From: Siphonodentalium dalli
Taxonomy: Eukaryota; Mollusca; Scaphopoda; Gadilida; Siphonodentaliidae
Assembly: GCA_032622095.1 (NCBI GenBank)
Contig: CP136066.1
Coordinates: 226,366,961-226,430,960 of the forward strand
Direction: 5' to 3'
DNA length: 64,000 bases
The notes beneath the pieces are model-generated. The model saw only the letters and a program-made list of their open reading frames with translations. It made no database searches and was not told where the DNA came from. Position 1 is the first letter of the stretch, and the number at the start of each line of letters is the position of its first letter. The position numbers were made by a program, and so were the translations under genes. Below, in pieces: positions 1 to 64,000 of this stretch.

Positions 1-295
1 ATAATTTTTTATCATTTATTCTTACATTCTTAAACAATCTGTTATCATTTGTTATCATTGTTCTTAAATTTCTAACAATTTTTGTCATTTTTTCTTACAT
101 TCTTTAAAAAAATTTATAATTTGTTATCATTATTTCTTACATTCTTAAAAAAACAATTATCATTTTTTTTATATTTTCCTACCTTCATTAACAATTATAA
201 AGTAATATAAAATTGGAAAGGCCAATGCATTATCTTATATATGAGAGGCAACCTACATGTATGGTTGACTCGCATATATTAGAGAATGCATTGGC
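1..295. repeat. AT-rich spacer plus degenerate 69-bp-type hairpin
   Basis: Positions 1-220 repeat short phrases such as TTATCATTT, CTTACATTCTT and AACAATTT. These are the same phrases that separate the two hairpins inside the TTAA elements elsewhere in the window. Positions 221-295 are a degenerate copy of the hairpin module: it starts GCCAATGCATTATCTTATAT and ends AGAGAATGCATTGGC, with a diverged loop. Together they look like an expanded and decayed half of such an element, cut by the left window edge. Confidence 0.6.
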
Positions 296-766
296 ACAGA
301 GTTGTAAAAAACAAAAATTAAATCTCCTGATACACAATCATTTCTCTGTGCCACCTTAAGCTTCGCGATCCAACAATGGCAGGGGGATGTGCACATGACA
401 GAAGAGCACTATGAGAGATACTGACCGCAGGTATACTAAGTGTTCTCATAATCAATCTGCCTCCATTAAGCATATTGTGTCCTACTGTCCATCAATGATG
501 GTACGGTCACGTTGAGAAGGAAATATAATTCATGTAGGAATGAAACATTGTAACATATGTAACAACTCTATTATCTGTTCATGTTCTGAATAGGAAACAA
601 TATTATTAAACCAACAATCAATCTCACAATGGAATATATTTCTATTGGAGCTGCTAATAGTGAGTTCTGATTGGCACTACTAATAGTGACTGACGACGAA
701 TCTCCTGGTTTGGAAAACAGAAATCCTACGACATGTAATCCGGCAGATCCACTATTAATATATGGG

Positions 767-773
767 TATATAG
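767..773 (+). promoter_or_regulatory. possible TATA box of the lectin-like gene
   Basis: TATATAG lies about 56 bases upstream of the ATG at 829, a plausible distance for a TATA box with a short leader. AT-rich sequence is common here, so this is only a position-based guess. Confidence 0.25.
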
Positions 774-828
774 TCACATGATGTAACTGAGACTGGCCAA
801 GGTTGTGCAGGGAGAATTAATTCAAAGA

Positions 829-1530
829 ATGGTTTCCATAGTAACAGCATTTGTGGTCATCATCATGTGTCTGATCGCTTTGGAACTAGATGGATATGAT
901 GTGTTCATCACGAAAACAGAAAACCTTCTTCGATGTCGAAAACTGTGCATGCACCAAGAAGCGTGCAAACGTGTTCATTTTCGAAACAAACAGTGTCTTC
1001 TGATAACTAGCCTGGTGAGCCCTCACGGAGAAATAGTCGATAAATCGGGAGGAAACGCTTCTGGTTTTTGTGATAGTGATGAGGTCTGTGTTCCGACGGG
1101 GATAAATGAACCGGGATACAGAAATGAAACCATTCTGGGCATCGACTTGATCGGATTGAAGGGATTCCGGATCTACACAAGGGGAATTGATTTTGACGGA
1201 GCCGTGCAGTACTGTGCAGAACAAGGGGGACAACTCTTCGTAGTTGAGAATCACACCCAGTGGCAGACGATAGCTCACTTGGCTATAGAAGACGACATTC
1301 TGGTTGGATTGTGGATAAATGGAAACGACAGAAACGTACAAGATAATTACATCACCACAGCCGGGGTTCCAATGCCGTTCTTCAAGTGGGGAAAAAAACA
1401 ACCAAATCACTTCTACCTAGATCAAATTCAAGATTGCATAACAATGAGAATGGATAACAAATTTAAAATGAACGACCAACAGTGCTGGAATACTGGTAAT
1501 GGATATATATGTGAATGGCAGTTGTTCTGA
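829..1530 (+). CDS. secreted C-type lectin-like protein with N-terminal Cys-rich (PAN-like) segment
   Basis: An uninterrupted 233-codon ORF. ATG 829 is chosen because it places a hydrophobic signal peptide (about residues 3-18) at the N-terminus; the frame is open a little further upstream but has no earlier ATG in the part examined. Residues about 30-65 hold a Cys-rich segment (LLRCRKLCMHQEACK) resembling a reduced PAN/apple domain. Residues about 110-233 are a C-type lectin-like domain with the paired cysteines, GLWING, QPN at 191-193 (the place of EPN/QPD) and the closing NGYICEW. The usual WND is MND at 214-216, so calcium and sugar binding may be weakened. Predicted to be extracellular, in recognition or mucus/immune roles typical of invertebrate lectins; the ligand cannot be read. 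The coding region has no intron. A short echo of its 3' end recurs at about 1692-1745. Confidence 0.8.
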   Translation: MVSIVTAFVVIIMCLIALELDGYDVFITKTENLLRCRKLCMHQEACKRVHFRNKQCLLITSLVSPHGEIVDKSGGNASGFCDSDEVCVPTGINEPGYRNETILGIDLIGLKGFRIYTRGIDFDGAVQYCAEQGGQLFVVENHTQWQTIAHLAIEDDILVGLWINGNDRNVQDNYITTAGVPMPFFKWGKKQPNHFYLDQIQDCITMRMDNKFKMNDQQCWNTGNGYICEWQLF

Positions 1531-1920
1531 ATGTTTCTCGCTCAGAGAAGACAATTTTCAATGTTTATTATATACATTTGTACAGTATGTTGTGGAAAAT
1601 CCAAAATTGTATAGAATTGAGGACTTTGAAATGAACGTCCAAGAGTGGTGACTGAGTTATATAATAAGGGGTATACATTGTATATGTTATATATGTGAAT
1701 GTAAGTCGTTCTGAATTTCTCAATTTTCAATGTTTCTTATCTATGTAGTGGCAAAATCCAAAATTGCATAAAATTCCATATATTGTGTGTAATACCTGGT
1801 CAATTACTCAGCATGTGTCATCACAAATGTAATACAGACATCTACTAGTACTTTCACCTGTAATCGGCATGGTAACTTATCTGAATCAGGAATAAGTATA
1901 CCTATGTATAGATCTGCATC

Positions 1921-2349
1921 TAGCCTGAGTTTAGTGTACCTGTCATTTATAGACTGAGGTCCCCAGAGGGTGAATTTAGTGATGCTAGATCCTGCATAGT
2001 GGGCTAGCATCACTAAATTCACCCTCTGTGGACCTCATTCACTTAGGCCCATCTTCTCTGGAAAGTTTCTTTATTATAAAATTTCTATAGAAACTTCTTC
2101 ACATAGATTCTATTTCTTTTTTAGTTTAGTTTCTCTATATCCCCAAATTGGCAGATGACACATTGCATAATCGATGTCCCAATGGGTGTACATCACAATA
2201 TTCACCATTTGGTCACTTCAATCTGAGTCCATGTCTCCCATAGCAGTTGAGGTCCCCAGAGGGTGAATTTAGTGATCCTAGCCCACTGCACAGGATGGCA
2301 TCACTAAATTCACTCTCTGGGGACCTCATTCTGATAATGACAGGCACAC
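1921..2349. mobile_element. MITE with paired GAGGTCCCCAGAGGG palindromes, copy 1
   Basis: The left end reads TAGCCTGAGTTTAGTGTACC. Two palindromes follow, at about 1951-2038 and 2249-2329. Each has arms reading GAGGTCCCCAGAGGGTGAA and its complement around TAGTGATGCTAG. The spacer contains TCTGGAAAGTTTCTTTATTA and TCTCTATATCCCCAAATTGG, which recur in the other copies. The right end stops at ACAGGCACAC, where a TA-flanked MITE is inserted. Confidence 0.75.
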
Positions 2350-2483
2350 TACAGTAATGCTCTAATTAATCGACTCCAAAGCTTTCCAATGAATGGCAAC
2401 AAGCCATATTTCCGACTAAATCCTGAAAAGTTACACATAATTGTGCTGTGGTTATGGAGTCGATTAATTAGAGCATTACTGTA
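2350..2483. mobile_element. mariner-like foldback MITE (CAGTAATGC family)
   Basis: TA, then CAGTAATGCTCTAATTAATC, with the inverted copy GATTAATTAGAGCATTACTG and TA at the right end. The arms run for about 30 bp and fold back. TA on both sides fits a Tc1/mariner-type target duplication. A longer relative is at 31929-32097. Confidence 0.75.
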
Positions 2484-3052
2484 CAATCATGCCTGGTGGA
2501 AACCATGTCAAAGAGCAAGGGTTAAATTAATAATTATCTGCATAGTTGAAACAATAGTTACATGTACATGTATGTAGATTTATCCACCACTCACTACGTT
2601 TATTGACTACATAAAGCCTGCCTAATAAACGTTACGTTTATTACGTCAATGTAGCTTTATTAGGTCAACATAGCTTTAAGCTTTATTAGGTTAGTACTAC
2701 TTTTATGACGTAATTTGATATGCAAATTGCGCAGGTAACTAGGGACGTCAATCGGCCTTAATGACATCATTGTGATTTCAGAACGTTTTTATCGTGTATA
2801 ATTCACTAAAATAATTCGTAAAATGTTATATGTTTTAGCTCTATAACATCTATAAATCCTCAGAACAAGGTCTGCTTATAATAAATGTAAAAATGCCAAC
2901 GAACTATTTCGCTCTAAGCTGCACTCCGGTTTTCCCACGTCATGAATACTAATTGGTTTGCTTGACCTAATAAATGTAATGGCGTCATCGAAGTAACGAA
3001 TGTAAAACTGAGGAAAATGACAGATTTACCTCACAAAAGGCAAGTTTTGTGC
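2484..3052. other. noncoding stretch with short palindromes
   Basis: No coding signal on either strand. The part at about 2600-2710 has several TTTATTAG and AATAAACGTTACGTTTATT inverted words, which may be decayed foldback DNA. Nothing else is recognised. Confidence 0.5.
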
Positions 3053-3222
3053 GATGGATAAATAAAATATGTAGCTAATGTCGTCGCTTAAACTGTTTAT
3101 GTCCGCTCGGGGGATTTGGCATCTATTGGACTTGGCAGAGCCTCGCCCAATAGATGCTCAAATCCCCCTCAAGGACATAAACATTTTAAGCGACGACATT
3201 AGCTACATATTCTATATTTATC
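3053..3222. mobile_element. foldback MITE with GCATCTATTGG hairpin
   Basis: A long dyad. The left arm contains ATATGTAGCTAATGTCGTCG, GTTTATGTCC, GGGGGATTTG and GCATCTATTGG. The right arm is the complement, ending CGACGACATTAGCTACATAT. The loop is near GCAGAGCCTCGCC. Fragments of the same family lie at about 29780-29872 and 30081-30165. Confidence 0.75.
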
Positions 3223-3406
3223 CACCTCCTACCTGCTATACATATAAAGCCCATCAGATAAACCACGCTTCTATCGGTCTACTAGACAGATAAAGCATCC
3301 TCTAGTATACAGATAAACTTAAAATATGCAAGGAAGAAAGGTTACAAGAACTTGGGACAGTTAACCTCCAGCAGTTCGCAAATGACGTCACTGAATCATA
3401 ACAATG

Positions 3407-4098
3407 TTATGGAGCATCATTAGATCGAACCATGCTGGTTTCCGTTGTTATGGAGCATCATTAGAATGAACCATGCTGGTTTCCGTTGATATGGAGCATC
3501 ATTAGAATGAACCATGCTGGCTTCCGTTGTTATGGAGCATCATTAGATTGAACCATGCTGGTTTCCGTTGTTATGGAGCATCATTAGATTGAACCATGCT
3601 GGTTTCCGTTGATATGGAGCATCATTAGAATGAACCATGCTGGCTTCCGTTGTTATGGAGCATCATTAGAATGAACCATGCTGGCTTCCGTTGTTATGGA
3701 GCATCATTAGAATGAACCATGCTGGCTCCGTTATGGAGCATCACTAGAATGAACCATGCTGGTTTCCGTTGTTATGGAGCATCATTAGAATGAACCATGC
3801 TGGTTTCCGTTGTTATGGAGCATCATTAGAATGAACCATGCTGGTTTCCGTTGTTATGGAGCATCATTAGAATGAACCATGCTGGCTTCCGTTGTTATGG
3901 AGCATCATTAGAATGAACCATGCTGGTTTCCGTTGTTATGGAGCATCATTAGAATGAACCATGCTGGCTTCCGTTATGGAGCATCATTAGAATGAACCAT
4001 GCTGGCTTCCGTTGTTATGGAGCATCATTAGAATGAACCATGCTGGTTTCCGTTGTTATGGAGCATCATTAGAATGAACCATGCTGGTTTCCGTTGTT
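3407..4098. repeat. 41-bp minisatellite, about 17 units
   Basis: Tandem units of TATGGAGCATCATTAGAATG followed by AACCATGCTGGTTTCCGTTG. Variants are GAT/TGTT at the junction and GGC/GGT before TTCC. Two units are shortened (near 3725 and 3971). The variants are interspersed, which suggests unequal exchange. Confidence 0.95.
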
Positions 4099-4196
4099 AG
4101 TGACAGTGTCCTTAGAAACATCAACATCGAACGTATTTTCGTGCGCCCCAAAACGCACTTAAATATAATGTTCAGTTGGTGAAGTCTATAACTTCA

Positions 4197-4581
4197 TTAA
4201 CCCTTTACCCAACAAACCGGCCAAAAACGCCCAAATAAAGCTTCAACAGCCTAAAATATCTTGGGTCTGTCTCAATAACACCATACAAATATGGATATCA
4301 TTGGAACCGGTTCATTGACCACATTGTGATAGTTACAGTTATGCCCTGTGCCAATGCATTCTCTTATATATGCGAGTCGACCATGGGTCGCCTCGCATAT
4401 ATAAGAGAATGCATTGGCCTAACAATTTTTATAATATTTTTCTACATTCTTTGACAATTTTATCATTTTTAATATGTGTTAAGCCAATGCATTCTCTTAT
4501 ATATGTGAGGCGACCAATGGTCGACTCGCATATATAAGAGAATGCATTAGCACAGGGCCGTTCTGTTGGGTAAAGGGTTAA
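4197..4581. mobile_element. piggyBac-type MITE (TTAA-CCCTTTACCCAACA), copy A
   Basis: TTAACCCTTTACCCAACA at the left and TGTTGGGTAAAGGGTTAA at the right form an 18-bp inverted repeat that includes the TTAA target. Inside are two oppositely oriented 69-bp hairpins, at 4350-4418 and 4483-4551, separated by an AT-rich spacer. TTAA plus termini starting CCC is the piggyBac pattern. There is no ORF, so it is nonautonomous. Confidence 0.85.
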
Positions 4582-4744
4582 GCAATTGGCAGTTTGTTAC
4601 TTATAAGCATATGATATTATTCCGTGAACTGGTGCATTTGCACTGCCGATCTTGGTGATACTGCTATTTAAGTTCAGAGTTTCAAATTCAATTCATTAAT
4701 AAGTTTCAAGAACAAACATCCAAATTCACATGACTGCCATACTT

Positions 4745-6093
4745 CAGGGTTTCCGCCAGGGGGAAATTAATGAGTCCGTAAAATTTTGTTATTTGACACT
4801 GAAAAGTAGCAATTTCCTTGCACCTAAGATTCCCACAAAGCAACCCAAAGCTACGTATATTACGCGGGTCAATCATTTCCATGGGTGCTTTAATTCTGTT
4901 GATGGTGTCCAGATAATCAATCAATTAGTTACGCACGTAAGACTGCCGTCTGATTGAAGACTATATATTAATAAACAAGCTACGAGTTAGTGTTTACAAA
5001 TTTATACAATAAGATTCCGACAGGTATATAAATGAATCTAAACACTACAAAGCATCTATGCATTGACCAATAATAGATAGCAAGGAGAATTGAATAAAGT
5101 ATTTCCTAGAATTTCAAGCAGCTTCTGTGAAAATGAAACTGACAGCTAGGATATACGCTGTCAATCGTAAAACTATTTGTGCGCTGTGACGTCATACTGC
5201 AGAGTTTGTCTGCAGGAAATATTTATAGAGGCGGAATACGAATGGTAGCGACATCTTTCACTCGGAATGCGTAGCTTGTCCAATAGTCTCTATTAGTCCA
5301 TAAACTGACGACCGCAATTGCTTATTATGCGTATATTGCCATGCATAGTCAACAAAATCCCAAAGTGATTTATTTCACAATAATACGGAACCTGTCCCGA
5401 AATCAGTCTTTATAGTGGGAATTCATAGTGACAAGTTAACAACACCATTCATTAGATCCATATTACATACATGAAGGATAAAGACAAACACATACCCCCT
5501 CCCCAATATGGAGATAAAGTCAAAGTACGGTAAATAATAGATGCGTTGTCCCGCCTGGGTCCCCAAGCACAATCAACGACGCACATGTTCACATTTCACG
5601 CCAAAATTATATTTTATAACACGCTGGCTAAAACTCTGTTCTGTACCTCATGGACTCTGCAGAGGGACCCATTAATTATGTACCGTATGATAGCACGGGA
5701 TCTCGGAGAAGGAGTAGTTTCATCCATGAAAATCCCGTGCATAAAAATGTCCCGACTAAGAAATTCGGCATTCTTTGATCAAATTATATAATTGTAGGAT
5801 ATCATATCACGGGATTATCGAGCATGAGCAGTTTCATCCCGTGCACAAAAATATGCGTACTCAGCAGTCCGACATTCTTTGATGTTACCACGACATGTAT
5901 TACGCTGTATCTAACATCGCTATTTGACCCGCATTTCACCAGTATTCTGTTTAACCCCCGAACACCCGTTGCAACCGAATTTTGTTTACGACATATTGCT
6001 ACTGACATTTGGAATATGTATGAACCAAACAGATAATCTGCGAGGGGAATGAGGCCGTCCTACGGACGCTGAGCCATACTAACGGAAACCCTG
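4745..6093. mobile_element. probable hAT-like element (CAGGGTTTCCG termini)
   Basis: The left end is CAGGGTTTCCGCC and the right end is CGGAAACCCTG, an 11-bp inverted repeat. ATACTT flanks both sides (4739-4744 and 6094-6099). Six matching bases are fewer than the 8 expected for hAT, so the family is a guess. The interior has no recognisable transposase. A tandem pair of about 130 bp at 5690-5890 repeats the words cacggga, gtttcatcc and attctttgat. Confidence 0.5.
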
Positions 6094-6379
6094 ATACTTG
6101 TACAATTCAGTTTTAGATTTGAACGTTAATCATTTAGATTTTATTAGAAATTACACCATTCTGTGATATTTTTCCGGCATAATTTAGAAATTTCTAAAGC
6201 GGACTATTTCGCGTTGCAGTCGCATGAATACGAAACTGTTTCATAATTAATTAGCCTCTACTATACAGATAAAGTCGCTAAGTAGGTCATCGCTTCTCTA
6301 TAAGGAACCTGTGAATTTTGCGATGTTTTTTTGACAAAAACTGCGATAAAATACATTTAAATTTGTTCGGTGGATAAAC

Positions 6380-6527
6380 AGAACATCCACATAGTGTACC
6401 TGAATAGAGAATTTATTTTTGCTCGTATGTGGGCATCTATTTGACTCCCCTTGAGGCTCGCCAAAAGATGCCCACATACTCGCAAAAATAAATTCTTTAT
6501 TCAGCTACACTATGTGGATGTTCTCTA
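6380..6527. mobile_element. foldback MITE (ACATCCACATAGTG arms)
   Basis: Inverted arms start AACATCCACATAGTGTACC and contain AGAATTTATTTTTGC and GTATGTGGGCATCT. The complement runs to CACTATGTGGATGTT. The loop TTGAGGCTCGCC resembles that of the 3053-3222 foldback, so the two may be distant relatives. Confidence 0.75.
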
Positions 6528-8093
6528 TGTATCTGCTTGTTTATACCCATTACACTGATAAATCATATTGGCTAGCAGCCATTATTTTAATCTAATATTG
6601 ATAGCATGTTTCTATAGGGTGGATGTTCTCTATTTATCTGCTTGTTTATACCCATTACACTGATAAATCATATTGGCTAGCAGCCATTATTTTAATCTAA
6701 TATGGATAGCATGTTTCTATAGGGTGGATGTTCTCTATTTATCTGCTTGTTTATACCCATTACACTGATAAATCATATTGGCTAGCAGCCATTATTTTAA
6801 TCTAATATTGATAGCATGTTTCTATAGGGTGGATGTTCTCTATTTATCTGCTTGTTTATACCCATTACACTAATAAATCATATTGGCTAGCAGCCATTAT
6901 TTTAATCTAATATTGATAGCATGTTTCTATAGGGTGGATGTTCTCTATTTATCTGCTTGTTTATACCCATTACACTGATAAATCATATTGGCTAGCAGCC
7001 ATTATTTTAATCTAATATCGATAGCATGTTTCTGTAGGGTGGATGTTCTCTATTTATCTGCTTGTTTATACCCATTACACTAATAAATCATATTGGCTAG
7101 CAGCCATTATTTTAATCTAATATTGATAGCATGTTTCTATAGGGTGGATGTTCTCTATTTATCTGCTTGTTTATACCCATTACACTAATAAATCATATTG
7201 GCTAGCAGCCATTATTTTAATCTAATATTTATAGGATGTTTCTATAGGGTGGATGTTCTCTATTTATCTGCTTGTTTATACCCATTACACTAATAAATCA
7301 TATTGGCTAGCAGCCATTATTTTAATCTAATATTTATAGCATGTTTCTATAGGGTGGATGTTCTCTATTTATCTGCTTGTTTATACCCATTACACTAATA
7401 AATCATATTGGCTAGCAGCCATTATTTTAATCTAATATTGATAGCATGTTTCTATAGGGTGGATGTTCTCTATTTATCTGCTTGTTTATACCCATTACAC
7501 TGATAAATCATATTGGCTAGCAGCCATTATTTTAATCTAATATTGATAGCATGTTTCTATAGGGTGGATGTTCTCTATTTATCTGCTTGTTTATACCCAT
7601 TACACTAATAAATCATATTGGCTAGCAGCCATTATTTTAATCTAATATTGATAGCATGTTTCTGTAGGGTGGATGTTCTCTATTTATCTGCTTGTTTATA
7701 CCCATTACACTAATAAATCATATTGGCTAGCAGCCATTATTTTAATCTAATATTTATAGCATGTTTCTATAGGGTGGATGTTCTCTATTTATCTGCTTGT
7801 TTATACCCAATACACTAATAAATCATATTGGCTAGCAGCCATTATTTTAATCTAATATTTATAGCATGTTTCTATAGGGTGGATGTTCTCTATTTATCTG
7901 CTTGTTTATACCCATTACACTAATAAATCATATTGGCTAGCAGCCATTATTTTAATCTAATATTTATAGCATGTTTCTATAGGGTGGATGTTCTCTATTT
8001 ATCTGCTTGTTTATACCCATTACACTAATAAATCATATTGGCTAGCAGCCATTATTTTAATCTAATATTTATAGCATGTTTCTGTAGGGTGGG
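6506..8093. repeat. 105-bp satellite array, about 15 units
   Basis: The unit begins GGGTGGATGTTCTCTATTTA, continues TCTGCTTGTTTATACCCATT and CATATTGGCTAGCAGCCATT, and ends near ATAGCATGTTTCTATA. The period is 105 bases. Units differ at a few sites (TGATAAA/TAATAAA, ATTGATAGC/ATTTATAGC). The first unit overlaps the right arm of the foldback at 6380-6527, so the array grew from that junction. Confidence 0.95.
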
Positions 8094-8834
8094 TGTGAAA
8101 GGTTAATATAACTTTCAAAATCAATTCATCAATCAATACTAATATCCATACAGGTGAAGAGTGTGCAGATACACCTACATGTAGATAAGAACATAAGGAA
8201 GAGCCTGTGTACAGTCTGTTTCAAAAATATACAGGTGAGGGTTGCAGTCATCATAATTGGCTATGGCAATCAGCAATGCCGAAGCAATTTGCTGAAGAAA
8301 ACTGGGCCACGGCAAAGGATTGCCGTAGTGAATTGCCGAAGCCAAACCATCTAAATTAAGAGGGTTGGGGTTTTGTCATCGAAAATTGTGTGATGAAATT
8401 TCAACAGAATTGGAGGAGCTACAGTAGAGTGTCATCCATTAATCACATTTTAACCTATATGATAAACAATTAAATACAACACTACATCTGTTCTTCTAGC
8501 CACTGGCCAGAATAGCAGCTGGACGACATAATTCTCAGATTTCATGTGGAATAACCTTAATCTAAGAGAATGCCATTACATTCAAATAGAACTGGGCACC
8601 TTGTAGCTTTCTAAAGTAGCTAATAGACATACTCTCAACACTGGATATTGGATGTTCATAAGATAACATACTCTCAACACTGGATATTGGATGTTCATGT
8701 GATAATTAATTTATTGTTATCACTATATCATAAAAAATTATTGGAAATAAAAGGTCGCAGACCACATGTCCCCCGACTCGAGTGGTAAACTTCATGATTG
8801 GATTTGTTTGAAGGATACTATTTGCAACAATGTT
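8094..8834. other. noncoding stretch
   Basis: No gene seen. A roughly 34-bp direct duplication, CATACTCTCAACACTGGATA and following bases, occurs at about 8628 and 8669. Confidence 0.5.
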
Positions 8835-9262
8835 ATACAGTATATAGATGTTGCAAACCACTGCAAAATTTCTTGGCAAAATTTCTTGGACAAAACAACC
8901 CGATGAACAAACGCATGCAAACGCGAAAAAATTGATATTTTTTATTAGCTATATAGATGTTGCAAATCACCAACATGTTAGGAACAATATCCCAGAGTTT
9001 CAAATCTCTACATTTAAAACTGTAGGAGGAGTTGATTACACCATGAAGGTACCCAATCTCATCCAAAAGGCAAAAATGTTCCAAATTTTCTAAGTCGAAA
9101 CCCCCCCCCCCCCCCCAAAAATATATGGAAAAAATTATATTTTTGATTAGCTATATAGATGTTGCAAATCACCAACATGTTAGGAACAATATCCCAGAGT
9201 TTCAAATCTCTACGTTTAAAACTGTAGGAGGAGTTGATTACACCATGAAGGTACCCAATCTC
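8835..9262. repeat. duplicated dispersed repeat ending in ACGG-rich tract
   Basis: A block containing AGATGTTGCAAATCACCAAC, GGAACAATATCCCAGAGTTT and GGAGTTGATTACACCATGAA occurs twice, at about 8952-9061 and 9154-9262. A C(17) run lies between them. The second copy leads into a GGAC/GACGGACGG stretch. The ORFs here are by-products of the repeat. Confidence 0.75.
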
Positions 9263-9399
9263 GGACGGACAGACGGACGGACACACGGACGGACGGACGA
9301 GGGTCATTTCTATAGTCCTCCGACGGAAACGTCGGGGGACAAAAACTACCCGCTGGACAAAACAAGTGTCCACTGCCACCGTTCGGCCGCGGTGTCACT

Positions 9400-9575
9400 T
9401 TGTGTAACCGCGGTTGAGCACCGCGGTCGAACGGCAAGTACACCACGGCCGAACGGCAAGTACACCGCGGTCGAACAGCAAGTACACCGCGGTCGAACGG
9501 CAAGTACACCGCGGCCGAACGGCAAGTACACCACGGCCGAACGGCAAGTACACGGCGGCCGAACGGCATGTACAC
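9400..9575. repeat. 22-bp GC-rich minisatellite, about 7 units
   Basis: Units of CCGCGGTCGAACGGCAAGTA(CA), with CCACGGCC and CGGCGGCC variants. It is much more GC-rich than its surroundings. Confidence 0.9.
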
Positions 9576-9628
9576 CGGGGTTAGATTTCTGTATCGTCTT
9601 TTTTCTCGAGTTTAAAACATGTTTTCTA

Positions 9629-10300
9629 TTAGGCCTAACAAAAAAATACGTTTGTTTCCGCTAACGAGCTGAAAAAAATTAGGGTAGGTAGGTAGGCTCA
9701 ACTTCTTTTTTTTTGGTTAACTTTTTTTTTTTCAGTATCTTTAAAAATAACTGTATAATACTTGTCAATAACCCAAACTATGCACTTCTAGGCCCCAATC
9801 ATGTTAACCCAGATGACAGAGAAACTATAAACTCCAATTCAATCTTACATATGCTTTAATATTTACATATATACTAGTCTATATACTAATATAGTCTTTG
9901 ATAATCCATATGGTCTGGCGACAACTGGAGTCAGTCCAACACCACTGCACTGTTCACATATTGGAGTGACCGTCTTGTACCGATCTCTTAATAATGGCTT
10001 CAGAACACCACCTTCTCCTCCACATTCAGTGAAGGATCTACATGTACATGTAGGTATTTTTTGAGGACACCTGTTTTTGGGCAACGATATGCCAAAGGCA
10101 TACTAGTAACCTGAAGGCCTGAGCGGAGGAAGGTTTGGGAGGGGTGAACTCCCCCTGCTGATGGTGGGGGTTCCCACCCTGGAAAATTTGTGAAAATCCA
10201 TTGCATTTAGAGCTAATCTAGGGCAGAGTCAGTATTTTGAATTTTACTGAGAGGTCAATTTGATCAAGTTTCTCAAACATAACTTTGGAAATTTTTTATA
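9629..10300. mobile_element. truncated PIF/Harbinger-like element
   Basis: TTA then GGCCTAACAAAAAAATACG and TTTGTTTCCGCTAACGAGCT match one terminus of the element at 32791-34130. About 650 bp of body (for example CCATATGGTCTGGCGACAAC) match 33470-34130 in inverted orientation. The other terminus is missing. Confidence 0.7.
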
Positions 10301-10680
10301 CCCGTTTTTAAAAAGGGAGGTATACTGTTTTGCACCTGTCCGTTCATACATCCGTCCGATGTCTGTTCATGTCATAACTTGAACAGTAGTACTCGGATCT
10401 CAATGAAATTAGGTATGGATGTTCACTACTATGAGGACATTAAATAGAGGGTTCCATCGTTTTGTTCGGATTTTCCATTCTAGAGTGTTTCATCTTTGTT
10501 TATCTGGAAATGTTGGCATTTTGGTCTGTCTGGGGTCTGTTCATGTCGTAACTTCAACAGTTGTGCTGGGATCTCAATGAAAATTGGTATGGATGTTCAC
10601 TACTATGAGGACATTAAAAAGAGGGTTCCATCGTTTTGTTCGAATTTTCCATTCTAGACTTATACATCTTTGTTTATCTG
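10301..10680. repeat. dispersed repeat with GGATCTCAATGAAATT units and TATACCC end
   Basis: It starts TATACCCGTTTTTAAAAAGG and runs through CCGTCCG and two roughly 175-bp units (GGATCTCAATGAAA, GTATGGATGTTCACTACTAT, GGGTTCCATCGTTTTGTTCG). It is the inverted relative of the array at 43250-44325. Confidence 0.8.
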
Positions 10681-11130
10681 CAATAAATATGAGGCAGATC
10701 AAAAGAAAAGTATTTGACTTATTGCATCGGATAACCTGTGTGTGAAGGGTTAATTATTTTTTAAACCGATCAACTAATCATTACCAAAAAATAAACAAGT
10801 GAGTGTTGTGTCATCATAAACCTGCACATGTAAAAACAACATGATCAGACAAAAAATACTAGAGTATTCACATAGGATAGAACATGTCTATTGGTGGATG
10901 GAAAGTGTTAATAACTTATGAACAAATCAACTGGTCGATACCAAAAACTATACAGGTGAAGGTTGTGTCATCATAAACATGCTCATAAAATATGAATAAA
11001 ATGTAAAAAATACTCAGATTACCGCGACACATAGCATGTGTCTACGGACAGACTGACAGCCAGACGGCTCAACAGATATAAGGACAGACAGACGAACGAC
11101 AGATGGTTGATGCGGACATCGGCATGATGT
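10681..11130. repeat. dispersed repeat, inverted relative of 62480-62945
   Basis: Shares ATGAGGCAGATCA, TATTGCATCGGATA, AAACCGATCAAC and GTGTCATCATAAAC with the complement of 62480-62945. Ends in a GACAGACAGACGAACG stretch. Not coding. Confidence 0.7.
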
Positions 11131-11745
11131 GTACCATACATAACAAGAGGTGTGCACTCGAGTGCTAGCATACCGCCACCGTGGCAAATTCAACCCGCAT
11201 TATCTGTAAACCCAACAAAAAAGATTTTTAACTTTAAGACAAATTCGGACTAATTATATCGATATGGTGTCACAAGAAGCTTGTACAGAAAAAATTATTC
11301 AAATTGGTTCATATTTGTTAAAGTTATTAAGTCAGGGATAAGTCGAAAATGAAGTGTAATATTACGAAAAACAGTCAGAGCCAATCCCTAGCCACATCAT
11401 GTAGAGAGGGTATTGTGAGAAGCATGTATACCAAAAATCGGTTCATATTTGTTAAAGTTATTAAATCGAACAGAATTTTCTAAGTCAAAATAAGTCGAAA
11501 ATGAGGCGTAACTTAAAAACAAAAAGTCGGACCGAACCGCAATTAGCATCATACGGAGAGGCAGTCCTAAGGAGATTGCATACAAAAAATTATTGAAATC
11601 GGTTCATAGTTGGCATAGTTATGAGGTCGGGTGGACGAAGGATGGACGGACAGAAGGATGGACACACGCAGGGAGAAAGCGTGACGGACGGACGCAGTCA
11701 ATCCAGTATACCCCCCATTTTCTTCGAAAGTGGGGGTATAAAAAG
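11131..11745. repeat. dispersed repeat with ACGG tract and TATACCCCC hairpin end
   Basis: Three related segments contain TCGGTTCATATTTGTTAAAG or close variants. An ACGG-rich stretch follows at 11630-11700, then the hairpin TATACCCCCCATTTT / GTGGGGGTATA at about 11706-11740. The same terminal design occurs near 10301 and 44290. Confidence 0.65.
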
Positions 11746-11840
11746 TAAAATGCCCCAACAGAAACCATAAATACTAGTAAATATAAACTCACGAGTACGG
11801 AATCGAATCGTAAGATTTATAACAATAAATATAATCTCAC

Positions 11841-12125
11841 CAGTATGGAATCGTAAGACTTGAGTTCCTTCGCTGGAGTCTTCTCCATCTCTAGAACCTG
11901 TTTCTCATGTTCGAGATATTCATTGTTCTCCTTAACTTTTTCCTTCCGTAACTGATAGCCAGTGTGTCGCTTCGGTTGCACCTTCATAAGTTCCTGATAA
12001 ATCTGCAAATGTTTATCGAGAAGCTTGTTCTCGGAGGACTGATCGTCTCCCTTTGCAGCATTTGAGTTCATATTTGAACAATCCATAGAATTATTTTGGT
12101 CATCACAGACAAACTTCGAGATTTC
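11841..12125 (-). CDS. J-domain protein gene, exon 11 (last one found)
   Basis: 95 codons (residues 344-438), preceded by ATTTTCAG and followed by the donor GTGAGA. It begins EISKFVCDDQNN and ends PAKELKSYDSIL. The middle part, with KLLDKHLQIYQELMKVQP and the charged stretch after YQLRKEKVKENNEYLEHEKQ, is predicted to be helical. The exon ends in phase 0 with no stop, so the coding region continues beyond it. No further exon was found between 1 and 11840. No functional motif is recognised. Confidence 0.8.
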
Positions 12126-12199
12126 CTGAAAATTAATTTATGCCAAGTTTAGTGAATTTAGTGTGTATAACCCATAGAAAGACCCACATAGACTGGAGC

Positions 12200-13479
12200 C
12201 AGGGTTCACACTGCCGCTTGCCAAATTGCCAAATTTTTGGCAATGGCAAAAAATATTTTCATTTGGCAAAAAATATTTTAAATGTTGGCAAGTGAGTTTT
12301 TAATTATGGGATGTGAACTATCTAGTCATAAAACATCATCGAACGTGGGTTATTCGTTACGTGTGCCGAATTACAGACAATAGAATGGGAAACCAAAACA
12401 AGAAATCTATCAATTTACATGTAGCGCAGTCAGCAGTGTTATGTCAACAGTTATATGTAATATTCTTTAGTTTTCACAAAATGGTAATCCCATCTTTCTG
12501 TCATAATCAAACTTCCATCAAACCGCTAATCGACCGTGGTTAAATGTGAGTCGGAAAAAAATGATGTTCTGTAAAATGTTCATTGAAGCTGTTGTTGTAA
12601 GTACTGTGTGACATGATCTCAATGTTGATACCGTAAAAGGTAATTATTAATTTGTTTTGACATTTAATCCTCACTTTGCCCATTTGGATTATGGACGCAT
12701 GTAGTCATTGGAACAATGCATATTAACCCTTTACCCAACAAACCGGCCAAAACCGGCCAAATAAAGCTTCAACAGCCTAAAATATCTTCGGTCTGTCTCA
12801 ATAGAACCATACAAATATGGATATCATTGGAACCGGCTCCTTGACCAAACTGTGATAGTTACAGTTATGCCCTGTGCCAATGCATTCTCTTATATATGCG
12901 AGTCGACCATAGGTCGCCTCGCATATATAAGAGAATGCATTGGCCTACACTTTTTACCATTTTTTCTTACATTCTTTAACAATTTTATAATTTTTAATGT
13001 GTTAAGCCAATGCATTCTCTTATATATGCGAGGCGACCTATGGTCGACTCGCATATATAAGAGAATGCATTGGCACAGGGCGCTTCTGTTGGGTAAAGGG
13101 TTAATGGCGACATTATATAGCACAGCGAGTTTAAGACAATAGGTTAATCAGCTGATTGTGAATGACAATGGATTTATTTATGGCTCGTTGATTTCAGCAG
13201 TAATAAAAGGTGAAATAATAAAATGTATACTTGATGACTGTGTAAACGTAGTTTCAAGGCAGGTGTCGCTTAGATATTGATTGCTACTTTGATATTTTTA
13301 ATATAACTAATTGCTTTTCTAGTAGCTCATTTTACCTGTGTATGTGGTTAGTTTTTAACAAAGATAAAAACACGATAATTTCCCCAATAATACGCGCAAT
13401 GAAATTTGGCAAAAAAAAATTTAATTTGGCAAAAAATAATTTCATTTCAAAAATATTTGGCAAGAGAGTGCCAACACTG
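12200..13479. mobile_element. hAT-like element (CAGGGTTCACACTGCC / TTGGCAAA-rich), nested host
   Basis: Termini are CAGGGTTCACACTGCC at the left and AGTGCCAACACTG at the right, with subterminal TTTGGCAAAAAATA repeats at both ends. Flanks ACTGGAGC (12192-12199) and ACTCGATC (13480-13487) agree at 6 of 8 bases, fitting an aged 8-bp hAT duplication. A piggyBac-type MITE (12723-13104) sits inside. A related element is at 42829-44677. Confidence 0.6.
12723..13104. mobile_element. piggyBac-type MITE, copy B
   Basis: TTAACCCTTTACCCAACA at the left, TGTTGGGTAAAGGGTTAA at the right. Two inverted 69-bp hairpins lie at about 12876-12943 and 13007-13075. The body (CCGGCCAAATAAAGCTTCAA, ATATGGATATCATTGGAACC) is nearly identical to the other copies. 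Nested in the hAT-like element around it. Confidence 0.9.
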
Positions 13480-13487
13480 ACTCGATC

Positions 13488-14190
13488 CAGGGATTTTTCT
13501 GCCTATTTTGGGAATGGGTCCAGGTCCGTACGAATTGGGAAAAAGGTGTCTCTACAGACCAAAATTTTCCATGTTTTAGAAAAATTCAATTAATCACTGT
13601 TACACACAAGTAAATAATACTAATACCGTAATTTTCGGTGTATAACGCAACTTAAACACAGGTAACTCAAAGATGGAATAAAAGCCTCCAGTAATTGGAA
13701 ATTCACAGATAACAACAGAAGGATTCAAGCCATCCACCAAACTTCCGACGGAAAAACGGTAATAAAACACCCAAGGATGGATAGGTATCTAGCTGTAATT
13801 CAATAAATAAAATAAAATAATTAATACCAAATCAATGTGTCCGTGTTATCATTCCCATATGAGCTACCAGTACGGTACTACTCTCGGGCTCAAAATAAAC
13901 GTGCAGACCCAAATAATAGTGCAGGGGGAAATTTCCAGCAAATGTTTATAAATGCGGGAGGTAAACACCTGGCTCGCCCTGCTATTTTCATTTTTGGAAT
14001 TCCTCTCAAGCGAGTGACGTATTTACTATAATAACTGTCAAACTTTGATAATTATTCAATAAACCCGATGGTATTATATACCTGCGTGCAATTGGGAATT
14101 TGGTGGTTGAAAATTGGGAAAAAGGTGCCCTTTTCCTATTGGGAATGGGGCCGCATACCGGACCCTGAGGACACCTAAAAAAAATCCCTG
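13488..14190. mobile_element. probable hAT-like element (CAGGGATTTTT termini)
   Basis: CAGGGATTTTTCTGCC at the left; AAAAAAAATCCCTG at the right. GGGAATGGG and GGGAAAAAGGTG recur in inverted form near both ends. It directly follows the ACTCGATC that also borders the preceding element. The right flank GGAGCAGA matches only part of an 8-bp duplication. Confidence 0.5.
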
Positions 14191-14239
14191 GGAGCAGATG
14201 ATAAATACTATGTTTTCTACCCATAGAGAGTACAAACAA

Positions 14240-14875
14240 TTATTTTCATTTTCACATTAAATAGGGGGTTTCTGCTTACAGTACAGTGATAGTACGGCTG
14301 GGTGGGTGGTAACCAGTGTTGTATTGCTAAAATATAAAGTGAGGGAACAGACCATTCATCGTGCAGCGATGACCGACGCAGAATGCATCGTGGGGGAGAG
14401 ACCGTGAGAAGGTTTCATAGGTGGGGGTTCGGGAAAATTTTGTAAAAAAAATATCAAAGGAGGCATTTCCTCACGTCTCCTCTTCATATAGTCAAAAAAA
14501 AATCTGCAATAAATTTTTATCAAAAATGGTTTGTATGAATACAAATTGTCTGTATATTTATTACATATATAGAACTGGCAGGATTCATTCACTTGTCAAC
14601 CCCCATATTTTCAAGTAGGTCTATATCAGGAATACCGAGGGATAACTTCTTGTCTATTGACTATTCTATGTTCAGCCTTATAATGGTGTACATGTATGTG
14701 GCTATTAAATTGCTTCGTGTGCTGCACAATGAGTAATTTCACCACGACGGCTAAATGTATACGTCCCTTCTGGCTAAAAAGTGAGGGGACGCTGTTCCCA
14801 CAGAAAAACATCGCTGCCAGTAACCAGTATTATTATTATTATGAAAGAATTTATCAATCTCTACCAGAGATAGCC
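14240..14875. other. intronic stretch without recognised features
   Basis: No exon, clear terminal repeat or tandem array was seen. The short ORFs are low-complexity. Confidence 0.4.
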
Positions 14876-15178
14876 GGGGGACCTCGTGGGTAGTAAATGT
14901 ACAATAACGACCCGGGGACCTCGTGGTGAGTAAATATATAGTAATGAACTGGGGACCTCGTGGGTGGTAAATGTATAAGTAATGACCTGGGGACCTCGTG
15001 TTGGTAAATGTGCAGTAATGACCCGGGAACCTCGTGTGTAGTAAATGACAATAATGACCTTGGGACCTCGTGGGTGGTGGATGTGCAGTAATGACCCGGG
15101 GACCTTGTGAGTAGTAAATGTACATGGGGACCTCGTGGGTACTAAATTTACAGAAATGACCAGTGGACCTCGCTGTCT
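14876..15178. repeat. minisatellite of GGGGACCTCGTGGGTAGTAA units
   Basis: About eight imperfect units of roughly 36 bp, each GGGACCTCGTGGGTAGTAAA followed by TGTACAGTAATGACCC. Stop-free reverse frames here give repetitive PRGP/HEVPG peptides, which are artefacts. Confidence 0.9.
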
Positions 15179-15629
15179 TGATTATTTCTTTTCACATAAC
15201 GTGGATCATACAAAGCTTAAATTAATTCTTATTATGAAACATAAATCATAACACAAAATTCTTCTTTGGGTTTCTGCTATCTTTTATTTTCCTATTCTTT
15301 ATGACTATATCAGAAACTGCCTATACAGCAGAGTGCTCTACCTATCATTAGCTTATGTCAGCTTCCGGTGGGTAAGACATGGTACCTCTATTTGTGGACT
15401 CTTCTACTATAGGGCATCCCCCCTCTACTCACATAATGTGGGTTACACAAAACCAGTCATATTTCCTTTCTCATACTGTCATCGGCTGGGTACTAGTCTG
15501 TGGTTTTCTAAATTTAGCGTGAGTTTTTCCAGCCAAAACGGCAAAACCGATCACCACTATAAAGAAGGGTGCACATTTTTATGAGGGGTAGGTATCTGAG
15601 AATCAGAATTTTATTTTATTTGACCTAAC
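15179..15629. other. intronic stretch, nothing recognised
   Basis: AT-rich sequence downstream of the minisatellite up to the donor of exon 10. No repeat structure is obvious. Confidence 0.4.
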
Positions 15630-15854
15630 CTGTATCTTCTCAGAGCTGTCGATGTTTGCTTTCATTTCTCTTTCTCTCTTTGTTTTGTCGACTAGTTTTT
15701 TCAATTCCATATTCCTCGTTTCCTTATCGAAAACTTCATCTGATCTCATGTTAACGTCTGCAGACTGATGTCGAATTTTGGGCTTGTCATAAGCAAAAGC
15801 ATCGTCGGGTAACACATTATCCATATCAGCTGATCCCGTACGAGCAGCTTTCTT
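15630..15854 (-). CDS. J-domain protein gene, exon 10
   Basis: 75 codons (residues 269-343), acceptor TTCCAG, donor GTTAGG, phase 0 at both ends. It starts KKAARTGSADMDN and ends ANIDSSEKIQ. The first half is acidic/polar and probably disordered (LPDDAFAYDKP). The second half (MELKKLVDKTKREREMK) is a charged helix. It joins exon 9 as AKLQ-KKAAR. No domain is recognised. Confidence 0.85.
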
Positions 15855-16246
15855 CTGGAATAGATCAAAATACAGGTGGTAATGGCAATGTCCACACATA
15901 TTCAATCATGGGAGGAGCTTATGATTGGTAGGACAGTAGGCGTCTGCAGAAATAGTTTTACAGCGCATGCCTATATGCTATAATATACCCGAGAACATGC
16001 ATTATTTTCATCTTTCATTATGAAAAATATGACGATTGTCACACAGCACACAAAACGAACAAGAGCTGCCTGTCACCCATCGCATGCTCCCCCGAGACGT
16101 TATACTGCTTCACTCAAAGAAATACCAAATAGTGCCATCCGTTATTGCAATCTCGACTTCAAGGTGGGAATACACATACTGGTATATGTATCTGCGTCCT
16201 ACAGCTGTAGCGAATTTGCAGACATACCCAAGCAACATGTGCATGT

Positions 16247-16301
16247 ACAGTAATGGTCTAAGTAATCGACGTCTTAACCACAGCAGAATTATAACCTATG
16301 G
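16247..16301. mobile_element. mariner-like MITE fragment (one arm)
   Basis: TACAGTAATGGTCTAAGTAA followed by TCGACGTCTTAACCACAGCA matches the left arm of 31929-32097. The right arm is missing. Confidence 0.6.
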
Positions 16302-16478
16302 CTGAGATACTCAGGCAGACTGACCCAAAAATCTACATTTTCAGATAAACTAGGATGAAGAACTCAAGAACAGAAAACGCAAACAAAATGATTGAACGCT
16401 CAATGGAAAGTGCTCATGGTAGTGAACATTCATATCAAATTTCATTGAGTATACCCGCCATTTACTTTGGTTATGAGG

Positions 16479-17582
16479 TAGAGATGGGCGGTTAACCGTG
16501 GAATCAGTTCGGTTTCGGTTGTCGGGAAAAACCGGAAATGACAACCGTGGTAAGTTGGGAAAACCCGTGGTTTCGGTTGTCACAACTTCCTGTAATCATG
16601 GCAGAACACGACGAACAAACGAGTCCTGTGTGGAAATATTTTTCAAAGAAAGATAAGAAATCTAAGTGTGCCGCCTGTAATATATGCAGAAAGGAGTTCG
16701 CACGGTGAAATCGCGCGACGAATTAATTACGTTGCTTCCGTGTACACCTATTTTCGCCGTAGTAAACACAACACTAGTCAGTTTATTTCTCATGTTATTT
16801 AATCATTAAGGCCGTACAAATACTCTGAAAGCTGAATTTGATAACGAAGATACGATATCAAAAGGTATCAATGATTGTTACCCGCATTCCTTATTAGTTT
16901 TTATCACTGTTTGGATGTTAAATCGTCAAATATATTTGTGCGCCGTTGATTAAAAATGTTATGCCGGAATCGGAGCCGGAATGAATTATACCGTTTGTCG
17001 GTAAACTGTTGAGAAATAGCACTCATTCAGGTGACTTGTATTGGATGCATGTATACTGTATAGTGTGTACAATATTATGTTCCCTAAATATGGTAATAGG
17101 CATATAGCCAGATAATGTGATTGAGAGATTCTAGTCATGTTTTATTTTCATTTTGTTGTTTATTTCCAATTTTATTTTTCAAATCATAACTATACACATA
17201 TATCTAGTCACACACATTAGTTTTATGCCAATATAAATGATCATTATATTATTTCACACTTATGATCATATGATGCTGAATTGCAGTCATACACAATACA
17301 CAGACTCACTTGCATTCTAGCACTGCCACTCGACATGGACATTAACAATATACATGTAATAGTAACAATATGATACATAATTTAATATTATAAAAGGACA
17401 TGTACCTCACAAGTTATGGTGATACAATTGGTGTGTTTTCTTTGTAATATGATGAAGCATAATTAGATTTTGTTCACATTAGTAATTTTTATTAATAAAA
17501 ACCGAAACCGAAACCGAGACTCAACTCTTTTTCCACAACCGAAACCGAAACCGAGGCAAAATTTCACAACCGCCCATCTCTA
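16479..17582. mobile_element. hAT element (TAGAGATGGGCGGTT termini), deletion derivative
   Basis: A perfect 15-bp inverted repeat, TAGAGATGGGCGGTT / AACCGCCCATCTCTA, with the 8-bp duplication TTATGAGG at 16471-16478 and 17583-17590. Subterminal GGTTTCGGTTGT and CCGAAACCGAAACCGA repeats point inward from each end. It keeps the first codons of a BED-finger transposase (16598-16708) but no catalytic part. Confidence 0.92.
16598..16708 (+). pseudogene. BED zinc-finger start of a hAT transposase, truncated
   Basis: A 36-codon remnant beginning MAEHDEQTSPVWKYF and continuing KKDKKSKCAACNICRKEF before a stop. The S-x-VW-x-YF aromatic pair and the Cys pair match the front half of a BED finger, the DNA-binding N-terminus of many hAT transposases. 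The second zinc-ligand pair, the dimerisation region and the catalytic core are absent. It lies 119 bp inside the left terminus of its element, the expected place for a transposase start. Confidence 0.75.
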
Positions 17583-18070
17583 TTATGAGGATACTACAAC
17601 ATTGACAAAAATGTTACTTGTTAAACAAATTTAACCAATATCACCCATCTGAATTAGTGACCAACCAGAAGAGTGGAAATGACCCCACAATTGATTTTAT
17701 GGGTGGAGTGATATGTCAGCTGATGTCAATCAAGAATTCACCATTCGACCCCAAATATGTTTATACTATGAAATAGTGTTGAAACGATTAGGGGTTTTCA
17801 AAAGTCGACCAGTTGACAAGAGAAGTTAACTACAAGTCTAGTTGAACCCCATCTGCCAGCTACTGGTGACATGATTTACAACGGAACGATGACTTAGGTA
17901 ACAACTTGAACAAGGCCCATTGAAGGATCAGTGAATAATGTAGTTCTAAGCTAATTAAAACAATATGCCTGCTAGTGCAGCTGCACACCAGCACTGAGTT
18001 GTTAGCATCTTTTGAGAAATCTAGGGACACCGTGCATGATGAGTTGAGCTCTCGATCTGCATGTGCTACA

Positions 18071-18324
18071 CAAGCCTTGAAATAGTGAGCCTGTCATTTG
18101 CAGAATGAGGTCCCCAGAGGGTGAATTTAGTGATGCTACCCCGCATAGCGGGCTAGCATCACCAAATTCACCCTCTGGGGACCTCATTCTGCTTACACCT
18201 CAGCAGAATGACGTTCCCAGAGGGTGAATTTGGTGATGCTAGCCCGCTATGCGGGGTAGCATCACTAAATTCACCCTCTGGGGACCTCATTCTGCAAATG
18301 ACAGGCTCACTATTTCAAGGCTTG
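18071..18324. mobile_element. GAGGTCCCCAGAGGG-palindrome MITE, CAAGCCTTGAAATAG subfamily
   Basis: Inverted ends CAAGCCTTGAAATAGTGAGC and GCTCACTATTTCAAGGCTTG surround two adjacent palindromes of the GAGGTCCCCAGAGGG type, joined by about 20 bp. It is more compact than the copies at 30176 or 36991 because the long spacer is missing. Confidence 0.85.
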
Positions 18325-18540
18325 GTGCTACACCTGTATCATGTGTTAACACATGGCAGCATATCGGTGTCATCAAAGGGTCACTAAAGGGAGTAATAAC
18401 TGGATCTCTGAATAATAAGAGTACCGATCTACATGTGCTACACCTGTATCCTGTGTTAACACACGGCAGCATATCGGGGTCATCAAAGAGTCCCTAATGA
18501 GAGTAATAACTGGATCTCTGAATAATAAGAGTACCGTTGT
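18325..18540. repeat. tandem duplication of about 110 bp
   Basis: CTACACCTGTATC, TGTGTTAACACA, GGCAGCATATCGG, GAGTAATAACTGGATCTCTG and AATAATAAGAGTACCG occur in the same order twice, with a few substitutions. Confidence 0.85.
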
Positions 18541-18611
18541 ATTGAAGTATGTTCATTATTTGAAGGGATCTTTATGGCAATCAGTAGGCCATGTTGGGGA
18601 TTTGTTTTGAC

Positions 18612-18720
18612 TAAGGCCAAAAAAAAAAACAATCTCTGTTTCCGATAACATGGGGAACATTTTCCAGGTAGGCAGGCAGGTTTTTTTTTTTTTACATTTT
18701 TTTTTTTTTTTTTACCGGCC
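18612..18720. mobile_element. PIF/Harbinger-like terminal fragment
   Basis: TAA-GGCCAAAAAAAAAAACAA then TCTCTGTTTCCGATAAC resembles the termini at 32791 and 9632. A long T-rich run follows. The second terminus is not clear. Confidence 0.45.
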
Positions 18721-18728
18721 ATTTGAAA

Positions 18729-20050
18729 GCGATAAAATCATAGTGTAGTACACCCTTTAACATGTATTATAAAATTGGCATGCTTTTATACATGTTAACT
18801 GGTAATATATTATACAGCTTGCTGGACTATTAGGTCATGTATTAGGTATTAAAGATATTCTATGAAAATAAAGTTTTGGAGACAACTTCCAATTGAATGT
18901 ATATAATGGCTACTAGTATGTGCTCAAGTGTGAAGATTCAAGATATTAGGCTATGGCTGTGGGTTTAGAGTTATTCCTCTTACATAGTCCATGCAGCTAT
19001 CAGCCCACAATGCAACAGTATCATCTGAAACCTTTATTTACAAATTACATGTGGCCAGAACAATGTTTCTGACTGTTCTTCCAGATGTCATGGATATGCA
19101 GGAGTAAACATGTTTTGTTCCAATCTTCCCCTGAATATCTCTGGTGTAGATTGGGCCTGAAGTTACACATTTGATGCCATTGTATTCATCACTGCCTACG
19201 CAATTTTCCAAGTGTTGGTGTTGGAAGAGAGATCGTTTTGTGGAATAAATAGTTGCCATTTCAATCAAACTTATTGTATTTTCATCCCCTCTTATTTCTC
19301 TTCATAGATGATCATTATTTTTAAGTGACAATGCAGAATTGATTACCTGCCAACTTTCAGTGTAATTAACAGCAAGTTATCACATAATCCTTACAGTACA
19401 TGTATGCACATCAGATGATCAGAAATGTGTGTTTAATATTTGCATACAGTGCAGTTGTTTCTATCACAGTAGTATTTGCTACTTGGTCGGTATAACATCA
19501 AAGAGCCTGTCGTAAATAGTTACACGGAGTTGATTCATGTGACCCACTGAGGCGTTTGGTTGGTGACACAGTGATCCAGTTGGTGTGTCATTCATAACAG
19601 ACAGTTGTTTATTTGAAGTGGGTTAAACTCAGGTTTCTGTGAATATTCAAGGATGCCAATGCATTTTAATCTTGGATAATGATTTCTTCTGATCAATGGT
19701 GATGGCAATTTCGGCTTTTGACGACGCTAATTTCCAGGACTGATTACACAATACAGACATTCATTTTCCCACCAAAATGCACGTGCTTTTCACGGTTTAA
19801 TTTTGTCGCGAACAGAGTTGTCTTTCAAGTATGGTTTGCGCCCAATTCAGCGAAGGAATTTAAGGGAGCTACCGGTATAATACATTGTAATTTTTTAAAT
19901 ACACAGCCCACAAAATACGGGGGGATTTCCGTAGTGACTCGTCAGGGTAGAGTTTGATTTACGCCAGGCTATTCACTGCGTAGCATGGCCGACCGGTTTG
20001 TCTTATTTATATCCAGAATGCGCGATCGCGTACACCGACCTGCACATGCG
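18729..20050. other. intronic stretch, nothing recognised
   Basis: Plain AT-rich intron sequence. No exon, terminal repeat or array was recognised on either strand. Confidence 0.4.
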
Positions 20051-20154
20051 TCAGTTTTGTATGTGATGGGTGTTTAGTTCTGCTGTTGGTATTGTAAAAA
20101 CCATAGCTATTAAACTCACAGACGGACAGGTTACTATGGACAAGAAAATCTCAG

Positions 20155-20215
20155 CCAGGCCGGGTAACGGAAACAGAGACGTTTTTTTTTTTGGCCTAAT
20201 CGCCTGGCGAATTTC
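20155..20215. mobile_element. PIF/Harbinger-like terminus, opposite orientation
   Basis: GTAACGGAAACAGAGACG then a T run and GGCC-TAA is the complement of the 18612 terminus. Only this end is identified. Confidence 0.45.
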
Positions 20216-20785
20216 AGTGTATTTAATAATCGAGTCGACATTGATTAGGTCCAAAAAATATATACCTGTGTTTCTGGTGACATGCAAGACAAAAATAGGG
20301 GCGGGCGGGTGTCTTTTCATTTTTTTTTTTTTCATTTATTGTGTTAGCCGGGCTGCTGAAAAACCCACCCACCCCTAGTGTTCGGAAAAAATTTGCAGAC
20401 CCCTCCCTGCTGTGAGCTAATTGAAGTGTGGTATAATTTTTGGTTTAACAGTACACGCGATGTGTCCGTTTTATACGGAAATGAATCAAAAAATAAAATT
20501 GGATGCGTACTAATTTTCCAAAATCAATAAAATGAACAAGGTCGGGGGTGCCGGAATAGGGGTGGGTGGCTCACCAGAAACACAGGTCTTTTTATTTTGG
20601 TCTTAATCGACTAATCGTTTCCATGCTACTATGGAATGCTGACATTCTGATTCCCGATTGACCAGGTCAAATGGATGAATTGTTCTATCTGACATGTAGT
20701 ATTTATTTTTATCTGTTCTATGCATATGACATATTCTTAAGTTCCTATAATATCTGTTGCATGAGTTCGTACACCAACAAAATAC

Positions 20786-20951
20786 CTGAAGTTTTGCTTC
20801 TTTCTTTTTGCTTTTCTTCTCGTTTTTCTTTTCCTTTGCCTCAATTTTCTTCAAGTTGCCCATGATTTCTTCTTCCTTCTTTAATTGTTCCATCCTCTGT
20901 CTTTCTAGTTCTTTCTTGATATCAAACCTAGTGTCCAGCTTGTGGCTTGCA
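20786..20951 (-). CDS. J-domain protein gene, exon 9
   Basis: One base completing the codon split with exon 8 (Ser 213), then 55 codons (residues 214-268). Acceptor TTTTTCAG, donor GTATTT, phase 2 to 0. It starts ASHKLDTRFDIKKELERQ and ends SKKKEAKLQ. Almost all residues are Lys, Glu, Arg, Gln, Met or Leu, so a long single helix or coiled coil is expected. The run KEKKNEKKSKKK is strongly basic and could bind nucleic acid or act as a nuclear signal; this is speculation. Confidence 0.85.
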
Positions 20952-21831
20952 CTGAAAAATAACAAAGAAATGTGAGGGAGCCAGTCAGGTTGTCTTCTCA
21001 ATCTCAATATGTCTGGCATGAAGTTTTGGGGTTCAGTAATTATATATGTAATGCAATGGATTAAAGTGATGTGAAACACTCCGGTATGGTGATCAGATAG
21101 AAATGGAGAATAATCTTGTTCAAAGTAGTAATTTTTACAAATAGTATATCCAAATTGACAACACACACCGTCATTTTTATATATTAATTAAATGCAGTGA
21201 CTCTCGTAGGCAAAATCATTTTTGTTAGTTTATCGCCGATAGATGCGTCCCGAATTGAGTAGTAAATATTTACATTTGAACGTAGTTCTGAGGATGTTTT
21301 CTATGGAGTGTTACGGTCGATTTGCTTCAAATTTTCGGCGATGTTAGTAGAATGTTACATTCCTCCAGTTGTCATAGCGCCTGAATACTAACTATCAGTT
21401 TAACGCACCCAAACAAAAAACCATTCCCCCCGTCAGTTGTGGCATGAAATCCCGCTCATTCACAAATAAATGACATTATTAAAAACTTTTTCAGTCTTGT
21501 CTGTGTCGACAGGCTATATATCCACTTATTTTCATAAATATTGACAAAAATGAAATCGACACAGTTCATCTCCCGAAAAAACAAGTACATAATATGTCTT
21601 TAATATTTGAAATCCAAGATGGGTACTGGCAGCCATGTCTTTTAACAAATTTTTGAAAATATTGATGGCTCTCATCTGGAGGTCACCCCGAAGATCAATA
21701 TGAAGTTTGGTAACGATAAGATGAGGAAATTGTTGCTGAATCATGGACGCAGTCTCACGAAATAATACAGACACAAACCCATGGCAATAGCTCAAACATG
21801 TTGAGCTGAAGAGGTATAAAGAGGTATAAAC

Positions 21832-21914
21832 CTTGGTTTAGTTTCCTTCACTTGCTTCTCTTTTTCTGTCTTCACCATCTTCTCTCTCAGCTCCTTCCCA
21901 ATCTTCTCCATTTC
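21832..21914 (-). CDS. J-domain protein gene, exon 8
   Basis: 27 codons plus two bases (residues 186-212 and part of 213). Acceptor TCACAG, donor GTTTAT. It reads EMEKIGKELREKMVKTEK then EKQVKETKP, a charged helix that continues that of exon 7 (EQKRREK-EMEK). It sits 41 bases left of a piggyBac-type MITE (21955), so that element landed very close to a splice acceptor. Confidence 0.82.
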
Positions 21915-21954
21915 CTGTGAATATTTTCAATGAGTTACATAATTATAAAGGCCA

Positions 21955-22354
21955 TTAACCCTTTACCCAACAAACCGGCCAAAACCGGCCAAATAAAGCT
22001 TCAACAGCCTAAAATATCTTCGGTCTGTCTCAATAAAACCATACAAATATGGATATCATTGGAACCGGCTCCTTGACCGCATTGTGATAGTTACAGTTAG
22101 CCCTGTGCCAATGCATTCTCTTATATATGCGAGTCGACCATAGGTCGCCTCGCATATATAAGAGAATGCATTGGCCTAAAAAAAAATCTTTTTTTAACAC
22201 TTTTTACCATTTTTTCTTACATTCTTTAACAATTTTATAATTTTTAATGTGTTAAGCCAATGCATTCTCTTATATATGCGAGGCGACCTATGGTCGACTC
22301 GCATATATAAGAGAATGCATTGGCACAGGGCCCTTCTGTTGGGTAAAGGGTTAA
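21955..22354. mobile_element. piggyBac-type MITE, copy C
   Basis: TTAA-flanked with the CCCTTTACCCAACA ends. Hairpins at about 22106-22174 and 22257-22325. Its right TTAA (22351-22354) also serves as the left TTAA of the next element. Confidence 0.9.
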
Positions 22355-22800
22355 CCCTTTTCGTGATGGGAGCTGAGCTGGTGGTGCATTAAAGATCCTT
22401 TGCCAGTGCATTCTCTTATATATTCAAGTCTCCCATATAGAGCCTCACACATATAAGAGATTACACTGGCTTACAAGGTTAAGGTGAATATTGTTAGGCT
22501 AATGTAATCTCTTATATATATATGCAAGGCTCACTATGGGAGACTCGCATATATAAGAGAATGCACTGGCTTACAAGGTCATGGTAAATATTGTTAGGCT
22601 AATATTCTCTTATTTATGTGAGGCTCACTATGTGAGACTCGCATATATAAGAGAATGCACTGGCTTAGAAGACAAGGTAAATATTGTTAAACCAATGTAT
22701 TCTCTGATATATGCAAAGATCACTATGGGAGACTCGCATATATAAGAGAATGCACTGGCTTATAAGGTCAATGTAAATATTGTTAGGCCAATGTATTCTC

Positions 22801-24133
22801 TAGTGCTGAAACGGATATCCGGATATCCGGTTGGCAACCGGCTACCGTCGGCAACCGGTTGAACTACGATCAACCGGTTAACCGCTATGTATTACACACA
22901 TGCAATGCCACTGACAAAAACTAACGTATTCAGGTCCTTAATCAGCATAGACTGATAACAGTAGCTTTTAAACACGGGTACTTTATCAATTTTGCTACAA
23001 ACGTTATCACTTGGGGGGTATACATTCGAAATTACGCATATTAAAAGTCAAAATCTGGTGCCAGATAAGTCTTCCATGAATGGCAGATTACATAGTCTGG
23101 CATTAGCCGGTAAACATCAAATATGCATGACGTCATCTTTGATTATCCGATGTCTGGTAAAACATGTGCACTGACGCCACTGGGTCATCGGCAAAGATCA
23201 ATACAATCGTTTTCACTGCAGTATACGGCGTGGTCATTTGACATCTACTCTCCGACTGACTACTTGTATATAGTATGATGGATACCCAAGAAATTAGTAA
23301 ATCAGATGTCTGGGCACACTTCAAAGAGAAATTGGCAGAATGCAAACTCTGAGAACCAACCCTATTTACATACGCTCGGTCTATACTTCTAACATTACTG
23401 AGTTTGTGTAATCTCAGTCGATGAATTTCAAATGAACTCGAATCAAAATGGTGTTCCCCTGCAGTCAGACTTATTTGCATCCTAATGACTAATTCTCAGC
23501 ATTTGATTGTCTTCTAACAGAAAACTGTTTTTAGCAGGTTTTCAGCTGTTTTTTTTTATTTTCATTTGTTAACTACATAAAGTTCACAAACTTCATAATT
23601 GTGTTTATCGGTCGTCAGTCATCCTATCTATCTCAAATCGCCAAAAAACACCCAGCGGTTAGAATACCTGAGTCACATGATTTAATAATCGGCCAGTCCC
23701 GCAATCACTATAATGGCAATACAAAACTGTCGATATTTGCATGTATGAACATGTATATAGGTCACACAATATTCTTCCCAAAATGAGAACGATAATAAGT
23801 CAGGTAGCAGTCGCAACTGCAGTACAAATAGGTCAAGTATGACACGTCTATTTATAAACACTGCGAGTTTTAGTTCACTGTGTCATCTGCCACGTGGCTT
23901 TGTGACGTTCGTGTTTGGTGATTTACATTCGTTTAATACAAGCTCTGTCTGTGTAAACATTACGCGAGTTTGCCATACAGTTAATAAATCAAATTATGCT
24001 GATATATTGGTACAAATTATAGTATAAATAATCAGTATAAAGTCATAGGTTGAAAATAGCGGATAACCGGTTATGATCCGGTTACACATCGCGGTTAACC
24101 GGCTACAAAAATAGGTCAACCGTTTCAGCACTA
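22801..24133. mobile_element. hAT element (TAGTGCTGAAACGG termini)
   Basis: A 14-bp inverted repeat, TAGTGCTGAAACGG / CCGTTTCAGCACTA, with the duplication GTATTCTC at 22793-22800 and 24134-24141. Subterminal CCGGTTAACCG and ACCGGTT motifs are dense at both ends. It contains a BED-finger remnant (23275-23352). Inserted in a hairpin unit. Confidence 0.92.
23275..23352 (+). pseudogene. BED zinc-finger start of a hAT transposase, truncated
   Basis: 25 codons from two adjacent ATGs, reading MMDTQEISKSDVWAHFKEKL then AECKL and a stop. The S-x-VW-x-x-F pattern followed by a Cys resembles the beginning of a BED finger, as in the remnant at 16598. The stop falls right after the first expected zinc ligand. 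No other transposase part was seen. Confidence 0.65.
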
Positions 24134-24209
24134 GTATTCTCTTATATATCCAAGGCTCACTATGGGAGACTTGCATATATAAGAGAATGCACTGGCTTAC
24201 AAGGTCATG

Positions 24210-25083
24210 CAGGGACCAGCCTAGACCAGATTTTCAGGGCGAAATGACTTCGCCCTACTATAAAAATAAGGCGAAGTGGCCGTTCTATAGGGCGAAGTGA
24301 GTCTACAAAATTTAAATTGATCAGTACTACGACAGGAGTCGCTATAGAACGAAAATAGGAGAGATGTAATATGTCAATTAAACTTATGAAACAATGGTTG
24401 AAATATGGAGTCTTTATGTTCACTTCATGACCCTAATAACTATTAATAATACCCAAACATAATTGTGAGAGGATAGCAGCATTTTATATCGTAATTGTGG
24501 GAGAATGACAGGATTTTATATCATATTTTTCGAGTTTTTAAAAATGCCAACTATATTTATCAAACCGAAAAGAAACGAAATCATAAACACTTTTACTGCG
24601 CTCTATTAGTAATCCCGTTTGAAATTTTAATATGCTTCACAAATGAATTTGTTTAAAAATTTCTTTAACCAAACTCCATAGAGGGGGTGATGAACTGACA
24701 CGTTGTGAGAGCTGTGAGTTGTAATCTTCATTGTAAGGTGTGGTAATCACGGTAATCTAAAAATCACAACAACCAGATTAACACTTGAGGCCCGACGATG
24801 TTTTCACAGCTGCCAGTAATCAGACTCCGTTGTCAACATGCTTCCAGATTGGAGCAATACAGGTGTTAATTGTTTATAAAACACCCTGATAGTGGAGTAT
24901 TGTGTGCAATCACAGTTGACAGTTGTAAATTATCATAAATTATTTGGGGCATTTTGCCGATTTTCGTCAGTCAACTTTGGAATTTTCAGGGCGACTTGAA
25001 CTTCGCCCGACTGCAAAAATAAGGCGAAGCGGACGGCGCTAGGGAGACTTCTTCGCCCACGTTGCCCTCTCGGCTGGTCCCTG
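24210..25083. mobile_element. hAT element (CAGGGACCAGCC termini)
   Basis: CAGGGACCAGCC / GGCTGGTCCCTG with the duplication AGGTCATG at 24202-24209 and 25084-25091. Subterminal TTTTCAGGGCGA, TTCGCCC and AAATAAGGCGAAG recur at both ends. No transposase remnant was recognised. Confidence 0.9.
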
Positions 25084-25606
25084 AGGTCATGGTAAATATT
25101 GTTAGGCCAATGTATTCTCTTATATATGTCTCAAATTCTGCAAAACACACTCCTGAACTAAAATTAAATTTCGTTGTTTTGATAAAATATTTCTAACAGA
25201 AAATATTGAATGAGAGGTCGATCGATGTTTAACCCATCCCTTGGCTATGTTTGGAATCGGAATCATAATCTAGTGTTTTGATGTTGAATTATAGAGCATA
25301 CTGTTATGTACTTAATAAGTATATGTATAGACAAATGTACATATTACACCAATTCTCAAATTATCAGCTGAAATTATTGGAATTTATGGTCCTAGTGCCA
25401 ATTTTGCACTACTGTAGTCACTTTGACATTAGTAGGCATATAATAATATTGGAATATCAATAATAGGACCCCTAACTAATATTCAAACTTAAATGAACAA
25501 GGATGATGTCAAATTGTTCAATGCAGCAAACGACACGACACACTTGGTCATTGATTGGTAAAATATATCCGTTAATATCCTTGAGTTGTTGGTGATAAAT
25601 CGTTAC

Positions 25607-25699
25607 CTTTTCTCTACGTTTCTGCTCTTCTAGTAATTCTTTCTGAGTTGGTTGTTTGGGTTTCGATGGTAACTTTTGGCTAGCTCTGTGTTTCGCTTT
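25607..25699 (-). CDS. J-domain protein gene, exon 7
   Basis: 31 codons (residues 155-185), acceptor TTTGTAG, donor GTAACG, phase 0 at both ends. It starts KAKHRASQKLPSKPKQ and ends LLEEQKRREK. A basic, Pro-containing linker leads into the charged helical region of exons 8-11. The in-frame joins to exon 6 (FTAEE-KAKH) and exon 8 (RREK-EMEK) support it. Confidence 0.85.
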
Positions 25700-25721
25700 C
25701 TACAAAAGAAGGAAACTTAAG

Positions 25722-25800
25722 TACAGTTAAACTTCGTTAAGTCGAATCGCAAGGGACCGTTTGATTACTTCGAGTTATCCATGTGTTCGACTTAACCATT
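25722..25800. mobile_element. pogo/Tigger-like terminal fragment
   Basis: TA then CAGTTAAACTTCGTTAAGTC resembles the usual Tigger/pogo terminus (CAGTTaAAcctCGTTAAgTCGAAc). TTCGAGTT and TTCGACTTAACC follow. The opposite terminus was not found. Confidence 0.45.
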
Positions 25801-26026
25801 TCGACCATTTGGTGACTCCAAATTCCAACTAGTTCGACCCGAAAATAATTGTTTTCAACCTTGTGCACGCTATGTACTCGCGATAGATCAATAGTCAGGA
25901 CTATGCTGATCACATACAACAGACGGGATGATATTTGTTCTGATTATTTATTGAATAATGTAATAAAACACAGAATATGACAGCAAAACATCAACAAATT
26001 TGCGGTAGAGATAACAAAAGTACATT

Positions 26027-26308
26027 TCATTTGACCCGGAAGTGGTTACCATGAATATTATTTACAAAAATTAGGATCCATGACTGGAAATGACTGGTGA
26101 TCAAGGACAGTGGTTTCTGCATATATTTAGTCGTTGAATCTTTCTTCAGTTTATCGCTGCTTTCCAGCATTTTCATTAGGTCGTCGGCCGTGTTTGCTCG
26201 TGTCATCATATATCGCAGTACAATGTCACGGCCATACATTGCATCATCTTGCGTTCCTTTGCCACCAATCGCTACAAAAAGCCATTCTACGATGCTTTTA
26301 ACATCCAT
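26027..26308 (-). CDS. unidentified ORF, possibly a gene remnant
   Basis: 93 codons with an amino-acid composition more protein-like than nearby chance ORFs (MDVKSIVEWLFVAIGG, then DAMYGRDIVLRYMMTRA). Just upstream, in another frame, a separate ATG starts MSSQNENHVPNVEMRHPSYD, so a longer reading frame may have suffered a frameshift in an A-rich run. It lies right of the Tigger-like terminus and could be cargo or transposon sequence. No family is recognised, and it may be noncoding. Confidence 0.25.
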   Translation of the reverse strand: MDVKSIVEWLFVAIGGKGTQDDAMYGRDIVLRYMMTRANTADDLMKMLESSDKLKKDSTTKYMQKPLSLITSHFQSWILIFVNNIHGNHFRVK

Positions 26309-26817
26309 TTTTTCTTTCCGTCATAAGACGGATGGCGCATTTCTACGTTTGGAACATGGTTTTCGTTTTGGGAAGACATGACTGAATGAAATTATTCTCT
26401 ATATCAAGCAGTTTAAATATGATTTTTAATTTCGTCTGTCAACACTATACTAATCCCCACACGGTGGAAATTGACCCACGCACCTCGTTAATATGTTAAA
26501 TAAATAATGCATTAGGACAAACCAAGACTCTAAGAAACTTCACAGCTTTTTATGCAATTGAATAGAAGCACACTGAGTTAAAATCAGATGGCAATGCTTC
26601 GCCGACGGCACTTCGACTGGAAATGAAAATTGAGTGCAAAGTCCAACAAAAAGGGCCCTATCTCTGGTAAAAATTGGCGAGCAGAACCCAAATTCGAAAT
26701 TGATCTGTATTTTTAAGATGGCCTATAAAATATATTGAGCCAACAAACATGGAAGCTAATGCATTGTCAATCATAACACACAGGCATAAGGAACATAATA
26801 TTAGACTTTTACCCTGT

Positions 26818-27040
26818 GCCAATGCATTCTCTTATATATGCGAGCCAACCACAGATCGCCTCGCATATATAAGAGAATGCATTGGCCTAACAATTTTTTA
26901 TCATTTTTTTATATAAATTTTTCTTACAATTTTTAGGACATAAAATAAAAAACATCCATTACCCCACACATAAATAGAAGCATATAGAAGAGTGTTGTCT
27001 GCTCATGTTTGTCTGGGGCTCTGTATGGGTAAATTATAAA
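26818..27040. mobile_element. single hairpin with TCTGGGGCTCTGTATGGG body, truncated
   Basis: The 69-bp hairpin is at 26818-26886, followed by the body seen at 38941-39379 (AGGACATAAAATAAAAAACA, ATATAGAAGAGTG, TGTCTGGGGCTCTGTATGGG). The second hairpin and right end are missing. Confidence 0.7.
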
Positions 27041-27701
27041 ATTGTCCTTGGTAACAGTCCACTTATCGCTAATAATCAAATAGGGAGAAGTTACTAGGAT
27101 GGTCCCTGACCATGGATGGGCTTATAGGTTTGGTATCATTAGTTTGTTGTTTTATAAACATACAACTTGGATAGGAAAAAATATTTTGCTTGATGTTGTT
27201 CTTTGTACAAAATTTATTGCCAAATAGGAAACACACAAAAAGGTTTTGACATATTAATTAAATGCCATAACTATTGTTGGCTTAAATGGGAACTGTATGG
27301 CCATAAACTTATTTTCATTATAATTACCATGTTGTTTCCATCATTCATAGAGCACATGAGTGTATTTAGCACTCGTCCATGGCTCAAATTCATTCATTTG
27401 TTGCATATATTCTGTGGAGTATAATAGGAGATGGTCCCATAAATGGCTGGAATTAATGTAGTCACCCTTTAATTCATTTCATCTATTTATCAGTAAATAA
27501 TTCTGTCAGAGTGAAAAGCTAAATATTTACATTTTTGCATAGTACAAATATCTGTCTTTTTTATGAATGGTGCAACTGATGTGGCTGAATTTATCAGAAA
27601 TAATAGAGTATTTCATTCTGCAAACAGGCATACTGAACTATCAGCTTGAAACACTGAAATAATCGCATAATATGCCTTTAATGCCATGGTAAATATGCAT
27701 C
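27041..27701. other. intronic stretch, nothing recognised
   Basis: AT-rich sequence without clear repeats or exons. Confidence 0.4.
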
Positions 27702-28117
27702 TTAGGCATGAACTCACTCGGTATGTATTGTTTTTATGAACTCACTCGGTATGTATTATTTTTATGAACTCACTCGGTATGTATTGTTTTTATGAACTCA
27801 CTCGGTATGTATTATTTTTTCTCCGATCTTAGGCATGAACTCACTCGGTATGTATTGTTTTTATGAACTCACTCGGTATGTATTGTTTTTATGAACTCAC
27901 TCGGTATGTATTGTTTTTATGAACTCACTCGGTATGTATTATTTTTATGAACTCACTCGGTATGTATTGTTTTTATGAACTCACTCGGTATGTATTGTTT
28001 TTATGAACTCACTCGGTATGTATTGTTTTTATGAACTCACTCGGTATGTATTGTTTTTATGAACTCACTCGGTATGTATTGTTTTTATGAACTCACTCGG
28101 TATGTATTATTTTTTCT
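27702..28117. repeat. 28-bp minisatellite in two blocks, about 14 units
   Basis: The unit is ATGAACTCACTCGGTATGTA followed by TTGTTTTT. Both blocks start with CTTAGGC and end with ATTATTTTTTCTCCG, which implies that the whole array was duplicated and then changed in copy number (about 4 and 10 units). Confidence 0.95.
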
Positions 28118-28202
28118 CCGTCTCTGGCCTGAAGTATTTCGCCACTCTTCACAATAATGCAATTTTTCTAACTGAAAATAGAAAAATGATCATATATGGA
28201 AC

Positions 28203-29765
28203 TAGCCGATGAGCCCGACGTTGTCCGGGCTATGCAAAAACCAAATTTCAAGTCGATGGCTCTACCCGTTTCCGAGATCTGGTCTGCGCATGCGCGAAGC
28301 TGGTGTCGCACGGGCTCGGCGACCCGATAAAATTCGTATCCGGGGCAAGATACATTCACATACCAAATTTCAAGTTGATAGCTCCACCAGTTTCTATATA
28401 TTAGATGTTCCCGTATATCTCTCTGCAGATGCTAATAACGTTGAATGGTAAATAAACGCTCTTTATAGCGATGCGTCAAAATCAAACGCTCATTAAATTA
28501 TCACTTGATTAACCACCGCAGTGCCGTTTTTTGTGACTGAGAGTGGAGAATGGGTGCTCTGGGCTTCTCCAAAATGCGACGTCGACGATTCCCGTGGGAT
28601 TTTACCTTTGGATAGGAAGTTTGGTCTCGATCAGTCAACCCGTTTTCGATTCTATAAAGGACATACAGACAGAGGTCTTCAAAATATATAATAGACTAGC
28701 CGATGAGCCCGACATTGTCCGGGCTATTCAAAAACCGAATTTCAAGTCGATAGCTCTACCCAGCCCGACGTTGTCCGGGCTATTAAAAAACAAATTTCAA
28801 GTCGATAGCTCTACCCGTTTTCCGAGATCTGGTCTGCGAAGCTGGCGTCGCACGGGCACGGCAACCCGATAAAATTCGTATCCGGGGCAAGATACATTCA
28901 CACACCAAATTTCAAGTCGATAGCTCCACCCGTTTCCGAGATCTCGTCTGCGCATGCACGAAACTGGCGTCGCACGGGCTCGGCGACCCGATAAAATTCG
29001 TATCCGGGGCAAGATACATTCACGTACCAAATTTCAAGTCGATAGCTCCACCCGTTTCCGAGATCTCGTCTGCGCATGCGCGAAGCGGGCGCCGCACGGG
29101 CTCGCCAATACGACAATGTCCACCGCCTGGTCAAACTACACACATGTACCAAGTTTCGTCCCGATCGGTCGAGAATCGTAGATTTGTATCAATGACAAAC
29201 ATACAGACAAACAAACAAACAGACAGAGGTCTTCAAAATATATATGAGACTAGCCGATGAGCCCGACGTTGTACGGGCTATTCAAAAACCAAATTTCAAG
29301 TCGATAGCTCTACCCGTTTCCGAGATCTGGTCTGCGCATGCGCGAAGCTGGCGTCGCACGGGCTCGGCGACCTGATAAAATTCGTATCCGGGACAAGATA
29401 CATTCACATACCAAATTTCAAGTCGATAGCTCCGTCCGTTTCCGAGATCTCGTCTGCGCATGCGCGAAGCTGGCGTCGCACGGGCTCGGCGACCCGATAA
29501 AATTCGTATATGGGGCAAGATACATTCACATAGCAAATTTCAAGTCGATAGCTCCACCCGTTTCCGAAATCTCGTCTGCGCATGCGCGAAGCAGGCGCCG
29601 CACGGGCTCGCCAATACGACAACGTCGACCGCCTGATCAAACTACACACACGTACCAAGTTTCGTCCCGATCGGTCGAGAATCGTAGATTTGTATAAATG
29701 ACATACAGACAGATAGACATACAGACAGACAGACAAACAGAGGACTTCAAAATATATATGAGATA
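28203..29765. repeat. composite GC-rich dispersed repeat, about three copies
   Basis: Each copy starts near CTAGCCGATGAGCCCGACGT. It carries two or three submodules of CAAATTTCAAGTCGATAGCT plus CCCGTTTCCGAGATCT and TGCGCATGCGCGAAGC. It ends ACAGACAGAC ... GGTCTTCAAAATATATA. The first two copies are internally deleted. The reverse frames give Arg-rich peptides that are not genes. Confidence 0.8.
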
Positions 29766-29779
29766 TGTAACTAGTGCCA

Positions 29780-29872
29780 TTGATTAAACTGTTAGGGGGT
29801 ATTTCAGCAACTATTGTGCAAGGCTCTGCCAAGTCCAATAGATGCCAAATCCACCAAGCAGACATAAACAAT
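29780..29872. mobile_element. fragment of the 3053-type foldback
   Basis: GGCTCTGCCAAGTCCAATAG then ATGCCAAATCC and GCAGACATAAACA match the complement of the 3053-3222 element. It directly adjoins a TTAA element. Confidence 0.6.
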
Positions 29873-30080
29873 TTAACACTTCCATAACTGGAGCTTCCTG
29901 AAATTTTCCACAAACCCTGTGGCAATGCATTCTCTAAAAATGTTTATCTTGACCTTTTAAGCCAGTGCATTCCCTTATATATGCCAGGCTGCATATGGGA
30001 GACTAGCATATATAAGAGAATGCACTGGCATGGGATCTTTAATGCTGCACCAGTAAAGCTCCCATCATGAAATGGTTTAA
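29873..30080. mobile_element. TTAA-flanked MITE, GATGGGAGC family
   Basis: TTAACACTTCCATAACTGGA at the left, CTCCCATCATGAAATGGTTT-AA at the right, with a variant hairpin at about 29961-30030 (GCCAGTGCATTCCC ... GAATGCACTGGC). Related to 38430-38572 and to the terminus at 22351. Confidence 0.65.
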
Positions 30081-30165
30081 ACTGTTTATATCTGTGAGGG
30101 GAATTTGAGCATCTATTGGATAAGGCTCTGTCAAGACAAATAGTTTGAGCATCAGCATTAGCTCA
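30081..30165. mobile_element. fragment of the 3053-type foldback
   Basis: AACTGTTTATATCTGTGAGG, GAGCATCTATTGGA and GGCTCTGTCAAGACAAATAG are a decayed copy of the same hairpin. Confidence 0.5.
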
Positions 30166-30175
30166 ATATTTTATT

Positions 30176-30617
30176 CAAGCCTGTGAATAGTGTGTCTGTC
30201 ATTTGCAGAATGAGGTCCCCAGAGGGTGAATTTAGTGATGCTATCCCACATAGTGGGCTAGCATCACCAAATTCACCCTCCGGGGACCTCATTCTGATTA
30301 GGCCTAATCTTTTGGGAAGTATCTATAGTCTCAAATTAACATTGTTTTAGTTAATTTTTCCCTTCTGAGAAGTTTCTATATCCCATAATTTGCAAGAACA
30401 TAAAATGCATAATAAACTATTAATGGGTGAACATCACCAACTTCAACTGCGGAATTTCAATCTGATCCTAGGTCTCCCATAGCAGTTGAGGCCCAAGTAG
30501 AATGAGGCTCCCAGAGGGTGAATTTGGTATGCTAGTATCGCAGTGTGAGATAAAACACCAAATTCAACCTCTGGAGACCTCATTCTGCAAATGACAGAAA
30601 CACTATTTGCAGGCTTG
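30176..30617. mobile_element. GAGGTCCCCAGAGGG-palindrome MITE, full copy
   Basis: Ends CAAGCCTGTGAATAGTGTGT and CACTATTTGCAGGCTTG. Two palindromes flank the standard spacer (GAAGTATCTATAGTCTCAAA, AATGGGTGAACATCACCAAC). Confidence 0.8.
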
Positions 30618-30808
30618 CTTTTATTTATCCATCGCACAAAGTAGGGCCATATGAATTGGGCATTTTCATTTCAATTTGAATCTCGAATAGAATCAGCCAA
30701 TGATTCCGAATCGCATCGAGTCTCGAATCGTTTCATCAGCCATATCAACAGTAAAGATGTAGATATCACTTGACTGAGTGGCCATACTGGTATCAATTTG
30801 CTCACTTC

Positions 30809-31207
30809 TTAACCCTTTACCCAACAAACCGGCCAAAACCGGCCAAATAAAGCTTCAACAGCCTAAAATATCTTCGGTCTGTCTCAATAGAACCATACAA
30901 ATATGGATATCATTGGAACCGGCTCCTTGATCACACTGTGATGGTTACAGTTATGCCCTGTGCCAATGCATTCTCTTATATATGCGAGTCGACCATAGGT
31001 CGCCTCGCATATATAAGAGAATGCATTGGCCTAAAAAAAATATTTTTTTAACACTTTTTACCATTTTTCTTACATTCTTTAACAATTTTATAATTTTTAA
31101 TGTGTTAAGCCAATGCATTCTCTTATATATGCGAGGCGACCTATGGTCGACTCGCATATATAAGAGAATGCATTGGCACAGGGCCCTTCTGTTGGGTAAA
31201 GGCTTAA
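30809..31207. mobile_element. piggyBac-type MITE, copy D
   Basis: TTAA-CCCTTTACCCAACA at the left; TGTTGGGTAAAGGCTTAA at the right (one substitution next to the target). Two inverted hairpins at about 30960-31029 and 31110-31178. Confidence 0.9.
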
Positions 31208-31753
31208 TGACGATAAGTGATCATCAGTAAACAATGTAAATATTATCTATAAATGGATCAAATGCGCATGTAGCCAATTAAGTACGCGAATTCTTTGCGA
31301 CCATCTCTGTTATAAAATAATGAAAGAGTATCGGAAGCAATGAAGCGAGTAAGCAATCGCATTCATGCAGCTTAAATTTGACATATATATCAAATATTGC
31401 AAGATCAGTTGCGCCAGTCTTTAATGCTTCGGTGCCCTATAATACGTATGTGTGGTCGTTCATTGGTGTCATAATAATGAGAATGGAACTGGTGCCAATG
31501 ATTCCATACAATTTGAAAAATCAGGACAGTCTATATCGTATCGAATTGAATAAGATGAAAGATTCTGAAGCACATCGAATTCAATCACGAATCGCAGCTA
31601 TGTATTGCGTAATCGTGTCAACTGGATTATTGTTTTATAAAGACGCGATTAACAGGAAGTGTGTTGTTCTGGTGCTGTTACGAGTAACTACATGGAATGT
31701 ATCCATAGATTTGATCACCGCAAAATATATGTCACTTCAAAGTATGTAATGTT
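31208..31753. other. intronic stretch with GAATCG-type motifs
   Basis: A 123-codon ORF at 31378-31749 has no recognisable domain. Words such as TCGAATTGAAT and ATCGAATTCAATC suggest a decayed transposon, together with GAATCGCATCGAGTCTCGAA near 30700. No matching ends were found. Confidence 0.3.
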
Positions 31754-31787
31754 CAAGCCTTGAAATAGAGTGTCATTTCAAGGCTTG
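31754..31787. mobile_element. 34-bp remnant of the CAAGCCTTGAAATAG MITE
   Basis: CAAGCCTTGAAATAG joined almost directly to TGTCATTTCAAGGCTTG: the two outer ends of the 18071-type element with the whole interior lost. Confidence 0.7.
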
Positions 31788-31928
31788 GTAATGTTGATAA
31801 ATGGTCCTTTTCATGCATATTCTTTTAAATTTCATGATGAATTGAATTAAAATGGAGATAAACGATATGTTGAGTTGGATATTCGGGATTCGAGAAAGAA
31901 AACAGTTTGTGAACTCATGGGCTTAATA

Positions 31929-32097
31929 TACAGTAATGCCCTAACTAATCGACTCCTTAACCACAGCAGAATTATGGGTAACTTTCCAGGATTTAGTCAG
32001 AACTATGGCTTGTTGTCATTCATCGGAAAGCTCTTCCTGAAAAGTTACCCATAATTCTGCTGTGGTTAAGGAGTCGATTAATTAGGGCATTACTGTA
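31929..32097. mobile_element. mariner-like foldback MITE, full copy
   Basis: TA-CAGTAATGCCCTAACTAAT at the left; ATTAATTAGGGCATTACTG-TA at the right. Arms run about 60 bp through CCTTAACCACAGCAGAATTA. It lies 112 bases from exon 6. Confidence 0.85.
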
Positions 32098-32208
32098 CAT
32101 ATAAGCCTGCTCGTTCACAAACTGTTTCATGCTAGAATCCCCAAATATCCAACGTTTATCTCCTATATAAATACACAATCAATCAAACAATAGAATACGA
32201 AGACTTAC

Positions 32209-32256
32209 TTCCTCGGCTGTGAAGTCCTCACTGCACCACCCAGATTTTCTACAATT
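32209..32256 (-). CDS. J-domain protein gene, exon 6
   Basis: 16 codons (residues 139-154), NCRKSGWCSEDFTAEE. Acceptor TTTTAG, donor GTAAGT, phase 0 at both ends. It carries two Cys and a Trp. A short exon is easy to misjudge, but the strong splice sites and in-frame joins support it. Confidence 0.75.
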
Positions 32257-32787
32257 CTAAAACAAAAAATAGGATACATAGATAGAATGAAACAAGTGTG
32301 TGAATTGGACATGTTTTGCATGAGTTTGGTTAGTCCAAGTCTGCTTGTATGAAAACAAAATGCTGTTTTTCCTCCGAGACCACCCGATTACCATGTGTAT
32401 GACATGAGTTATGTCCAGGGTTGGTGGCGGGAATTGGTCTATTTTACTTGATTTTATCTAACAAATCAATACCTGATGCTATATATATCGGAAAGAGTGA
32501 CATCTTATGGTCATAATGGTGTATAATAATCTAACTTTCATGTTAAATTACACATAAAATATTCTGGTTTATTAGGACTAACATCGGTTTGTTTACATTT
32601 TAACTGAAAGCCGACGTGATCCATAATGTACTCGACTAAGTTCAGCTACTATGCCAACAATCCAGTACTCCCAAAATCACTCATAAACAATAGAGTACAC
32701 CCATCGCCGACAATGTGCACTGTTATTTTATACCAACATCCCACCGCTATTATGTGTTCATCTTAACTGTATGCAGTCCTATATTAC

Positions 32788-34133
32788 TTAGGCCTAAAAA
32801 AAAAAGACGTTTGTTTCCGCTAACCCGACCGACCCTGTTTTAACCCGCCGACCCTAAACTTTTTATTGCCATTGCAGAAAAAAATAAATTAGGACCAAAA
32901 ACAAAAAAACAAAACAAAAAATTTTATTTCAATTTTTTTTTTCAAGTTAGGTCACAATTCATATCATAACAAGATGCAAAACATTTATATATATTGACAT
33001 AAGAAATTTAAGTTTAAAAAAAGATTTAAGTTTAACAGTTGGAATCATACTGTAAAGTATGTTTGGCTTTATCTAGCTTTCATCTGTGAAAACTTCAAAT
33101 AGTTTCAGTTCAGGTTTGTTATCATTCAGCCTTCAGACTTCAGTATTTCAATCAAATACAGTACAGGAACATTAACAATTTGATCGAATCAACCTGGTTA
33201 TCAGATGGGATCTCATAATACCAAATGAAAGACTAACATAGAGATTAGTACTATAAATAGTAATTACTAACTTAATAGACATTGTTTCTGTACTACATGT
33301 AGTATATTATGTTACTATGTGTCTCACTTGAATTTTATAAAATAGCATATTATATGAATTCGAGTGATAATGGTAAGTCTCATTTCAAGCAGGATAAGCA
33401 TAATCCATTGAACCAAAAGATATCTGACAATAACTTATAAGCATTTCCAATCCATACATTCTAGTATATAAAAATTCGAAAGTTATGCTTGAGAAACTTG
33501 ATCAAATTGACGTCTCAGTAAAATTCATAATACTGACTCAAAGTTCCCTAGATTAGCTCTAAATGCAATGGATTTTCAAACATTTTCCAGGGGGAGAACC
33601 CCCACCATCAGCAGGGGGTCACCCCTCCTAAACCTTCCTCCGCCCAGGCCTCCAGGTTATGACTTTGGCATATCATTGCCCGAAAGCAGGTGTCGCCAAA
33701 AATACCTAGATCATTCACTGAATGCAGAGGAGAAGGTAGTGTTATGAAGCCATCATTAAGAGATCGGTACAAGACAGTCACTCCAATATGTGAACAGTGC
33801 AGTGGTGCTGGACTGACTCCAGTTGTCGCCAGACCATATGGGAAATATTAGAATTATCAAAGACTATATTAGTATATAGACTAGTATATATGTAAATATT
33901 AAAGCATATGTAAGATTGAATTGGAGTTTCTAGCTCCTCTGTCATCTGGGTTAACCTGATTGGGGCTAAGAAGTGCATATTTGGGTTATTGACAAGTATT
34001 ATACAGTTATTTTTAAAGATACTGAGAAAAAAAAAGTTAACCAAAAAACAAAAGTTAAGCCTACATGTACCTACCTACCTTAATTTTGTTCAGCTCGTTA
34101 GCGGAAACAAAGGTATTTTTTGTTTAGGCCTTA
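32788..34133. mobile_element. PIF/Harbinger-like nonautonomous element
   Basis: GGCCTAAAAAAAAAAGACG then TTTGTTTCCGCTAACC at the left. The right end is the complement of GGCCTAAACAAAAAATACC and TTTGTTTCCGCTAACG. TTA on both sides (32788-32790, 34131-34133) fits the 3-bp TTA/TWA duplication of PIF/Harbinger. No transposase ORF was seen. 9629-10300 is an inverted partial copy. Confidence 0.75.
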
Positions 34134-36528
34134 TTAGTTAAACATTTCTTATTCGGAATGTATCGCGATATATATATGCAATTTTTTATTTACAATTTAC
34201 TGAGTATTAGTGATAGTATTCAATTTATGACCAAGTGGTTTTGTTTATGTTTACCTTACGATTGCTGGAATATTTTCGATGTCACTTCGTAAGGTTGAGT
34301 TTGCATACTTATTATAAATGGATATCATGTTTGAACATTTTGAATATAATTCCCCTACTACCCGAGACGTCTATATCAGTCTTCCATTTATTATGTTTGC
34401 CATGCATGTTGGTGTCCATGTGCGTTTAGACAATTGTGTCGAGTACCAAAGCACTACATAGCGAGAAATAGTTCTTCGGTTCTGGTATGAATTTCCAAAC
34501 TTAATGAACCAAATTACACCAACTTTTAAAAAAATTTTGTGTGCTTGATCAGGGCAACGTGGTTAAGTTCACTTAGTATTTATATTAATACTGCGGATGT
34601 CCACACAATGTGGGTAAAATGTCGCCGATGGCAGTGCATGGTCTTGTCGAGTCATCAAGGGAGATAAACCATGCAGAAATGTTTTTATTTCACAATAAAT
34701 TACCGCTTTCAATTTACAAGTGATGTGGTTTTCAGAACAAATATCATGCCTTCTATGGAATAAACCCGTTTATAGTCGCAATTATGATATTTTATTACAT
34801 TTAATTGTAGTTTATTGAGCTGGTCACTAATGCCTAACTCATGTCATACACATGGTAATGTAGCGGCCTCGGACGAAAAACAGCATTTTGCTATCCCAAT
34901 ATCTCAGCTGGTTTTCATACGAGCAGACTTGAACTAGAGTTTGTTGTGAAGCGATGGTACAACAAGCAAGCCTGCACAAGTGTACATAGTAATAATATAT
35001 ATGGTTGTGATAATTCTAACTCTAAAATAGTTCACCATGCGCTCTCACACTGCCTGGCGACATTCACAGGTCAGAATCTCTGTACGTATATGATATTTTT
35101 TATACAATAAACTATTTATCTGTGTCTGTTGTTTAACTGCTTTATTATGCTTCTTTCCATTTGGTTGACTTACAATAACTGAGGAACGTGATTTGCGAGA
35201 CGAATAAATTTTCGTGGTTTCGTGGTTGTTGATAACCACGAAATTAAAAACCCCATGAAAAAAATATCTGAAACCATGGCAGTTTTATGTGGGAGGTAAC
35301 TTTATTGACCCGATGTACATTCAAAGTCTATGGTGCTAACTATCTATGAGTATATTAATGGAAGAGTAGCTATGGTCTAATTATAAATAACATAACAATA
35401 ACACATGTTTTAATTTTTAGCTATCAACTTTTGTGAAACCCGACACAATTAAGTCGACTTTTGTAACAAGCTTTTAAGAGACCTATTTTAAGAGACCTAT
35501 TTTAAGAGACCTATTTTAAGAGAACTATTTCCATATGTACATGTAGTTGACCGTTTGGGGGTAAATTTTATATGGGGCAGTTTTATTTAGATGTTGGGTT
35601 TGGTAAATAATGCCCGTTCTCACATTGATTGTTTTGAGAAGCAAGTGACTTGCATAGGCTTCTGTAATAAAATCATTTTGTTAACATTCTCGATAGTCGG
35701 TAACAAAATCTTGGACACTTGATGTTCTAATTACGCCTACAATGTGGAAGGACAATTCTCGATGGCTGCTGCAATTCTATTAGTTGGATTTGACTGTTAT
35801 TATTGGGAATTTGGAGGTGACAGTTTTTAGATGCAAACCCACAAAAAAGTCATAAATGGCTGAACCACGAAAATTGATACCAACGAATTTAAAGTCATTA
35901 ACAGTAACAAACTCCAATCAGGGTTTACCTCTCTTGATGACTCTGTAAGATCGCTGCTAATGGCAACATTTCACCCACATTTGGTGGACTTCCATGATAT
36001 TAAGATATATACTAAGCGAGCAGAGCAAAATGCTGCCCTTGTTAAGCACATAAAATATCAATCTAAATTTGTGTGATATCTTACCTTGTTAGGAAAGTTC
36101 CACTAGAACCAAAGAACTATAATGTGAAATGGTGTGATTTGGTTCTCCGATTATTTTATCAACACAAAAGTCTAAAATCACATGGACGACAATGTCCCAA
36201 CAACACGCATGGTAAGCCAGACTGCAATTTTGACGAATTGCTTGCGAAAATCAACAAAAAAACAACCGCTCTGATCATCCATTCTGTCATTAAGTTTTCA
36301 GTGTGGGAATAGTTCTCAAAGAACATAGGAAATTTGACTTTGGCACGATTGTTTTTCGCCATTTTGGTTGGAAAACCCCGTGCTAAATAAAGAACAATAG
36401 ACTAGTACCCAGCCGGTGACAGAAAGGAAGTATGACTGGTGTGCTCTGGTAGAGATTGTCACAATTTGTTCGGTATGGAGAGGGAATCTGTTTATAGATC
36501 TGGTTCGGAGAGGGTTCATGAACTGTAC
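34134..36528. other. long intronic stretch with minor repeats only
   Basis: A small tandem of about four TTTTAAGAGACCTA units lies at about 35473-35530. A dyad with CGTGG/CCACGAAA words is at about 35205-35250. No exon or transposon ends were recognised. Confidence 0.4.
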
Positions 36529-36608
36529 CTGATATGCAAAATTAAAGAAACGATCCTCTTCTAAATCTTCTTCACTCTGCTGAAAATAATTTCTTTTTAC
36601 TTCAAAAC
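36529..36608 (-). CDS. J-domain protein gene, exon 5
   Basis: Two bases completing Gly 112, then 26 codons (residues 113-138), FEVKRNYFQQSEED then LEEDRFFNFAYQ. Acceptor TGTTTCAG, donor GTACAG. The acidic/aromatic composition continues the style of exon 4. Only a phase-1 donor upstream avoids an immediate stop here, which decides how exon 4 ends. Confidence 0.8.
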
Positions 36609-36889
36609 CTGAAACAGAATTAGGTTGGCTGTTACAGAGCTGCCACAGGAAATTTTGGAAAACCGTTCTAAAATGAGAAATCTCATTTCCAAAGTGATGA
36701 TAAATAGTCCTGAATACATAGAAATTCAACTCGAAAATGGGAATTCATCGTATAATTATCACACAAAATAATTCACAACTCATTGGGGTACTTTATTCGC
36801 ATTCAAAGATGGCAATCAAGTCTGAGTTTATAACCCATAGAGAGCCCCACATAGACTGGAGCAGACGACATATTTCCTACTAAATCCTG

Positions 36890-36948
36890 AAAGTTACTCA
36901 TAATTCTGCTATGGTTAAGAAGTCGATTATTTAGGACATTATCAGCTG
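36890..36948. mobile_element. mariner-like MITE fragment
   Basis: CTGAAAGTTACTCATAATTC then TGCTATGGTTAAGAAGTCGA and TTAGGACATTA match the right arm of 31929-32097. The sequence to the left (ACCCATAGAGAGCCCCACAT) also recurs at 12168, beside a hAT-like insertion. Confidence 0.55.
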
Positions 36949-36990
36949 TCTCAATGAATTATACCTAAGGAGAAACATTCATACAAGTAT

Positions 36991-37429
36991 CAAGTCTGAG
37001 TTTAGTGTGCCTGTCATTTGCAGAATGAGGTCCCCAAAGGGTGAATTTAGTGATGCTATCCCACAAAGCGGGGACCTCTGTGGACCTCATTCTGTTTAGG
37101 CCTCATCTTCCCTGGAAAGTTTCTTTATTATCAAATTTCTATAGAAACTTCTTCACAAAGATTCTATTTCTTTTTTAGTTTAGTTTCTCTATATCCCCAA
37201 ATTGGCAGACGACACATTGCATAATCAAGGTTCCCAATGGGTGCAAATCACAATATTCAACATTTTGGAACTTCAAGCTGAGTCTATGTCTCCCATAGCA
37301 GATGAGGCCATGCAGAATGAGGTCACCAGAGGGTGAATTTAGTGATGCTGGCTATGTGGGATAGCATCACTAAATTCTCCTTCTGGGGACCTCTTTCTCA
37401 AAATGACAGACACACTATAATCAGGCTTG
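36991..37429. mobile_element. GAGGTCCCCAGAGGG-palindrome MITE, full copy
   Basis: Ends CAAGTCTGAGTTTAGTGTGC and CACACTATAATCAGGCTTG. The left palindrome is partly deleted. The spacer matches copy 1 (TCTGGAAAG-type run, TCTCTATATCCCCAAATTGG). Confidence 0.8.
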
Positions 37430-37735
37430 AGCATGCCTCAAAATATGTACTGGACATTTGCAGAATGAGGTCCCCAGAGGGTGAATTTAGTGACGCTACC
37501 CACACTGTGGACTAGCATCACCAAATTCATCCTCTGAGGACCTTATTCTGCAAATGACAGACACACTATAATCAGGCTTGAGCTTGGTGCTCCAACGGTT
37601 AGAGCATGCCTCAAAATATGTACTGGACATTAGCAGAATGAGGTCCCCAGAGGGTGAATTTAGTGACGCTACCCACACTGTGGACTAGCATCACCAAATT
37701 CATCCTCTGAAGACCTTATTCTACATGGCCTTTAC
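37430..37735. repeat. two further palindrome units in tandem
   Basis: GCATGCCTCAAAATATGTAC then TGGACATT(T/A)GCAGAATGAG starts each unit. The two units (about 37432 and 37607) are nearly identical, a recent duplication. Confidence 0.8.
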
Positions 37736-37805
37736 ATTTTTGTATTTGATGACATTCATATATTCTCTTTGTGTTTTAGATATATCAATCTAGAAGGTAT
37801 ATCAC

Positions 37806-38075
37806 TAGGGGCCTTGGTGACTCAGTTGGTTAGGGGTACAACTCCAAGCCATGAGAGTTAAAATCCACATGTTTCCATCATGGACTTTGTAACTCAAAAT
37901 TGTTATCTGGAGGAGTTGCCAGTTATTCGCCAGTGGTTTGCCGCACATGGTCATCGAGTTTATCAGCCATTGAAATCACTGTTAGATTTCCTCCACCACT
38001 AAAACTGGCAATGTCGTGATATGGCCTTAGTTGCTGAAAGCGACATTTAACCTAATCAATCAATTAATCACTACT
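37806..38075 (+). mobile_element. tRNA-derived SINE
   Basis: A tRNA-like head, GGGGCCTTGGTGACTCAGTT-GGTTAGGGG (box A type), has a diverged box B near GAGTTAAAATCC. A conserved-looking body (CCAGTGGTTTGCCGCACATG) and a 3' end GAAAGCGACATTTAACCTAA with an ATCA/ATTA tail follow. This tail style is known from bivalve SINEs. It is not a functional tRNA, since the box B and folded arms are poor. Confidence 0.7.
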
Positions 38076-38429
38076 GGGTTCTCAAATGTTAAGTTCTATT
38101 TGATTAGCACTGGGTTCCCTGATACACACAACAAAGAGATCTCATTTGAATAACAGTTGATGAATTTACTCGATCTTGTTTCCTAGAGGAATTTATTATT
38201 TACAAATAAACCTATATAATACAGGATTGTCAGAAGACAGACTATACCATCAACTGAGTAGGTAGAGAAAACATATCAACTGAGTAGGTAGAGAAAACAT
38301 ATAATCTACCTTACTGATATTTAAAATCACACAGTATTATTCAAGTCAAGGAACCCACCCATCAAAGCTCAGAGTTATCAGATATTGATTTTTGAAATCA
38401 GTTATTTTTCAAGGGATGTTCGTCAGGTG

Positions 38430-38572
38430 TTAACCCTTCAATGACTGGAGCTTCCTGAATTTGTTTTTGCGAAAACCCTGTGCCTCGCATAAATAAGAGA
38501 ATACACTGTCATGGACCTTGTAAGCCAGTGCATTCTCTTATATATGTGAGGCTCCCATCATGAAAGGGTTAA
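38430..38572. mobile_element. TTAA-flanked MITE, GATGGGAGC family, short copy
   Basis: TTAACCCTTCAATGACTGGA at the left, CTCCCATCATGAAAGGGTTA-A at the right. The interior keeps broken hairpin pieces. It pairs with 29873-30080. Confidence 0.7.
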
Positions 38573-38940
38573 ACAACCACCTCAAATATCACATAAACCA
38601 GAGATGTAATTCACGTGTGATCATATCACTTTTAGTTTTAGTGTAATAAAATAAGTGTAAACCTACCTTAATTTTTCTGATATTTATCACAACCAAACAT
38701 TAAATGTTCTTTGGCAAAATAGGTAGGGTGTAACACTTATTACAATTCTTTCTGAAAAATCGTATTTGTGGCATGTTTTAACACATGTATCTGTATTCAC
38801 TTATTCACACATGTTGATACATTTTGTCGACTTCGTCTGCATGTGCTTAGTGTGTGTGAGCGATAAATCCAACATTCAGCTCTGTCCAACTCAATTTTAC
38901 AGGATAACTTCCATTGTTTCAGTGTGATTATATGTGACCC

Positions 38941-39379
38941 GCCATTTCAAATCCAGTCGTAAGTCGGGATTTTTTTACCCTGTTCCAATGCATTCTCTTA
39001 TATATGCGAGTCGACCATAGGTCGCCTCGCATATATAAGAGAATGCATTGGCCTAACAATTTTTTATCATTTTTTTAAATAAATGTTTCTTACAATTTTT
39101 AGGACATAAAATAAAAAATATCCATTACCCTGCAGGGAGCCCCACACATATATAGAAGCATATAGAAGAGTGTCGAATGCTCATGTTTGTATGGGGCTCT
39201 GTATGGGTGAAATTATAAAATTGTTAAAGAATACAAGAAAAAATTATTAAAATTGTTAAAAATTGTTAGGCCAATGCATTCTCTTATATATAGGTCGACT
39301 CGCATATATAAGAGAATGCATTGGCACAGGGTAAAAAAAATCCCGACTTACGACTGGATTTGATATGGCGGGTCACATA
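38941..39379. mobile_element. TA-flanked MITE with two hairpins (TATGTGACCCGCCAT ends)
   Basis: Inverted ends TATGTGACCCGCCAT and ATGGCGGGTCACATA extend through AAATCCAGTCGTAAGTCGGG (about 55 bp). TA is on both sides (38939-38940, 39380-39381). Hairpins at about 38984-39052 and 39268-39328 (the second lost part of its loop). The ends are unlike the TTAA families, yet the hairpin is the same. Confidence 0.75.
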
Positions 39380-39428
39380 TATGCTTAGGCATGGAATGGT
39401 ATGCTATTCGAAATGGAATTATCATTAT

Positions 39429-39874
39429 ACAAGGCTAAGTCTGGATATAGTGTGCCTGACATTTGCAGAATGAGGACCCCAGAGGGTGAATGTAGTAACA
39501 CTATCCTACACAGTGGGCTAGCATCAGCAAATTCTCCCTCTGGAGACCTCATTCTGCTTTGGCCTCATCTTCTGGGAAGTATCTATTGTCTCAAATTAAC
39601 ATTGTTTTTAGTTACTTTTCCCCTTCTGTTCATTTTTCTATATCCCCTAATTAGTAGAAGATAAAATGCATAATCGAGATGACTAATGGGTGAACATCAC
39701 CAACTTCAACTGGAGAACTTCAATCTGATCCAAAGTCTCCGATAGGCCTAAGCAGAATGAGGTTCCCAGGGGTGAATTTGTCCATGCTAGCCTGCTGTGT
39801 GTGATAGTGTCACTATATTCACCCTCTGGGGACCTCATTCTACAAATGTCAGACACACTATATCCAGTCTTGTA
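39429..39874. mobile_element. GAGGTCCCCAGAGGG-palindrome MITE, full copy
   Basis: Ends ACAAGGCTAAGTCTGGATAT and CACTATATCCAGTCTTGT. Two diverged palindromes and the standard spacer with AATGGGTGAACATCACCAAC. Confidence 0.75.
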
Positions 39875-40127
39875 CAAGGCCACAATTCATCACTGTGGGT
39901 TAAAAGTTTTTAAGTCTAATGTGAATCGCGATTCTGCATATTGTTATGTGAACATTAATGCGGATACGTATTGTATAATAGCAGGGGTGTATCGTCATAG
40001 CGCTAGCATACTTACGATTTTTAAAGATATATTCTGCAAACACATCTATAAATATCTTCTTGAGATATCCCATCTGCAAATAAAATAAGATACTATGAAT
40101 GGCTTTGATTTCCCCAGCCTCAATTTT

Positions 40128-40503
40128 CAGGGGCGCCGGAAGAGGGGGGGCAGAGGGGACAGCTGACCCCCCCTGCCCTTGACCAAGGGGGGCGAGCGGG
40201 GGCAGGACTTGCCCTTTTTCTGGAGACAGAAAATGCTTTTTGTGTGTTTAATCTCGTGTTTTTATAGCAAAATGTGACTTTTTTGGTCCAAATACCACCA
40301 ATTTCACAAGGAATATTAATTTTTTGTCAATTTTATCACAAAACGGCCATAAAAACCGAAAAATACCATTAAAATAGGGATTTTTGCCAGAATGAATTTA
40401 TGGTTATTTTCCCCGAGTTTGCTGAGAAAATGCCCTTTTTTGCGGAAAAGTGCCCTTTTTGTAGGCTCTGCCCCCCTGCCCTTGGATGCTTCCGGCGCCC
40501 CTG
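40128..40503. mobile_element. short hAT element (CAGGGGCGCCGGAAG termini)
   Basis: A perfect 15-bp inverted repeat, CAGGGGCGCCGGAAG / CTTCCGGCGCCCCTG, with the duplication TCAATTTT at 40120-40127 and 40504-40511. 376 bp with no coding capacity; AAAATGC and TGCCC words repeat inside. Confidence 0.9.
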
Positions 40504-40667
40504 TCAATTTTCGTAGGGACGTGAATTCGTGGATCAGATATCCACATCAACATGTCGTACAATAGCAGGTTTATGACATCTTTGAGTAGGCATTATTGAG
40601 AAATCGGGTATTCCGGCGCCGAAAGAGTATCACACAATCAGTGCACTATAACAGCTACCGGCTTCTT

Positions 40668-41120
40668 TTAACCCTTTCAGTGCCAGATCAGATTTTTGTA
40701 TCAACCCATATACCCTGTGCCAATGCATTCTCTTATATATGCGAGTCGACCATAGGTCGCCTCGCATATATAAGAGAATGCATTGGCCTAACAATTTTTC
40801 ATCATTTGTTATTATTTTTTACAATTTTTTTTAATTTTAGTAAATTTTTCTTATATTCTTTAACTCTTTCAGTGCAAGACTTATTTTGTAGGTTTAGTGC
40901 CAGGGAATCTTACATTTTTCATGGGCATCAAAATTATTACTATGAATACTTGGTGATAGTTTTGAGTTATAAAATGCCCCTAAGGTTTTATCCAGTTTGT
41001 TTTTAAATTCGCTATAGCATGCTTAAGCAAACCCAGAAAAAAAACAACATTTTTTAGGGCCGATTTTACAGACCGTAAATTAGGGCCGATGAGATCGGCC
41101 CCTGGCACTCAAAGAGTTAA
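40668..41120. mobile_element. TTAA-flanked MITE, CAGTGCCAG family
   Basis: TTAACCCTTTCAGTGCCAG at the left; CTGGCACTCAAAGAGTTAA at the right. It holds one 69-bp hairpin (about 40718-40787). A second internal CTTTCAGTGC copy at about 40865 hints at a composite. Confidence 0.7.
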
Positions 41121-41214
41121 CACGCTGGAGAGGTAGTTATTTATGTTTTATGCACGTGGTAAAACCAAGGCTTTATTAAGAGACCAATTCATTGAGCATT
41201 GTTCATACAAACTA

Positions 41215-41613
41215 TTAACCCTTTACCCAACAAACCGGCCAAAACCGCCAAATAAAGCTTCAACAGCCTAAAATATCTTCGGTCTGTCTCAATAGAACCA
41301 TACAAATATGGATATCATTGGAACCGGCTCCTTGACCACATTGTGATGGTTACAGTTATGCCATGTGCCAATGCATTCTCTTATATATGCGAGTCGACCA
41401 TAGGTCGCCTCGCATATATAAGAGAATGCATTGGCCTAAAAAAAATCTTTTTTTAACACTTTTTACCATTTTTTCTTACATTCTTTAACAATTTTATAAT
41501 TTTTAATGTGTTAAACCAATGCATTCTCTTATATATGCGAGGCGACCTATGGTCGACTCGCATATATAAGAGAATGCATTGGCACAGGGCCCTTCTGTTG
41601 GGTAAAGGGTTAA
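41215..41613. mobile_element. piggyBac-type MITE, copy E
   Basis: TTAACCCTTTACCCAACA / TGTTGGGTAAAGGGTTAA. Hairpins at about 41367-41435 and 41515-41583. The body is almost identical to copies B, C and D. Confidence 0.9.
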
Positions 41614-42828
41614 AGGGATCAGATGATAATAGGTTACTGAATAGGTTACTGACAAATTAAATTAATTACATTTCATCTCATCTTCCGTGTTTTTGTCAAC
41701 CAATTTTGTGTGTTTGTCAACCAATATTACGACATGCCGATCTTCGCTTCAATCTCGTATATTGATATTTACTTTACCAACCCTGAGTCAATTAGTTCGT
41801 TGGATGTTGATTTCATGGTCGGGTCAAAAACACGAAATCAATGAATAGACCCACAAAAAAATGATTTTACAGTAGATGTATTCAAGGTTACATCCAGCAG
41901 AATAAAAACAATTTATAACTAACTGAAGTTAGCTCCACAAATCAGCTAATTAGTTAGCGTCGGCAGAGGCAAATTCAAAGACAAAAACAAGAGCATCGCT
42001 AGGGCGAGGCAAAATACATACTTTAGGCATTTTGAATTGTACTACCGCAAAATAAAATGATCATTTGAGCTTACAAAGAATATCTGAACCTAATTTTAAT
42101 GGCAAAATGCGGTAAAATTCTAAGTAGAAAAACGGCTGTAACTCATGTGAAAATAATCTATATTCGAACTTGGCCTGTATCTTTAGCCGGGAAAAACACA
42201 TACCAACTTTGGTTCAGATCAAATAATCCAAACTGGAGTTATCGATCGGAAACGAAATTTTTTAACAGATGGAGGGATGGCTAATGGACAGATGGATGGC
42301 TCGACAGACAGACGGACAGACTGATTACATATTATGACCTTTTTTCAAATTTGACACAATTTGAAATGCACGGACAGACAGACAGACATGCTGATTATAA
42401 CAGTCCTCCGAAATGTTTCAGGGGACAAAAAGGAGGCATAACTCAGTCAACAATTTGAACTTGATCTGCGCATTCTCAAATGTCAACAACAAATCAAATT
42501 CCATGGAATTTTGAGTAATATTGTTGAAGTTATAATCCAGAAAAACCCAAACACATACACAAAGGCACACACGGACGAACGGACATGCTAATTATAATGG
42601 ACTTTTGGGGGACAAAAAATATGATACAATCCACAATAATATGTCACCCTATAAATGCAATGAGATGAATTTGGAAACTTGAACCCGATACCACAAACAG
42701 CAAAAATTTTAGCGAATTGCTGATCTATATATATAAGCTTTGGATGTTAGCGTAACCATGCCCACAGAGGTTATTTAGACACTAACCAGAAATCAGTGCC
42801 GTTATTTTCCAATGGCATCATGATAGGT
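41614..42828. other. intronic stretch with degenerate dispersed repeats
   Basis: Contains GACAGACAGACGGACAGAC-like stretches (about 42300 and 42370) and phrases such as GGCTGTAACTC that belong to ACGG-tailed repeats. No exon was seen. Confidence 0.45.
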
Positions 42829-44677
42829 CAGAGTCCGCGCTGGACAGAAATTTACTTTTGCCAAATAAATTGCCAAACGAAGATATTTTTTGCCAAATTC
42901 TTTTAGAATTTGCCAAATATTATCCCTGTTTATAATAGTATCATTTTCTGGTACCTTGATTGAGTCTTATGTTTCGACACTCGCGGTTTGATATCGATAG
43001 AAAAGCAGTTAGTTAATGATTATACTCTCATCTCTATTATGGTTTATCATACAACAATAAACCAATCACCGAACAACAAGAGATGGACTGTCGTCCGGTG
43101 CATACCCCCTCATGGCATACCGCCTAGTGTGGGCACATCTATAACTTACGATGGCTATACTCAGACATATGGACCCAGAAATCAGCATTTTCATATAAAC
43201 AAAGATGAATAACTATAGAACAAAAAACCAAAACAAACATTTGAATGTGCCATTAAATGTCCTCATAGTGGTGAACATCCATACAAAATTTCATTGAGAT
43301 CCGAGCATTACTGTTCAAGTTATGAGCTGAACAGACATCGGATGGATCAAACAGCCAACATTTCCAGATAAACAAAGATGAATTACTCTAGAATGGAAAA
43401 GCAGAACAGAACAATGGAACCCCCTATTGAATGTCCTCATAGTGGTGAACATCTATACAAAATTCCATTGAGATCCCAGCACAACTGTTGAAGTTACGAC
43501 ATGAACAGACACCAGATGGACCAAAAAGCCAACATTTCCAGATGAACAAAGATGAATAACTCTAGAATGGAAAAGCGGAACAAAACGATGGAACCCTCTT
43601 TTTAATGTCCTCATAGCAGTGAACATCCATACCAAATCCCATTGAGATCCCAGTACAACTGTCGAAGTTACAATATGAACAGACACCAGACGAACCAAAA
43701 AGCCAACATTTCCAGATGAACAAAGATGTATAACTCTAGAATGGAAAATCCGAACAAAACGATGGAACCCTCTATTGAATGCCCTGATAGCAGTGAACAT
43801 CCATACAAAATTTCATTGAGATCCGAGCACTACTGTTCAGGTTATGACATGAACAGACACCAGATGGACCAAAAATCCAACATTTCAAGATAAACAAAGA
43901 TGAATAACTCTAGAATGGAAAATCCGAACAAAACGATGGAACCCTCTATTTAATGTCCTCATAGTTGTGAACATCCACACCAAATTTGGTTGAGATCCCA
44001 GCACAACTGTTGAAGTTACGACATGAACAGACACCAGACGGACCAAAAAGCCACTATTTCCAGATAAACAAAGATGAATAACTCTAGAATGGAAAATCCA
44101 AACAAAACGATGGAACCCTCTATTTAATGTCCTCATAATAGTGAACATCCATACCTAATTTCATTGAGATCCGAGCACTACTGTTCAAGTTATGACACGA
44201 ACAGACATCGGACGGACGTACGGACTCACGGACGCACGCACGGACGGACGCACGGACGCACGGACGGACGGACGGACAGGTGCAAAACAGTATACCCCCC
44301 TTTTTTTTTTAAAAGGGGGTATAATAAAATGGTAGAAGCATTGCTTCATTGGAAGGGAACATCACAAGGGGATTAGCTATGTAAATACCACCACCACCAC
44401 AATAAATACGGGTAATCCCTCCACCCATCGATACTAATGCTATCAGATTAACTGCATCTTGTTATCTTTGCCGAATCCATATAAAACATATAAAAACTTA
44501 TATAATTCCATTCTAATAATTTCCTAAAATGAATGGTATTGATTTACCAATATTTTTCAACTTTATTGAGGAATTAAAAAGTGACTTGCCAAAACTTTTG
44601 CCAAATGAAAATATTTTTTGCCAAATGTGAATTATTTTTGCCATTGGCAAATTTGGCAAGTGGCAGCGCAAACCCTG
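42829..44677. mobile_element. hAT-like element (TTTGCCAAAT-rich ends) carrying a nested array
   Basis: CAGAGTCCGCGCTGG at the left and CAGCGCAAACCCTG at the right. Subterminal TTGCCAAAT repeats recur at both ends, as in 12200-13479. Flanks TCATGATAGGT and TCAGATAGGT suggest a slightly altered target duplication. The array at 43250-44325 is inside. Confidence 0.55.
43250..44325. repeat. array of about six 174-bp units ending in ACGG tract and TATACCCCC hairpin
   Basis: Units contain GTGAACATCCATAC, TCATTGAGATCC, AACAAAGATGAATAACTC and AACAAAACGATGGAACCCTC. The array ends in a long ACGG/ACGC run (44205-44280) and then TATACCCCCC ... GGGGGTATA. Inverted relative of 10301-10680. Confidence 0.9.
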
Positions 44678-44715
44678 TCAGATAGGTGCAGGAAATAGCC
44701 AGAGTTTACCAAAAA

Positions 44716-46607
44716 TGAAAGTGTCAATGACACTGTAGCTCAACTTAGGTAGGGGAATAATTTAATGGTTGACAGTAAATGGAGGAATAGGAAAGGTGAT
44801 AATTGAAATGTCTAACCTGCGCCAAAGGATTTAGTGATGCAAAGAGTAAAATACAAGATGGCTGCTGGTGGCCATTTTTTTTGACCAATTGACCCCAAAA
44901 GGACTCGTTCCCATCTACGTATAATTGTTAACATCCATGACAAATTTTATGAAGATCTGACCAAAGCTACGACCTACAAATTTCATGATGATCAGACGAA
45001 CAGTACGACCTGTAGACCGCGCCAATGGATTGAATTTTGAAATCCAAGATGGCCGCTGGCAGCCATGTTATTTGGCCGAATGACCCCACAATGATTCGTT
45101 CCCATCTACATGTCAATGTCAACATTCATGACAAATTTCATAAAGATTAGACCAAAGGTACAACTCGTTCCCATCTACATGTCAGTGTTAACATCCATGA
45201 CAAATTTAATAAAGATCAGACCAAAGGTATGACCTGTAGCCCACGCCAAAGGATTTAGTCATGCAAAGAGTAAAATGCTGGTGGCCATGTTTTTTGACCG
45301 AATGACCCCAAAACGACTCGTTCCCATCTACATGTCATTGTTATAATTCATGACAAATTTCATGACCATCTGACCAAAGCTACGACCTGTAGCCCACACC
45401 AAAGGATTTAGTCATGCAAAGAGTAAAATCCAAGATGGCTGCTGGCGGCCATGTTTTTTGACCGAATGACCCCAAAACGACTCGATCCCATCTACATGTC
45501 ATTATTAACATCAATGACAAATTTCATGATGATCAGACGAACAGTACAACCTGTAGCCCGCGCCAATGGATTGAATCTTGAAATCTAAGATGGCTGCCAG
45601 CGGCCATGTTTTTTGGCCGAATGACCCCAAAATGACTCGTTCCCATCTACATGTCAATGTCAACATTCATGACAAATTTCATCAAGATCAGACCAAAGGT
45701 ACGACCTGTAGCCCGCACCAAACGATTTAGTCATGCAAATAGTAAAATCCAAGATGGCTGCTGGCGGCCATGTTTTTCGGCCGAACGACCCCAAAATCCC
45801 TCGTTCCCATCTACATGTCATTGTTAACATCCATGACAACTTTCATGATGTTCCCATCAAAGCTACGACCTGTAGCCCGCGCCAAAGGATTTAGTCATGC
45901 AAAGAGTAAAATCCAAGATGGCTGCTGGCGGCCATGTTTATTGGCCGAACGACCCCAAAATGACTCGTTCCCATCTACATGTCAATATTAACATCCATGA
46001 CAAATTTCATGATGATCAGACAAACAGTACGACCTGTAGGCCGCGTCAATGGATTGAATTTTGAAATCTAAGATGGCCGCCAGCGGCCATGTTTTTTGGC
46101 CGAATGACCCCACAATTATTCGTTCCCATCTACATGTTAATGTCAACATTCTTGACAAATTTCATAAAGATTAGACCAAAGGTACAACCTGTAGCCCGCG
46201 CCAAAGGATTTAGTCATGCAAAGAGTAAAATCCAAGATGGCTGCTGGCAGCCATGTTTTTTGGGCCGAACGACCCCAAAATCACTCGTTCCCATCTACAT
46301 GTCAATATTAACATCAATGACAAATTTCATGATGATCAGATGAACAGTACGACCTGTAGGCCGCGCCAATGGATTGAATCTTGAAATCCAAGATGGCTGC
46401 CAGCGGCCATGTTTTTTTGGCCGAATGACCCCAAAATGACTCGTTCCCATCTACATGTCAATGTCAACATTCATGACAAATTTCATGAAGATCAGACCAA
46501 AGGTACAACCTGTAGCCCGCGCCAAAGGAAATTGTTGACGGACACACGGACGACGGACGCCAAACCATGGCAATAGCTCAAACTTACAAAAGTAAGTTGA
46601 GCTAATA
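44716..46607. repeat. tandem array I of about 163-bp units
   Basis: Each unit carries ACTCGTTCCCATCTACATGT, CATGACAAATTTCATGA, GTACGACCTGTAGCCCGCGC, ATCCAAGATGGCTGC and GGCCATGTTTTTTGGCCGAA. The head is AATGAAAGTGTCAATGACAC. The tail is an ACGG run plus CCATGGCAATAGCTCAAACT. Confidence 0.9.
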
Positions 46608-46811
46608 AAGTAGTTGTGTTTTCTTTAAAAGTACGATTGATGCAGTAAACATTTTCAGTACATTAGTTGAATAATACATTCTTTCAGCGGACAATGTGTG
46701 AAGCGAAAATATTGCCATCATGACAACACTATTAAAGTATTTCACCACCACAGACATAGTAAAATGCACAAATGGTCAGTCATGAGCACATACAGTTGAC
46801 AGTGTATATAC

Positions 46812-49800
46812 AATGAAAGTGTCAATGACACTGTAGCTCAACTTAGGTAGGGGAATAATTTAATGGTTGACAGTAAATGGAGGAATAGGAAAGGTGCTAA
46901 TTGAAATGTCTAACCTAGCTGCGCCAAAGGATTTAGTGATGCAAAGAGTAAGATACAAGATGGCTGCTGGTGGCCATTTTTTTTTACCAATTGACCCCAA
47001 AAGGACTCGTTCCCATCTACGTATAATTGTTAACATCCATGACAAATTTTATGAAGATCTGACCAAAGCTACGACCTACAAATTTCATGATGATCAGACG
47101 AACAGTACGACCTGTAGACCGCGTCAATGGATTGAATTTTGAAATCCAAGATGGCCGCTGGCAGCCATGTTATTTGGCCGAATGACCCCACAATGATTCG
47201 TTCCCATCTACATGTCAATGTCAACATTCGTGACAAATTTCATAAAGATTAGACCAAAGGTACAACTCGTTCCCATCTACATGTCAGTGTTAACATCCAT
47301 GACAAATTTAATAAAGATCAGACCAAAGGTATGACCTGTAGCCCACGCCAAAGGATTTAGTCATGCAAAGAGTAAAATGCTGGTGGCCATGTTTTTTGAC
47401 CGAATGACCCCAAAACGACTCGTTCCCATCTACATGTCATTGCTATAATTCATGACAAATTTCATGACCATCTGACCAAAGCTACGACCTGTAGCCCACA
47501 CCAAAGGATTTAGTCATGCAAAGAGTAAAATCCAAGATGGCTGCTGGCGGCCATGTTTTTTGACCGAATGACCCCAAAACGACTCGATCCCATCTACATG
47601 TCATTATTAACATCAATGACAAATTCCATGATGATCAGACGAACAGTACGACCTGTAGCCCGCGCCAATGGATTGAATCTTGAAATCCAAGATGGCTGCC
47701 AGCGGCCATGTTTTTTGGCCGAATGACCCCAAAATGACTCGTTCCCATCTACATGTCAATGTCAACATTAATGACAAATTTCATAAAGATCAGACCAAAG
47801 GTACGACCTGTAGCCCGCACCAAACGATTTAGTCATGCAAATAGTAAAATCCAAGATGGCTGCTGGCGGCCATGTTTTTCGGCCTAACGACCCCAAAATG
47901 ACTCGTTCCCATCTACGTGTCATTGTTAACATCCATGACATCTTTCATGATGTTCCGATCAAAGCTACGACCTGTAGCCCGCGCCAAAGGATTTAGTCAT
48001 GCAAAGAGTAAAATCCAAGATGGCTGCTGGCGGCCATGTTTATTGGCCGAACGACCCCAAAATGACTCGTTCCCATCTACATGTCAATATTAACAACCAT
48101 GACAAATTTCATGATGATCAGACGAACAGTACGACCTGTAGGCCGCGCCAATGGATTGAATTTTGAAATCTAAGATGGCCGCCAGCGGCCATGTTTTTTG
48201 GCCGAATGACCCCACAATGATTCGTTCCCATCTACATGTCAATGTCAACATTCATGACAAATTTCATAAAGATCAGACCAAAGGTACGACCTGTAGCCCG
48301 GGCCAAAGGATTTAGTCATGCAAAGAGTAAAATCCAAGATGGCTGCTGGCGGCCATGTTTTTTGGCCGAACGACCCCAAAATCCCTCGTTCCCATCTACA
48401 TGTCATTGTTAACGTCCATGACAAATTTCATGATGATCAGGGGAATAGTACGATCTGTAGTCCGCGCCAGTGGATTGACTCTTGAAATCCAAGATGGCTG
48501 CCAGCGGCCATGTTTTTTGGCCGAATGACCCCAAAATGACTCGTTCCCATCTACATGTCAATGTCAACATTCATGACAAATTTCATATAGATCAGACCAA
48601 AGGTACGACCTGTAGCCCGGGCCAAAGGATTTAGTCATGCAAAGAGTAAAATCCAAGATGGCTGATGGCGGCCATGTTTTTCGGCTGAACGACCCCAAAA
48701 TCACTCGTTCCCATCTACATGTCATTGTTAACATCCATGACAAATTTCATGATGTTCCGATCGAAGCTACGACCTGTAGCCCGCGCCAAAGGATTTAGTC
48801 ATGCAAAGAGTAAAATCCAAGATGGCTGCTGGTGGCCATGTTTATAGGCCGAACAACCCCAAAATGACTCGTTCCCATCTACATGTCAATATTAACATCC
48901 ATGACAAATTTCATGATGATCAGACGAACAGTACAACCTGTAGCCCGCGCCAATGGATTGAATCTTGAAATCCAAGATGGCTGCCAGCGGCCATGTTTTT
49001 TGGCAGAATGACCCCAAAATGACTCGTTCCCATCTACATGTCAATGTCAACATTCATTACAAATTTCATAAAGATCAGACCAAAGGTACGACCTGTAGCC
49101 CGCGCCAAAGGATTTAGTCATGCAAAGAGTAAAATCCAAGATGGCTGCTGGTGGCCATGTTTATTGGCCGAACAACCCCAAAATGACTCGTTCCCATCTA
49201 CATGTCAATATTAACATCCATGACAAATTTCATGATGATCAGACGAACAGTACGACCTGTAGCCCGCGCCAATGGATTGAATTTTGAAATCTAAGATGGC
49301 GGCCAGCGGCCATATTTTTTGGCCGAATGACCCCACATTGATTCGTTCCCATCTACATGTCAATGTCAACATTCATGACAAATTTCATAAACTTCCGACC
49401 AAAACAACGACCTGTAGCCCGCGCCAAAGGATTTAGTCATGCAAAGAGTAAAATCCAAGATGGCTGCTGGCGGCCATGTTTTTTGGCCGAACGACCCCAA
49501 AATCACTCGTTCCCATCTACATGTCATTATTAACATCAATGACAAATTTCATGATGATCAGATGAACAGTACGACCTGTAGGCCGCGCCAATGGATTGAA
49601 TCTTGAAATCCAAGATGGCTGCCAGCGGCCATGTTTTTTGGCCGAATGACCCAAAAATGACTCGTTCCCATCTACATGTCAATGTCAACATTCATGACAA
49701 ATTTCATGAAGATCAGACCAAAGGTACAACCTGTAGCCCGCGCCAAAGGAAATTGTTGACGGACACACGCACACACGCACACACGCACACACGAACACAC

Positions 49801-49857
49801 GGACACACGGACGACGGACGCCAAACCATGGCAATAGCTCAAACTTACAAGTAAGTT
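46812..49857. repeat. tandem array II, longer duplicate of array I
   Basis: It begins with the same head as array I and follows its unit order closely for about 1.4 kb, then has extra units. It ends in an ACAC-rich run (about 49761-49812) and the same CCATGGCAATAGCTCAAACT tail. A single stray unit is at about 52690-52850. Confidence 0.9.
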
Positions 49858-49893
49858 GAGCTAATGAACAAGTTATGCTGGTATAAATATAAA

Positions 49894-50055
49894 CATAATA
49901 TGATTTAAATCTGACCTTCCATTCATCATCATTCCACTCATCGTCTGACGAGTCATAGTCATCGTAAATATAAACATAATATGATTTAAATCTGACCTTC
50001 CATTCATCGTCATTCCACTCATCATCTGACGAGTCATAGTCATCATAAATACAAC
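49894..50055 (-). repeat. two extra in-frame 81-bp copies of the exon 4 tail
   Basis: The last 81 bases of exon 4 recur twice downstream at an exact period of 81 bases, with only a few substitutions. Each copy encodes DDYDSSDDEWNDDEWKV plus RFKSYY in the exon frame. These copies have ATTATGTTTATA where exon 4 has the donor-like ATTATGGTTGTA. Whether they are transcribed as exon is open. Confidence 0.85.
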
Positions 50056-50187
50056 CATAATATGACTTAAATCTGACCTTCCATTCATCGTCGTTCCACT
50101 CATCGTCTGATGAGTCATAGTCATCTCCGCTGAATTCACAGAAATCACCTCCACAACAAGGACAAGCGGTGGTAGAATTTTTCCTCT
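50056..50187 (-). CDS. J-domain protein gene, exon 4 (Cys cluster, acidic Trp segment)
   Basis: 132 bases, residues 68 (part) to 112 (part). Acceptor TTTCCAG, proposed donor G-GTTGTA. It starts ERKNSTTACPCCGGDFCEF, with three closely spaced Cys plus a fourth that could bind a metal. It continues DDYDSSDDEWNDDEWKV and RFKSYY. The end is inferred: exon 5 needs a phase-1 join (Gly-Phe-Glu), which this donor gives, whereas the stronger-looking AAG-GTCAGA would bring a stop. A downstream donor, ACTT-GTAAGT at about 49850, gives the same phase and would add all three 27-residue repeats. Confidence 0.75.
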
Positions 50188-50282
50188 CTGGAAACAAAAA
50201 AAACAAAGTATACTAGAGGCGAGAATGTCCCAGTGGGATAAACGATCCCCACAATGCAATTGGGCTACATTAACCCTTTGTC

Positions 50283-50560
50283 AGGTGGAGAGACATTTAT
50301 GTCGCTGTATGATTGGCGGGTAGAACGAAATATGTAGCCATACAGTTGCTGGGTAGAACATCATAAATTGTCATAGGGTTGGCGGGTAGAATGACATATA
50401 TGTCGCTGTACGGTTGGTGGATAGAATGACATATATGTTGGCGTACAGTTGGCGGGTAGACCGACATGTATGTCACCATATGATTGGCAGGTAGAATGAC
50501 ATATATGTCGCTGTACGGTTGGTGGGTGGAACGACTTTTATGTCGTTTATTGTAGTTATA
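50283..50560. repeat. minisatellite of ATGACATATATGTCGCTGTA units
   Basis: About eight imperfect units of 35-37 bp, ATGACATATATGTCGCTGTA followed by CGGTTGGCGGGTAGA. Each holds the small palindrome GACATATATGTC. Confidence 0.9.
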
Positions 50561-50893
50561 GGGTAATAATATGTTACCATGTACACAAATTCAAAAAATC
50601 ATTCCAAAAGAAAACTTTTCATGGATATAATGTGGATGGATATTATTTTAATTATTTACATGGATTCATACTTTTAATAATGTTGTTTGTATGATTTATT
50701 TGTTATATAGGCGATTGTTACAATATTACTCAGTTTATTTGCAAAAATATATTCACAAAATAGCAAACAGATAGACAAAATTTTGTCCACGGACGAACAC
50801 AGACAGACAAGCTGAATCCAAATTATCCAATATACCGCCCATAACTTTGTTACTGGGGGTATAATAAATATGCAGAAGTGCAAGTACACTTAC

Positions 50894-50969
50894 CTTCATA
50901 TTTGAGAAGTTTGTTATACGTCTCAGTCAGACTTTGAAACTTGACATTCGCATCCGGGTCATCTAGATT
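50894..50969 (-). CDS. J-domain protein gene, exon 3
   Basis: 25 codons plus one base (residues 43-67). Acceptor TTTTTAG, donor GTAAGT. The first 20 residues are NLDDPDANVKFQSLTETYNK, followed by LLKYE. This is the loop after HPD and helix III of a J domain, where the F-x-x-L-x-x-x-Y pattern is conserved. Phase 0 to 1. Confidence 0.88.
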
Positions 50970-51022
50970 CTAAAAAGAAAGAAAGACAAGAATCTCATTA
51001 GAGATGCGGGGTCGAGTTGCGG

Positions 51023-51628
51023 TACTCTCGTGTCTGGAATAAAAGTGCAGGGTGGAAAAACTGACAAGAATTAATATAAGTGCAGACTGGATTATAAGTG
51101 CAGGGTGGATAGGCAGGGTGGATAGGCAGGGTGGATAGGAAGGGTGGATAGGAAGGGTGGATAGGCAGGGTGGATAGTTTCATTGAAATACAGTCTTGCA
51201 CTTTACCAGTTGCGTTGAATGGGTACCTGACCAAATAGAGTGGGGTGGATACTAGTACATACTAGTCCTAATATGCTTTTGAGAACAGAGGTTCTGTTTC
51301 AAGGGGGTACTAGTAGTTTATTACTACTGTGGTATTACTGCTTCTTAATATATACCAGTAATTAAATTCCCACCAACAAGTGACTCCCGGTCAACAATAT
51401 TACTAGTATATTGACAGTTACGGGATTTTATAAACAACATTTGATCAAGATTTGTTGGGGGGAAAACAAAATCGGCCTGTCTAGACCTGTCTTCCAAAAT
51501 TACTACTATTTAATAGTACAATACACAAAATTATATAAACATGCAGACTGGAATAAGCCTTGTGCAGGGTGGAAAATCATCTAAAATTTAATAAACGTGC
51601 ATGCACGTTTATTCCAGACACAAGAGTA
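51023..51628. mobile_element. MITE with TACTCTCGTGTCTGGAATAA ends and internal GCAGGGTGGATAG array
   Basis: Left end TACTCTCGTGTCTGGAATAA. The right end is the complement of TACTCTTGTGTCTGGAATAA. A 13-bp array of GCAGGGTGGATAG lies at 51098-51178. A TA on each side is possible. No coding capacity. Confidence 0.6.
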
Positions 51629-51771
51629 GCTATGCCAAACCAGGGCATGGATTGAAAATGCATTAATTGTAACAAATTAAGGGCCATAACTCTGCCAAAG
51701 TAGGCACAGACCTGGCCAGTTATCGAACTAAATCAAGATATATAAGTCGATTCCCCAGGCACTTATTTTTT

Positions 51772-52140
51772 TACCCTGTGCCAATGCATTCTCTTATATA
51801 TGCGAGTCGACCATAGGTCGCCTCGCATATATAAGAGAATGCATTGGCCTAACAATTTTTATAAACAAATTTTAAATAAATGTTTCTTACAATTTTTAGG
51901 ACATAAAATAAAAAACATCCATTACCCTGCAGGGAGCCCCACACATATATAGAAGCATATAGAAGAGTGTCATCTGCTCATGTTTGTCTGGGGCTCTGTA
52001 TGGGTGAAATTATAAAATTGTTAAAGAATACAAGAAAAAATTATTAAAATTGTAAAAAATTGTTAGGCCAATGCATTCTCTTATATATGCGAGGCGACCT
52101 ATGGTCGACTCGCATATATAAGAGAATGCATTGGCACAAC
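51772..52140. mobile_element. hairpin-pair element (body as in 38941-39379)
   Basis: Two inverted 69-bp hairpins, at 51779-51847 and about 52067-52135, surround the AGGACATAAAATAAAAAACA / TCTGGGGCTCTGTATGGG body. The right hairpin joins directly to a half palindrome-MITE. Confidence 0.75.
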
Positions 52141-52403
52141 TTTTCCCTTCTCGGGAGTTTCTATATCTACTAATTTGCAGAAGATAAAATGCATAATCGA
52201 GGTGACTAATGGGTGAACATCACCAACTTCAATTGGGGAACTTCAATCTGATCCTAGGTCTCCCATAGCAGATGAGGACATACAGAATGAGGTCCCCAGA
52301 GGGTGACTTTAGTGATGCTAGCCAGCTATGCGGGATAGCGTCACTAAATACACCCTCTGGGAGCCTCATTCTGTAAATGACAGGCACACTAAACTCAGGC
52401 TTG
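52141..52403. mobile_element. right half of a GAGGTCCCCAGAGGG-palindrome MITE
   Basis: Spacer phrases (AATGGGTGAACATCACCAAC) are followed by one palindrome and the right end CACACTAAACTCAGGCTTG. The left half is missing or was replaced by the hairpin-pair element. Confidence 0.7.
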
Positions 52404-53127
52404 ATTTTGAGAATATTTGCAGACCATTATAGGATCAACCCTCGAAATTCGGAAAATTTAATGCTGTGCCATTATAGATTCCATATGTTGACATGGCATT
52501 TCCCACAGCATCAAGGGGGGGACAAAATGTTTTTCGGGTACATATGCCGGGGTGGGTGGGTGGTCGATAGGACCAACAAACAATTTTTTCCGCAACTCGA
52601 AATGTTTTTTCCTGCAAGTCTTTTTGACTTGTTTTTGCAATGAGTTTGGCTTAAAACACCTTAGAATGTCAATATTAACATAACTGAAAAATTTCATGAT
52701 GATCAGACAAACAGTATAGCATGTAGCCCATGCTAATGGATTGAATTTTGAAATCCAAGATGGCCACTCACAGCCATGTTTTTTTGGCCGAATGACACCA
52801 AAATGACTCGTTCCTATTTACATGTCAATGTTAACATCCATGACAAATAGTATGCACAGAAATTCATATACAGCTGTTTACAGTGAATTTCCCACTGCAA
52901 ATCTGTTTTAGTGTTAAAAGGGGGGTGGGTGTCCAAAAATGGTCAGGGAAAAAACTGCCGAAAACTGAAAAAAATTTGGACACGGGGGTGGGTGGGTCCT
53001 AACAAGGGTCAAAAGGGAAAAATCAGCATAAGTGCCTGAAAGAAAATTCTGACCCCCCCCCCCCTCCTGACAGCATTGCTCATTGCCATGGCCAATTTCG
53101 AGGATTATAGGATGTACTTTGTCTTAC

Positions 53128-53180
53128 CTTGTCGGGATGAACTTTCAGCGCTCTCTCTTTGTAAGTCTTCTTTATATCAA
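53128..53180 (-). CDS. J-domain protein gene, exon 2 (HPD motif)
   Basis: Two bases plus 17 codons (residues 25-42): VDIKKTYKERALKVHPDK. This is helix II of a J domain with the basic surface (KKTYKERALK) and the catalytic HPD at 39-41 that contacts and activates Hsp70. Acceptor ATTACTTCAG, donor GTAAGA. The two-sided join to exons 1 and 3 reproduces a J domain of normal length. Confidence 0.92.
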
Positions 53181-53560
53181 CTGAAGTAATAAATTAATAG
53201 GTGAGGAATTGTCAGGACATTTGTGAAATAATGTACCGGTAGCTCTACATGAGTTAAAGGGTTGTAGGAGGGCTGAAAAATAAGGAAATAAATATCTGGG
53301 GAACATAACAACTCTCGGAATCCAAATAATCATAGATGTATGTTTCGTAATTTTCTGCGAAAAGTCGGCCAAATTCAATGTTCTCTGCAGGCGCCTCCCT
53401 AGTCACTCAGGCACCACCCTCATTTCAGAACTTTTTTTTAAGAGCCTCCTCATTCATTGTTTTTCAATAATTTCTCAGTGTTAGAGGTGTTGTATTTGAA
53501 TAACGAACATGGATTTGTTTTTGCTTTTAGAGTATGTCTTCCAGATTTTGAGTAAATTGT

Positions 53561-54003
53561 TTAACCCTTTACCCAACAGAACGGCCCTGTGCCAATGCAT
53601 TCTCTGGTCGACTCGCATATATAAGAGAATGCATTGGCTTAACACATATTAAAAATGATAAAATTGTCAAAGAATGTAGAAAAATATTGTAAAAAAAATT
53701 TTAAATGTAAGAAAAAATGGTAAAATTGTTAAAGAATGTAAGAAAAAATGGTAAAAAGTGTTAAAAAAAGAATTTTTTTAGGCCAATGCATTCTCTTATA
53801 TATGCGAGGCGACCTATGGTCGACTCGCATATATAAGAGAATGCATTGGCACAGGGCATAACTGTAACCATCACAATGTGGTCAATGAACCGGTTCCAAT
53901 GATATCCATATTTGTATGGTGTTATTGAGACAGACCGAAGATATTTTAGGCTGTTGAAGCTTTATTTGGGCGTTTTTGGCCGTTTTGTTGGGTAAAGGGT
54001 TAA
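53561..54003. mobile_element. piggyBac-type MITE, copy F (opposite orientation)
   Basis: TTAACCCTTTACCCAACAG / TGTTGGGTAAAGGGTTAA. Body inverted relative to A-E. The first hairpin (53590-53637) has lost most of one arm; the second (53782-53850) is intact. Confidence 0.88.
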
Positions 54004-54295
54004 AGTAAATAGCATCCCTCCCACATCTCAAAATATTAGATCTATTTGCCTGAGAACACAGATATTTTATTTAATAATGTCCTTATTTGGAAATGTTTAT
54101 TTAAGTTTACTCAATGGCATGAATATATAACCTTGGATGCAGAACTTTCTGCAAAAAATTGGACAAATAATCTTTTCCTTAGGCCAACTTGTAACAGGTT
54201 GCCAATTACCGATTTCCAAGATAATAATTAGACCATCTGACAATGCCTCTGGGGAAAGCTGGAAAAAATCCACACTGTACCCATTATTTGATTAC

Positions 54296-55011
54296 TGTAT
54301 ACACCCGTCAGTAAGCCCATCCTCTAAGATAAGCCCAGTCTGGGTTTTTCACCCTAAACAAAACATGGGGTGGTCCTCGTAGATAAGCCCACCCCCATTT
54401 CTGAGCATTTGGAAGGTGAATATATACACTTGTGTTAATATTGTTGTGAATTATACACAACTTATTTTATTCTTAGTTGTTGGATCAATCAAAGAGGTAT
54501 CAGATCAATAAAATCAACGGATGTGTCACTTATTGTTCACACCTCTATCAGAGTAAATTCAATGGGATGTGGAGTAATCAATTAGTGTTTTTGTTGGATC
54601 CTTTGATAATGCAGAAGAGTGACCTGTTGTGTTTTTATAAGAATTAGCTTCATTAATAATCATTAGTGTAACTAAATTAACTTGTGAACTCATCATACAA
54701 CCCTATTGTGTTTACAAATTAATCCCAAAATGTACAACCTTATTCAAAATGATTCGAAATGTATCGAACTGTCTATCACTGTTTTTGGTTATTATCATAT
54801 GATTTTATCTTCTTAATATTAAATATAAATAAAACACATTATCATCTTTATTCGATTCAAAAATATGGTATTGGTATAAAACATGATGGTAGGTTGGCAC
54901 CTGAAGGCTAACATAATTTTTGCACATGGGGGTCCTCGTGAGTAAGCCCAGTACCCACTTTTTGAGCAAAAACGTGCACGAGCCCCCCCGGGCATACTGA
55001 CGGGTGTGTAT
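54296..55011. mobile_element. MITE with ACACCCGTCAGTAAGCCC ends
   Basis: TACACCCGTCAGTAAGCCC at the left and TACTGACGGGTGTGTA at the right. Phrases GTCCTCGT-GAGTAAGCCCA and its relatives repeat near both ends. Length about 715 bp. TA duplication possible. No transposase seen. Confidence 0.6.
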
Positions 55012-55758
55012 GTATTTTTTTTTATTCAATTTGAAGAAATTTTCCACCCCCTAAATTATTGGTTACTATACTATTATTTGGATAGACCTGTATTTTGTGT
55101 TATTAAACCAAAATACCAAATTTCATTCCATTCAGTCCAGACTTTACTAAAGTTATCATCCGGAAACGAAAAAAAGTGAATGGACAGATAGACATATGGA
55201 AATATTCATAGATGGACCAATAACAATAATACCTCCCGTTTTTTTCAAAATGGGCATATAAAAATCGTTCACACTATGAAGCCACGCTAACTGACCAACA
55301 GGTTGTCGCAAATGTGACAGAAATTGCCTGGTGATAGATATCTTATGGTTACAAAACAATGAACAGGACATCAAAATTGGAACTGGATTATATCAATTGC
55401 AGCCTGTGATATATTAATTTTACGACTGCTCTGTGGCGTTTGTTTTTACTCATTCTGCGGAACTAACTCAAATGTGCGATACAACCCAATTACTGGTCAA
55501 AGGTTTATCGTCTGCTTTGTTATTTTTCATCAACAAAATAAAAAAAACCTTGAAATGGCGCTTCAGTTTTTGTAGATATTTCAGTTTAGGACCCAATTCT
55601 ATCTATCTATTGGTACTGGTCGACCACCATATATGGGTGTTATCACCAGGCGCAGTCAGTGCAAGTTAGTGGAAAATAGAGTGATAGGGTGACAAGTTTG
55701 TCAGTTAAAAGAACATGTACAGATAAAAGCATTTTAAAAACAAAGGTTGCTGTCAGGT

Positions 55759-55849
55759 TCATGGTTGTAGCTGATAAGCTCTCCTCCTGAACTGGTCAGA
55801 GAGCTTCATCAGATCAAGTGGGAGTTTGTTCCAGAGTATAGCAGTTGAT
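55759..55849 (-). pseudogene. LINE ORF, C-terminal end beyond the hAT insertion
   Basis: After the hAT element the LINE frame resumes with AILWNKLPLDLMKLS and ends RRRAYQLQP before a TGA at 55759-55761. The W-N-x-LP motif close to the stop is usual at the end of Jockey/CR1-type proteins. Confidence 0.75.
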
Positions 55850-57033
55850 TAGTGATGCGGACCGGACCGGACCACCTTGGCTGGTCCGGTCCACTGCCAA
55901 GGCGGTCCAATCCGGTCTGGTCCATTCCGGTCCGGTACACATGCCTGGACCGGTCCAAAACGGTCCGGTCCACCTATAATAGGCTATATGTTAATGAATT
56001 CTCTGTTTTCTCAAAGTTTTACTCTGTATAATACAACCTATAAGGTTACTGAGTTCAGTGCATTGCAATGAGTCCACATTGTATGCATCATTGTCTGTCT
56101 CTGGTGGGATATACTGGGAACGATGCACGATAATAGTATTTCTAGTAATGCGAACATGCACTAATTAAATGTATTGGACAGATATATAGCTAGGGTCAGA
56201 ATGTGTTATAACCAATCTAACATGGCACTCAACTATTCGTATGCATGATTCGTATGATACTTATTTTCATTAAATTGAAATTGAAACGAAATAACTATAC
56301 TATTATTATCTATTGTCGTCTCTGTATTATTGTTATAATTTTTTTTGTAAAACATACTCTCCTAGATGGAGGAAATAAAGATATATATACCTAAGTACAA
56401 CTACTATTGGATTAATGTGACTGTCTTGTATATGTACTATGTAATGTGGTTTGCATGTTTCTTCGATAATTATAACTGAAAAACAATAGAATACTCGAGT
56501 CGATATCCATCCAAATTGATTAGTTGATGCCATGTTACACTGTTTATGACAAATAGTTCCATACTCATTCAGTTGCATGTTTGTCGCATTGATAGGGTGC
56601 TACAAAGTGTTGGCCAGTGTAGGATAGTAGTTATTAAAACAATTTAGAACGAAACAAGCAATTTTTATATTTTGAAAATGTTTTCAGAATGCTTAACATT
56701 TTGCGACATCAAAGCAGGCGGTCAGAAATCGGCGACATCAAAGCAGGCGGCCACCCACACTGGCACTTTCATAAGGAAAGTGACATGTACAAAGAACATC
56801 TACAAATGTATAGCGTATGGCATCAAACGTTTAATATATATTAACCACTTGAATGCGTCAATACGTCGTTGCTAATTGATATGACGGCAAATACGCAATA
56901 ATATTCGCGATAGTTTATTATAACTGAAGTAAAATAGTGGACCGGACCGGAGAGTACCAGACCGGCAGCAAAAAGCGGTCCGGTGACACCCGGTCCGGAC
57001 CGGACCGCGGTCCACCCCTGGACCGCATCACTA
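55850..57033. mobile_element. hAT element inserted in the LINE (TAGTGATGCGGACC end)
   Basis: TAGTGATGCGG / CCGCATCACTA ends with the duplication CAGTTGAT at 55842-55849 and 57034-57041. Subterminal GGTCCGGTCC / GGACCGGACC repeats are very dense. No BED finger or catalytic part was recognised; a 67-codon ORF at 56672 is unassigned. Younger than the LINE it interrupts. Confidence 0.93.
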
Positions 57034-57041
57034 CAGTTGAT

Positions 57042-58481
57042 GGGAAGAATGAATGTCTAAAATAGTTTGGCCCAGTATGAATTCGACGATAAGTGTCAGC
57101 GTTGCTATATCAGCTGTGTCTGAGTGGTTTCTGAAGGTATTCTGGGATTGTAATATTTACTTGATTATGGACTATTTTACTGAAGAGGGATAATTTTGAG
57201 ATGGTTCTTCTGTCCTCAAGGGGTTTCAGTTCTAATTCTGTCCTCATTTTTGACAAACTTGATAATCTTGAATAGTCATTAAAAATCCAACGGATGGCCC
57301 CGATTTTGTACTCGTTCAATTTTAGTTATGTTTTCTGAGGTATGAGGGGACCAAATTGCAGCGGCATACTCTAACTTTTGTCTATCCATGGCCTGATAAG
57401 CTGCTTTCTTGAGTGCTTTATTTTGTGTTTTGATATTCCTTTTTAGGAATCCCAGGGACTGATTTGCACTTAGGAGTTGTTCGTTGTATGTGGGCATTGA
57501 ATGAGAGATTGCTTGTGAGGTCGATTCCCAAATATCGCGCATTATTGACATGATCAAGTACTTGAGAGTGTAGGATGTAGTCACAAATTATGGGTTTTGC
57601 TTTGCGGCTGACTGTGAGGACGACATTTTGAGGGGTTAAAGGCCATATCCAAATTTTGCTCCCATGTCTGTAGTTTGTTTAGGTCGTTTTGTAATTGTTC
57701 GCAGTCTTTCGAGTTAGTTATTGTCATGTATAGTGCGGTGTCATCAGCAAATAAGCGTGTTTGAGCAGTTATGTGGTTTGGTAAATCATTGATGTACAGC
57801 AGGAACATCAGGGGCCCCAGGACAGACCCCTGGGGTACCCCAGATGTCACTGAGACTTCAGAGGAGGCAGCCCCCTCCAGGACAACAACTTGGGTTCTGT
57901 TGTTGAGAAAGGCTCTGACCCAGTTTAATGTGGTTCCACCAATGCCGTAATGTTCAAGTTTATAGAGCAATTTGCCATGATTTACCTTGTCAAAGGCTTT
58001 ACTGAAGTCTAGTAAGATAAGATCAGTCTGCTGACCTGCAGCAAGGCGTCTCAAGAGATCATCAGCTACATGTAGTTGCACGAGTTGTGTTTCACATGAT
58101 TTTCTTTCCCTGAAGCCATGCTGCAGGTCAAGAGAGGATCTTATTCTTTTTCAGATGCTTCGTGATGTTGGATGTGATGATGTGCTCAGTTAGTTTGCAG
58201 ATGATACAAGTCAGGGTGATCGGTCTATAATTTTCCCGGTTTGTTTTATCACCCTTCTTATATACAGGAACCACATTACCCTTTGTCCAGTCCTGTGGGA
58301 GGACACCTTCCTTCAAGGTCTTTTGAATAAGATTGGTAAGAAGGGGGGCAATTTCGTATCGGAGTTGTTTCAGAATAATTGGTTTAATATTGTCTGGCCC
58401 AGTTGCTTTGTTTATTCTAAGATTTGATAGGAGTTTAAGGATTCCTTCCTCTGATACCTCTATGTTTTCCATGTTATCCAA
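57042..58481 (-). pseudogene. LINE reverse transcriptase region, frameshifted
   Basis: Pieces in order: SEEGILKLLSNLRINKATGPD (58481-58128; here cut to the motif NKATGPDN), then after a one-base slip near 58115 LDFSKAFDKVNHGKL, SGVPQGSVLGPLMFLLY and FADDTALY (58081-57600). Shifts near 57610 and 57520 follow, then SLGFLKRNIKTQNKALK, and after another shift near 57290 IGAIRWIFNDYS. The catalytic YxDD-type site is FADD. At least four frameshifts make it inactive. Confidence 0.85.
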
Positions 58482-59853
58482 AGTTGTTGGTAGTCACAAA
58501 GGTTTCACTGAAATGGCCCCTGATGGAGGCTAGAGAGAATTGTGACAGAGTGAGAGGGTTCCTGGGTGAGAAGACTGACTGAAATTGATTATTTAGGATA
58601 TTTGCTTTGTCTATATTGAGTGTTTGTATTGTACCTGCTGGGTCTTTTATGGGTCCAACGCTGCTCTGGGACTGTTTGGTATTCTTAATAAATGAGAACA
58701 GACTCTTAGTAATTGGTCCGTAGTTGTTGTTTTGAGAGTCGTCACGTGTGTTTTCATTGGCAACTTCAAGGATGGTGCTGAGGTGTTTATCATATGCCAG
58801 CTTAATTTCTTTCTTAGCTAGACGTTTCATGGCCCTGTGCTTTTGTTTAATTACTGGGCTGACTGATCTTTTCATCTGTTGGTATAGGTGGTCCCTCCTT
58901 TTGATAATGCGCTTGATACGTTTGTTGATCCAGGCCAGAGGTGTTTTGGTTTTAATGTTTTTCTTAGGGACAAATTTTGAGGTACCTATTTCAATGTGGT
59001 GTTTGAACTGGGTCCATATTTCCTCTACTGATATCTTGGAGCAAAAGATGGTGGCAAAGTTAGTTCGGATGTATTCCCTGAAGCTCTCCCAGTCTGCTTT
59101 GGAGTATAGATATACTGTTCTAGGTGATGCTTTGGTGATTGATGGTTTCAGATTTGCTTTTATGCATACAATATCGTGGTCGGATACTCCTGAATTTATG
59201 TTGATTGTTTGTATGTGTGCGGGATCTGATGTTAAGACCAGGTCTAGAGTGTTTTTGTCTCTGGTTATCCCTCTGACTACTTGTGTTAGTGAGAAATCGT
59301 CAAGTAGGTCGATAAATTCTTCATAGAGCTTTAGGTTGGGACACTTGCTTCTTATTTTGGGTATATTTTCCTTGTCCCAATCGAGATTAGGGAAGTTGAA
59401 GTCCCCGGTTACCCAAATGTGTCCATTTAATTTAGCAATTGATTCTAGATTAAGGTTCAATGCATCTATGCTATCTTTGTCACTTTCTTCAAGGCGGTAG
59501 AAAGCTCCAAGATAAAGTGCCTTACATGAGTGAAGTTTGATTTTCACCCATAACTTTACGCTTTCCTGTGGTATGTTGGATGGTAGAGAGCGTTCTGTTA
59601 CTGTCAGGCAGTTTTTGACAATGATGCAAACCCCTCCTCCCTTTGCTTTGAGTCTGTCCTTTCTAAATATTGCATACCCGAGAGACTGTGGCAGGATTTC
59701 ACCATCAGCGATGTGTGGTTTCAACCATGTTTCGGTCCCAACAATTATGTCAGGAGACTCAGTTTCAAGAATGGCTTGCAGTTGATCTCTTTTATTCATG
59801 ATGGAACAGAAATTTATGTTCAAAAGTTTAAGTCTCGTTGTTTTAGGATTCAT
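58474..59853 (-). pseudogene. LINE apurinic-like endonuclease and linker region
   Basis: 459 open codons from ATG 59853. Endonuclease motifs: NINFCSIMNKRDQL near the start, TETW with the catalytic Glu at 41, GDFN at 150-153 and SDHD at 224-227, all in the order of exonuclease/endonuclease/phosphatase enzymes. About 230 further residues, rich in Lys/Arg, lead to the RT. The frame is lost by a slip near 58485 just before the RT begins, so the protein is cut off. This part alone looks intact. Confidence 0.85.
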
Positions 59854-60036
59854 GTTCCATGACTTTTTTAGTTAGCGGCTTGTTTATAATCGATTGGCTA
59901 GCTTCGTTTCCATGCTGGGTGGCCGGATCAAGTTGCTGGTTATAGACACACTGGTCCAGGTGCTACCATGGCTGCGTAACTTTATAACCCTGTGGTGACT
60001 TCAGTACTTAGCATTCTTTAATGTGCACACACTGAG

Positions 60037-60516
60037 GCTGATGGGGTCATTGTCACAAGGCATCGATCACATTCGTAGCCAGCTTTTTAAATCGATCACA
60101 AATGTAGCCAGCTTTTCTATGGCGATCACATTTGTAGCCAGCTTTTCATATTCAGGCGAGCCTCTATGAACACGATCAGGTTAACCTCATTTTTCTGAGT
60201 TGATGGATGAACAACAACTTGAATTTTGTTTTGATATTAACTAGTTCATCTAATAACCTGAGGTTTTCTATCAATGTCGATGGAATGCTCGAATTATATT
60301 CCAATATAAGTTGATAAAGGAAGTCAGTTTTGGAGCATGACGTCGACATTTTAGTCACCAACGTGATAACGTCATATTTCGCGCCATATAATGCATGCAA
60401 TTAGAATAGCTGGCTACGAATGTGATCGCGGGTGAAAAAAGCTGGCTACATTTGTGATCCATTTAAAAAGCTGGCTACGAATGTGACCGGAGCCTTGTGA
60501 CAATGACCCCATTGGT
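60037..60516. mobile_element. MULE-like foldback element with 9-bp target duplication
   Basis: Ends GCTGATGGGGTCATTGTCAC and the complement of ACCAATGGGGTCATTGTCAC. Inverted arms of about 110 bp each contain three direct copies of GATCACA(T/A)T(C/T)GTAGCCAGCT-type units. CACACTGAG at 60028-60036 and 60517-60525 is a 9-bp duplication, which with long arms suggests a Mutator-like element. A 74-codon ORF in the centre (60400-60176, minus) has no recognisable domain. Confidence 0.7.
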
Positions 60517-61546
60517 CACACTGAGACGGGTACACGGGTCAGCAATTAATGTCCGCACCCGATCGGACAACGTACTGCACCCACGACAACATACCTACAA
60601 ATCTTGTAACGGGGGGAAGTTGGCATTTTGCATTTGTATCTTCATTCAGTGATCTCGAATGAGACTTTTCAACCTGACAAACTTGGTATCTGAACAAGTT
60701 CTGATTTTTGTCAGATTACCCTGAACAGGTTGCGATCACTGGTCAGCTAGCAATAAATATGAGAGACCAGTATGCTACCTCTCGGCTACCGACTTCCCGA
60801 GTTTATAGCCTGAGGGTTATAGAATATGTAATGCCAATACCCCCCCCCCCCCCTCCAAATCCAAATCAATCTAGAAGGGTTAATGTCGATCAGGAAAAAA
60901 TAACATCAATACGCAATATAATTATGTCTACTTAAAATATAAACTAAAAAACAAAAAACATTGACCAGTACCGGTACTTCCGGCCATGTACACTTTTAGA
61001 ATGGTATCATAAATTCTAAGGCTCATTTGAATTATTGACTGTGAGTATGGCAACAATCATTGGATCATTGTTACCCCAGTTTGACAAGAAAAGACATAGT
61101 TGTGAAATAGATAATATAGAAGAAAGATAGAAGGAACAACTGGAATTCACTTTATTCAGTCAATCAGTGTTTTGTTGACATTGATTTACAGCCTAACTAG
61201 TAAATTGTGGAATACCCAGACAAAGTCAACCTGCACATGACAATGCACAACCTAATTTAGCATAAATTCTGGTTTATGCAGCTGTTAATATACCTGTAAA
61301 ATTACAAAACAAGATATACAGCAGATGAAGAACACGCCACGAAATAATTTCGTAAACAAATCGATTTCCCGTTGCACTCACGATCGAGCAAATATTATTG
61401 GGCTGATTTAGAGATTGGGCGATAAGATGGGCGAGGTTAAAATGACTGCAAATTAAATTTTCGGCAAACAATATTTCGGGAAGGTAACACTTTGGTGAAC
61501 TGTCATCACGGTCAGGGCTTCGTTGAAAACCAAAGAGGTGATATAC

Positions 61547-61619
61547 CAAGTGTAGCATTTGTGTCGAGCTGGAACACTTTTAAAAGATCATTTCGCTCTT
61601 TTTCTGTGACAGGCGCCAT
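61547..61619 (-). CDS. J-domain protein gene, exon 1
   Basis: 24 codons and one base from ATG 61619. The context GCCATGG has G at -3 and +4, a strong start. It reads MAPVTEKERNDLLKVFQLD then TNATL: helix I of a J domain (LLKVFQLD). An out-of-frame ATG five bases earlier (61624) would run into a stop. Donor G-GTATAT in phase 1 joins exon 2 as L-VDIKK. There is no signal peptide, so the protein is expected to be cytosolic or nuclear. Confidence 0.85.
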
Positions 61620-61664
61620 GGCATGAGAGCTCATCCATGAAAGATCCCACGGAATATACGTTCA

Positions 61665-61681
61665 TGACGTAATCACACGTG
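61665..61681. promoter_or_regulatory. CRE-like site next to E-box upstream of exon 1
   Basis: TGACGTAA (61665-61672), a CREB/ATF-type site, and CACGTG (61676-61681), an E-box, lie four bases apart, about 45-60 bases upstream of the start codon of the J-domain gene. They are a plausible core promoter for a housekeeping or stress-responsive gene. Confidence 0.45.
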
Positions 61682-61957
61682 ACTGAGTTATTTTTGAATT
61701 TTTGCTGGGTTTCCCCAGTTCGGAATTCTCAGAATAAGTGGTTGCACTTTTTACCGGAGATGGGTCATTTCGCATTTAATATTGCGGATGTAGAAATATT
61801 CGAGGGTGTCAGTTCTTTAGCAATAAACCGACCGTTAATTGTGAATTTTAATCCGATTTTAAGATTTTCTAATTTTAATTTTATAAATCAGGGCCTGTAA
61901 TTTTACATGGGACACCGTTCTTCTATTTATTACCTATTTAGTGAGAAATAATTCATT

Positions 61958-62212
61958 TTATGATGTCACTTAATGAATGTATTATACCACGAAATAGAAT
62001 ATATGAAATCATTAAATATTTTATGATATAACAAAATTATTTTAAGATATCACTAATTCGAAGTTGTGATATCATAAATCAATTTTTTGGATATCACAAA
62101 ATCGATCGAATTATTGATATCACAAAATAGTCAGCATTTAGTGATATCAATAATTATATTTTGTGATATCATAAATTAATTTTGATTTCATAAAATTGAA
62201 TTTGTGATATCA
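61958..62212. repeat. cluster of TGATATCA-type motifs
   Basis: About a dozen copies of TGATATCA, GATATCAC or TTATGATAT-like words stand in both orientations with spacers of roughly 10-25 bases in very AT-rich DNA. The unit is not a regular tandem. Confidence 0.7.
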
Positions 62213-62255
62213 ATAAATAGAAAATGGCATACCTTACTCGTATTTAGATTCGCGC

Positions 62256-62312
62256 AGAACTATTTTTCGCGCATCCGTCGATGCGCGAATTTAAACTGAG
62301 CGAAAAATAGTA
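62256..62312. repeat. nested inverted repeat
   Basis: TTCGCGCATC-CGTC-GATGCGCGAA is a perfect 10-bp stem, enclosed by a second dyad, GAACTATTTTTCGC / GCGAAAAATAGTAC. It may be a small foldback remnant. Confidence 0.6.
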
Positions 62313-62479
62313 CGACTCTGAATTTAAAATATACCACATGGAAAACATGAGAGTTATGTTAATGAGTTACAATGATACAATCATTAATCTGCAGGATGCT
62401 AATCCGTCGTGGTCGTGTTTAATATATACATAATATATCTTCAGAACAACTAAAGAACTGAAACTGTCTGAGACCCAAT

Positions 62480-62945
62480 ACTTTTAATGTGTACCCATAC
62501 CATGTATAGTACACATAATGCTGACGTCCGGATCAACCATCCGTCATTCGACCGTCCGTATTTCTGACCGTCCGTCTGTCCGTAGACACTTGCTATCCGA
62601 TTCGATTGCTCAAGTATTTTTTGTATCGGTTCGTATTCAAGTTTTATGTGCATGTTTATGATGACACACCCCTCACCTGTATGTTTTTTGGTATCGATCG
62701 GTTGATCGGTTTAGAAATTATTAACACTTTGCATCCACACATGGGCATGTGCTATCCGATGCTATAACCGAAGTGTTTTTTGTCCGATTGTGTTCATATT
62801 TGATATGTAGGTTTATGATGACACATCCCTCACCTGTATAGTTTTTGTTATCGATTGGTTGATCGGTTTAGAAAATAAATAACCATTCACACACGTGCTA
62901 TCCGATGCAATAAGTTGAACATATTCCTTCTGATCTGCCTCATAT
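62480..62945. repeat. dispersed repeat, inverted relative of 10681-11130
   Basis: Contains CCGTCCGTATTTCTGACCGT, then two submodules with GTTTATGATGACACA and GATCGGTTTAGAAA. Ends TCTGATCTGCCTCAT. The orientation is opposite to the copy at 10681. Confidence 0.7.
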
Positions 62946-64000
62946 TTCTTCCTTAGGTATTTCTTAGCACGTTCTTCATCTGAATGGATTTTGGTATCGT
63001 TTAGTTAACCCTTTCTGCTCTTGCTTTTAAATAGAATTAACCCAAGCTGTGTTGACTTAAATATTTTTCATCTGATCAGCACCAAATTTGGTACATATGG
63101 TCCTCACCCCGAAATACAGATCAAGTTCGAATTTGAGATTGATCCGGTATATTTTAACAGAGTTATGCAGAGTTATGGCCATTTAAAATTCAAGTAACTG
63201 ATAATGTAATTACTGCCTGAACTGTGAGCTTAGAAGAGAACTTCTCATCACAGAGAGTGTATTATTGGCACTGAGTTATGTTTAGCTGGACACTAGATAG
63301 ATAGCATGGCTAACAGAGTCTGTTGATAAAATCTGTCAAAACTGTGATTGATGACTCTCTGGTCCAGTTCTGTTTTCTGTGCAATATTAAGTTAACCCCT
63401 TTGTTAAAACAGGTTTTCATGACATTAGAGACTGAGTTATTGTATGGGTTTCTAAATCCAATGACATGCTTTTTATATACGTTTTGTGTTTATGATATGA
63501 ACTTTATCAGTTCATTAGTTTGGGTAAGATTAACCGCATTCTATCCGATTTCATAACTCAAATAAAGGTGTATTTATTTATATACAACTGCCCGCCGTAC
63601 TTCAAACATGATCATTTTTAAATTGTATATTCAACGTGGTTGGAATTGAAGTTTGTTTTTGTTTTTTGTTTTTTAATATCTTTCATTGGGATCAAGACAT
63701 GGACATCAGAAACACATTAGTTCGCAAAAATAGAAGACGACAATGGGGTTTTACATAGAGATCTATAATTCAATCTAGTGGGTTGACTAATATATTTTGA
63801 TGGCACCTGGTTATCATATTTCTATGAAGATACAGAATGTTTCAATAAATGTCCAGGTGCTCCTCTGTTCGTGGTGCTATATACTGACTAAGTATTCTCT
63901 GCTTAACATAAATGCTGCTACATGTTCCCGACACAGAGAGAGATTTTAAGTTGTTTATGTTAAGCTATAATAAATAATCAGTAGCGGACAGATGTACCCT
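62946..64000. other. noncoding stretch, nothing recognised
   Basis: No exon, element ends or array recognised. A sequence near 63060-63180 (CTGATCAGCACCAAATTTGG) resembles the wording of ACGG-tailed dispersed repeats. Confidence 0.4.

Follow-up and report, generated by a model that had tools for sequence, protein, structure and literature searches.

A candidate class C J-domain protein gene spread over about 50 kb of repeat-rich sequence

DNAJC5, the cysteine-string protein, is defined by a string of cysteines after its J domain, and DNAJC2, DNAJC8, DNAJC9, DNAJC17 and DNAJC21 are J-proteins with long charged helices; DNAJC21/Jjj1 carries C2H2 zinc fingers in its tail. Sections of two papers present class C as an operational class, in which a J domain is joined to otherwise unrelated parts (PMC10939069, PMC13254874), and the first of them notes the class for its unrelated tails (PMC10939069). 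Sections of an annelid study count 30 HSP40 genes, most of them with more than five introns (PMC8910992), so that a large number of exons in a J-protein gene is nothing unusual in itself.

The window analysed here is a stretch of 64 kb on contig C6 of a 2.23-Gb assembly in nine contigs. It probably holds one minus-strand gene of about 50 kb, predicted from its sequence to encode a J-domain protein of about 390-490 residues that is class C by definition. A preliminary description had proposed eleven GT-AG segments joining in frame and had given outer limits only (61619 and 11841). We translated the minus-strand frames and read candidate borders, the inner coordinates being our own choice, and arrived at a chain with identical ends: its ATG has its first base at 61619, and its last exon ends at 11841, where GTGAGA follows. 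Nine segments bordered by AG and GT join in frame over 1,164 nt, or 388 codons, with no stop. Addition of two candidates, exons 5 and 6, gives eleven segments with 1,302 nt and 434 codons, still with no stop, and these occupy 2.62% of the span, in agreement with the earlier figure of less than 3%. With the long form of exon 4, and without candidate exons 5 and 6, the chain has 1,326 nt and 442 codons. The gaps between exons are long and repeat-rich. The segments are listed below with their internal-exon scores, which are described further on.

61547 to 61619, minus strand: exon 1, start codon ATG and helix I of the J domain; contributes 7.3 bits to the DnaJ score; donor GTATAT weak (1.0)
53128 to 53180, minus strand: exon 2, J-domain helix II and HPD; DnaJ match; score 22.0, borderline
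50894 to 50969, minus strand: exon 3, J-domain helix III; DnaJ match; score 29.2
50078 to 50187 (longer alternative 49916 to 50187), minus strand: exon 4, carrying a cluster of four cysteines within nine residues and the acidic Trp module; score 35.9 for the long form
40016 to 40073, minus strand: candidate exon 5; score 18.0, noise level; fitting phase; a repeat adjoins its upstream side
36529 to 36608, minus strand: candidate exon 6; score 14.9, noise level; fitting phase; second DNA copy not found
25607 to 25699, minus strand: exon 7, charged segment; score 21.8, borderline; second copy not found
21832 to 21914, minus strand: exon 8, predicted charged helix; best per-codon coding score (with a slightly different border); weak borders; second DNA copy not found
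20786 to 20951, minus strand: exon 9, predicted charged helix, Lys-rich; score 40.8
15630 to 15854, minus strand: exon 10; score 39.2
11841 to 12125, minus strand: exon 11; score 35.5; donor 9.5

The earlier observation of a split minus-strand gene thus largely holds, with the junctions as predictions. The open frame across the chain is weaker evidence than it appears, because the segments were picked partly for their in-frame fit.

Joined exons 1-3 match the Pfam DnaJ profile (PF00226) at 50.5 bits against a cut-off of 27.8, with HPD in exon 2, and the J domain claimed for these exons is thereby confirmed. Omission of exon 1 lowers the score to 43.2 and omission of exon 3 to 29.5, and there is no match when exon 2 is left out. 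When exons 1-4 are taken together with candidate exon 5 the score is 51.7 bits, and the match reaches profile position 61 of 63. NCBIfam detects the J domain, with DnaJ models far below their cut-offs, one of which extends to residue 129. Among solved structures, the J domain of DNAJC5 is the nearest (42 bits, E 7.5e-10, residues 11-62), and DNAJC8 is also among the J-domain matches in the PDB-sequence comparison. A whole-genome search with the DnaJ profile listed 28 matches, none of them inside the window, presumably because two introns split the J domain. When the J part was used as a protein query against the genome, four of the 12 matches were its own pieces. The other eight were weaker and lay elsewhere, six of them, with E above 1e-6, at places in the genome-wide DnaJ list.

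Since it has a J domain with HPD and no other DnaJ parts, the protein falls into class C by definition. Neither Pfam nor NCBIfam finds beta-sandwich domains or a zinc finger, and no G/F region was found on reading, although an unfound 3' exon could alter this assignment. In Pfam in particular, the class A/B features, namely C-terminal beta-sandwich domains and the class A zinc finger, have no match. The proposal that the protein matches no J-protein class is accordingly withdrawn, a J domain with unrelated parts being what operational class C comprises.

The J domain is followed by a cluster of four cysteines within nine residues and then by an acidic Trp segment; in the tail (exons 7-11), charged residues make up 45%. 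Cysteines after the J domain, and the closest solved J domain (PDB 2n04, 2ctw), are shared with DNAJC5; here, in contrast, there is no long string but four cysteines in nine residues, and a long charged tail follows. Identity with DNAJC5 was rejected on this exon 4 count, set against the cysteine string of DNAJC5. DNAJC2, DNAJC8, DNAJC9, DNAJC17 and DNAJC21 resemble the predicted protein in combining a J domain with a charged region, but no SANT, RRM or zinc-finger family lies above the Pfam cut-off here. Identity with DNAJC21/Jjj1 was rejected because the Pfam search returned no zinc-finger family, though a missing 3' exon could hide one. Class C proteins in general share the J domain with HPD and have other regions unrelated to DnaJ, whereas for this tail the searched libraries gave no significant match.

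The libraries were Pfam, NCBIfam and the sequences of PDB entries. Up to an E of 1, Pfam finds DnaJ only and gives the tail no significant match, and among PDB sequences the best tail match has E 0.49, with nothing below. Sub-cut-off Pfam matches (DUF7562, Rad50 hook, DUF5502 and HEAT) were not used. All five matches of a genome search with the tail lie at this locus, a search that weak copies could escape. The earlier statement that the tail resembles nothing known therefore stands for these three libraries, to which it has to be limited. They do not span animal proteomes, and the chances seem about evenly balanced that the protein is an orthologue of an existing unnamed invertebrate J-protein family and hence not lineage-specific. 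Such a family is compatible with a single gene at this locus, but no Pfam family above cut-off covers the tail. A literature search brought up no account that we recognised as this protein, which does not prove its absence from print.

To score internal exons, approximate generic splice weights were combined with a codon table of this genome on open AG-to-GT segments. The table was trained on 40 coding pieces with 6,773 codons (20 kinase, 11 Hsp70 and 9 DnaJ matches). As a null we used 40 dinucleotide shuffles of the window, the best of which reached 25.3, with a mean best of 20.2. All 40 shuffled windows are exceeded by the five exons at 20.9, 15.8, 50.1 (long form, 49916-50187), 12.1 and 50.9 kb, which score 40.8, 39.2, 35.9, 35.5 and 29.2, respectively. 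The exons at 53.1 and 25.7 kb are borderline at 22.0 and 21.8, the shuffles averaging 0.7 segments at or above 20. No better than chance are the candidates at 40.0 kb (18.0, where shuffles average 2.0 segments at or above 18) and at 36.5 kb (14.9, that is 0.9 plus a penalty of 14). We retain these two noise-level candidates, exons 5 and 6, for their fitting phases and for the earlier count of eleven.

Seven of the window's eight best non-overlapping minus-strand segments belong to the chain and the remaining one is a LINE piece (23.9). On the plus strand, a lectin open reading frame scores 29.1 and the next best segment 16.7. The 21.9 kb exon is absent from the scan because its donor, GTTTAT, is below the scan threshold; its acceptor scores 2.0. 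It is kept because of its coding content and because a phase step (0 to 2) is required between 25.6 and 20.9 kb. Exon 1 (61.6 kb) and exon 8 (21.9 kb) rest on the J domain, the frame and their context. The codon model separates weakly, at 0.15 bits per codon on its own training set with a synonymous part of only 0.04, and in exons 6 and 7 this part falls below zero. The Lys/Glu-rich exons owe much of their score to amino-acid make-up, and synonymous codon choice by itself says little.

An unconstrained path search with a penalty of 14 recovered exons 2-4 followed by candidates 5 and 6, omitted exon 1, and put exons 7, 8, 9-10 and 11 in separate genes. At a penalty of 11 the chain was fragmented further, with exon 1 present as a start exon. 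This break between exons 6 and 7, with others later in the chain, speaks for two neighbouring genes on the same strand that were falsely joined: a short J gene (exons 1-4) and a charged-tail gene (exons 7-11). We consider this somewhat unlikely. The 24.4 kb between exons 4 and 7 contain no segment above noise, and unspliced exon 4 reaches a stop at 49685-49687, where a short J gene could end; this unspliced run-on, however, enters simple and tandem repeats, and the path search itself carried on from exon 4 to candidates 5 and 6. Also against a separate tail gene, exon 7 has no ATG and a stop lies just upstream of it, and the start that the path search chose for it (26.0-26.3 kb) is a repeat. 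The end of exon 4 and the start of exon 7 are both in phase 0, so that the frame is kept whether exons 5 and 6 are included or not, although such a match is expected one time in three. A single gene remains our preferred reading.

The open frame at 26.0-26.3 kb was rejected both as an exon and as a separate start, being a repeat with 150 scored matches of 303 candidates. The repeat itself (26030-26320, minus strand) has a 93-aa open frame, and most rows of its 150 scored genome matches contain internal stops.

At the border of exon 4, Tandem Repeats Finder reports 3.0 copies of 81 bp with 93% matches (49883-50125, minus strand). Each copy comprises 48 nt of the acidic Trp module, the donor GTCAGA and 33 nt past the donor; 81 is a multiple of three, and the copies are open and in frame. 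In the 48-nt coding part all four sites that differ among the copies are synonymous (about 0.007 if transitions were random), against two of four in the 33 nt past the donor, a contrast that is not significant as the sites are too few. The triplicate would be compatible with isoforms carrying between one and three modules, as well as with a single long exon. That the locus encodes a lineage-specific Hsp70 co-chaperone with a tunable acidic partner-binding module, whose three equal in-frame donors 81 bp apart would give isoforms with one, two or three acidic Trp modules, is a speculative and on balance unlikely proposal. A second border duplication, besides that of exon 4, is suggested on reading the sequence at 11760-11860 on the minus strand, where exon 11 ends with its donor and a diverged copy of this stretch seems to come next.

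The weak borders at exons 1 and 8 and the repeat-rich introns could also point to a gene that is silent or in decay and in which the exons that are left have stayed open. We regard this as very unlikely, given that 388 codons are open with no stop and that the three exon-4 copies differ in their exonic parts at four sites, all of them synonymous.

At its 3' end, exon 11 either splices on at GTGAGA (donor 9.5) or continues over eight codon positions into the stop at 11817-11819. The best internal segments in the flanks scored, 12.3 kb upstream and 41.8 kb downstream, reach 14.7 and 17.9, which is noise level. Downstream candidates at 10.0-10.1 kb (17.9) and 11.2 kb (16.2) were rejected for scores of this order, and a terminal exon about 5.6 kb beyond the window was rejected as the missing 3' end because it is part of a partial YTH-domain copy. 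There, about 5.4-5.8 kb past the window's low end on the minus strand, a 138 aa open frame covers YTH profile positions 48-135; it looks like a 5'-truncated copy, and a full-length YTH match is present on contig C3. Rfam gave nothing at its gathering thresholds, and a bacterial-type promoter scan and the base composition near the gene start yielded nothing informative.

Several other features were recorded around the locus. The plus-strand open reading frame at 805-1530 matches a C-type lectin domain at 30.4 bits and, slightly under its cut-off, a PAN region (20.3 against 21.4), and a similar frame lies on the plus strand 16.6-17.3 kb past the window's low end. LINE pieces occur in several frames at 57279-59853 on the minus strand, with an endonuclease open reading frame at 39.7 bits; in the one piece searched for it, the LINE reverse-transcriptase match is only below cut-off. 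Long tandem arrays occupy 45163-49750, 6514-8096 and 43186-44217, with periods near 164/319/483, 105 and 174 bp. Elsewhere in the assembly, contig C2 carries a large tandem array of near-identical single-exon kinase matches at about 149.83-150.60 Mb, which accounts for over half of the 135 listed Pkinase matches.

An Hsp70 co-chaperone, as suggested earlier, is what a J domain carrying HPD most naturally indicates, and the same assembly contains four full-length open matches to Hsp70; this function remains a prediction. By analogy with other J-proteins, the HPD face would stimulate Hsp70 to hydrolyse ATP, and the protein may be held at a client or complex by two of its parts, the cysteine/acidic segment and the charged tail, which is probably helical. 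Hsp70 would thereby act at the held target, the tail targeting and the J domain triggering, as in class C. Most likely, then, the acidic and charged parts would hold a target, and the protein would bring Hsp70 to it. The Lys-rich stretch in exon 9 could be a putative nuclear signal. Targeting, helix formation, nuclear location and the partner are what we infer from these parts.

The locus supports the earlier rebuilding of a gene with many exons out of a span of which about 97% is intron, and its product is a candidate for an orphan Hsp70 adaptor. Should splicing use all three donors, nature would here be varying co-chaperone modules through a tandem repeat that spans a splice site; otherwise, the locus would add one more tail to an already diverse class C.
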